A DNA stretch of 32,219 bases from Patescibacteria group bacterium. Its GTDB lineage: Bacteria > Patescibacteriota > Patescibacteriia > SG8-24. Location: contig JAQTNC010000003.1 in NCBI GenBank assembly GCA_028714475.1, forward strand, positions 79,596 through 111,814, written 5' to 3'. Shown in pieces: positions 1 to 32,219 of this stretch. Positions within the stretch are counted from its first letter, which is position 1, and every line of letters begins with the position of its first letter. Both the position numbers and the translations under genes were made by a program. The notes beneath the pieces are model-generated. The model had not been told where the DNA came from and made no database searches. It saw nothing but the letters and a program-made list of their open reading frames with translations.

Positions 1-523
1 ACATGGCAAGAAGGTGATCTAGGGAATCAAGAACGGAAACGCGGATATTGCCGCCAACGACTGTCCGCTGGTCATGCCGTCGGCAGATGTCCGCGAGTAA
101 GGTTGTGGTCGTGGTCTTCCCTTTGGTGCCGGTGACGGCCGCGACCGGAAAGGGGCAAAGTCGGAAAAACAGGCCGACATCCGTATCCACGGGCACATTT
201 TTCACGAAAGCCAACGAAAGGAAACGGTTGTCGCGCCGCACGCCGGGGTTCTTGATGACGAGGTCGGTGCTGATGAAATCGGCCTCATGATGGCCGCCCA
301 AATGGAAAATGGGCCGGTGCGGCCTAAATCCAGTGCGCTTCAGCCGCGCGTATTCGCGCGTGAGTGCCGCCACGGACGGTGCCAATTCCGCCGCCGTCTT
401 CATGTCCGTAACAATAATCCGCGCCCCGTGCTTCAAGAGCCATTTTGCCACGCCCAAACCGCCTCCGTGCAAGCCGAGGCCCATGACCGTGACGCGTTTG
501 TTGCGGAACCATTTAATGTCCAT
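1..523 (-). CDS. murD: UDP-N-acetylmuramoyl-L-alanine--D-glutamate ligase, N-terminal part
   Basis: MurD adds D-glutamate to UDP-MurNAc-L-Ala in the cytoplasm, using ATP, during peptidoglycan precursor synthesis. About 174 codons are visible and the gene runs off the left edge, so the central and C-terminal domains are missing here. The start is the ATG at 523, giving MDIKWFRNKRVTVMGLGLHG. Seen: an N-terminal nucleotide-fold glycine motif (GLGLHGGGLG), the family segment DLVIKNPGV, the ATP-binding loop GTKGKTTTTTLL, and GNIRVSVLD just before the edge, which matches the GNIG segment of Mur ligases. No clear Shine-Dalgarno is visible. It lies far from mraY, ftsW and murG, which are about 11 kb or more away in this window. 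The identity is firm; MurD rather than another Mur ligase is supported by the GNI segment and by DLVIKNPGV. Confidence 0.9.
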   Translation of the reverse strand, partial: MDIKWFRNKRVTVMGLGLHGGGLGVAKWLLKHGARIIVTDMKTAAELAPSVAALTREYARLKRTGFRPHRPIFHLGGHHEADFISTDLVIKNPGVRRDNRFLSLAFVKNVPVDTDVGLFFRLCPFPVAAVTGTKGKTTTTTLLADICRRHDQRTVVGGNIRVSVLDSLDHLLAM

Positions 524-560
524 ATAAATCGTGCGGAGCACACTTTGCGGACAAGATGAC

Positions 561-862
561 CTCACCTCGCGAGGGTGAGTCGCGAGCCGGCGAGCGACTC
601 ACGGGTCGCAAGGGCGACCCGGGCTCCGGCGAGACAATTCAGATTCTCGTCGAGCCGGAGGGCGGCAATGCTTTGCCGCCCCCGCAGGCCGAGCGCAATC
701 CACTTTTGAACCACGCGGCGTCGGCGCGAAGGCCGCCGCCCCTAGCGTCATCTTAGAGCTTCCGTAGGAGCCGCCCGCCCGAAGCGACAGCCGGACCGCG
801 CGCTTGCTCGCGCGGCCGGCGGAGCGGGAGGGCGCAGGGCACGTCGCTCGCGAGCGACGTGC
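561..862. repeat. Cluster of perfect and near-perfect hairpins in the gap between murD and the translin-like gene
   Basis: The 425-bp gap 524-948 holds no convincing gene. Within 561-862 I see at least six inverted repeats: 565-574 (10-bp palindrome); 575-583 with 594-602 (9-bp stem); 602-609 with 614-621 (8-bp stem, loop AAGG); 661-668 with 673-680 (8-bp stem, loop TGCT); 790-820 (5+7-bp stem with one bulged A); and 839-862, a perfect 24-bp palindrome. None is followed by a clear T-run, so they are not standard terminators. The motif TCGCGAG recurs among them. Confidence 0.75.
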
Positions 863-948
863 CAGGCGGCGACACAGGAAGCGACCTGATGACGCGGGGC
901 GGCGGCCGAAGTGCCTTTTATTGTCGGGGTTGCTTTTTGTGACGTCAG

Positions 949-1527
949 CTACCCCTTTCTCCTCAACGACACCTCATACAACACATCCTCGGCGCGACGC
1001 AGGTTGTTCTTGGCCTGGTCGAACTTCGTCCGCAGATACCCGCCGAGATCCATCTCCAACAGCTCGGCGATGACTTCCTCAATGTCTTCCTTGATCTTGC
1101 GCACCTCCTCAACCCGACCCTCGGTCGCGAGCCGCACCTGCCGCCGCTGCATCTCGCCGGTCAAATCGGACAAGGCGCCGATATAAGCATCCTCGTCAAC
1201 CGTAACGTTCGCAATCGCGCCAATCTGGCCGCTCTCGACATATTGCCGATACAAATCAGCCTCAACATACTCCTCGAGCGCGGCACGATACGATCCTTCA
1301 TCGTCCAAACCCGGACGTTCCGCAGCGGTCGCCTTCACGCGACCGAGCACCTCCCGTGCCTCGGCGAGTAGCCGATCGGCACCGGCCCGATCGTCACGAT
1401 GCAACGCGAAAATCGCCCGTTTGGATGCCGACAGGGCATCGCCGGTAATCTTGATGGTTTCCCGACGGGCGGACTGGTAGGCAGAGAGCCGCTCCCGCAT
1501 TTCAGCAAGCAATTTTTTGTCCAACAT
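949..1527 (-). CDS. Translin-family protein
   Basis: A 192-residue, almost entirely helical protein. The layout matches the translin family (PF01997): an N-terminal SARRETIKITGDALSASKRA helix, the hallmark EYVEADLYRQYVESG near residue 90, a GALSDLTGEMQRR segment (family: YxxGLxDLxGELxR), and a C-terminal LRTKFDQAKNNLRRAEDVLYE helix (family: RxKxDxARxxLE). Translins form ring-shaped multimers that bind single-stranded nucleic acid, and the eukaryotic C3PO complex with TRAX is an RNase. Whether this protein has nuclease residues cannot be settled by eye. The start is the ATG at 1527, with a GATAAT -10-like box 8 nt upstream. It is transcribed on its own or with the upstream phosphoesterase, whose stop lies 160 bp away. 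Family assignment is from motif reading, not a search. Confidence 0.7.
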   Translation of the reverse strand: MLDKKLLAEMRERLSAYQSARRETIKITGDALSASKRAIFALHRDDRAGADRLLAEAREVLGRVKATAAERPGLDDEGSYRAALEEYVEADLYRQYVESGQIGAIANVTVDEDAYIGALSDLTGEMQRRQVRLATEGRVEEVRKIKEDIEEVIAELLEMDLGGYLRTKFDQAKNNLRRAEDVLYEVSLRRKG

Positions 1528-1535
1528 ATAAGCAC

Positions 1536-1541
1536 ATTATC
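1536..1541 (-). promoter_or_regulatory. Putative -10 box for the translin-like gene
   Basis: GATAAT on the minus strand ends 8 nt before the ATG at 1527. No good -35 is visible at 16-18 bp. If used, the transcript would begin at or next to the start codon (leaderless). Confidence 0.35.
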
Positions 1542-1608
1542 AGGCGACGCAAACCGCCGTCCGTCTAACAGATTAGCCTGAATATGTGACGAAAGCAAAC
1601 GGAGCCTA

Positions 1609-1688
1609 AGTGCTGGAGATGGGGAGTGCTGAAGTGCTGAAAATTCTTCAGTGCTTCAGCACTTCTGTACTCCAGCACTCGAGCACCC
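1609..1688. repeat. Octamer-unit hairpin array
   Basis: The segment divides into ten consecutive 8-nt units. The left arm has AGTGCTGG, AGATGGGG, AGTGCTGA, AGTGCTGA. After AAATTCTT the right arm has CAGTGCTT, CAGCACTT, CTGTACTC, CAGCACTC, GAGCACCC. The arms are imperfect reverse complements; 1610-1618 pairs perfectly with 1670-1678, and the inner arms pair with G-T wobbles. It lies immediately after the stop of the metallophosphoesterase gene on the minus strand. Confidence 0.8.
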
Positions 1689-3214
1689 TACACCACCTCC
1701 CGAATCTCGCCGGTTTCCGAAACGAATTCCCTCAAGGAGACGCGCAGACCGCCATCCGTAAAATGCTTGACGAGGGCGAAGGTCAGACGGCGTAGCGGCA
1801 CGACGTTGGGCTTGGTCACAAACAGGCTGATGAACGCCGCCAGGATTAGGAGCACCATCAGAATCACGGCCGGCAGCTCCAGCACGCCAAAATGAATGAG
1901 AAAACCGGCCGCCACGACGAACGCCACCCAAAACAAGATATAGCTCAACTGGATGCTCCTCGGCACTTCATGAGCGCGGAAGAAACGCTGGGTCTTCCGC
2001 CACGCCTGCTCCACGAAACGGAAGCGGCCCCAGATCAACTCCATCTTCGGATATTCCAAACCGAACAGCATCATCCAGGTGCCGGTGTTGATGTAGGTTC
2101 CGTGCGACCCGCTGACCCGGCGCCAGTTATGCGAATGGCCCAAGAGAACCGCTTTCACCTCCGGCCGTTCGCCAAGCAGCCGCGCCGCGTAGCGATCCAC
2201 CTCCACGACATCGCAGGTGAGAGCCTGCGTGATGGTATTTGCGAGCAGAGACAAACCGATACCGCGCTGTGCGGACGGATCCCGGAAGAACAGCTGTTTG
2301 ACGTAACCGCTGCTCACGATGCACGCCGTGTATAAGGTCCAGCCCCAACGCCGCAGGGCGGCTTCGGCCACGAAATCACGATAATTGGTCAGTCGACCAA
2401 CCAAAGGGTTATTCATCTTGATGCGGTTGATGACGCTGGCGTAAACACGCGAACCGAATGGGATATTCAGCACCGGCAGGCGCAACGGACGTCCAAATCG
2501 ATGGGTGACGATGGTATTCTCGGGACGCGGCGAATTTTGCACCTGTGATTCCATACCGTGGGAATACAGCACGCCGCGATGAAAATCCATGAAACCCTGA
2601 TGTTGGTCAACAAACCGGATGCGCGCGGCAATGTCATCGTCTTCGCCGGCAATCCGGCCGATCAGGCACCGCTGGACGGCCGGCCAAGCCAAGATCAAGT
2701 CATGATTGCCCACAAAAAAATCCACGCGCCTCTTCGGCTCGCGTAGGAATTCCGCCACCGCGTCGAAAAACGCCGGATGACCCGCGATGATCTTCTCCAT
2801 TTTTACAAGGGCGGCCTGCTCAAAAGGCGGCTCGACGTAATCGCCCTCCCAGGTCACGACCAAGGAATCAAACGTGTCGCCCAGGAAACGCAACACCAGC
2901 TGGCCAGCCGTCTCATAACGCTCGGCAATGCGGTTCAAGAATTTCACGAAGATGCCATCGTCCGGAAAATCTTCCAAAGGGTTGTTGGGGTTGACGCAGG
3001 GATTGGTCTCACGACCAAAGATGTAACATTTCACCTTTTCCATCAGCCGTCCCCATGGCGACGTGGCGCAGGCAATCGGCCGAAGCACACCTTCCGACAT
3101 GTGCAGGTCGCTCACGACCACGTGCACCTCCTCCGGCGGGTTCCGCAAAAACGCCCCCTGGCCCTGGCCGGCGGTTGACGTTTTTTCCGTGATGAATGGC
3201 TTGTCCGTTTCCAT
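1688..3214 (-). CDS. Calcineurin-like metallophosphoesterase with C-terminal membrane hairpin
   Basis: A 508-residue protein. It has the metal-ligand motifs of the calcineurin-like phosphoesterase family in order: VVSDLHMSEG (Asp36, His38), FLGDTFDSL, FFVGNHDLI, YSHGME and LLGHSHNWRR, followed by INTGTW. Such enzymes hydrolyse phosphomono- or diesters with two metal ions; the substrate is unknown. Near the C-terminus two hydrophobic stretches (IQLSYILFWVAFVVAAGFLI and LPAVILMVLLILAAFISLFV) form a likely membrane hairpin, so the catalytic domain is probably held at the membrane. Long inserts make it larger than simple family members such as the UDP-diacylglucosamine hydrolase LpxH (about 240 residues). 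The start is the ATG at 3214; no strong ribosome site is seen. Confidence 0.8.
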   Translation of the reverse strand: METDKPFITEKTSTAGQGQGAFLRNPPEEVHVVVSDLHMSEGVLRPIACATSPWGRLMEKVKCYIFGRETNPCVNPNNPLEDFPDDGIFVKFLNRIAERYETAGQLVLRFLGDTFDSLVVTWEGDYVEPPFEQAALVKMEKIIAGHPAFFDAVAEFLREPKRRVDFFVGNHDLILAWPAVQRCLIGRIAGEDDDIAARIRFVDQHQGFMDFHRGVLYSHGMESQVQNSPRPENTIVTHRFGRPLRLPVLNIPFGSRVYASVINRIKMNNPLVGRLTNYRDFVAEAALRRWGWTLYTACIVSSGYVKQLFFRDPSAQRGIGLSLLANTITQALTCDVVEVDRYAARLLGERPEVKAVLLGHSHNWRRVSGSHGTYINTGTWMMLFGLEYPKMELIWGRFRFVEQAWRKTQRFFRAHEVPRSIQLSYILFWVAFVVAAGFLIHFGVLELPAVILMVLLILAAFISLFVTKPNVVPLRRLTFALVKHFTDGGLRVSLREFVSETGEIREVV

Positions 3215-3288
3215 ACGGAATCATGGTTGCGACTTGGCCGGCCGCGACTGGCGACTGTCGTAACCAGCGAAAGCGGGCCGAACGCCGC

Positions 3289-6200
3289 TTAACTCAACAC
3301 TTCGCCGTAGCGTTTTTTGATAACGCCGCGGGTGTGCCTGATGAGATTGCCGAGGATTCTCGCCTCGCGCGAATCGGCGAAGCCGCCGCTCTGCAGGCTC
3401 TGCATCGTCTTTTCCATGGTGGCCAATGACCCGGCGGCCTGCTCCGCTTTCATGCGCATCGCGACACCCCCGCCCGCCGCCTGTATTTTCTGGATGTAGT
3501 CCGGCCGCAGGACCGAATGGAAATCCGCCTTGGCCGCGAGCGTCGTGCGGAAGCCGGTGACGTTGCCGTGCGAGTCGTAATTGAACCTGACGGGCGCGTC
3601 GCCGACGGCGGGACGTGCTTCCGGATAAGCCTGGTGTTCGGGCGCGACTTTAGGGCCGGCCTCGGCCGTAACGACACGAGAGGTGTCCGCGGCCGACGCC
3701 ACATCATGACGGAAAACGTCCACCTTGCCGGTCAGCTGCGCCAACCGCATGTTGTGCTGTTCCAGCGCGCTCCGCAAATAGGCGGCTTCCGGCGACTGGC
3801 CGTCCCCCGCCGCTTCCAGCAACGCCAAAGATTTCCTTCCCGCCGCGACCTCCTTGGCTACCCGACCGGCCTCCTCCACCCGTTCCCAAGGAACGTTCGC
3901 GGCGCGCAAGTCAGCTGTCCAACGCGGCTTGAGCATGGCGTACGGATCGAATTTGTCGGCTGGGCTGAAGCTGGTCACGCGCCCATGGCCGTCATAACTG
4001 AATCGCCCGCCCGCGTGATGAGCGACATCGGAACGCATGGCGTTCAGTTCTCGCAAGGCCGCGGCCCGCGCCTCAACCTGGCTGCCGTCAACGCTGAACT
4101 GCCGCCCGCCGGCGTCGGTCAAGGTGACCGGCCCATGCTGGTCGCCGTACGCCAGCTGTTCGAGCGAGCCGCGCGTCACGCCTCTCGTGTCGAAGGTGTC
4201 CGCGTAACGGCTGATGGCGTCATATTGCGCGTTGTTGTAGTCCGCGCCGCTGTGATCCAAACCGTCCGGCATCCGGAAACTCACCGCCTTGCCGGAAGTC
4301 ATGCGCTCGATGACCGCCAGCTTGTCCGAAATCTCCGCCCGCAACTTACCGGCCAATGGGCTGTCGCCGTAACCGCGGCCGTCCATCTCGTCGAGCAAGC
4401 GCTGTCTTTCATAAACGTTAGCCAAGGCCTTCCTGACGCCGGCACCCTGCTTACCGCTGGTCAACTCATCGAGATTGCGGCTGGCGACCAAATGCCGGGC
4501 CTGTTCGTTATGATCGGCTAGATAATGGCTAGCGACCTGATGATCAGGCAAACGAACGGCATCGATGGCGTAACCGCTCGGTTGGCCGCGGCTGTCCAGA
4601 ATGACACTCGCCTGCCACTGGCCTTCCGCACCTTGCCCGCGCTCCAGAACAACGGAACGCAACGCCTTGCCCGCGCCTTTGGCAGCGGTTGCCGTCGTAG
4701 ATGCCGTTTCCGCCGCCGCCTGGTCATGGCCAACCTCGGCCGCCGCCGTCGCTTCGGCCGTCGTATCGCCTTGAGCCGCTTCGGCCGCCAGTCTCGCCTC
4801 CTCGTATTCGGGAAGCGGCTTTATCTCGGTAATAGGTGGTGCGGTTGCGGGAGCCGGAGGCGGCTCATGAACAATGGCCGCGTGTTCCGGGGCCGACGGC
4901 TGACCGTGAATCGGTTCCGCCGAATGGTCAATCAAGCCGACTTTTTCCCCGGCCGCCACAGTGCCAGCATGCGCTACCCGCGCGAAGAGGCCGGAACCGA
5001 CGAACGCGCCGATGCCCACCGCCACCTTCTTCATCCGGTCATCGCTCAACTGATAACGCGACCGCACCTTTTCCATCCTGAAATCAGCCACGTGCATGGC
5101 GTCGTTAAGGTAATTGTCGACGCCGTCCGGGAAGACCGACAGAACCTTCTCGCCCTCAAGCTGTTCCAACCGCTGGCGCAACGCCTGATATTCGTCGTTG
5201 CCGACCAGACTCCGTCCATCCACCAAAGCCGTCGCCTCATGGTGCTCCATGAGTTCAACTATCTGTTCGCGCGATAAAACCGAGACGTCCTTGCCTTCCA
5301 TTTTCTTCCGGCGTCGCGCTTCGGATATCCTCTTCATCACGTCATATGAACCGACGCCAGCGCCGAAACCAGCCATGCCGCGGCGCATCAAAATCGCGCC
5401 TCCGCCGACAGCTGACATGGCGCCCAAGCCGAAGCCAACGCCGAGCAAACCGGCCGTGATGGCGTTGCGAACCGAGACGCTGCGCATGGCAAACTTCCCG
5501 ATGCGGCTCTTTGGTTCCCAACCAAATTTCTTTCCGAGGTTGAGGGCGTTCCAGTCACCGAGTTTCTGATGCCAGCCATACAGCTTCTCACCCAGCTTCT
5601 TTTCCCAACCCTTCTTCTTGAGCCACGCCTCACGACGCGCTTCCACTTGGCGTTCGCGCTCATCGAGCATGCGCGTGACGTTGTCGCCGACAAATTCGGC
5701 CCGCGCCTCGCGGTACTCGCGTTTCGCCCTCTCCGACTCCTCCGTGAGCCACATCTTCATCACCCGTCCGCCCGTACCCAAACCGCGCATCCAACCGACA
5801 ACGCCGTGATACCGACGCAGGGACGCCTCCAAGTCCGCCACGCGGTCGCCGGCTTCAGCCAAGCGATCCGACGGCGGCGTCACCGCGCGTCCGGTGTCCG
5901 GTGGCGTTGGTGACGCCCCAAAATCAAATCGCGTTCGCGGACCGGCATCCGGGCCGGCCGGCGCTACGTCAGGCCTCGCCGCGGCTACCGCCTCCAACTG
6001 CCTCGAAAGTTCGTCAAACCGCCGATTCATCTCGGCAAGCTGTCGCTTCAGTTCTTCAATTTCCGGGCTGGCTGGCGCGGCCTCGCTTTTCGCGGCCTCG
6101 GCTCCTTCCATTCGCTCCAAAATTGCCGACAGACGATCAAACACCGCCTCGACGCTCGGACCAGGCGCACCTTCGCGGCCAATTTCCGGACCGCCGGACT

Positions 6201-6609
6201 CTTTCTCGGTCGGAACCGGAGCCGCACCGGCCGTTTCCGAACCACCCGGAACCGGAGCCGCGCCGCGCGCCGCCTCACGGGCTGCCGCAACCAAAGCGTC
6301 TGTTTCTCCCCTCTCGGCACCGGGCATGCCCGCCGCCCCTAGGCGCGCCTCGTCAATCGCCGTTCTTTCCACAGGCAGCAAATCAACGTTTAGTTCGCGA
6401 ACCACCTCCTCAACGCGATCCGCCGTTGACAAGACAGCCGCCGCGGCCGCGCCGGATTCAGTTTCATCGTGACCCTGCTCCGCCATCACTTCCAACAAAG
6501 CCGCTTCCAAATCGGGCAGCCTTTCCTCTCCTTCCGGCCCGTGTTCAGCGCCCCGACCGGGTTCCCTCGTCGCATCTGGCCGTTGTCTCCTATGATGTTT
6601 ATCCGTCAT
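3289..6609 (-). CDS. Large membrane-associated protein of unknown function with internal repeats
   Basis: I do not recognise this 1106-residue protein. Visible layout: an acidic, Ala/Glu/Pro-rich N-terminal third that looks disordered; a coiled coil (EIEELKRQLAEMNRRFDELS, near residue 190); a charged Arg/Lys/Trp-rich stretch; a glycine-rich hydrophobic segment (AITAGLLGVGFGLGAMSAVG) and a second one (VAVGIGAFVGSGLFARVAHA), both possible membrane spans; an Ala/Thr/Glu-rich linker; and a repeated C-terminal half. Two clear repeat units start RFSYDGHGRVTSF and RFNYDSHGNVTGF, and an upstream one around SRGQPSGYAI looks degenerate. Its ATG at 6609 is 4 nt after the stop of the small coiled-coil gene, so the three genes 7139 to 3289 form an operon. 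Long plus-strand open frames across it are high-G+C shadows. Confidence 0.75.
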   Translation of the reverse strand: MTDKHHRRQRPDATREPGRGAEHGPEGEERLPDLEAALLEVMAEQGHDETESGAAAAAVLSTADRVEEVVRELNVDLLPVERTAIDEARLGAAGMPGAERGETDALVAAAREAARGAAPVPGGSETAGAAPVPTEKESGGPEIGREGAPGPSVEAVFDRLSAILERMEGAEAAKSEAAPASPEIEELKRQLAEMNRRFDELSRQLEAVAAARPDVAPAGPDAGPRTRFDFGASPTPPDTGRAVTPPSDRLAEAGDRVADLEASLRRYHGVVGWMRGLGTGGRVMKMWLTEESERAKREYREARAEFVGDNVTRMLDERERQVEARREAWLKKKGWEKKLGEKLYGWHQKLGDWNALNLGKKFGWEPKSRIGKFAMRSVSVRNAITAGLLGVGFGLGAMSAVGGGAILMRRGMAGFGAGVGSYDVMKRISEARRRKKMEGKDVSVLSREQIVELMEHHEATALVDGRSLVGNDEYQALRQRLEQLEGEKVLSVFPDGVDNYLNDAMHVADFRMEKVRSRYQLSDDRMKKVAVGIGAFVGSGLFARVAHAGTVAAGEKVGLIDHSAEPIHGQPSAPEHAAIVHEPPPAPATAPPITEIKPLPEYEEARLAAEAAQGDTTAEATAAAEVGHDQAAAETASTTATAAKGAGKALRSVVLERGQGAEGQWQASVILDSRGQPSGYAIDAVRLPDHQVASHYLADHNEQARHLVASRNLDELTSGKQGAGVRKALANVYERQRLLDEMDGRGYGDSPLAGKLRAEISDKLAVIERMTSGKAVSFRMPDGLDHSGADYNNAQYDAISRYADTFDTRGVTRGSLEQLAYGDQHGPVTLTDAGGRQFSVDGSQVEARAAALRELNAMRSDVAHHAGGRFSYDGHGRVTSFSPADKFDPYAMLKPRWTADLRAANVPWERVEEAGRVAKEVAAGRKSLALLEAAGDGQSPEAAYLRSALEQHNMRLAQLTGKVDVFRHDVASAADTSRVVTAEAGPKVAPEHQAYPEARPAVGDAPVRFNYDSHGNVTGFRTTLAAKADFHSVLRPDYIQKIQAAGGGVAMRMKAEQAAGSLATMEKTMQSLQSGGFADSREARILGNLIRHTRGVIKKRYGEVLS

Positions 6610-6613
6610 AAGT

Positions 6614-6817
6614 TCATTTGGCCTCGGCCGTTAAGCTAGCGGAAAGGCGTTTGGCCTTTTCCGCGTCCGCCCGCTCCATGACGCTTTTCAGGATCTGCGT
6701 CTGTCGCCGCTGCAAATCGGCATAGCGCCGCATGTATTCGGCATGCAGGTCACGCATCTCGTCCCTGATCTGTTGAATGATGACGGCCGCGGCCGCCTCT
6801 CTTTCCTTGGCGTCCAT
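6614..6817 (-). CDS. Small coiled-coil protein
   Basis: A 67-residue charged, helical protein (starts MDAKEREAAAAVIIQQIRDE) with heptad-like spacing of Ile, Met, Leu and Tyr along its length. No signal peptide, membrane segment or catalytic motif is seen, and no family is recognised. It starts 7 nt after the stop of the upstream 104-residue gene and ends 4 nt before the 1106-residue gene, so it is very likely co-transcribed and may be a partner of those proteins. Confidence 0.65.
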   Translation of the reverse strand: MDAKEREAAAAVIIQQIRDEMRDLHAEYMRRYADLQRRQTQILKSVMERADAEKAKRLSASLTAEAK

Positions 6818-6824
6818 AATCGAA

Positions 6825-7139
6825 TCAGGCCTGTTCCGCCTCGCCGGTCACCGCTTCCGCGACCAGTTCGTTGCGCAAGGCCTCGGTTTCCTGCTGAACG
6901 ATCGCGCCGATGTCGAAGCGTTCGCCGAGCAAGGCCATCAGCTCATCCGGCTTGTCCGCCAGCTCCTGCACGCGTGCTGTGTCGCTCTCCGGCAGATTCT
7001 CAAGCAGTCGCAGCATGACCCGCTTCAAAACCAAGTCCGACATGCGCGCGACCATGGCGAGGCGCTGTTCCTCCGGCAAGTCGTTAAGACCGAGCTGATT
7101 GATGATGTTGCTGTCGATGCTGAACGGTTCATTGGCCAT
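6825..7139 (-). CDS. Small helical protein resembling a patescibacterial DUF5663-type family
   Basis: A 104-residue protein starting MANEPFSIDSNIINQLGLND. The segment LGLNDLPEEQRLAMVARMSD, followed by a VLKRVMLRLLENLPESD helix, resembles small CPR proteins I know as DUF5663; this is from memory and not confirmed. The function is unknown. The reading frame continues upstream to a GTG at 7475, but that extension crosses hairpin repeats and a good sigma-70-like promoter at 7165-7193, so the ATG at 7139 is preferred. It is the first gene of a three-gene operon ending in the 1106-residue membrane-associated protein. Confidence 0.75.
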   Translation of the reverse strand: MANEPFSIDSNIINQLGLNDLPEEQRLAMVARMSDLVLKRVMLRLLENLPESDTARVQELADKPDELMALLGERFDIGAIVQQETEALRNELVAEAVTGEAEQA

Positions 7140-7164
7140 ATGATTGCAGCTTAATTTCAAATAA

Positions 7165-7193
7165 ATTATGGCATATTTTCGGGGTTTTGTCAA
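7165..7193 (-). promoter_or_regulatory. Sigma-70-like promoter for the 7139 operon
   Basis: On the minus strand, TTGACA (7193-7188), a 17-bp spacer and CATAAT (7170-7165). Transcription would start about 20 nt before the ATG at 7139. Confidence 0.75.
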
Positions 7194-7225
7194 TTGAAAA
7201 AAGCTCACCAATAAAGCCATATATT

Positions 7226-7257
7226 TGGTGGGGTGGCCGGGGATTGCACTCGCCCGA
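7226..7257 (-). other. tRNA 3'-end-like relic
   Basis: On the minus strand the segment ends like a tRNA: CCACCCC (possible acceptor 3' strand), A, then CCA at 7228-7226. It is preceded by CCCCGG and a T-arm-like but unpaired GGGCGAGTGCAATC. No matching 5' acceptor GGGGTGG lies nearby and the T-stem does not pair, so this is not a working tRNA. Confidence 0.3.
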
Positions 7258-7296
7258 CGCGCGCAGAAAAAATTTCCAGTCGGCCGGGGCCTCCGC

Positions 7297-7321
7297 GGCC
7301 CGCTGTCGAATACAGCGGGCC
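7297..7321. repeat. Perfect 10-bp hairpin
   Basis: GGCCCGCTGT (7297-7306) pairs perfectly with 7312-7321 around the loop CGAAT. On the minus strand it lies inside a possible larger fold closed by CCAGT and ACTGG and followed by AAATTTTTT (7274-7266), so a terminator for read-through from tRNA-Lys is possible. Confidence 0.5.
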
Positions 7322-7350
7322 TTGTCCAGGGTCGCGCCGGACACTGGCCG

Positions 7351-7446
7351 CGCCACGTGAACACCGGCGTTCGTTTTGGGAAGGCCCCGTAAAATGAACT
7401 GCTTCGCAGTTCATCACGGGGCACCACGTAAAAACACCGGGCAAGC
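7351..7446. repeat. Nested-hairpin repeat, copy 1
   Basis: A 96-bp unit: flank CGCCACGTGAACACCGGCG, outer stem CCCCGT (7385-7390) with ACGGGG (7416-7421), inner stem TGAACTGC (7395-7402) with GCAGTTCA (7406-7413), then CACCACGTAAAAACACCGG and GCAAGC. The flanks nearly match copy 2, while the stems differ but stay paired. Confidence 0.8.
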
Positions 7447-7469
7447 TTAATCCGAAAAGACTTTGGCTG

Positions 7470-7564
7470 CGCCACGTGAACACCGGCGTTCGTCTAAGGA
7501 ATGTCCCGTAAAACGGCTCGCGCGGCGAGCCGCACGGGACACCACGTAAAAACACCGGGCAAGC
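7470..7564. repeat. Nested-hairpin repeat, copy 2
   Basis: A 95-bp unit, offset 119 bp from copy 1. Outer stem TCCCGT (7504-7509) with ACGGGA (7534-7539); AAAA; inner stem CGGCTCGC (7514-7521) with GCGAGCCG (7525-7532). Compared with copy 1, one outer C-G pair is now T-A and the inner stem sequence is largely replaced, yet all pairs are kept. Confidence 0.8.
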
Positions 7565-7582
7565 CGGTGTTTTTACGTGGTG
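7540..7582. repeat. 19-bp perfect inverted repeat including the tRNA-Lys CCA end
   Basis: CACCACGTAAAAACACCGG (7540-7558) is the exact reverse complement of 7564-7582, with loop GCAAG. The right arm contains the CCA, the discriminator and the last acceptor base of tRNA-Lys. In the primary transcript this hairpin would directly follow and overlap the tRNA 3' end. No T-run follows. Confidence 0.85.
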
Positions 7583-7653
7583 GGTCGGCCGGGGCTCGAA
7601 CCCGGGACCATCAGCTTAAAAGGCTGTTGCTCTACCAGCTGAGCTACCGACCC
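7578..7653 (-). tRNA. tRNA-Lys (anticodon UUU), CCA encoded
   Basis: The 76-nt minus-strand gene folds as a standard cloverleaf: acceptor GGGTCGG with CCGACCC, D-arm TAGCTCAGCTGGTAGAGCA, anticodon loop CTTTTAA (anticodon TTT), T-loop GGTTCGAGCC, discriminator A and encoded CCA (7580-7578). No strong promoter is seen just upstream; it may be read through from the small gene ending at 7787 or from a weak local promoter. Confidence 0.95.
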
Positions 7654-7660
7654 GAGCTTT

Positions 7661-7738
7661 GTTATTAGTTTTTGGTTATTGGTTGTTGGTTAGCTTGCTA
7701 ATCAACTAACAACAAACAACTAATAACCAATAACTAAT
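7661..7738. repeat. Heptamer-unit hairpin array
   Basis: The left arm divides into 7-nt units GTTATTA, GTTTTTG, GTTATTG, GTTGTTG (7661-7688). After a short middle, the right arm has AACTAAC, AACAAAC, AACTAAT, AACCAAT, AACTAAT (7704-7738). The arms are imperfect reverse complements. It lies between tRNA-Lys and the terminator-like hairpin of the next gene. Confidence 0.8.
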
Positions 7739-7766
7739 CCGGCGCTGTTCAGCTTAACAGCGCCGG
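7739..7766 (-). terminator. Terminator-like hairpin after the small acidic gene
   Basis: CCGGCGCTGTT (7739-7749) pairs perfectly with AACAGCGCCGG (7756-7766), an 11-bp stem, 21 nt past the stop of the minus-strand gene at 7787. The downstream minus strand is U-rich but lacks a clean T-run. Confidence 0.5.
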
Positions 7767-7786
7767 CCAACTCTTTCAAGACCCAA

Positions 7787-8011
7787 TTAGAACTCCTCCA
7801 CTTCCTCCTCCGCCTCCTCAAACCGCGCCTTCAACGCCTCGGAGATTTCCATGATATCGTCGTCGTCACTCATCTCTCCGGCCCCGCGCTTCTCTTCAAG
7901 CAATTCGTCCACGAGATTGTCCCATTCCTCGCGGCTGAACGCGCCTTCGGCTTCGGCTTTGTCTTTGATTGCCGTATACAACTCTTCGAGATCTAAATCC
8001 AGGTTTTCCAT
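7787..8011 (-). CDS. Small acidic protein of unknown function
   Basis: A 74-residue, strongly acidic protein (MENLDLDLEELYTAIKDKAE to EEAEEEVEEF) with predicted helical character. No motif is recognised. The frame is open up to an ATG at 8101, which would add 30 residues, but that extension has a different composition, so the internal ATG at 8011 is preferred; this is uncertain. An 11-bp hairpin follows the stop. It is divergent from the plus-strand gene at 8173. Confidence 0.55.
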   Translation of the reverse strand: MENLDLDLEELYTAIKDKAEAEGAFSREEWDNLVDELLEEKRGAGEMSDDDDIMEISEALKARFEEAEEEVEEF

Positions 8012-8112
8012 AAGATAAATGGAGTTATGATTTTGTAGGATAACACGCTGTCCATATGCTGAAAAGTGGCCTGTGGAAAAGTCAACATCCCCGGATTTCA
8101 TGCTTAAAAAGA

Positions 8113-8141
8113 TTGACAGAAACCGCGCCTCGTGTCATGAT
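8113..8141 (+). promoter_or_regulatory. Sigma-70-like promoter for the 8173 gene
   Basis: TTGACA (8113-8118), 17-bp spacer, CATGAT (8136-8141). Transcription would start about 25 nt before the ATG at 8173. Confidence 0.6.
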
Positions 8142-8172
8142 TTAAGGTGAAAATTCTAACTGACCGCATGTT

Positions 8173-9126
8173 ATGCGCGAAAATCTTGCCCGTCGCTTTG
8201 AAGAGACGCCTGAGACAGGTGATAGGCCGAGCCACCCGCCGCTTTCGTCAGTCCGAAAGCCAGCCGACAGCGAGCCTGCTCGGAATCTCTCCTCCGCTTA
8301 CGAAAACGAAAACGAACTCCCCTTGAATGCGCGCGACACAAGATTTGACGAGGTTTCGGACGGCGTCGCCGAAATGATCGAACCTCTGGTCTTTCCGGAA
8401 ACGAAAGATGCGGGGGCCGCGGAACAAGAAACGGTGACAAACCAGCTGGAAGTCGCGATGGCCCAAGAAGACGAGGAGGCGCGGTTTGCCCTGGCTTGCG
8501 AAGCTATCAACATCTTGGTCGGGCGCGCGGTGGAGAGAGCGCCGGCCAAATACGGGAGCCTAATCATCGATTCGGCCGGCGAGGAAAACTCCGGTGCCAA
8601 CCTCTTCGAGGCCGGCCTCGCCAACCTCCAGATGCGAATCGCCGACATGCTGCGAGTTCGTCTCGACGAGATGTTCCAGAAGGGCCTCGCCGCGAATGAA
8701 ATCGGCTCACGGCTCGAGACCTTGGTCACCCAAAAGCTTGACTCATTTGCGGGGATGCAAAAAAGGGCAAAGGATCGCTTCGCCCCTCCGGAACAAACCG
8801 ACCCGCGAAAGATGGAGATTGTTTCTGAACCGGCTGTTGCCGAAGTGCCCATCGCCCCCGAGGCCAAAAAGCCAAGTGAGGTGGAACCAGTCGTCCAACC
8901 GGGAGACCAGAACAACCCGGACGAAACAACTAGCATTGAGTTAAGCGACGGCGCTCCGGGCGATTTCAGACCGACCGAAGCCCCAAAAAACCGACGCCAA
9001 CCCGAACCAACCCAACATCTCGGTCTGTCGCTTAAGACCCTGGCTAGGGAGGTGCTGCAAAAATTTGGTAGGTCGCAAGACGGCAACATCACCAAGGGCG
9101 CCAAGAAGCCGGGACCACGAATCTAA
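8173..9126 (+). CDS. Acidic hypothetical protein
   Basis: A 317-residue protein with no recognised domain. Residues 1-90 look disordered; a helical middle (about 95-200, including ALACEAINILVGRAVERAP and ANLQMRIADMLRVRLDEMFQ) may be a folded core; and a Pro/Glu-rich linker leads to a basic C-terminus (LSLKTLAREVLQKFGRSQDG). There is no signal peptide or membrane span. A 268-residue open frame exists on the other strand (8298-9104), but it is Ser/Arg-rich and starts without a promoter. The plus strand has a sigma-70-like promoter at 8113 and a terminator at 9137, so plus is chosen. It converges on the GGDEF gene. Confidence 0.6.
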   Translation: MRENLARRFEETPETGDRPSHPPLSSVRKPADSEPARNLSSAYENENELPLNARDTRFDEVSDGVAEMIEPLVFPETKDAGAAEQETVTNQLEVAMAQEDEEARFALACEAINILVGRAVERAPAKYGSLIIDSAGEENSGANLFEAGLANLQMRIADMLRVRLDEMFQKGLAANEIGSRLETLVTQKLDSFAGMQKRAKDRFAPPEQTDPRKMEIVSEPAVAEVPIAPEAKKPSEVEPVVQPGDQNNPDETTSIELSDGAPGDFRPTEAPKNRRQPEPTQHLGLSLKTLAREVLQKFGRSQDGNITKGAKKPGPRI

Positions 9127-9136
9127 GAGCGTAATC

Positions 9137-9162
9137 AAAAGGCCGCCGAGTGGGCGGCTTTT
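9137..9162. terminator. Bidirectional intrinsic terminator
   Basis: AAAAGGCCGCC, loop GAGTG, then GGCGGCTTTT between convergent genes ending at 9126 (plus) and 9218 (minus). T-runs lie on both strands. Confidence 0.8.
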
Positions 9163-9217
9163 GGTATCCGGTAAAAAATTGCCGCCGCCGAGCGTCGCCG
9201 CGCGGAACCGCCCCGCC

Positions 9218-11524
9218 TTAAGGCTGGCGGTAGGCCTCGTCAACGCCGCGCTTCCCTTCGACGATTCTCCGGCGGTCCTCGTGCGCGGCCTCGAGTCTGG
9301 CCTTCAAGGACTGCATCTGCTCGTGTAATCCGCCGATTTCCTGCTGCTGCGTCTCGGTCACCCTCTGCAACCGATGGATTTCCAACTCCAGATTCTGGAT
9401 GCGCGCGTGCGCCTCGATGATGCGGTTCTTCAGCTCGCTGCGATTGGCCGAGGCCTCGTGCTTTTCCTTCAGCGTTCGCGCGACGTATTGCCGCACTTCC
9501 GCCTCAAGCGCCGAACCCTCCAGATCACGCCTAGCGACCGTCGCCATGAGGTAATCGCGCCCGCCCATGTCAGCCAAGAGGGCCTTGGCCGAAGCCTCCA
9601 AGCGCGCGTCGATTTGCGCCCGCTCGGTGGCATCGCCCGCCGCCGGACTGCGCAGCTCACCGATCATTTGCAGGAAACGACCGACGCATTTCTCCTCTTC
9701 CATACCCAAATCCGCCGTGTGCGTCATGACTTCAGCTTGCAGGTTCAATAGCGCTTCGGGGTCGTTGAGAACTTCATCGGAAACGACGCCGGCCTCGATC
9801 AAATCCTTCATGACCGCGTCAAGGGTGCGTTTTTCACAGACGCCCACGTTGAAAACGAGTTCGGTCGGGCCGTATTCTTCCTTCGAGCGCGGGCCGGCTG
9901 GTACGGCCCCCGCCGCCTTACGCAACTCGTCGATTTTCGCCACGACGCGATCCGCGACCGTCACGCCGCCTTCGCGGACCAGAACGGCGTACTCGTCGCC
10001 GCCGTAGCGGTAAATCTCGACATCCATTTCCTCTTCGGCAGGCACCTCCTCGCGCACCTGCGCGACGGCCTGTTCCATGACATGCGCCGTGAGTCTGGCC
10101 GCGTCGTTGCCGACCGAGCGTCCGCCCTTGACGTCAAAATACTTCATGAACCCCATATCCACGAACACCAAGGTCGGGTCCTTGCCTTCCTTCAGGTCAG
10201 CCTGCAGATTTCCGTAGTACTCGCCACGATTGTAGAGGCCGGTGCCAGCGTCTCGCCTGGCCACGACCAGCTGATGCTCACGCTGGGCCTCGCGCAAGGC
10301 CGCCGAACGGTCGCCGGAGCCCATCTTTCCGGCAATCTTTTCCAGCTCCCGCTGACTAGCCGCGAGCACCTCCTGGCCCTTGGTTTGCTTCGGGATTTCC
10401 GCGAGCTTGACCGGGCCTTCGCTCGGAGCGGGCGGAAAAAACGATCTGCATCGCCGCGCGTCACGATGAGCGGCGATGATTCTCTGTTCAGCCGTCTCGA
10501 AACGGGCGTCCAAATCCAAACGCTGATTAGCGGCGTCCTCGGCCAGCTCATCCAGCCTCGTCAGCCGACTCTCATCGCGGAAATCATCAAGCGAATCAAA
10601 ACCCTTCCCGCTCAACTGCTTGTGCAGGTAGGCCTGATAAAATGCCTCGGCCTCGGCCGGCGTCCGGCTATCCATGACTTCCAGGACGCGATTCACCCGA
10701 GCCTTGAACTTGGCCTGCTCCAACCGATGGTCCGCCAGTTGGCTGGTGAGCGTAATCAACTCGCGCGCCGCCTCAAAATCTCCCAAGGGATGTTCATCGG
10801 GATATAGGTCGAGTTTAGCCTCGTTGAGCAAATCCAAGCCTTCCTTGACCCTGATGCCGACCGCCGTGAGCGGCACCGATTCGGACATGCCCTCGACTTT
10901 CGGGCGCTCGCGGTTGAGTTCCTCGACCAGCTGGCTGAAAGGCGTTTCCTCCATGTCATCGAGACTGACCATGTAGCTGCTGTTTCCGAAACGGAAAATC
11001 TCGTAGCCCGGTCCCTTGCCCGACGGCCGTCCCAGCGTCTCTCGGACCAGCTTCTCTACGAGCGTGGTTGACGCGGCCAGCGCCGCATCGCCGCCTGCCT
11101 GTCCGCCTTCCTTGTTGAAACGATCAAGCTCGCCGACGTCAACGAACAGCAGGCGACGGTTTTCCTGCCCGTCGGCCAGCCGAAAATCTCCATTGGCCTC
11201 TCGCCGAATGATGGCCGTTTCGTCCTCGGCGCTGAACCAGCCTTGAGCCTCGCGGCCGAACTTGTTGAACTTGAAGGCGCCGGCCCGATCGTGTTCGGCA
11301 AAAAAAAGCTCCAGGGACTTCTCGGCGATGCGCAACTCCTGGGCGGCTTCTTGGTCGTCGGAATCCGCCTCCACGGCTTTCTGCCACCGCTCACGCTCAT
11401 CCTGCAGCCGCCTCATCTCTTCCGCGCCGGGCAAGCCGAAATCGCGCTCCAGTCGAGACTGTTTGGCGCTCTCGGGAACCTGCTCCTCGCGAACTGCCCT
11501 GAAGGCCGCGGTTGAATCTGCCAT
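9218..11524 (-). CDS. Tandem GGDEF-domain protein (putative diguanylate cyclase)
   Basis: A 768-residue cytoplasmic protein with two GGDEF-like domains and no membrane span. The first (about residues 90-200) has FVDVGELDRFNKEGGQAGGD, but its signature is GNSSY (residues 180-184), so it is degenerate. The second (about 420-530) has DAGTGLYNR, FVDMGFMKYFDVKGG, VGNDAARLTAHVM and an intact GGDEY at 508-512, and so could make c-di-GMP from two GTP. A long helical region and a coiled coil (IIEAHARIQNLELEIHRLQR) end the protein. No RxxD inhibitory site directly before GGDEY is evident. The start is the ATG at 11524, behind a promoter at 11534-11562. It lies downstream of murG but has its own promoter. 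No EAL or HD-GYP partner is in the window. Confidence 0.8.
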   Translation of the reverse strand: MADSTAAFRAVREEQVPESAKQSRLERDFGLPGAEEMRRLQDERERWQKAVEADSDDQEAAQELRIAEKSLELFFAEHDRAGAFKFNKFGREAQGWFSAEDETAIIRREANGDFRLADGQENRRLLFVDVGELDRFNKEGGQAGGDAALAASTTLVEKLVRETLGRPSGKGPGYEIFRFGNSSYMVSLDDMEETPFSQLVEELNRERPKVEGMSESVPLTAVGIRVKEGLDLLNEAKLDLYPDEHPLGDFEAARELITLTSQLADHRLEQAKFKARVNRVLEVMDSRTPAEAEAFYQAYLHKQLSGKGFDSLDDFRDESRLTRLDELAEDAANQRLDLDARFETAEQRIIAAHRDARRCRSFFPPAPSEGPVKLAEIPKQTKGQEVLAASQRELEKIAGKMGSGDRSAALREAQREHQLVVARRDAGTGLYNRGEYYGNLQADLKEGKDPTLVFVDMGFMKYFDVKGGRSVGNDAARLTAHVMEQAVAQVREEVPAEEEMDVEIYRYGGDEYAVLVREGGVTVADRVVAKIDELRKAAGAVPAGPRSKEEYGPTELVFNVGVCEKRTLDAVMKDLIEAGVVSDEVLNDPEALLNLQAEVMTHTADLGMEEEKCVGRFLQMIGELRSPAAGDATERAQIDARLEASAKALLADMGGRDYLMATVARRDLEGSALEAEVRQYVARTLKEKHEASANRSELKNRIIEAHARIQNLELEIHRLQRVTETQQQEIGGLHEQMQSLKARLEAAHEDRRRIVEGKRGVDEAYRQP

Positions 11525-11533
11525 ATTGCCTTA

Positions 11534-11562
11534 ATTTTCCCATAAAATGCCGCTTTTGTCAA
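11534..11562 (-). promoter_or_regulatory. Sigma-70-like promoter for the GGDEF gene
   Basis: On the minus strand, TTGACA (11562-11557), 17-bp spacer, GAAAAT (11539-11534). The -10 ends 9 nt before the ATG at 11524, so the mRNA would be leaderless or nearly so. Nine consecutive G (plus strand, 11570-11578) lie just upstream of the -35. Confidence 0.6.
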
Positions 11563-11580
11563 AAGAGACGGGGGGGGGTA

Positions 11581-11664
11581 GAGACAGAGAGACAGAGTGA
11601 CAGAGTGAAGGAGCGGCAAGCGCATCTCTGTCTCTATGTCTCTATGTATCTATGTCTCTATTTG
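11581..11664. repeat. Octamer-unit hairpin array overlapping the murG stop
   Basis: Left arm in 8-nt units: GAGACAGA, GAGACAGA, GTGACAGA, GTGAAGGA (11581-11612). Right arm: TCTCTGTC, TCTATGTC, TCTATGTA, TCTATGTC, TCTATTTG (11625-11664). The arms are imperfect reverse complements. The right arm encodes the last residues and the stop of murG. Confidence 0.85.
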
Positions 11665-12718
11665 CATCTGCCAGCAGAAGGTCAGCTAGTCGTTCCGCCG
11701 CATCCGCTCGGTTCAAGGCCAAGGCGGCGGTCGCGAGCGCTTGGCGTTTCGCCGAATCGTTCAACAAGGCCAACACCTCGTCCGCGAAGGCCTTGGAGAA
11801 GGTTATCTTCTCGTTCAGGACGACAGCCGCGCCAGCCGCCGCGAAATACGCCGCGTTTTCCTCCTGATGCGTGCCGGGCATGGGCACGATGATCATCGCC
11901 TTGCCGAGCGCGGCGAGTTCGGTCAGAAAACCGATGCCAGCGCGCGTCACCACGACGTCCGCTGCGGCGAAGGCGTGCTTGAGGTCATCGGTCAGCAATT
12001 CCACTTGGCGATAATGTGGGTGAGTGAAAGACACCTCCGCCTTGCCCGCGCCGGTGACATGGAGGATTTCCACCCGTTCGGCGAGAAACGGCGTGGCGCG
12101 GCGCGCGAGTTCGTTCAGGCCGCTCGCTCCTGTCCCGCCGCCGACCACCAGTACCACCGGACGGCCTGGCTCCAATCCCCACAAACGTTCCGCGTCAGCA
12201 CGGACGCCACCGAAAATCTCCGACCGCACCGGGCTGCCGGTCCAAACCGGATGAGCCCGCCGGTAATCGCGCAACGATTTATCGTAGGTAACGGAAACGC
12301 TGGCGGCAAAAGGCGCGGTCAGACGATTGGCCAAACCGGGCCGCAAATCCAACTGATGAATATGAATCGGAATCCGCAACGTCGCCGCCGCCCAAACCAC
12401 CGGCACGGCCACGAAGCCGCCGGCACTCACGACCAAATCTGGATGCAGCTCGGTCAGCAACCGCCGCGCCTCAAAGAAGCCGCGGGTGATACGCCATAAA
12501 TCGACAAAATTTTTCCAGGAAAAATACCGGCGCAGCTTGCCGGAAGAAAGCGCGTGAAACGCCAAACCAGCCGCCTCGACAAACGGCCGTTCCGGGCCGG
12601 TCGCCGTGCCGAACCAATGCAGGGAGATTTTCGGGTCGCGCCGCTTCAGTTCCGCCGCGACCGCCAGCAAGGGCGTGACCGAACCGAGCGTGCCGCCGCC
12701 GGTGAAGAGGATGAGCAT
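11642..12718 (-). CDS. murG: UDP-GlcNAc:lipid I N-acetylglucosaminyltransferase MurG
   Basis: MurG adds GlcNAc to lipid I to give lipid II on the inner face of the membrane. The 358-residue length is normal for the family. Seen: an N-terminal glycine loop FTGGGTLGSVTPLLAVAAEL (the usual GGTGGH motif is altered to GGGTLGS), GGFVAVPVVWAA, HQLDLRPGLANRL, VLVVGGGTGASGLN, and the C-terminal donor-site segment VVVTRAGIGFLTELAALGKA with PMPGTHQEENA. It follows ftsW by 39 nt in the mraY-lon-ftsW-murG cluster. The last residues (DANRDIDT) and the stop are encoded by an octamer repeat array, so the C-terminal tail was probably replaced or trimmed by the repeat. Confidence 0.92.
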   Translation of the reverse strand: MLILFTGGGTLGSVTPLLAVAAELKRRDPKISLHWFGTATGPERPFVEAAGLAFHALSSGKLRRYFSWKNFVDLWRITRGFFEARRLLTELHPDLVVSAGGFVAVPVVWAAATLRIPIHIHQLDLRPGLANRLTAPFAASVSVTYDKSLRDYRRAHPVWTGSPVRSEIFGGVRADAERLWGLEPGRPVVLVVGGGTGASGLNELARRATPFLAERVEILHVTGAGKAEVSFTHPHYRQVELLTDDLKHAFAAADVVVTRAGIGFLTELAALGKAMIIVPMPGTHQEENAAYFAAAGAAVVLNEKITFSKAFADEVLALLNDSAKRQALATAALALNRADAAERLADLLLADANRDIDT

Positions 12719-12757
12719 AGTGGTGGGGCAGGGACAAGCCCTGCCGCTACCATAAAT

Positions 12758-13864
12758 TCAATGTCGTTCGTGTGCCGAAACGTTAACCATTATCCCGATG
12801 GCCGCGAGCAAGGCAACCGTGGATGTGCCGCCATAGCTCATGAACGGCAACGGCAAGCCGGTAATCGGCATGAGCCCGACCATGGAGGCGATGTTGAAGG
12901 CGGCTTGGGCGCAGATCCAGGCGACGATGCCGCCCACGAGCAGCCGGCCAAACCGATCCGGAGCCGCTTGGGCGACCTGCCAGCCGCGCCACAGGAACGC
13001 AACGATGATGGCCAGCACGGCAACGGTCATGATGAAACCGAACTCCTCGGCGAGCACGGCGAAAACCGAGTCGCCGACCGCTTCCGGCAGGAAGAGCTGC
13101 TTCTGCCGCGAATGCATGAGGCCGAGGCCAAAAAGGCCGCCGGAACCAATGGCCAAATACGCCTGGTTGATGTGATAGCCGATGCCTTGGGGATCGAGTT
13201 CGGGGTGCAGGAAGGTCATGAGGCGGCTGGCGCGGTAAGAGGACGTCTTCACCAGCGCGAAAAGCGCCACGCCGGCGAGGCCGATGAGTCCCGCCATGTG
13301 CCGCCAGGGGGCGCCAGCCAGGAAATAGACGGCGGTCGCGGCCGTGCCGACCACGAGCAGACTGCCGACATCCGGCTGAAGCAGCAGCAGGACGGCGATG
13401 AGGCCGAAGGCGGCCAGGAACGGCAGGAGTCCCCCGTCCGCGTCCCGGGCGTCACCGCGCTCATCGAACCATTTGGCCAGAAAAACGATCAGCGCGATCT
13501 TGGCGACCTCGACCGGCTGGAACGAGAAGCCGCCGAAATTCAGCCAGCTTTTCGACGTGCCCCACGACGCGGCCAGGCCCGGCACGAAGACAAGCAGGAG
13601 AAGAACAACGGCGAGGGCGAAAAACGGCGTCGCCCAGCGCCGCCAGGTGCGGTAATCAACGCTGGCGGTAACGGCAAAAGCAACCAAGCCCGGCAGGATG
13701 CCGACGAGCAGCTGGTGGCGGACGTAATAATAGGCGTCCTGAAATTTCTGGATGGCAGTCGGGCCGGAAGCGGAAGTCAGGACGACCAAACCGATCAGGA
13801 GCCAAGCGGCCGCGAGCGCCATGAAGACATAATCGGGCTGATGGCGGGCCTTCGTCGCGAACAT
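12758..13864 (-). CDS. ftsW: SEDS-family peptidoglycan polymerase FtsW
   Basis: A 368-residue polytopic membrane protein with about ten hydrophobic segments. SEDS proteins polymerise lipid II into glycan strands with a class B penicillin-binding protein. Seen: SKSWLNFGGFSFQPVEVAKI (the FQPSE-type motif), LLLQPDVGSLLVV, GYHINQAYLAIGSGGLFGLG, QKQLFLPEAVGDSVFAVLAE and a C-terminal PLPFMSYGGTSTVALLAAIG. These are typical of FtsW/RodA/SpoVE; the neighbours mraY and murG favour FtsW over RodA. The ATG at 13864 lies 12 nt after the lon stop. Confidence 0.92.
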   Translation of the reverse strand: MFATKARHQPDYVFMALAAAWLLIGLVVLTSASGPTAIQKFQDAYYYVRHQLLVGILPGLVAFAVTASVDYRTWRRWATPFFALAVVLLLLVFVPGLAASWGTSKSWLNFGGFSFQPVEVAKIALIVFLAKWFDERGDARDADGGLLPFLAAFGLIAVLLLLQPDVGSLLVVGTAATAVYFLAGAPWRHMAGLIGLAGVALFALVKTSSYRASRLMTFLHPELDPQGIGYHINQAYLAIGSGGLFGLGLMHSRQKQLFLPEAVGDSVFAVLAEEFGFIMTVAVLAIIVAFLWRGWQVAQAAPDRFGRLLVGGIVAWICAQAAFNIASMVGLMPITGLPLPFMSYGGTSTVALLAAIGIMVNVSAHERH

Positions 13865-13876
13865 ATAAACGGCTGC

Positions 13877-16354
13877 CTATCGTCGCGTCGCGCGGCGATG
13901 GCCAGTTGTCTTCCGGATTTTCGAGCCGTGCTTGGCGGGAACGCCGCGCCCACCCCCTTGGCGAGGCCGGACGATACCCAGCGCCTGCGGCCGGTCGAGA
14001 GCGGCGGTCAGCACGTCATCCGCGCTCGTGGCAAAAACGAATTTCAAATCGCGCCGCGCCGCCTCCGGCACGTCCACGATGTCCTTGCGGTTCGTGGTCG
14101 GCATAATGACCGTATCGAGGCCCGCTCGCCGCGCCGCCAGGACCTTTTCCTTGACGCCGCCGATCTCCAGCACCCGGCCGCGCAGCGTTATTTCGCCGGT
14201 CATGCCGACGTTGCGCCGCACCTTCGTGCCCGTGAGCAACGACACCAGCGCCGTCGCCATCGCCACGCCGGCCGATGGGCCGTCCTTCGGCGTAGCGCCG
14301 GACGGCACGTGCAGATGGATGTCCGATTCCTTGAACGTCTCCGGCTTGATCCCGAAACGTTCGGCACTCGCGCGCACGTACGACAGCGCCGCCTGCGCCG
14401 ACTCCTGCATGACCTGACCGAGATGACCCGTGAGCGTCAGCTTGCCCGTGCCAGCCATCCGCGTCGCCTCGATCTGCAGGACCACGCCGCCGGCTTCGGT
14501 CCAAGCCAGGCCGGTGGCGGCGCCGGTCAAATCCTCTTTTTCCGCCAAGTCCAACGAATATTTTTCCGGCCCAAGCAGTTTCGGAACATCCGCGGCGTGC
14601 ACTACTTTCGCCGACCGCCGGCCCTCGGCCAGCGCCCGCGCCAGCTTGCGGCAGACGGCCGCGAGACAACGTTCGAGATTGCGCACGCCGGCCTCGGAAG
14701 TATATCGGCGAATGATGACCTGCAGGGCCGCGTCGTCAAACCGCACGCTCGCCGGCTTGAGACCGCTCGCCGCGAGTGTCTTCTTGAGCAGGTGCCGTTT
14801 GGCGATGTCCGCCTTCTCCTCTTCCGTGTAACCCGGGAACTCAATGACTTCCAAGCGGTCACGCAGGGCCGGCGGAATGGTATCGAGATTGTTGGCCGTC
14901 GTGATGAACATGACGTCCGACAGGTCGTAAGGAACCTCGAGATAATGGTCGGAGAAAGCGCTGTTCTGTTCCGAATCCAGCGCCTCAAGCAGGGCGGCCG
15001 ATGGATCGCCGCGGAAATCCGCGCCGACCTTGTCGATCTCGTCGAGCATAAAGACCGGATTGCGCGTCTTCACGCTGGCGAGCCCCTGGATGATGCGACC
15101 GGGCAACGCGCCGACGTAAGTGCGCCGATGCCCGCGGATTTCCGCCTCGTCGCGGATGCCGCCCAGGCTGACGCGGTGAAACTTGCGCCCGAGCGCGCGG
15201 GCGATGGACTGGCCGAGCGAGGTCTTGCCCGTGCCCGGCGGCCCGACGAAACACAGAATGGGCCCGCGAATCTTGCCGGCCAGCTTATGCACGGCCAAGT
15301 ATTCGAGAATGCGCTCCTTCACCTTGGCCAAGCCGTAGTGATCCTCCTCGAGCACACGCGCGGCGCGCTTGAGATCCACCGAAGGCTCGTCCGCCTTGGC
15401 CCACGGCAGGTCCGCAAGCCATTCCAAATACGTCCGAACGTAGGAAATCTCCGGGCTGTAAGGCGGCATTCCCTTGAAGCGCTCGTATTCCTTGTTCGCC
15501 TTCTCGCGCACGATCGGCGGCAGGGCGGCTGCGTCGAGTTTTGTCTTCAAATCGTCGTTTTCCGGCCGCGCCCCAAGCGTTTCCAGTTCCTTCTCCACGG
15601 CCTTGAGTTGTTCGCGCAGGAACACCTCGCGCTGCATCTTGTCGAGTTCCTTGCCCGTATCGGCCTGGATTTTCGAGGCCATCTGCAGGAGCCGGATCTG
15701 CCGGCCCAACAGACGACCGACCGCGTCGAGCTTGGCCTCGATATCCGCGGCTTCCAAAATCTCCTGCTTGTCGGCAACTTTCAGGTCGAGATTGGCGGCG
15801 ATGAGATCGCCCAGGAGCCACGGATCGGTCACGTTCAGGATGACGAGCAGGACGTCGAAAGGCACGGCCGCGCCCATGTTGACGAGCCGGCGGAACTGGT
15901 TAAGGGCGCTGTACATGAGCGCTTCCAGGCGCTCGTTCTTCGGCACGGCCGGTTCGGGAAACGGCGAGATGCGCGCGAGCAGACACGGCTCGACGCTCGG
16001 GAAATCGCGAACGCGGACACGCGCCACGCCATCCGCGACGAGCCGTACGCTGCCGTCCGGCTGTTTCGCCGATTCGCGGACACGCACCAAGGCGCCGACG
16101 TGATAGACGTCGTCCGGACCGACATCCTCGGTCGCCTCGTTCTTCTGCGCCACGAGCACGAGCAGGCGATTTTTTTTCAGGGCCGATTCGAGCGCGGCGA
16201 GCGACTTGGCCCTCTTCACGATGATGGGCAGGGCGACGCGCGGAAAAACCACCGTGTCCCGGAGCGCGATGAGCGGCACTTCGGCGCTCTCGGCCCCGCC
16301 GAACAACTCGCGATAAACCTCGGCGGCCTGGTTGATCTGATCGTTATCGGCCAT
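13877..16354 (-). CDS. lon: ATP-dependent Lon protease
   Basis: Lon unfolds and degrades damaged and regulatory proteins in the cytoplasm. The 825-residue length suits bacterial LonA. Seen in order: the N-terminal substrate-binding domain (VPLIALRDTVVFPRVALPII), a helical middle (LDKMQREVFLREQLKAVEKE), Walker A GPPGTGKT at 371-378, Walker B VFMLDEIDKVG, and the Ser-Lys dyad: Ser694 in KDGPSAGVAM and Lys737 in GGVKEKVLAA. The last 30 residues are a basic Gly/Arg/Lys tail beyond the usual end. It starts 6 nt after mraY and ends 12 nt before ftsW, so a stress protease is built into the wall-synthesis operon where murD is usually found. Confidence 0.95.
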   Translation of the reverse strand: MADNDQINQAAEVYRELFGGAESAEVPLIALRDTVVFPRVALPIIVKRAKSLAALESALKKNRLLVLVAQKNEATEDVGPDDVYHVGALVRVRESAKQPDGSVRLVADGVARVRVRDFPSVEPCLLARISPFPEPAVPKNERLEALMYSALNQFRRLVNMGAAVPFDVLLVILNVTDPWLLGDLIAANLDLKVADKQEILEAADIEAKLDAVGRLLGRQIRLLQMASKIQADTGKELDKMQREVFLREQLKAVEKELETLGARPENDDLKTKLDAAALPPIVREKANKEYERFKGMPPYSPEISYVRTYLEWLADLPWAKADEPSVDLKRAARVLEEDHYGLAKVKERILEYLAVHKLAGKIRGPILCFVGPPGTGKTSLGQSIARALGRKFHRVSLGGIRDEAEIRGHRRTYVGALPGRIIQGLASVKTRNPVFMLDEIDKVGADFRGDPSAALLEALDSEQNSAFSDHYLEVPYDLSDVMFITTANNLDTIPPALRDRLEVIEFPGYTEEEKADIAKRHLLKKTLAASGLKPASVRFDDAALQVIIRRYTSEAGVRNLERCLAAVCRKLARALAEGRRSAKVVHAADVPKLLGPEKYSLDLAEKEDLTGAATGLAWTEAGGVVLQIEATRMAGTGKLTLTGHLGQVMQESAQAALSYVRASAERFGIKPETFKESDIHLHVPSGATPKDGPSAGVAMATALVSLLTGTKVRRNVGMTGEITLRGRVLEIGGVKEKVLAARRAGLDTVIMPTTNRKDIVDVPEAARRDLKFVFATSADDVLTAALDRPQALGIVRPRQGGGRGVPAKHGSKIRKTTGHRRATRR

Positions 16355-16360
16355 AAGTCG

Positions 16361-17422
16361 TCAGGGGAACATGGAGAAGTCCACAAGCGCCAGCACCAAG
16401 CCGAAGACCGAGGAGACGGTCGCCACCACCCAGAAACGCATCACGACTTTCGGTTCCGGCCAACCCTTGGCCTCAAGATGGTGATGAATCGGCGTGGAAA
16501 GGAAAACCTTCCGCTTCAGAAACCGCTTCGACAGCATCTGGATGATGACGGACAGCGACTCGATGACGAGCGTAATGCCGATGATCGGCAGGAGGAGCGC
16601 GGCGTTCGTGAGCATCGCCACGATGCCGAGCGTCACGCCGAGAGACATGGCACCGGTGTCGCCCATGAAGAAACGCGCCGGATTGATGTTGAACCAGAGG
16701 AAAGCCAGGAGCGCCCCGACGATGACACCGCAGAAGGCCGCGAGGTCGGTCTTGCCCTGCACGAAAGCGATGGTGCCGTAGGCGGCGAAACAGGTGAGCA
16801 GGATGCCGCCCGCCAACCCGTCGAGCCCGTCCGCCCCGTTGACCGAGAAGGACGTGGCCACGATGACCAGGACAAAAAACGGCATGTACCACCAACCGAT
16901 GTTGAAATTGCCCACGAATGGGACGTGCAGGAGATCCCAGTCCAGCTTGAAATAGAACCAGAGGGCACCAATGAGGGCGATGCCGGTGTAGAGCAGGAGG
17001 CGATGGCGCATGCGCAACCCGCCGCCTTTCGGGCCGATGTGCCGGACGCCGAAGTAATCGTCCACCAATCCCACCAAGGCTGCGGCCAAGAGCGCGCCCG
17101 CCGGCAACAGCGTCTGTTCGCGCGAGAAGAAATCAAAAGCCGCGAACGGTCCGAGAACCTTGCCGCCGAAATGCAAAAGGAGGAGCATGACGAGCGTCGT
17201 GCCCCAAACGAGCACGCCGCCCATAGTCGGCGTGCCGCTTTTCGCGGCGTGCAGCTTGGCCATGATCGGCGCCGAGGCCTCGTCGCGAATCTGTTTGCCG
17301 AGCCGATACCGATACAGGAAATGCGTGAGAAGCGGCGTCCAAGCCACGGTTGTCACGAAGGCGACGGACGTCAGGAAGAACACCTTGATGATGCCGGCCA
17401 AATCATTCGTCATAGGATTCAT
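16361..17422 (-). CDS. mraY: Phospho-MurNAc-pentapeptide transferase MraY
   Basis: MraY transfers phospho-MurNAc-pentapeptide to undecaprenyl phosphate to make lipid I. The 353-residue multi-spanning protein has the family marks: GTPTMGGVLVWGTTLVMLLL, LVDDYFGVRHIGPKGGG (DDxxK region), NGADGLDGLAGG, FFMGDTGAMSLG and PIHHHLEAKGWPEPKVVMRF (the HHH loop). The ATG at 17422 overlaps the TGA of the upstream membrane gene as ATGA, indicating translational coupling; a second in-frame ATG lies three codons later. It leads into lon, ftsW and murG. Confidence 0.95.
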   Translation of the reverse strand: MNPMTNDLAGIIKVFFLTSVAFVTTVAWTPLLTHFLYRYRLGKQIRDEASAPIMAKLHAAKSGTPTMGGVLVWGTTLVMLLLLHFGGKVLGPFAAFDFFSREQTLLPAGALLAAALVGLVDDYFGVRHIGPKGGGLRMRHRLLLYTGIALIGALWFYFKLDWDLLHVPFVGNFNIGWWYMPFFVLVIVATSFSVNGADGLDGLAGGILLTCFAAYGTIAFVQGKTDLAAFCGVIVGALLAFLWFNINPARFFMGDTGAMSLGVTLGIVAMLTNAALLLPIIGITLVIESLSVIIQMLSKRFLKRKVFLSTPIHHHLEAKGWPEPKVVMRFWVVATVSSVFGLVLALVDFSMFP

Positions 17423-17814
17423 CGATTGAGGATCACAACAAGAACGGACGCGGCGGCCACGAGCGTCTCATTGGCCGCTGTCGCCGCATAAACCAGGAAC
17501 GCGAGCGCCCGATGCTGGCGCGCCAGGCGACCGGCCAGCCAACCGTTAATGAGGAGGATCACGCCGCCCACCGCAGGAAAAACGGCGATATTCCACCACT
17601 CGGCCACCCAATCCACGCCCCATCTGGCGGTATAATGAAGACGCAGGAAATCCGTCTGGCCCCATCGTGGCAGCACGAAACCGGCCACGGCGGCCAAACT
17701 GACAAGCCAAGCGGCGGCGGCTAAGGCGGCCATGACGGCCGTCAGCCGATCCGTCAGGCCAAAGCGGGTTTCGAAACGGGTTTTGCCTAACATATATCGC
17801 CACAAGCGTAACAT
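17419..17814 (-). CDS. Small membrane protein upstream of mraY
   Basis: A 131-residue protein starting MLRLWRYMLGKTRF; a TTG four codons earlier or an ATG at 17793 are other possible starts. Three hydrophobic segments are visible (AALAAAAWLVSLAAVAGFVL, WWNIAVFPAVGGVILLING, ALAFLVYAATAANETLVAAA), so it is probably an integral membrane protein. I do not recognise a family and see no catalytic motif. Its stop overlaps the mraY start, so it is the first gene of the mraY-lon-ftsW-murG unit. Confidence 0.75.
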   Translation of the reverse strand: MLRLWRYMLGKTRFETRFGLTDRLTAVMAALAAAAWLVSLAAVAGFVLPRWGQTDFLRLHYTARWGVDWVAEWWNIAVFPAVGGVILLINGWLAGRLARQHRALAFLVYAATAANETLVAAASVLVVILNR

Positions 17815-17818
17815 TATT

Positions 17819-17877
17819 AGGTTCAAGGTGCTAGGTTCTAGATTCTAGGCCTAGAACCTAGTGACTAGAACCCAGAG
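17819..17877. repeat. Heptamer-unit hairpin array between divergent operons
   Basis: Left arm in 7-nt units AGGTTCA, AGGTGCT, AGGTTCT, AGATTCT (17819-17846); right arm CCTAGAA, CCTAGTG, ACTAGAA, CCCAGAG (17850-17877). CTAGGTTCTAG (17831-17841) pairs perfectly with 17851-17861, and TTCTAGGCCTAGAA (17843-17856) is palindromic. It lies between the start regions of the mraY and pilB operons. Confidence 0.8.
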
Positions 17878-17910
17878 CCTTCCAACTAGCCCACCCTCCC
17901 CAATTTGTGA

Positions 17911-17916
17911 TAAAAT
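17911..17916 (+). promoter_or_regulatory. Putative -10 box for pilB
   Basis: TAAAAT ends 9 nt before the pilB ATG; no clear -35 is seen. A better-looking TATAAT at 17916-17921 ends only 4 nt before the ATG and would start transcription inside the coding region. Confidence 0.4.
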
Positions 17917-17925
17917 ATAATAAGT

Positions 17926-19668
17926 ATGCTCAATGATGACCTACTCAAAAAAATCCTTCGGGAAACCGGCACTTTCGACGCCAAGGGCCTGGCCTCCCTG
18001 CTTGGGGAGCTCAAGGCCAAAGACCCGAAAATGACGCTCGAAGCCTATCTTCTCAAGGAGAAGAAAATGCCGGAGGAGATGCTTTACCGCATCGCCGCCC
18101 AGTATTACAAGCTGCCGTTCATCGGCCTGCGCGAGATTCCGGTTCGCCAGGACATCCTTTTCCTCATCCCGGAAGCCATCGCCACCTCGCACAAGATCGT
18201 CGCCTACGAGAAGACCCCGGACGAGCTGCGCGTGGCGACCCTTGACCCGACTGACCTGCAGACCTTCGAGTTCATCAAGCGCAAGACCGGCCTGCGCCTC
18301 CGCGTCTTCTACACCAACCCGTCATCCCTTGAGGACGCGCTCAAACAATATCGGCAAAGCCTTTCCGCCGAGCTTGGCGCGCTCACCAAGACGCCGTCCA
18401 AAGGCGAGGAGGGCGAGGAAGGCGACGAAAAGGAGCTGTCAAAGCTGGCCGAGGACATCCCGATCGTTCGTGTCGTGGACTCCATCATGGAACACGCCAT
18501 CCTCGATGGCGCCTCCGACATCCACATTGAGCCGACCGAAGCCGACGTCACGGTCCGTTTCCGCGTGGACGGCGTCCTGCGGCCGGTCATGAATTTCCCC
18601 AAGGCCGTCGCGCCCGGCATCGTCGCCCGCCTCAAGATCCTCTCCAACCTCAAGCTCGACGAGCATCGCATGCCGCAGGATGGCCGCTTCAAGATCGAGG
18701 CCAGCAACTACAAGTTCTCGGTCCGCGTTTCCGTCCTGCCGGTCATCGACGGCGAGAAGATCGTCATGCGCCTGCTCGCGGAAACGGCCACGGCCCTCTC
18801 CCTCGATCAGCTCGGCTTCCAGCCCAAGGCCAAGAACACCGTGGCCCGCAACATCAAGAAACCGCACGGCATCATCATGGTCACCGGCCCGACCGGTTCC
18901 GGAAAATCCACGACCCTATATTCCATCCTCGGCATCCTCAACACGCCGAAAGTCAACATCTCCACCATCGAGGATCCGGTCGAGTACCGCATGAGGGGAG
19001 TCAACCAAAGCCAGGTCAACCCGCGCATCGGCTTCACCTTCGCCGCCGGCCTGCGCTCGCTCCTGCGCCAGGACCCGAACGTCATCATGGTCGGCGAAAT
19101 CCGCGACCAGGAAACCGCCGAGATCGCCGTGCAGGCGGCCATGACCGGCCACTTGGTGCTCGGGACGCTCCACACCAACGACGCCGCCACCGCCCTCCCC
19201 CGCCTCCTCGACATGGGCGTGCCGCCGTTCCTCATCGCCTTCACCGCCAACATCATCGTCGGCCAACGTCTCGTCCGCAAGATCTGCCCGAACTGCGTCC
19301 GCTCCTACAAGATGCCGACCCACATGGTGGAACAGCTCCGCGAGCAGATTGACATCGACGGCATCTGGAAGACCCTTCAGCGGGAGGAGATTGTCGGCAA
19401 AGATCAGACCATCGAGGACACCACCTTCTGGCGCGGTTCCGGCTGCGCCCAATGCAACCATGAGGGTTACAAGGGGCGTCTCGGCATCTATGAGGTGCTG
19501 GAGGTGACGCCGGAAATGAGCAAGCTCATCGTGGACAAGGCCGATTCCGACGCCATCAAGAAGCAGGCCTTCGATGAGGGCATGATGACGATGATCGAGG
19601 ACGGCTTCGCCAAGGCCGTGAAAGCCCTCACCACCATCGAGGAAATTCTGCGCGTAACCAAGGACTGA
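17926..19668 (+). CDS. pilB: Type IV pilus extension ATPase PilB (GspE family)
   Basis: PilB hydrolyses ATP at the cytoplasmic base of the pilus machine to drive pilin assembly. The 580 residues are full length. Seen: an N-terminal MshEN-like domain (LLGELKAKDPKMTLEAYLLK), SDIHIEPTEADVTVRFRVDG, Walker A GPTGSGKST at 321-329, the Asp box TIEDPVEYRMRGVNQSQVNP, Walker B near GEIRDQETAEIA (Gly390), the His box TGHLVLGTLHTNDAATALPR, and a zinc-type four-cysteine site (Cys454, Cys457, Cys507, Cys510). The zinc site favours PilB over the retraction ATPase PilT. pilC starts one base after its stop. A -10 box lies 9 nt upstream and no Shine-Dalgarno is seen. Confidence 0.95.
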   Translation: MLNDDLLKKILRETGTFDAKGLASLLGELKAKDPKMTLEAYLLKEKKMPEEMLYRIAAQYYKLPFIGLREIPVRQDILFLIPEAIATSHKIVAYEKTPDELRVATLDPTDLQTFEFIKRKTGLRLRVFYTNPSSLEDALKQYRQSLSAELGALTKTPSKGEEGEEGDEKELSKLAEDIPIVRVVDSIMEHAILDGASDIHIEPTEADVTVRFRVDGVLRPVMNFPKAVAPGIVARLKILSNLKLDEHRMPQDGRFKIEASNYKFSVRVSVLPVIDGEKIVMRLLAETATALSLDQLGFQPKAKNTVARNIKKPHGIIMVTGPTGSGKSTTLYSILGILNTPKVNISTIEDPVEYRMRGVNQSQVNPRIGFTFAAGLRSLLRQDPNVIMVGEIRDQETAEIAVQAAMTGHLVLGTLHTNDAATALPRLLDMGVPPFLIAFTANIIVGQRLVRKICPNCVRSYKMPTHMVEQLREQIDIDGIWKTLQREEIVGKDQTIEDTTFWRGSGCAQCNHEGYKGRLGIYEVLEVTPEMSKLIVDKADSDAIKKQAFDEGMMTMIEDGFAKAVKALTTIEEILRVTKD

Positions 19669-19669
19669 C

Positions 19670-20764
19670 ATGTCGTCATTCACCGAGTCAATCGACCGTT
19701 GGCTGCTCACGCATTCGTCAATACCGCTGTCGCAGAAGGTCTTCTTCACGGAAAACCTTCGCGTCATGGTCAAGGCCGGTCTCTCGCTCGGCGAGGCACT
19801 CAACACCTTGGCCCTGCAGGCCGAATCCAAGTTTTTCCGGCGCGTCATCACCTCCGTCAAGGATGACGTCGAGTCGGGCAAGCTGATGTCACAAAGCCTC
19901 GGAAAATTCCCGAAGGTCTTCCCCAACATCTTCATCAACATGATCCAGATCGGCGAGGTGTCCGGCACGCTGGAACAGACCCTTGAGGAGCTGACTCAAC
20001 AGATGAAGAAGGATTACACCCTCCGCTCCAAGGTCAAGGGCGCCATGACCTACCCGATCGTCATCATGGTGGCAATGCTCGGCATCACGGCCGGTCTCTT
20101 CGCCTTCGTCCTGCCGAAACTCATCGATGTTTTCAAGGAGGCCGGCAACATCCAACTGCCGTTGCCCACGCGCATCCTCATTGCCACGAGCGATTTCGTC
20201 CAAGCGAACGGCATCCTGGTCATCGTCGGCTTCATCGCCGTCATCTTCGCCGTCATCCTTTTCTACCGGACTCCGGTCGGCCGACGGCTGACGGATACCT
20301 GCATCCTCTTGGCCCCTCTGCTCGGCCCCATCGCCAAGAAGGTCAACCTGGCGCGCTTTTCCCGCACCCTTTCCGGTTTACTCCGCACGGACATCCCGGT
20401 CGTCCAGGCGCTTACCGTCACCTCGGACGTGCTCGGCAACACCCTCTACAACCGCGCCGCCAAGGACGCGGCCGAGTACGTCAAACGCGGCGAAAACATA
20501 TCCCGCGCCCTCGGCGCTTACCCGAAACTCTTCCCGCCGCTCGTCATCCAGATGGTCATGGTCGGCGAGCGCTCCGGCAACGTGGATTCCCTGCTCGGTG
20601 ACGTCGCCGATTTCTACGAACAGCAGGTGGACCAGGTGGTCAGCAACCTCTCCTCCATCATCGAGCCAATCCTCATCCTCTTCCTCGGCGGCGCGGTGGG
20701 CGGCATCGCCCTCGCCGTCATGATGCCGATGTACTCGCTGGGGCAGGCGATATCCGAGCAATAA
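19670..20764 (+). CDS. pilC: Type IV pilus inner-membrane platform protein PilC (GspF family)
   Basis: PilC is the membrane platform that PilB acts on. The 364 residues contain two copies of the T2SSF cytoplasmic domain: FTENLRVMVKAGLSLGEALN and, in the second half, FSRTLSGLLRTDIPVVQALT. There are three hydrophobic spans (IVIMVAMLGITAGLFAFVLP, GILVIVGFIAVIFAVILFY, and the C-terminal IIEPILILFLGGAVGGIALA) followed by the family ending MPMYSLGQAI. It is one base downstream of pilB, so the two are co-translated. Confidence 0.95.
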   Translation: MSSFTESIDRWLLTHSSIPLSQKVFFTENLRVMVKAGLSLGEALNTLALQAESKFFRRVITSVKDDVESGKLMSQSLGKFPKVFPNIFINMIQIGEVSGTLEQTLEELTQQMKKDYTLRSKVKGAMTYPIVIMVAMLGITAGLFAFVLPKLIDVFKEAGNIQLPLPTRILIATSDFVQANGILVIVGFIAVIFAVILFYRTPVGRRLTDTCILLAPLLGPIAKKVNLARFSRTLSGLLRTDIPVVQALTVTSDVLGNTLYNRAAKDAAEYVKRGENISRALGAYPKLFPPLVIQMVMVGERSGNVDSLLGDVADFYEQQVDQVVSNLSSIIEPILILFLGGAVGGIALAVMMPMYSLGQAISEQ

Positions 20765-20772
20765 AGCGCGGT

Positions 20773-21882
20773 ATGCGACAACGGGCAAGATACGAAGATG
20801 CGGAGATGCGGAGATGCGGAGTAATAAACTCTCCGAATCTCCGAATCTTTGAATCTCCGCATTTTGTTTTTCTGGGTCCCGGGTCTCGCGGAAAGCATTC
20901 CGCTTCGCCCGGGACGGCGCGCAAGCGCGCCGGCTTTACCCTCGCCGAAGTCCTCGTCACCATCGGCCTCACGGCGGTCCTTTTGGTCGTCTATTCGGTC
21001 ATGCTGACCAGCACCTTTTTCCTGCGACGCGCGTCAGCCAACGTCCAAGCCGCCAACTTCATCCAGGAAGAGCTGGACACCCTGCACACCCTTCCCTTTG
21101 CCGAACTCACCAACCGCACGGAAGGCAATTTCCTCGGCCTGCCCATCCAACGCGGAACATGGTCAGTGGCTGATGACCTGACGGACGGTCAAGGACATCG
21201 TCTGGCCATCACCACCACGGCCGCCGCCATCGTGAACGAGACCGGCCTAGTCGTCGTTCCCGGCAACTACCGCGACGACTTCACGTTTTCCGCCAAGGTC
21301 AAGCCCGGGTCCTCCTCCCCCAGCGGTTGGGGCGTGGTCTTGGCCTTCCGCTACCGCGATGCCGAGAACCACTACCGCATCCGCTTCACGGCCGCCGGCT
21401 ACGCCCTAGAAAAGGTCTACCACGGCGTGAAGACGACGCTCTGGTCCAACACGAGCTCCTGCTCCACCGGGCCAGGCGGAAGCTGTTGGGATTGGCGGAC
21501 GATCGAGGTCAGCGCCAGCAACAACGTCATCACTGTCAAGATGAATGGCTCGACGCTCACCACCTACACCGACACGTCAAACGTTTTCCTGACCGGCGAC
21601 CTCGTCCTCATGTCGGTGGCCTCGGCTAAAATCGCCTTTGACGACGTTGCCGTCACCGAAGCCAGCGGCACCACCACCTGGAACTTCACCGCTGACGCCG
21701 TCGGCCCCCTGCCGGCAACCTGGCAACGATTAAGCTGGGCCGACCTGACCGGCGGACAGGGACTCCTGACCATCGAGAACTACCTAAGCGAGACCAGCAT
21801 GAAAAAAGCGACCGTCACTATCCGCTGGACGGACGGCGACAAGATACGCTCCGTCTCCAGTTCGACCGTGCTCGGCAACTGA
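20773..21882 (+). CDS. Type IV prepilin-like protein with a lectin-like body domain
   Basis: A 369-residue prepilin. The peptidase site is RKRAG|FTLAEVLVTIG, with Gly54 at -1 and Glu at +5, followed by a hydrophobic helix. Residues about 160-297 read like a concanavalin/LamG-type beta-sandwich: DDFTFSAKVKPG, GWGVVLAFRYRDAENHYRIR, GYALEKVYHGVKTTLW, WRTIEVSASNNVITVKMNGS, AKIAFDDVAVTE. Such domains often bind glycans, so an adhesive minor pilin is possible. The ATG at 20773 gives a 54-residue leader, longer than usual, part of which is encoded by an octamer repeat array (20796-20862). An ATG at 20806 is a shorter option. It starts 8 nt after pilC; prepilin peptidase is not in the window. Confidence 0.8.
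   Translation: MRQRARYEDAEMRRCGVINSPNLRIFESPHFVFLGPGSRGKHSASPGTARKRAGFTLAEVLVTIGLTAVLLVVYSVMLTSTFFLRRASANVQAANFIQEELDTLHTLPFAELTNRTEGNFLGLPIQRGTWSVADDLTDGQGHRLAITTTAAAIVNETGLVVVPGNYRDDFTFSAKVKPGSSSPSGWGVVLAFRYRDAENHYRIRFTAAGYALEKVYHGVKTTLWSNTSSCSTGPGGSCWDWRTIEVSASNNVITVKMNGSTLTTYTDTSNVFLTGDLVLMSVASAKIAFDDVAVTEASGTTTWNFTADAVGPLPATWQRLSWADLTGGQGLLTIENYLSETSMKKATVTIRWTDGDKIRSVSSSTVLGN
20796..20862. repeat. Octamer-unit hairpin array inside the prepilin leader region
   Basis: Left arm: three units AGATGCGG (20796-20819). Right arm: CTCCGAAT, CTCCGAAT, CTTTGAAT, CTCCGCAT (20831-20862). The arms are imperfect reverse complements around AGTAATAAACT. It lies 32 bp after the pilC stop and in the open frame of the following prepilin. 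Confidence 0.85.
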
Positions 21883-21883
21883 T

Positions 21884-22471
21884 ATGACTGACCGACGCCT
21901 AAAAACCAAACGGTCCGGCGGAGTTTCCCTGATGGAAACGATCGTGGTCATCAGCGTCATGGCGTCCATCATGCTCATCCTGACGCAAATCTTCATCCTG
22001 AACTACCAGATCTACGCCAGCCAGTCCAAGCGGGCCGACAATGACACCGGTGCCATCCTCGCCGCCAAAGCCCTCGCCCAGTATGCCCGCGGCGCGAGCA
22101 ACGTGGAATCGTCTCACATCTTCGACGGAACGACCCGCACCTCGTCGGACAGCGTTCTCGTGCTCAAGATGCCGTCCGTGGACGCGACCGGCAACATCGT
22201 CGCCGCCGCCTACGACTACATCGCCTTTTACCGCGACGCGACGGTCACGACGAAAATCATGGTGCAAACGGACGCCAACGCCTCAAGCTACCGCAAAAGC
22301 GGCGCGCGGCTCATCACCGCCTTCAACCAGAACCTGATTTTCCGTTACAACGCGGCGGACATCACGCAGGCCAACCGCGTGTCGGTTTTCCTCATCAACA
22401 GCCAGGTCAACCGCAACGCGACCCTCCAAACGAAAGCCTGGACCGCCATTTTCCTGCGCAATTATGACTAA
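21884..22471 (+). CDS. Type IV prepilin-like protein (minor pilin)
   Basis: A 195-residue pilin-like protein. The N-terminus MTDRRLKTKRSGG|VSLMETIVVISVM has a short basic leader, the Gly-1 cleavage site and Glu at +5, then a hydrophobic helix (MASIMLILTQIFILNYQIYA). The body (residues 50-195) has strand-like segments with no recognised domain. It starts one base after the previous prepilin and overlaps the next gene by 8 bp, so translation is coupled. A role as a minor or priming pilin is inferred from position. Confidence 0.8.
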   Translation: MTDRRLKTKRSGGVSLMETIVVISVMASIMLILTQIFILNYQIYASQSKRADNDTGAILAAKALAQYARGASNVESSHIFDGTTRTSSDSVLVLKMPSVDATGNIVAAAYDYIAFYRDATVTTKIMVQTDANASSYRKSGARLITAFNQNLIFRYNAADITQANRVSVFLINSQVNRNATLQTKAWTAIFLRNYD

Positions 22472-23939
22472 CCCCCTTGCTGGCCTGATTAGAGCCTATC
22501 CCAACAGGTCTTCCCGGCCCGTAACCGGCCATTTTTCGTCCGGCACCGCGAGAAACCTCGTCAGAATATCTCGATATTCCTCCTCGGTTTTCGCGTCGCC
22601 GGCCAAAAAATCATCCGATTCCGACTCGGAAATCCCTGTTGGGATAGGCTCTAAAAGGGTGTTCCGTCGCGACGGGTTTGCCTTGCTGTCCGCCGCCGTC
22701 CTCATGGGCGTCATCCTGGCGACCGGCGTCGTCATGCTCAACTACGCCTTTTCCTCGCGTCAAGCCGCCAAGACCTTCGAGTCCGAGGTTTTTGCCACGC
22801 AAACCGCCGAAGCCGGCATCTACAAGGCCCTCTTCTGCATGAACACCTCGAGCGGCGGAAACTGCGGCGGCCAGTACGGAGAAAACTATGCCGGTGAGAG
22901 CGACATCGCCATCGGCAACGGGAAAGTCACGACCACGGTCACGACGAATGGAACGGAAAAGACCGTCACCGCCGTCGGCTACACCGGCGCCGGCAAGCAG
23001 GAGACCGTCAAGGTCACGGTTTCCGCGAGCCCGCCGACCGCCGATGCCGCATTCGATTACGCCCTGGAGGTCGGCGACGGCGGGGTTTTCATCAGCAACA
23101 ACGCCGAGGTCAGGAGCGGACCGATTTATTCCCACTCCAGCATCAACTGCGGCAACAACGCCAAGCTGGACGGGCCGGTGTACGTTTCCGCCGCGAACGG
23201 CCTCGTGGACAACTGCACCCTGTACGGCGACATCCATGCCGACCGCATCACCAACAACAAGATGAACAGCCATGACGTCTACTGGAAAACGACGAGCTCG
23301 GGGAACAACAACGTCGGCCACAGCTACAGCAGCCAAAACACGCCGCCCCAGCAGGGGTTGCCGTCCGTTGACCTGCCTTTCTGGCATGCGGCGGCCGAAG
23401 CCGGCGGCACCATCGCCGGAGACTACACGGCGCCGACCGGCTCGCACCTTGGCCCGAAAGTCATCACCGGCAACCTGACGCTGACCAACAACGCCATCGT
23501 GACCCTCGACGGCCCGGTCTGGGTACAGGGCACCATCACCTTGAGCAACAATGCCCAGCTCAACCTCAACCCGTCCTACGGCGTGAACAGCACGGTCGTC
23601 ATGGCCGACGGCGTCATCTCCATCTCCAACAACGCCCAGATCAACGGCTCCGGCCATCTCAAGAGTTTCATCCTAGTCCATTCCTCGAGCGACAACACGG
23701 ACGCCGCCATCGACATCAGCAACAACGCCGCCGGCGCCATCTTCTACGCGCCTTACGGCGGCATCAGCATCAGCAACAACGCCACGGTCACGGCCGTCGC
23801 CGCCAGGAAGGTCTCCTTGTCCAACAACTGCATCATTGACTACAGCACGACTTATCATGACGCCTCGGACATCCGCCTTGCCGCCACGCCCAGCGGCGAC
23901 TGGCGTTTCGTTCCGAATGGCTGGCGCTCCATCCCCTAG
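22464..23939 (+). CDS. PilX-like minor pilin with a repetitive beta-helix-like body, leader interrupted by a MITE-like element
   Basis: A 491-residue protein. The pilin-type N-terminus is FRRDG|FALLSAAVLMGVILATG, with cleavage after Gly71; Glu+5 is absent, as in PilX/GspK-type proteins. A short repeat (ISNNAEV, TNNAIVTL, LSNNAQL, ISNNAQI, ISNNATV) recurs through residues 200-460, suggesting a right-handed beta-solenoid. Cys pairs such as FCMNTSSGGNCGG may form disulfides. The ATG at 22464 overlaps the upstream stop, supporting this start. Residues 10-63 (54 codons) come from the inserted element at 22489-22654; without it the leader would be the 17 residues MTNPLAGLIKRVFRRDG. The next gene is a paralogue. 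Confidence 0.8.
   Translation: MTNPLAGLIRAYPNRSSRPVTGHFSSGTARNLVRISRYSSSVFASPAKKSSDSDSEIPVGIGSKRVFRRDGFALLSAAVLMGVILATGVVMLNYAFSSRQAAKTFESEVFATQTAEAGIYKALFCMNTSSGGNCGGQYGENYAGESDIAIGNGKVTTTVTTNGTEKTVTAVGYTGAGKQETVKVTVSASPPTADAAFDYALEVGDGGVFISNNAEVRSGPIYSHSSINCGNNAKLDGPVYVSAANGLVDNCTLYGDIHADRITNNKMNSHDVYWKTTSSGNNNVGHSYSSQNTPPQQGLPSVDLPFWHAAAEAGGTIAGDYTAPTGSHLGPKVITGNLTLTNNAIVTLDGPVWVQGTITLSNNAQLNLNPSYGVNSTVVMADGVISISNNAQINGSGHLKSFILVHSSSDNTDAAIDISNNAAGAIFYAPYGGISISNNATVTAVAARKVSLSNNCIIDYSTTYHDASDIRLAATPSGDWRFVPNGWRSIP
22489..22654. mobile_element. MITE-like element inserted in frame in a prepilin leader
   Basis: TTAGAGCCTATCCCAACAGG (22489-22508) is the exact reverse complement of 22635-22654. 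The inner ends carry TA just inside each outer T or A, so a TA target duplication (or a YTAR-type target TTAA) fits. The net insertion is 162 bp, or 54 codons, with no stop, so the host frame is preserved. It encodes no transposase and has an internal hairpin, GAATATC (22564-22570) with 22573-22579. The ends and the TA/YTAR target resemble IS5/IS427-group or IS630 derivatives, but this is unconfirmed. No second copy is in the window. Confidence 0.8.
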
Positions 23940-23949
23940 CCGCATTCAT

Positions 23950-25296
23950 ATGAATAACCATCCTTGCCGACATCGCTCATCCGGCTTTTCCCTGATTTCC
24001 GCCTCCTTGCTCACGGCCGTCATCCTGGTTTTCGGCTATCTCATCGCCAACTCCGCGCTTTCCTCGCGCCAAGCGGCCAAAAGCCTGGAAACGTCCGTGA
24101 ACGCCACGCAAATCGCCGAGGCCGGCATCCAAAAAGCCATCTTCTGCCTGAACGCCACGAGCGGCACCAAATGCGGCGGCACCTACGGCGTCAACTACCT
24201 CGGCGAGAGCGAAGCCGTTTTCGGCAATGGCAAATTCACGACGACTGTTGTCGGCTCCGGCGCCGACCGTTTCATCGTCTCGACCGGATACACCGGTGGC
24301 GGCCAGTCGCGCGTCATCCGGACTGACGCCACGACCGTTCCGCCGGCCGACAGCACGGCGTTTGGCTACGCGCTCCAGTCCGGCGACGGTGGCGCCCACC
24401 TGGAGAACAACGCCGTCATCGAGGGCACCCTTTATGCGAACGGCGACGTGACTTGCCAAAGCACCCAGGCCAAGACAGAAGGCGACATCTGGGTGGCCAA
24501 ATCCGGCGGTTCCATCACAGCCTGCCGCACGTATTACCACGCCCACGCCGACAAGATATTCAACTCTCATATTGACGGCGACGCCTACTACAAGAATGAC
24601 CCGGCCGACATCGCCGGAACGACCGTTGACGGCACGAAATACCCGAACAGCGACACGCCGACCACTGCGGATATGCCATCCATGGACTTGGAATTCTGGC
24701 ATAACTCGGCGGTTGCGGGGGGCACGATATACGGCGACTACCATCCGCCGGATGACCCTTCCTGTCTCAACCCAATCGGTCCGAAAAAAATCGAAGGCAA
24801 CCTCATCCTCGACAACAACATCGACGTTTGCCTTTACGGCCCGCTCTGGGTGGTCGGTAATATCACCACCTACAACAACTCCTCGTTTAGCCTTGACCCC
24901 TCGTTCGGCGCCGGTAGCACGGTTATCCTGGCCGATGACCCCAGCGACATGGTCAACAAGGGCAAGATTACCATCGTCAACGGCACGGACATCCACGGTT
25001 CTGGCAATCTCTTGAGCCATATCCTGATCGTCAGCACCAATTCCTCCTTGAGCGACACCAGCCCGGCTCTCTCCGTCGCCAATAACGCAAGTGGCGCCAT
25101 CTTCATGGCTTTGAACGGCACCATGCGTCTGCAAAGCAATGGCGGCGCCAAATCACTCGCGGCCAAACGTCTCTATCTTGACCAGAATGCCGTCGTCACC
25201 TACGTGGAGTCCCAGCTGAAAGACGTCAGGTTCTCGAATTCTCCGGGCGGCACCTGGCGCATCAAGGAGGGCACTTGGCGGGAAGCGGCGAATTAG
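23950..25296 (+). CDS. PilX-like minor pilin with a repetitive beta-helix-like body, second paralogue
   Basis: A 448-residue protein, paralogous to the upstream gene: both share SSRQAAK, ATQxAEAGIxKAxFCxN, CGGxYGxNYxGES and GYTGGGQ-like stretches. The leader is MNNHPCRHRSSG|FSLISASLL, short and basic, with no insertion. The body has spaced LENNAV, LDNNIDV, YNNSSFSL and VANNAS segments, suggesting a beta-solenoid, plus cysteines (FCLNATSGTKCGG). The open frame extends upstream to 23836 inside the previous gene, but the ATG at 23950, 10 nt after that gene's stop, gives the proper prepilin N-terminus. It ends the first pilus transcription unit. Confidence 0.82.
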   Translation: MNNHPCRHRSSGFSLISASLLTAVILVFGYLIANSALSSRQAAKSLETSVNATQIAEAGIQKAIFCLNATSGTKCGGTYGVNYLGESEAVFGNGKFTTTVVGSGADRFIVSTGYTGGGQSRVIRTDATTVPPADSTAFGYALQSGDGGAHLENNAVIEGTLYANGDVTCQSTQAKTEGDIWVAKSGGSITACRTYYHAHADKIFNSHIDGDAYYKNDPADIAGTTVDGTKYPNSDTPTTADMPSMDLEFWHNSAVAGGTIYGDYHPPDDPSCLNPIGPKKIEGNLILDNNIDVCLYGPLWVVGNITTYNNSSFSLDPSFGAGSTVILADDPSDMVNKGKITIVNGTDIHGSGNLLSHILIVSTNSSLSDTSPALSVANNASGAIFMALNGTMRLQSNGGAKSLAAKRLYLDQNAVVTYVESQLKDVRFSNSPGGTWRIKEGTWREAAN

Positions 25297-25342
25297 CTAG
25301 TAGCTAAAAGGTCTCGATGTTTCAACCGGTCGGCAAATGATG

Positions 25343-25348
25343 TAAAAT
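25343..25348 (+). promoter_or_regulatory. Putative -10 box for pilM
   Basis: TAAAAT ends 12 nt before the pilM ATG at 25361, inside a 64-bp gap after the previous stop. At 17 bp upstream there is only TTTCAA, a weak -35. The predicted leader is a few bases. Confidence 0.4.
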
Positions 25349-25360
25349 GCCAGTATAGCT

Positions 25361-26590
25361 ATGGCGCTCTTCAATCCCCTGTCCAATGCCTTCGGACTCG
25401 ACATCGGCGACCGTTCCTTCAAGGTCGTCCAGGTTTCGCGTCTCGGCAAACACGACTACCGGCTTAACGCTTGGGGAAGCGTCAGCGTGCCGGAAGGGGT
25501 GATGGATCGCGGCGAAATCACCGACCAGGCCGTCGCGACGGCCAGCGTCCAGAAACTCCTGGCCTCGGTGAGCGGTCACCTCAAGGGCCGTGCCGTGGTG
25601 GCCTGCCTGCCGGAAGCCAAATCCTTCGTGAAGATTCTGGAAATCGAGAAAGGCGCCTCCACCGACGAGCTGCGCAAGGCCGTGCTCAAGGAAATCGAGC
25701 AGAACATCCCCTTGCCGCTTGAGGAGATATATTATGACTGGCAGGTCCTGCCGCCACTGACCCCGCCGCCGGTCGCCGCCGTTCCCGTCGAGGCCGAATC
25801 GGCCGACCAAAAGGCTGCCCCGCCAGACGAAAAAAAGTCGGCCGACGAGAAGAAGGCCAAAGAGGAAGCGGAGGCGGCGGAGGCCGAACCCGAGACGAAA
25901 AAACGCCAAGAAGGGACGCGCATCCTGCTCGGCGCCGCGCCCAAACGCATCGTGGACAGCTACACCCAACTGCTGGAAGCGGCCGGTCTCGCGCCCCTCG
26001 CCTTCGAAATCGAGGGCGTAGCCATCGCCCGCGCCGTCGTGCCGGCTACGGAAATGTTCGAGGAACCGCTCGGCATCCTGGACATCGGCGCCACGCGCTC
26101 CAGCCTCGTCATCCTGGATGAGGACACGGTCCAGATGTCCGTGAGCATCCCTCTCTCCGGCAACGAGCTGACGCAAATCATCAGCGAGAAGCTGTCCGTC
26201 AGCCTCGACGACGCCGAACTCGTCAAGATCGAATGTGGCCTGGATTCCCACCGGTGCGAGGATCGGATGTGGAAGATCCTCCTGCCCATCGTTGACGACA
26301 TGTGCTCGAAGATCCGGAACGCCTTGCGCTTCTACAAGATTGGCTTCCCGCTCGGCAAGAAAATCGAGCGGCTGCTCCTCTGCGGCGGCGGCGCCCATTT
26401 CCGCGAGATTGATTCCGTCCTCTCGCACAAGCTGACCATCAAGGTCAATCGCGGCGACGCCTTGGCCAACATCGGCAAGGTGCCGAAACGCTTCCCCCTT
26501 GAGAACGCGCTGTCCTACACCACGGCCATCGGCCTCGCGCTCCGCGCCGCCGAAGACGTGCGCCGATACCACAGTGCCTTCCGCGCCTGA
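25361..26590 (+). CDS. pilM: Type IV pilus assembly protein PilM
   Basis: PilM is an actin-like cytoplasmic ATP-binding protein that binds the N-terminus of PilN and links PilB to the alignment complex. The 409 residues show FGLDIGDRSFKVVQVSRLGK, VVACLPEAKSFVKILEI, EIEQNIPLPLEEIYYDWQVL, GILDIGATRSSLVILDEDTV (phosphate-2-type loop) and RLLLCGGGAHFREIDSVLSH. Residues about 138-186 form a Pro then Lys/Glu/Ala-rich insert that makes it longer than the usual roughly 350 residues; it looks disordered. pilN follows after 6 bases. Confidence 0.92.
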   Translation: MALFNPLSNAFGLDIGDRSFKVVQVSRLGKHDYRLNAWGSVSVPEGVMDRGEITDQAVATASVQKLLASVSGHLKGRAVVACLPEAKSFVKILEIEKGASTDELRKAVLKEIEQNIPLPLEEIYYDWQVLPPLTPPPVAAVPVEAESADQKAAPPDEKKSADEKKAKEEAEAAEAEPETKKRQEGTRILLGAAPKRIVDSYTQLLEAAGLAPLAFEIEGVAIARAVVPATEMFEEPLGILDIGATRSSLVILDEDTVQMSVSIPLSGNELTQIISEKLSVSLDDAELVKIECGLDSHRCEDRMWKILLPIVDDMCSKIRNALRFYKIGFPLGKKIERLLLCGGGAHFREIDSVLSHKLTIKVNRGDALANIGKVPKRFPLENALSYTTAIGLALRAAEDVRRYHSAFRA

Positions 26591-26596
26591 CGGCCT

Positions 26597-27139
26597 ATGA
26601 ACATCACCCTCAACATCCTGCCCCCGGAAAAGAAAAAAGCCCTGCGCTCGGGCTTGGTGATGGCTTACGTGCAGACGATGACCATCCTGCTTTTCCTGTC
26701 GGCGCTGTTCGTTTCCGGGGTGCTTGTCTCCGCCCGACTGATGATGGCTGACGAGCTGAAACAGATCGAGCAGCAGGCGAGCGGCGGCGCCGGCACCGAC
26801 GAGTCCGCCGACATCATCAATAACATCAAGCAGGTCAATTCCTACCTCACCACCGTCCAGATGATGCAGACGGGTTTCGTGTCCTGGTCGGAGGTACTGG
26901 AAGACATCGCGACGATGATGCCGAAAAACACCCGGCTGGAAAGGATCAGCCTCGACCAAGGCGGCCACATCAAGATTTCCGGCGTTGCCACGACGCGCGA
27001 CGAGGCGCTGGCCTTCCTCAAGAACCTCAAGGAGGCGCCGTACCTGACCGATATCGTCAGCCCCCTTTCCAACATCCTGCAGAAAACCCAGGTCAGTTTC
27101 GACTTCGACATGAAATTCGTCCCTGAAGCCATACGCTGA
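26597..27139 (+). CDS. pilN: Type IV pilus assembly protein PilN
   Basis: A 180-residue inner-membrane alignment protein. The N-terminal MNITLNILPPEKKKALRSG matches the PilM-binding INLLP-type peptide of PilN. One membrane span follows (MTILLFLSALFVSGVLVSAR), then a coiled segment and a ferredoxin-like periplasmic fold (WSEVLEDIATMMPKNTRLER, ISGVATTRDEALAFLKNLKE). It lies between pilM and pilO, in the usual order. Confidence 0.9.
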   Translation: MNITLNILPPEKKKALRSGLVMAYVQTMTILLFLSALFVSGVLVSARLMMADELKQIEQQASGGAGTDESADIINNIKQVNSYLTTVQMMQTGFVSWSEVLEDIATMMPKNTRLERISLDQGGHIKISGVATTRDEALAFLKNLKEAPYLTDIVSPLSNILQKTQVSFDFDMKFVPEAIR

Positions 27140-27142
27140 AGT

Positions 27143-27742
27143 ATGCAAGTTAACAAGCGCATCGCCATCACCTCCGCCGTTCTCGGCGGCATCACCCTGC
27201 TCCTGCTGGGTGCCTTGGTCGTGCCGACCGTCCTGGCCATGAAAGAAGCCAAGGCGAAAATCGCCGAGGCGCGTCACGAAATCGAGACCCGCTATGCCCT
27301 CCGCCGCGAGACCCGGGAGTCGGTCAGCCAGCTGGAGGACGTCAAGAAACGCCTCGCCGAAATGCCGCCGGTAGCCATTCGGGAGGGTCAGGAGCTGGAT
27401 TTCATCAACGCCTTGGAAGTGGCGGCGGCCTCGAGCGGCGTCGAGCAGGAGTTGGCGTTGGAAACCGTCAATCAGAAACAGCTTTCGCCTTGGGAAACCG
27501 ACATCCCCGTGCGCCTCCAGGCCACCGGCGAATACCGCAAGGTGATGGCTTACTTGCGCCGCGTCGAGAAGATGTCTTATTACGTCCGGACGTCTTCCTT
27601 GAGCATTTCGATACCGCAAGCGCGGGAAGCCGCGGCGGAAGGTACCGTTTACATACGGATCGATGGCTACATCCGTTGGCTAGCCAAGGACCTGCCGATG
27701 TTCCAGAAACTGAACATCACCCCGGAACCGCCGAAGCCCTGA
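27143..27742 (+). CDS. pilO: Type IV pilus assembly protein PilO
   Basis: A 199-residue bitopic membrane protein with a span near the N-terminus (ITSAVLGGITLLLLGALVVP), a coiled coil (AKAKIAEARHEIETRYALRR) and a PilO-type C-terminal domain including VRLQATGEYRKVMAYLRRVE and a late TVYIRIDGYIRWL strand. It pairs with PilN to form the alignment complex. It starts 3 nt after pilN and is followed by the PilP-like gene after 12 nt. Confidence 0.88.
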   Translation: MQVNKRIAITSAVLGGITLLLLGALVVPTVLAMKEAKAKIAEARHEIETRYALRRETRESVSQLEDVKKRLAEMPPVAIREGQELDFINALEVAAASSGVEQELALETVNQKQLSPWETDIPVRLQATGEYRKVMAYLRRVEKMSYYVRTSSLSISIPQAREAAAEGTVYIRIDGYIRWLAKDLPMFQKLNITPEPPKP

Positions 27743-27754
27743 ACCAATTAAATT

Positions 27755-28159
27755 ATGAAGAAAGAAAAAAAGGCCGGCGGCTTTCCCATCACTTCCCTCA
27801 TCACGGTCGTAGTTCTCCTCATCATTTTGACAATGCTGGGCGGGACGGGATGGTTCGTGTCGCAAACGATTCTCGCAACCGACCAGACCGGGCAAGACAA
27901 CAACCTCGACGTGGAGGCGGAACGGCTGAACACGGCGTTGCTCAATCAGGTTGATCAGAACCTGAAGACAAAGACCGAGCAACCCATGCCGGACAGTAAT
28001 TCGTTGCGCAACCCTTTCCTTATAGAAACGCCGCCGCCAGCCCCGACTCCGACCCCGGAACCGCCGCCGACCGAAGAAGCCGTGCCGCCGACAACGCCGG
28101 AGATCCCGCCAGACGGCAATGCCGGGGCAGAAATTCCGCCGCCGGAGCCTACGCCATAA
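27755..28159 (+). CDS. Short membrane-anchored proline-rich protein, possibly PilP-like
   Basis: A 134-residue protein with a basic start MKKEKKAGG, one membrane span (ITSLITVVVLLIILTMLGGT), a linker, the motif SLRNPFLIE and a Pro/Thr/Glu-rich tail. RNPF resembles the RDPF motif of PilP or related pilus lipoproteins, but no lipobox cysteine is present, so the name is a suggestion only. It is the last gene of the pilM-N-O unit and is followed by a terminator. Its position suggests a periplasmic or extracellular spacer function. Confidence 0.65.
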   Translation: MKKEKKAGGFPITSLITVVVLLIILTMLGGTGWFVSQTILATDQTGQDNNLDVEAERLNTALLNQVDQNLKTKTEQPMPDSNSLRNPFLIETPPPAPTPTPEPPPTEEAVPPTTPEIPPDGNAGAEIPPPEPTP

Positions 28160-28164
28160 AACGG

Positions 28165-28194
28165 AAGGCCACCCTCACATCGGGGTGGCCTTTT
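28165..28194. terminator. Intrinsic terminator after the pilus operon
   Basis: AAGGCCACCC (28165-28174) pairs with GGGTGGCCTT (28183-28192), followed by T residues. It lies between convergent genes and can serve mainly the plus strand. Confidence 0.85.
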
Positions 28195-28228
28195 GGATTA
28201 TGACGCGACACAAAAAACGTCAGGTGCG

Positions 28229-29377
28229 TTAATTAAGCGCGGCCATGAGAACGTCCAGGTCCGTCTCCGTCGTGAACCGACCGAAGGAGATGCGGGTGCC
28301 GCCTTGCGTCGCCGCGCGATCGCCGAAAACGGCGCGGATGGCCGCTGACGGTTGGCGGTGACCGGCATCGCAGGCCGAACCGGAAGAGACGGCGACGCCG
28401 GCGGCATCAAGCTTGACGGCGAGCGTTTCGCCGTCTTCGCGATCGTGCTGGATGAAGACGATGTTGGGGACGGCCTTCTCCTCCGGCGTGAGGACGCGCC
28501 AGCCGCTTCGGTTCTTGACTCCATCAAGCAGCCGCCGACGCAATTCGGCCGCTCTGGCTGAATCCTTTGTCATTTCCGCTTGCGCGATTTCCGCCGCCGC
28601 GCCGAAACCGACGATGCCAGCGGCGTTTTCCGTGCCTGAACGTCGGGTTTCCTCCTGTCCCCCGCCGACGAGCAGGGGCTTCACGGCCAAGCCGCGCCGG
28701 AGCCACAGCGCGCCGACGCCTTTCGGGCCGTAAATCTTATGAGCGGACAAGGACAGCGAGTCGCAGCCGGCGGCCTTCACGTCTATCGGCAACCGCCCGG
28801 CTGCCTGCACGGCGTCACAATGGAAAAACAGCGGCAGACCAAGTCGTCCTCGCGCCGCCCGCGCCTCCGCGACGGCTTGGCCGACTTCCTCAATCGGCTG
28901 AATTGTACCCAGAATGTTGTTTACCCACATGACGGCTACGACCGCCGTCTCCGGCGTGATGAGCCGCGCCACGTCCGCTGCACTTATTAGTCCATCGCGT
29001 CCGACCGGCAACAGGTCCACGACCGCTCCTTTCTCCTCAACCAGTCGCCGCACCGCCGCACTCACGGAAGCGTGTTCGAAGGGCGAAATCAGGATCCGAC
29101 CGGGCTTGCCCGTGCCGACCGCCAAATCATACAATCCGGCGACCGCGTGGTTGTTCGCCTCGGTCGCGCCGGAGGTGAAGATGATTTCCCCGGTCTCGCC
29201 GCCGATAAGCGCCGCGACCTGTTTCCGGGCAACGTCAATTCGCCGCCGCAACTCGCGGCCCGGCGCGTGCACTGAAGACGGGTTTCCCGGCAATCGGGCG
29301 ACCTTATCCATGACTTCGGCGACCCGCGGATCAAGCGGCGCCGACGCAGCATAGTCGAAATATATATTCTCACTCAT
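28229..29377 (-). CDS. Cysteine desulfurase (NifS/IscS family)
   Basis: This enzyme takes sulfur from L-cysteine as a persulfide for Fe-S clusters or thiolation. The 382-residue protein starts MSENIYFDYAASAPLDPRVA; the frame extends by TTG to 29488, but that part crosses repeats and is not counted. Seen: SGATEANNHAV, HCDAVQAAGRLPIDVKAAGC (cofactor-binding Asp), SLSAHKIYGPKGVGALW with PLP lysine Lys214, and the catalytic SSGSACDAGH with Cys336. The short distance and direction suggest an operon with the upstream NifU-domain gene. Confidence 0.92.
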   Translation of the reverse strand: MSENIYFDYAASAPLDPRVAEVMDKVARLPGNPSSVHAPGRELRRRIDVARKQVAALIGGETGEIIFTSGATEANNHAVAGLYDLAVGTGKPGRILISPFEHASVSAAVRRLVEEKGAVVDLLPVGRDGLISAADVARLITPETAVVAVMWVNNILGTIQPIEEVGQAVAEARAARGRLGLPLFFHCDAVQAAGRLPIDVKAAGCDSLSLSAHKIYGPKGVGALWLRRGLAVKPLLVGGGQEETRRSGTENAAGIVGFGAAAEIAQAEMTKDSARAAELRRRLLDGVKNRSGWRVLTPEEKAVPNIVFIQHDREDGETLAVKLDAAGVAVSSGSACDAGHRQPSAAIRAVFGDRAATQGGTRISFGRFTTETDLDVLMAALN

Positions 29378-29405
29378 AATACTTAAACTGGTGCTAATCG
29401 TTCTT

Positions 29406-29510
29406 CCCCGAGCGGAGCGCAGCGGAGTCGAGGGGCAAATGGTTAGTTGCATCCTGTCCCTCGATCCCGCAAAGACGCTCCGCGTCAACGGGACAAGCAG
29501 GCTCGGGACA
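29406..29510. repeat. Intergenic inverted repeats between nifU-like and desulfurase genes
   Basis: 29406-29435 is a near palindrome bounded by CCCCGA and TCGAGGGG. TGTCCC (29455-29460) pairs with GGGACA (29490-29495) around an inner stem GACGC (29474-29478) and GCGTC (29482-29486). A further GGGACA at 29505-29510 can compete with the second arm. Confidence 0.6.
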
Positions 29511-29518
29511 GAATTGTT

Positions 29519-29815
29519 TTACTCAACCGCTACTACCCTTTTCACCCCCGGCACCTTGGCAACCAGATACCGCTCCACGGTATCGCGGAGCGTCATCGCC
29601 GCCATCGGACAGCCGCTGCACGCTCCTTGCAGGCGAACCTTGACCGTGCCGCGGCTGAACGAAACTAGTTCGACATCCCCGCCGTGCGTCGCAAGGGCCT
29701 TCTTCAAGGCCGCGATGGCAATTTTCAGGGTCACGCTGCCACCCGCCACGCGGCTCTTCTTAGCCGTTGGTTTCTTGATAACGACGGCTTTCTTGATTGT
29801 TTTTGGGTTCTTCAT
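29519..29815 (-). CDS. NifU-like C-terminal-domain Fe-S scaffold protein
   Basis: A 98-residue protein. A Lys-rich N-terminus (MKNPKTIKKAVVIKKPTAKK) precedes a NifU C-terminal-type domain: VTLKIAIAALKKALATHGGD, VELVSFSRGTVKVRLQGACS, and the cluster-binding CxxC in GACSGCPMAAMTLRDTVERY. Such domains carry a 4Fe-4S cluster to acceptors. A TTG at 29854 could extend it, but the ATG at 29815 is preferred; an AGGA lies 4 nt upstream. It starts the operon with the cysteine desulfurase, its likely sulfur donor. No IscU-type N-terminal domain is present. Confidence 0.88.
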   Translation of the reverse strand: MKNPKTIKKAVVIKKPTAKKSRVAGGSVTLKIAIAALKKALATHGGDVELVSFSRGTVKVRLQGACSGCPMAAMTLRDTVERYLVAKVPGVKRVVAVE

Positions 29816-29825
29816 AACGTCCTTT

Positions 29826-29854
29826 AGCTTATCCGCCGCTCGCCTGCCGGTCAA
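29826..29854 (-). promoter_or_regulatory. Putative promoter for the nifU-like gene
   Basis: On the minus strand, TTGACC (29854-29849), 17-bp spacer, TAAGCT (29831-29826). The -10 ends 10 nt before the ATG at 29815, predicting a very short leader; the AGGA would then be upstream of the mRNA start. Confidence 0.5.
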
Positions 29855-29903
29855 CCCATCTCAATACAGTGCCATGCGCTGCGCTTTCATCAGGCACGAC
29901 CGT

Positions 29904-29932
29904 TTGACCTTTGCCCGTCCCTTTGGTAAAAA
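29904..29932 (+). promoter_or_regulatory. Sigma-70-like promoter for the putative peptidase gene
   Basis: TTGACC (29904-29909), 17-bp spacer, TAAAAA (29927-29932). The leader would be about 37 nt, with AAAGG before the ATG at 29975. Confidence 0.6.
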
Positions 29933-29974
29933 ACACTCGCGGTCTTTACATTTTCAAACCGCAGAAAGGCTGTC

Positions 29975-31690
29975 ATGGCCAATCCTCAAGCTGACTGGGA
30001 AGACGTCATCGAAGAAGGTTTCGTGCCGCCGGACGTTTCGCAAATGACCTTGGCGGACGCGGTGCAGGCCGTCGCTGATGCCGTGAATCACCATGTTCAC
30101 GAATCCGCCGGCGTGCGCCAGTATCTCGAAGCCCTGCCGAAGGGTGCGGACACGAACTGCCCGGCGTCGCCGGTTGACCAGATCGCCCAGTTTCTCGGTT
30201 ACCGCCGGGCGAATGTTGACCAGGGCGATCCGGTCCTGTGGGCCCGCTTCTTGAGCGAACTGATGTTCCCGGTCTTCGCCTTCCGTCGCCGCCAAATCGA
30301 GGCGGCTTTGGACAGCCGCGAAGAGTGGGCTGACCAACTTGCCGTCGTCTGGCAGGGAAATCGCGTCGCCGAAGCCATGGACCAGCTCTATCTGGCCTGG
30401 TTCCGCCGCCACGTCACCCCGTACCTGCTCCTGCCCGACACGGAACGCGAACGGCTGGCCAAACTCTGGGCCAAATCTTTGCCGATGTTCGACTACACGG
30501 TCCATGACCCGAATGACGAGTGCAGCAACCGTCATGCCTGGGCCGTCGCCTTCCCCGACGAGGTCTGGGAGGTTCAAGGGGCCCTGCTCGGCCTGCTCGA
30601 ACTGATCAAAGAGGACTCGCCGGAAACCGCGACTTGCCTAGACCGGCTGGTTGATGCGTACGGCATAACCGAAATTGACCAGCTCGAGGCGGTTTGGGTC
30701 GCGGTCGATCAGGCTTGGATCACCATTCCGCCCACCGAAGCCCTCGTGCCTGTCTATGGGTTCGAGAACTACGAGCACCCGAACGGCGTTTCCCCGGAAT
30801 TCGTCCTGGCACTACGCGTCACAACGGAAGCACAGGCCAAGCAAATCGCGGCCTATCGGGAAAAGGCCATCGGTTTGGCTAGCCACCCCAACGCCTCCGA
30901 AGAATCCGGGACGGCGGCCGAGGCAAAGTTGAGCCGATTCGATGTCGGGGCATTCTTCCCGGTCACGGAAGGCGGCGTTCGCCTAAGCTGTACGATAGCG
31001 GGTCAGGTCATGCCCAATCGTCAGGACATCCTGGCGCAAGGGGGCCGTGTCTTCCTCTCGGAAGCCGCGAATCTCCGGCAATACCTCAACCTTTATCGGC
31101 AGGAAATCCGCCGGCACTGTACGGCTCAAGCTGCGGCCTTGCTGGAGGCGGTCATCACCGATCATGGGGAAGAAGGCCTGACCACCGGCCATGAATTCAG
31201 CCATCCGATTGGCCGCACGGCCGCAAGCGACCAGCGGCTAGGAGAGGCCTTGAGTCTTCTCGAGGAAGGCAAGGCCACGGTCGGCGGGATCATCGTGAGC
31301 CGGCTCATTGACCAGTCGCCTGAACGCGCCCGGGAAATCGTGGCCGTGTCCACGGGCAGGGTGTGCCGCTTCCTGCAACAGGGACAGCTTTCCGATGCCA
31401 GCAACGCGCCGTACGTCAGGGAGTGCCTGGTGGTCCTCACGGTCATGCTCCAATCGGGCGTGATCGTTCTCGACGCCGGCGGCCTCGACGTTGACCTCGA
31501 CCCGGCCAAGCTCAAGGCCTTCTTCGAAGGGCTAGATGCCTTCTTTGGCCGCGTCCTCGCCGCCTACCGCGACGGCAACCAGGAAGCCCTCGCCCAGATG
31601 CGGCGCGAATACTGCGGTGCTGACGATCGCGGCGGCCTGCCAGCCATCCGAGACATCATCGGCTGGATCAACCGACCCATCGTCAAGTAA
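29975..31690 (+). CDS. Putative zinc metallopeptidase, M49 (dipeptidyl peptidase III)-like
   Basis: A 571-residue soluble protein with no signal peptide or membrane span. The TTGHEFSHPIG segment has an HExxH zinc motif (His406, Glu407, His410). It is followed about 20 residues later by LGEALSLLEEGKATVGGI, where Glu430 or Glu431 would be the third ligand. This HE-x-SH plus LEExKA arrangement resembles DPP III-like M49 proteins, in which HExxxH or HExxH is followed by EExxA. The rest (helix-rich, with WAVAFPDEVWE and ALVPVYGFENYEHPNG) fits a large alpha-helical peptidase, but the family is judged from memory. It has its own promoter and terminator and no operon partner. Confidence 0.6.
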   Translation: MANPQADWEDVIEEGFVPPDVSQMTLADAVQAVADAVNHHVHESAGVRQYLEALPKGADTNCPASPVDQIAQFLGYRRANVDQGDPVLWARFLSELMFPVFAFRRRQIEAALDSREEWADQLAVVWQGNRVAEAMDQLYLAWFRRHVTPYLLLPDTERERLAKLWAKSLPMFDYTVHDPNDECSNRHAWAVAFPDEVWEVQGALLGLLELIKEDSPETATCLDRLVDAYGITEIDQLEAVWVAVDQAWITIPPTEALVPVYGFENYEHPNGVSPEFVLALRVTTEAQAKQIAAYREKAIGLASHPNASEESGTAAEAKLSRFDVGAFFPVTEGGVRLSCTIAGQVMPNRQDILAQGGRVFLSEAANLRQYLNLYRQEIRRHCTAQAAALLEAVITDHGEEGLTTGHEFSHPIGRTAASDQRLGEALSLLEEGKATVGGIIVSRLIDQSPERAREIVAVSTGRVCRFLQQGQLSDASNAPYVRECLVVLTVMLQSGVIVLDAGGLDVDLDPAKLKAFFEGLDAFFGRVLAAYRDGNQEALAQMRREYCGADDRGGLPAIRDIIGWINRPIVK

Positions 31691-31707
31691 ACCGCCCTTT
31701 CCGCCCG

Positions 31708-31740
31708 AACCGGCTTGCGCCCCTGCGCTGGCCGGTTTTA
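31708..31740 (+). terminator. Intrinsic terminator after the putative peptidase
   Basis: AACCGGC (31708-31714) pairs with GCCGGTT (31731-31737), with an inner GCGC/GCGC pair, followed by TTTATT. It lies 18 nt past the stop. Confidence 0.8.
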
Positions 31741-31748
31741 TTGTAGCG

Positions 31749-31765
31749 GCGCGACCCTGTCGCGC
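31749..31765. repeat. Short hairpin before the rpmA promoter
   Basis: GCGCGAC, loop CCT, GTCGCGC: a perfect 7-bp stem without a T-run, 30 bp before the rpmA -35. Confidence 0.5.
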
Positions 31766-31794
31766 TCCACCTATAATCGCCCCAACCCCCTCTC

Positions 31795-31823
31795 TTGACG
31801 CCAAACGCCGCCTGGCTTATACT
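31795..31823 (+). promoter_or_regulatory. Sigma-70-like promoter for rpmA
   Basis: TTGACG (31795-31800), 17-bp spacer, TATACT (31818-31823). The leader would be about 28 nt. Confidence 0.8.
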
Positions 31824-31857
31824 CTTTATGCGAAGAAATCGATAAACCACCCTAGAT

Positions 31858-32148
31858 ATGGCCCATAAAAAAGCCGGCGGCTCTACATCATACGGCCGAG
31901 ATTCCGTTTCCAAGCGCCTCGGCGTCAAGCTTTACGAAGGACAATACGCCAAATCCGGCGCGATCCTGATTCGACAGCGCGGCACCAAGTTCCGCCCGGG
32001 CAAGAACGTCTCCAAGGGCAGCGACGATACCCTGTTCGCCACGGCGGCCGGCATCGTCAGCTTTACCAGGAAGAAGGTTCGCCGGTTCAATAACGACCTG
32101 ACGGACGCGCGGTTCGTGCACGTCATGCCGGTCGAAGCGAAGGCATAA
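31858..32148 (+). CDS. rpmA: Ribosomal protein bL27
   Basis: bL27 is a large-subunit ribosomal protein whose N-terminal tail reaches the peptidyl transferase centre. The 96-residue protein starts [20 protein letters not shown] and continues [20 protein letters not shown] and [20 protein letters not shown], all conserved in the family. The N-terminus has no cleavable Firmicutes-type extension. The usual partner rplU (bL21) is not upstream; the gene has its own promoter and terminator. Confidence 0.97.
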
Positions 32149-32150
32149 GG

Positions 32151-32190
32151 AGTTGTAAAGTCGTAAAGTAGTAAAGTTGTAAAGATGAAA
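32151..32190. repeat. Octamer-unit tandem array after rpmA
   Basis: Five consecutive 8-nt units: AGTTGTAA, AGTCGTAA, AGTAGTAA, AGTTGTAA, AGATGAAA, starting 2 nt after the rpmA stop. No inverted right arm is visible before the window ends. Confidence 0.8.
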
Positions 32191-32193
32191 AAG

Positions 32194-32217
32194 ACCCGCC
32201 CGATAAGGGCGGGTTTT
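32194..32217 (+). terminator. Intrinsic terminator after rpmA
   Basis: ACCCGCCC, loop GATAA, GGGCGGGT, then T residues. A strong G+C stem. Confidence 0.9.
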
Positions 32218-32219
32218 GC

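Follow-up and report, generated by a model that had tools for sequence, protein, structure and literature searches.

Intergenic arrays of 7- and 8-nucleotide units, many with inverted arms, in a draft genome of the Patescibacteria

Among long simple repeats heptamers are the most frequent class, and slippage of the polymerase has been proposed to produce them (Mrazek et al. 2007, via PMC4679880 and PMC4692102). The heptameric LSSRs of Calothrix and Nostoc, known from the same sources, are intergenic, heptamer-dominated and scattered sporadically over lineages, with lineage-specific units, and slippage tied to the polymerase footprint was proposed there. The GGGAATC repeats of Xanthomonas and the GGGGA(C/T)T repeats of Nostoc are numerous imperfect intergenic heptamer arrays whose length varies strongly between relatives, and some are inverted, including Xanthomonas arrays (PMC4692102). 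The TAACTGA repeats of Beggiatoaceae form intergenic heptamer sets of 2-6 copies with a patchy distribution across phyla, and a translational role has been proposed for them (PMC4679880). In the P6b stem of the Nostoc tRNALeu(UAA) intron, degenerate heptamers of variable copy number pair as a hairpin (PMC3488679). REP/BIME elements with RAYT are many-copy intergenic palindromes with a limited vocabulary per genome (PMC2817692, PMC8266576).

The arrays that we describe here, from a draft Patescibacteria genome (G000), resemble these systems in the features of layout and distribution just listed. They are an extreme form of the already known intergenic heptamer repeats; we found no description of octamer-palindrome arrays in Patescibacteria in the open-licence literature. 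G000 departs from the LSSRs in that its octamers almost match its heptamers in number, its units fall into about ten AG-anchored families, and the majority of its strong elements are palindromes. Whereas the Xanthomonas and Nostoc repeats use one G-quadruplex-type unit per genome and are mostly direct, G000 uses many units that do not resemble G-quadruplex motifs, and its arrays frequently have inverted arms. The Beggiatoaceae repeats differ in having a single fixed unit that is almost only direct, and the P6b stem is one locus in an intron RNA, whereas G000 carries dozens of intergenic loci. In contrast to REP/BIME elements, those of G000 are built internally of tandem 7/8-mers and vary widely in stem length and unit number, in a genome where no Y1_Tnp was found; instead of a fixed 20-40 bp tagged palindrome, only AG...CT ends recur.

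The window analyzed here is the whole stretch of 32,219 nucleotides at C3:79596-111814 of G000, a 1.41 Mb draft genome in 43 contigs. The gspE/pilB-like protein encoded in the window is closest to records of Candidatus Uhrbacteria and related MAGs (about 75-80% identity), a match that places the genome in Patescibacteria, with Candidatus Uhrbacteria as its nearest named relatives. The genome-wide survey covered 1.18 of the 1.41 Mb, in which a simple hexamer-based caller gave 1058 genes (84% coding). Repeats were detected by segment scoring; an autocorrelation computed across all gaps together mostly reflected composition and was less useful. G000 was compared with nine other genomes of its family.

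An initial annotation of the window had proposed six loci built of tandem heptamers or octamers, five of them with inverted arms. All six divided into 7- or 8-mers at the coordinates proposed, and most array starts held; the array placed at 11581 begins at 11580, and the AGATGCGG array begins at about 20788 (Table 1). At each locus, 1000 Markov shuffles of the gap around the array never matched the observed score at its own period, and 300 never did so at any of the periods 4-20. Folding of the DNA confirmed long hairpins at five of the six loci (z -4.2 to -7.1), and an inverted arm was absent from 32151-32190 (z -0.1).

Table 1. Heptamer and octamer arrays of the window.
Feature	Units	Coordinates	Strand	DNA fold
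Octamer hairpin	AGTGCTG[AG] / [CT]CAGCACT	1609..1688	.	-26.7 kcal/mol, z -7.1
Heptamer hairpin	GTTATTG/GTTGTTG with CAACTAA/TAACCAA	7661..7738	.	z -6.0
Octamer hairpin	AGAGACAG/AGAGACAT	11580..11664	.	z -5.0
Heptamer hairpin	AGGTTCT/CTAGAAC	17819..17877	.	z -4.2
Octamer hairpin	AGATGCGG / CTCCGAAT	20788..20862	.	z -6.1
Octamer array, no inverted arm	AGTTGTAA/AGTCGTAA/AGTAGTAA	32151..32191	+	

The first hairpin occupies the end of the gap between the genes at 949-1527(-) and 1688-3214(-), and its right edge touches the stop codon at 1688. The second sits between tRNA-Lys (7578-7653) and a GC-rich terminator-like stem (7739-7766). The fourth separates two divergent genes, 17419-17793(-) and the gspE/pilB-like 17926-19668(+), and the fifth follows a gspF/pilC-like gene. 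The last array has a stop codon (32148) on one side and a terminator-like stem (32194-32214) on the other. At the third locus, the array supplies the final codons and stop of murG on the minus strand (AAT AGA GAC ATA GAT ACA TAG): the ORF ends at 11642, and its last six residues, NRDIDT, and the TAG come from octamer units (11642-11660). Matches to murG of relatives stop short of this array-encoded C-terminal stretch. An ORF at 20773/20806 (region 20773-20932) has its apparent N-terminus inside the AGATGCGG array; its homology begins only at about residue 43, and its true start is therefore probably downstream of the hairpin.

The sharp 7/8 period extended to the genome. In the intergenic part of the 1.18 Mb surveyed, period 7 accounted for 54 arrays and period 8 for 36, whereas periods 5, 6, 9, 10, and 11 gave 0-1 each, and shuffled intergenic DNA yielded none of period 7 or 8. 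G000 thus shares with the LSSR/STRR class intergenic short tandem units in which heptamers stand far above other periods except 8; with octamers making up 36 of the 90 arrays, the one-period heptamer dominance of that class is absent. Repeats in coding DNA nearly all had periods that are multiples of 3. Five period-25 arrays were also prominent in the intergenic scan. The period-7 and period-8 arrays merged into 87 elements, distributed by gap orientation as 36 <<, 34 >>, 10 ><, 6 <>, and one at a contig end. Strong inverted arms were present in 48 of the 87 elements, compared with 1 of 87 shuffled sequences and with 16 of 200 gaps that carry no array.

The units had been described as unrelated between loci, and at the scale of the genome this proved wrong. 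Identical units were shared between loci far more than expected, with 60 identical-unit pairs among 48 heptamer elements (1.4 expected) and 77 among 39 octamer elements (0.1 expected). The unit AGTGCTGG/A was found in about 19 elements, AGCC[AGT]TA in 10, the AGAGACA type in 8, and AGAACCT/AGGTTCT in at least 8; the six window loci are a chance sample of six unit families. Nearly all hairpins (58 of 59) had AG within the 5'-arm unit, which is in effect AGN5 or AGN6, a pattern noticed post hoc; 29 of the 59 began with AG, also a post hoc count in which units within families are not independent. In well-defined families, the same unit came first in every two-arm element, giving a uniform polarity about the hairpin centre. 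The arm order of the GATNCG pattern was ambiguous because this pattern nearly equals its own reverse complement. Long near-perfect octamer arrays with 8-12 copies of CTCCAGCA were seen on the start-codon side at C3 1341-1440 (L004), C3 40949-41015 (L078), and C1 51707-51772 (L065), and at these three loci the loop that separates the arms holds a TTGAC(A)-like box. The octamer CTYCAGCA triplet had 41 matches in G000, and the other 380 genomes of the class had none, a distribution which indicates that the units are lineage-specific; the heptamer CTAGAAC triplet was present in 7 of 381 genomes, which belong to six families.

Heptamer arrays were common in other Patescibacteria, some with inverted arms, and 31 kb of their intergenic DNA contained 18 period-7 arrays but only one each at periods 6 and 8. 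Within the family the distribution was patchy: in a small sample of 37-86 kb per genome, arrays were clear in only one of the nine relatives, G006. There, palindromic octamers of the related unit AGATGCGG/AGACGCGG occupy the same post-gspF gap as in the window. This gap measures 155-173 bp in G000, 36-69 bp in four array-free relatives, 114 bp in one further relative, and 123 bp with the related octamer array in G006. On contig C16 of G000 (845-4038, L017), three near-identical junctions each have a terminator followed by an AGTGCTG hairpin, and these paralogous copies differ by one octamer unit, so that unit turnover is recorded inside a single genome. The order of variant units was mirrored between the arms above permuted order (Wilcoxon p 1.6e-7, 47 elements), a small effect in which no element was significant alone and in which boundaries taken from the observed alignment bias the test towards the observed order.

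Our preferred explanation, to which we give about an even chance, is that the elements are products of DNA slippage and hairpin template switching in a palindrome-tolerant background, without a dedicated signalling role. Strand slippage would add whole 7- or 8-nt units to, and remove them from, a short non-coding seed that contains AG. Hairpins can arise by template switching (PMC8794818), and once a hairpin had formed, the polymerase would switch templates there and copy one arm onto the other, so that the arms become mirror images. The arrays would extend until they meet stop or start codons, at times invading a coding end, and we propose that they persist in gaps because insertions are tolerated there. 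Unit families would spread among loci of the genome via ectopic recombination or inter-locus template switching.

A local generating process had been suggested for the window from the outset, and its slippage and strand-switching form is now the best supported: the sharp period, the whole-unit difference between paralogues, the mirror-image arms, and the balance of G-T and A-C mismatches outside one unit family, described below, all argue for a local DNA process. On its own, however, such a process misses the units shared across loci, and sharing via a limited AG-anchored vocabulary means that dispersal or common ancestry is also required. Similarly, the recurring units, the fixed polarity, and the near-universal AG are unaccounted for by slippage alone and point to common descent or selection. 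Slippage plus template switching accounts for neither the step of 7 and 8 nor the AG. It also leaves unexplained that the stop-adjacent arm favours CTGAAG and the start-adjacent arm CTGGAG (29:13 vs 14:34), an asymmetry that is transcription-related and is not predicted by a neutral process. Both this mechanism and the neutrality of the elements are inferences that we hold with about even confidence.

SbcCD cleaves long palindromes in other bacteria. Neither a recognizable SbcD nor a MutS ATPase domain was matched in any of the 10 family genomes by searches that were positive in most control genomes. This background may be permissive, in that long palindromes may go uncut. As SbcD and MutS are missing family-wide, yet arrays are clear only in G006 among the nine relatives, losing them can at most have been permissive. 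The PolA 5'-3' exonuclease domain is present in G000 and in 9 of the 10 family genomes, so its loss was rejected as a cause.

Among the alternatives, the elements might be mobile palindromes of a non-autonomous kind, similar to REP/BIME or MITE elements, with a 7/8-mer interior and moved by a trans-acting transposase, which would recognize the phase-locked AG...CT ends as termini. We regard both the mobility and this role of the ends as unlikely. Recurring units of fixed polarity with similar ends at unrelated loci (AGTGCTG...CAGCACT; [C]AGCC...GGCT[G]) are consistent with mobility, as are the lineage-specific distribution and the observation that element-bearing gaps are often 40-145 bp longer than their counterparts in relatives. 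However, no match to Y1_Tnp (PF01797; RAYT/IS200-type transposase) was found in G000, although this domain is present in 6 of the 10 family genomes, and an origin from RAYT is accordingly unsupported. RVT_1 was likewise not found in G000. Moreover, copy length and unit number vary, the loops are unrelated, no target-site duplication was seen by eye, and each of about ten unit families would require recognition.

A similarly doubtful alternative is that the elements are functional RNA stem-loops at operon junctions, acting in 3'-end protection, in attenuation, or as a multi-frame translational backstop, in which 7-/8-nt units with TAG/TGA/TAA would place stops in all frames. Elements frequently run from the upstream stop codon to the next start codon (ATG), and stop codons reach a higher density in the stop-proximal arm (0.092 per nt) than in the opposite arm read as its reverse complement (0.075 per nt; p 0.006), as such a role would have it. 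An SD-like tetramer preceded 0 of 34 genes adjoining a 3' arm vs 159 of 723 elsewhere, which may reflect only arm composition and start-calling errors.

Against an RNA role, the arrays generally have no T tract of their own, and canonical terminators stand separately beside several of them; arrays were therefore rejected as intrinsic terminators. Only tRNA-Lys scored above the Rfam gathering score in the window, and identity with an Rfam family was rejected. Divergent gaps also bear arrays (6 of 87), and most sampled relatives have none. Selection on the stems as RNA should tolerate G-U pairs but not A-C mismatches. Stem mismatches on the sense strand comprised 86 A-C and 33 G-T overall, but about 38 and 29 (summed by family) when the AGTGCTG family was left out, so that the A-C excess is due to this family. 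The stems thus show no preference for G-U over A-C; the earlier idea of selection on RNA shape finds no support here, and a DNA-level origin is favoured. For the AGTGCTG family alone, an antisense RNA role may apply. Overall, the hairpins of G000 probably arise from DNA-copying errors rather than act as signals.

We also considered a dedicated activity (a nucleotidyl transferase, polymerase, or recombinase) that builds AG-anchored 7-/8-nt hairpins at gene boundaries in some Patescibacteria. Such an activity would account for the fixed step, the shared AG, the polarity, and the vocabulary common to different loci, and we think it improbable. An enzyme making fixed-length units had been raised initially; no candidate emerged, as neither a reverse transcriptase nor a Y1 transposase was found. 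With RVT_1 (PF00078) unmatched in both array carriers, G000 and G006, an origin from a reverse transcriptase (retron, DGR, or telomerase-like) is unsupported.

Still less probable is a role of the arrays as landing sites for a protein, oligomeric or modular, that binds nucleic acids with a footprint of 7-8 nt. OB-fold cold-shock proteins, an example of such proteins, are reported to bind one per heptamer; CspB binding of heptamers is discussed in PMC4679880, and a fixed unit length with variable sequence would suit them. On the other hand, about ten unit families and a patchy occurrence in the family are hard to reconcile with this reading, single-strand binding needs no long hairpins, and no partner was identified. 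Chance or an assembly artefact, as a 43-contig draft with short gaps that can appear repetitive might suggest, is refuted by the shuffles at every window locus and by 90 arrays against none in shuffled DNA, and has next to no probability given that diverged units inside arrays are atypical of assembly stutter and that heptamer arrays were found again in independently assembled Patescibacteria.

To our knowledge, the surplus of heptamers among the simple repeats of bacteria, on record since 2007, is without a tested cause. G000 is extreme in combining two adjacent steps, about ten families, palindromes, and an AG anchor with no detectable SbcD, MutS, RAYT, or reverse transcriptase. This extremeness makes the polymerase-footprint idea, the role of a palindrome-cutting nuclease, and the route of dispersal directly testable. 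The murG case shows that non-coding arrays can overwrite gene ends and provide stop codons. G000 is a good test case for the bacterial bias towards 7-letter repeats.

Follow-up and report, generated by a model that had tools for sequence, protein, structure and literature searches.

The tyrT repeats of E. coli are repeats of ~178 bp within one operon, and an RNA, rtT (Rfam RF00391), has been proposed to arise from the trailer. The element described here resembles them in that repeats lie directly downstream of a tRNA gene and that, as in its type-2 companion, the tRNA 3' end is copied, but it occurs behind many tRNAs rather than in one operon, has a plan of three complementary strands (A/A'/A'') that the tyrT repeats lack, and gives no Rfam match. 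Integron attC sites are folded sites of variable sequence and conserved structure. Our units likewise combine variable sequence with a conserved fold; on inspection, however, they contain neither the GTTRRRY / RYYYAAC core nor cassette ORFs, and their ends read GTTCACGTGGC. REP/BIME sequences with RAYT are also many-copy bacterial intergenic hairpins, but the genome studied here has no Y1 transposase, and its element is tRNA-anchored with variable stems. Intrinsic terminators correspond to the first part of the unit, A:A', whose G+C hairpin and A- and T-tracts follow the tRNA immediately, but have neither the B/C hairpin nor the third strand A''. Additionally, mobile palindromes are found in organelles, including the GC clusters of yeast mitochondria (PMC4478555) and the palindromes of Volvox (PMC2670323). 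These, together with fungal double-hairpin elements, are short, non-coding, multiplying palindromes that vary in sequence, keep their pairing and have no known enzyme of their own, as here, but they are neither CCA-anchored in one orientation nor built on a bacterial terminator. The kind of element, small palindromic and tRNA-linked repeats, is known; the anatomy and anchoring of this one are not.

The window, a stretch of 32,219 nucleotides from a Patescibacteria group bacterium (genome G000), had been described in a sequence-only reading as carrying two nested-hairpin units with compensatory stem changes downstream of tRNA-Lys. Two copies with common flanks are indeed present, the flanks being directly repeated over 55 nt (85%) and 32 nt (97%); the outer stem replaces a C-G by a T-A pair with pairing retained (GCCCCGT/ACGGGGC vs GTCCCGT/ACGGGAC), and the inner stem differs and is perfect in both copies (TGAACTGC/GCAGTTCA vs CGGCTCGC/GCGAGCCG). 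The units do follow the tRNA 3' end, with the correction that the tRNA lies on the minus strand (7653-7578) and the units are read on that strand. The boundaries given for them (7351-7446 and 7470-7564) cut the units short, as the 19-bp terminator hairpin touching the tRNA-Lys CCA (7582-7540; inverted repeat I4) and the run to ..GCCA belong to them too.

The general plan of the element, which is ~115 bases long, consists of a perfect terminator hairpin A:A', a hairpin B/C, a third strand A'' complementary to A, and a ..GCCA end (Table 1). Specifically, unit 1 reads in the tRNA direction CCA, CGTAAAAACACCGG (A), CTTGC, CCGGTGTTTTTACGTGG (A'), the B/C hairpin with its outer stem TCCCGT/ACGGGA enclosing an inner palindrome, a linker, GCCGGTGTTCACGTGG (A'') and CGCAGCCA. 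In the predicted fold, the A:A' pairing reaches into the CACCA of the tRNA through TGGTG. The region folds better than every shuffle (z -3.6 for 225 nt), as does the entire minus-strand trailer with the tRNA (z -8.8). In the Rfam scan the tRNA alone scored above the gathering threshold, with no other family, rtT included. A 116-aa ORF across the units (7205-7555, minus strand) was rejected as a protein, because it crosses the repeats with no common frame logic. Immediately upstream of tRNA-Lys, at 7658-7738 of the window, lies an AT-rich inverted repeat of TTGGTTATTGGTTGTTGG-like units.

Table 1 Features of the tRNA-Lys locus, in window coordinates
Feature	Position	Strand	Basis
tRNA-Lys(TTT), CCA encoded; unit 1 begins at the adjoining base	7578..7653	(-)	ARAGORN; Rfam RF00005
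Unit 1, 114 nt, complete element	7464..7577	(-)	Sequence; covariance-model match, E 1.6e-28
Unit 1, strand A = CGTAAAAACACCGG	7564..7577	(-)	Inverted repeat and sequence
Unit 1, strand A' = CCGGTGTTTTTACG; perfect hairpin with A; G+C stem and T-tract, intrinsic-terminator form	7545..7558	(-)	Inverted repeat I4; fold
Unit 1, nested hairpin B/C, TCCCGTG..ACGGGA, inner palindrome CGGCTCGCCGCGCGAGCCG at 7514-7532	7504..7539	(-)	Sequence; covariation
Unit 1, strand A'' = GCCGGTGTTCACGTGG; complements A, alternative partner of A	7472..7487	(-)	A:A'' pairing tests
Unit 1, terminal mini-hairpin GTGGC-GCA-GCCA, CCA at its end	7464..7475	(-)	Sequence; other genomes with the same form
Unit 2, 119 nt, tandem copy	7345..7463	(-)	Sequence; covariance-model match, E 4.2e-18
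Unit 2, unrelated AT-rich sequence in place of strand A, without complementarity to A'	7446..7463	(-)	Sequence
Unit 2, strand A'	7424..7440	(-)	Sequence
Unit 2, nested hairpin B/C, inner palindrome ATGAACTGCGAAGCAGTTCAT (7394-7414) containing d(GCGAAGC)	7384..7422	(-)	Loop-motif count; sequence
Unit 2, strand A''	7353..7368	(-)	Sequence
Type-2 remnant core, GTCCGGCGCGACCCTGGACAAG-hairpin-CCGCGGA	7292..7342	(-)	Core recurs behind other tRNAs
End of the type-2 remnant, tRNA-Lys 3' end copied in part (GAGGCCCCGGCCGAC)	7279..7293	(-)	12-nt direct repeat D3, specific to tRNA-Lys

By DNA search, inspection of all 47 tRNA loci and a covariance model built from 20 units, we found 34 strong copies in the 1.4-Mb genome G000. 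The starting point of a copy is the CCA of a tRNA, a duplicated tRNA 3' end, or the ..GCCA that ends the unit before it. Copies adjoin the CCA of 19 tRNA genes, of which two appear to be split by group I introns. tRNA genes apparently interrupted by such introns and unreported by ARAGORN lie in the C4:5405 region (L025) and the C2:12255 region (L110). Across genomes, 70 of 97 units sit exactly at the CCA of an ARAGORN tRNA, 5 behind another unit and 22 behind a tRNA 3' end that is a copy or was undetected, even though CCA is the only tRNA sequence that the model contains. The orientation relative to the tRNA is the same throughout, the host tRNA may be of any amino-acid type, and A:A' hairpins are found alone too. 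The covariance-model search proposed earlier returned many further copies with their stems kept, and the tRNA link, holding for 97 of 97 units, is much stronger than had been noted.

The covariance model (E 1e-6) detected the element in at least 29 of 381 genomes of the class, a lower bound since nine candidates were scored per genome, and in 8 further genomes from other families of the phylum. On sequence inspection, 28 genomes from 9 families, in a group with genome sizes of 0.7-1.6 Mb, as would fit Patescibacteria, have the full plan behind a tRNA 3' end in a single orientation. The conserved parts CGTAAAA, CCNCGTG..TTTACGNGG and TTCACGTGGC..GCCA keep a fixed order in the 9 families, and the terminal mini-hairpin form of unit 1 recurs in other genomes. 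One carrier is a deep-mine MAG (L077), and L079 holds only a partial unit. L078, one of three genome-contig pattern matches, was discarded as a chance match with no tRNA there. Pattern scans of IMG/VR, with one pattern close to one that matches most units, gave no viral carrier, and a phage vehicle was rejected on this ground. In the part of the literature on tRNA-linked palindromes in CPR/Patescibacteria that was covered, we found no description of the element. The element is real, widespread and apparently undescribed.

Covariation is seen in all three pairings, A:A', the inner stem and A:A''. In the 20-unit alignment from G000, A:A' and B/C were paired in 92.5% of cells vs 79.3% after shuffling, with 90 vs 28 double changes, and the alternative A:A'' in 94.5% vs 86.7%, with 22 vs 8 double changes. 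The conservation of structure proposed from the two window copies was correct, and it is much stronger than they could reveal. When A'' was compared with A plus the loop in a fixed register across 93 units, the mean score was 7.89 vs 5.17 (sd 0.13) for shuffled units, reached in 0 of 2000 trials; loop bases left unpaired by A' match A'' in 43.6% of cases vs 26.7% (sd 1.8%) expected, for example in L165, L163, L133, L156 and L157. Because A'' matches, above chance, hairpin-1 loop bases that A' cannot pair, we rejected A'' as a mere copy of A' and regard it as an independent inverted repeat of A.

Both third-strand results speak for the main rival to a copied DNA repeat, namely a structured trailer RNA. 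Under read-through, A would pair either with A' (stop) or with A'' (alternative), and cuts at the CCA ends by tRNA-processing enzymes would yield a small RNA or control tRNA 3' maturation; CCA-to-CCA units form a natural processing unit for this. However, A:A' comes first and has intrinsic-terminator form, so that most transcripts should end ahead of B and A''; folded as RNA, A:A' of unit 1 is 12 kcal/mol more stable than A:A''; recombinant units with a mismatched A'' occur in genome G343; and presence differs among species and tRNAs without a rule. The G343 units L172, L175, L176 and L178 carry an A'' that fits the A of a different unit and have in common a perfect palindrome inserted in A''. 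B-type hairpins are also inserted into A'' between CACG and TGG, and recursive hairpins of the CCCTGTACC..GGTACGGGG type, three deep at one point, were observed in the Met unit (L023) and in L111 (1188-1350).

The level at which the stems are kept may differ along the unit. In all units the G+C hairpin A:A' runs into a T-tract (CACCGG-CTTGC-CCGGTG-TTTTT in unit 1), and, judged by this form, it probably serves as the RNA terminator of the tRNA; the remainder beyond it is more likely kept at the DNA level. G-U pairs number 3/479 in inner stems and 14/1235 in A:A', vs 22/540 in tRNA stems of the same genome. A count of G-U against A-C mismatches under a symmetric rule gave 14:3; over A:A' and C stems the ratio is 17:3. 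The d(GCGNAGC) loops number 23 on the sense and 0 on the antisense strand. None of these counts is an independent test, since the units are related by descent. The G-U excess and the loop asymmetry speak for folding of the tRNA-sense strand as a single strand. GCGNAGC forms an extraordinarily stable DNA mini-hairpin (PMC4686876); this stability, and the wholesale replacement of stems with almost no G-U, favour DNA palindromes. Taken together, the scarcity of G-U and the repeated occurrence of GCGNAGC loops suggest a process at the DNA level by which perfect palindromes are produced or retained. The 17:3 excess also argues for the trailer RNA, and the lack of a sense-strand G-U excess in A:A'' (8 G-U, 17 A-C) argues against it; on balance, we consider a trailer RNA unlikely.

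As a whole, the interpretation in the sequence-only reading is partly supported. Selection on structure is only partly safe, as perfect hypervariable stems with almost no G-U may reflect, besides selection, a DNA process that makes or repairs palindromes. An RNA processed from the tRNA transcript, its other proposal, might still exist, but only the first hairpin need be transcribed, and this looks like a terminator stopping before the part described. A DNA element that duplicates fits best, given near-identical units at different tRNAs, unit-exact blocks whose flanks are unrelated, and an orthologous locus that occurs with and without a unit (below).

The window contains a second tRNA-linked element, type 2, in the region 7198-7344, present as a remnant (7342-7279). 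In G000 the element also lies behind the tRNAs for Lys(ctt), Met, His, Glu, Arg(cct), Ser(gga), Cys and Val(gac) (L021, L023, L030, L052, L029, L058, L054, L024). Behind 8 of 45 tRNAs there is a 15-18-nt inverted copy of the T-arm and acceptor of the tRNA concerned, then a structured core (..CCCCGGACAAG-hairpin-CGCGGA) and, mostly, a copy of the tRNA 3' end in direct orientation together with a terminator. The arms fit the adjoining tRNA, and 0 of 44 control tRNAs match any of them as well. Type-2-like arrangements are also present in relatives, and a variant with the conserved loop motif GAGTGCCTAGTATGGCACTC occurs in different genomes (L079, 790-580; L009; L013). Type 2 reveals the sequences behind tRNA genes in this group as a hot spot of palindromes copied from a template.

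These tail-to-head T-arm copies favour a further rival, in which there is no element with an agenda. Bidirectional tRNA terminators would be reshaped by local mutation, through quasi-palindrome correction and template switching at highly transcribed tRNA genes, and homogenised by gene conversion. The rarity of G-U in hypervariable stems, the occurrence of solitary A:A' hairpins and the lack of a transposase or reverse transcriptase agree with such a process, as does an A' extension that pairs with the adjoining tRNA acceptor end at several loci (Lys TGGTG, Asp TGGCG, Leu(cag) of G002). It cannot, however, account for conserved parts in fixed order in 9 families without a spreading or selected element, and we regard it as unlikely.

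The units have spread within genomes. Unit b behind tRNA-Leu(caa) is 97% identical to the Arg(tcg) copy and 92% to the Thr(cgt) copy, with flanks and tRNAs at background (54-65%); a two-unit block is common to Leu(caa) and Arg(tcg) at 91%, with unrelated flanks; and unit 1 of Lys(ctt) is 95% identical to that of Asp, whose tRNAs are 65% identical. Blocks common to different tRNAs stop exactly at the CCA boundaries. Unit identity is 75% within a genome vs 69% between species of one genus, the nearest neighbour of a unit comes from the same genome in 56 of 82 cases, and in G343 units at several tRNAs have one derived hairpin insertion in common. Presence and absence alternate at one orthologous locus: behind tRNA-Arg(gcg) in one genus, G212 has a full unit, and 5 of 6 sister species have simple terminators directly after CCA, the contig of the sixth ending at the tRNA. 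The G212 unit takes the place of the simple terminator rather than preceding one. Strong units are patchy in that genus, with 15, 4, 3, 1 and several zeros per sister species. Mobile palindromes in general are marked by near-identical copies at non-homologous sites and by variable occupancy of an orthologous site; the units show both, the former at 91-97% identity where tRNAs and flanks do not rise above background. Of 94 non-tandem cases, 5 have a further terminator no more than 12 nt behind the unit, compared with 1 among 780 control windows, which looks like the displacement of an older terminator in the downstream direction. We found no clean empty site with a target duplication, and no sister genome has the exact pre-insertion sequence; CCA is present at both unit ends.

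The search for a mobilising enzyme was negative for the families tested. G000 has no match to Y1_Tnp (PF01797), hence no RAYT was found, and none to the reverse transcriptase RVT_1 (PF00078), which a retroelement or retron would carry; the IS110 DEDD transposase (PF01548) is absent from G000 and weak in 1 of 20 genomes. A special tyrosine recombinase as mover was likewise rejected, as G000 has a single one and relatives poor in the element have it as well. The gene of this recombinase (C6:65125-65670) lies immediately upstream of the element-carrying tRNA-Arg(tct) (L030). Since no tested dedicated enzyme family is present, host recombination or template switching is the leading guess for the spread.

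We favour, at somewhat less than an even chance, a family of non-coding palindromic repeats on tRNA 3' ends that is copied from tRNA to tRNA and tolerated as the tRNA terminator. A unit that begins right after CCA and ends in its own CCA could be placed behind a tRNA, a copied tRNA end or another unit. A:A' would act as the intrinsic terminator of the tRNA and thereby make the element harmless or useful in place, with the B/C hairpin and strand A'' lying beyond the stop signal and A and A'' forming the putative inverted ends. The perfect stems may be made or kept as folded single-stranded DNA with arm-to-arm copying, and the repeats would spread by unit-exact copying between tRNA loci within a genome, most likely by host recombination or template switching, as a selfish rather than useful sequence. 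Against this repeat-family reading, the spread could be ordinary gene conversion, and the 17:3 G-U excess suggests that the terminator, at least, is under selection as RNA. Doubtful in our view is the stronger claim of a new class of mobile element, which would use the universal tRNA CCA as landing site, bring its own stop, synchronise three complementary strands via single-stranded DNA folding, nest in itself and need no dedicated transposase.

In these small-genome bacteria, fast-changing structured repeats sit exactly at tRNA ends. Should the element be mobile, it would show how a parasite establishes itself in genes that are the most expressed and least expendable, namely by serving as their terminator; should it be an RNA, it would represent a new widespread class of trailer RNA. 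Either way, it offers a clear example in which stem covariation may come from the copying of DNA palindromes and not from selection on RNA, which bears on how structured RNAs are inferred.
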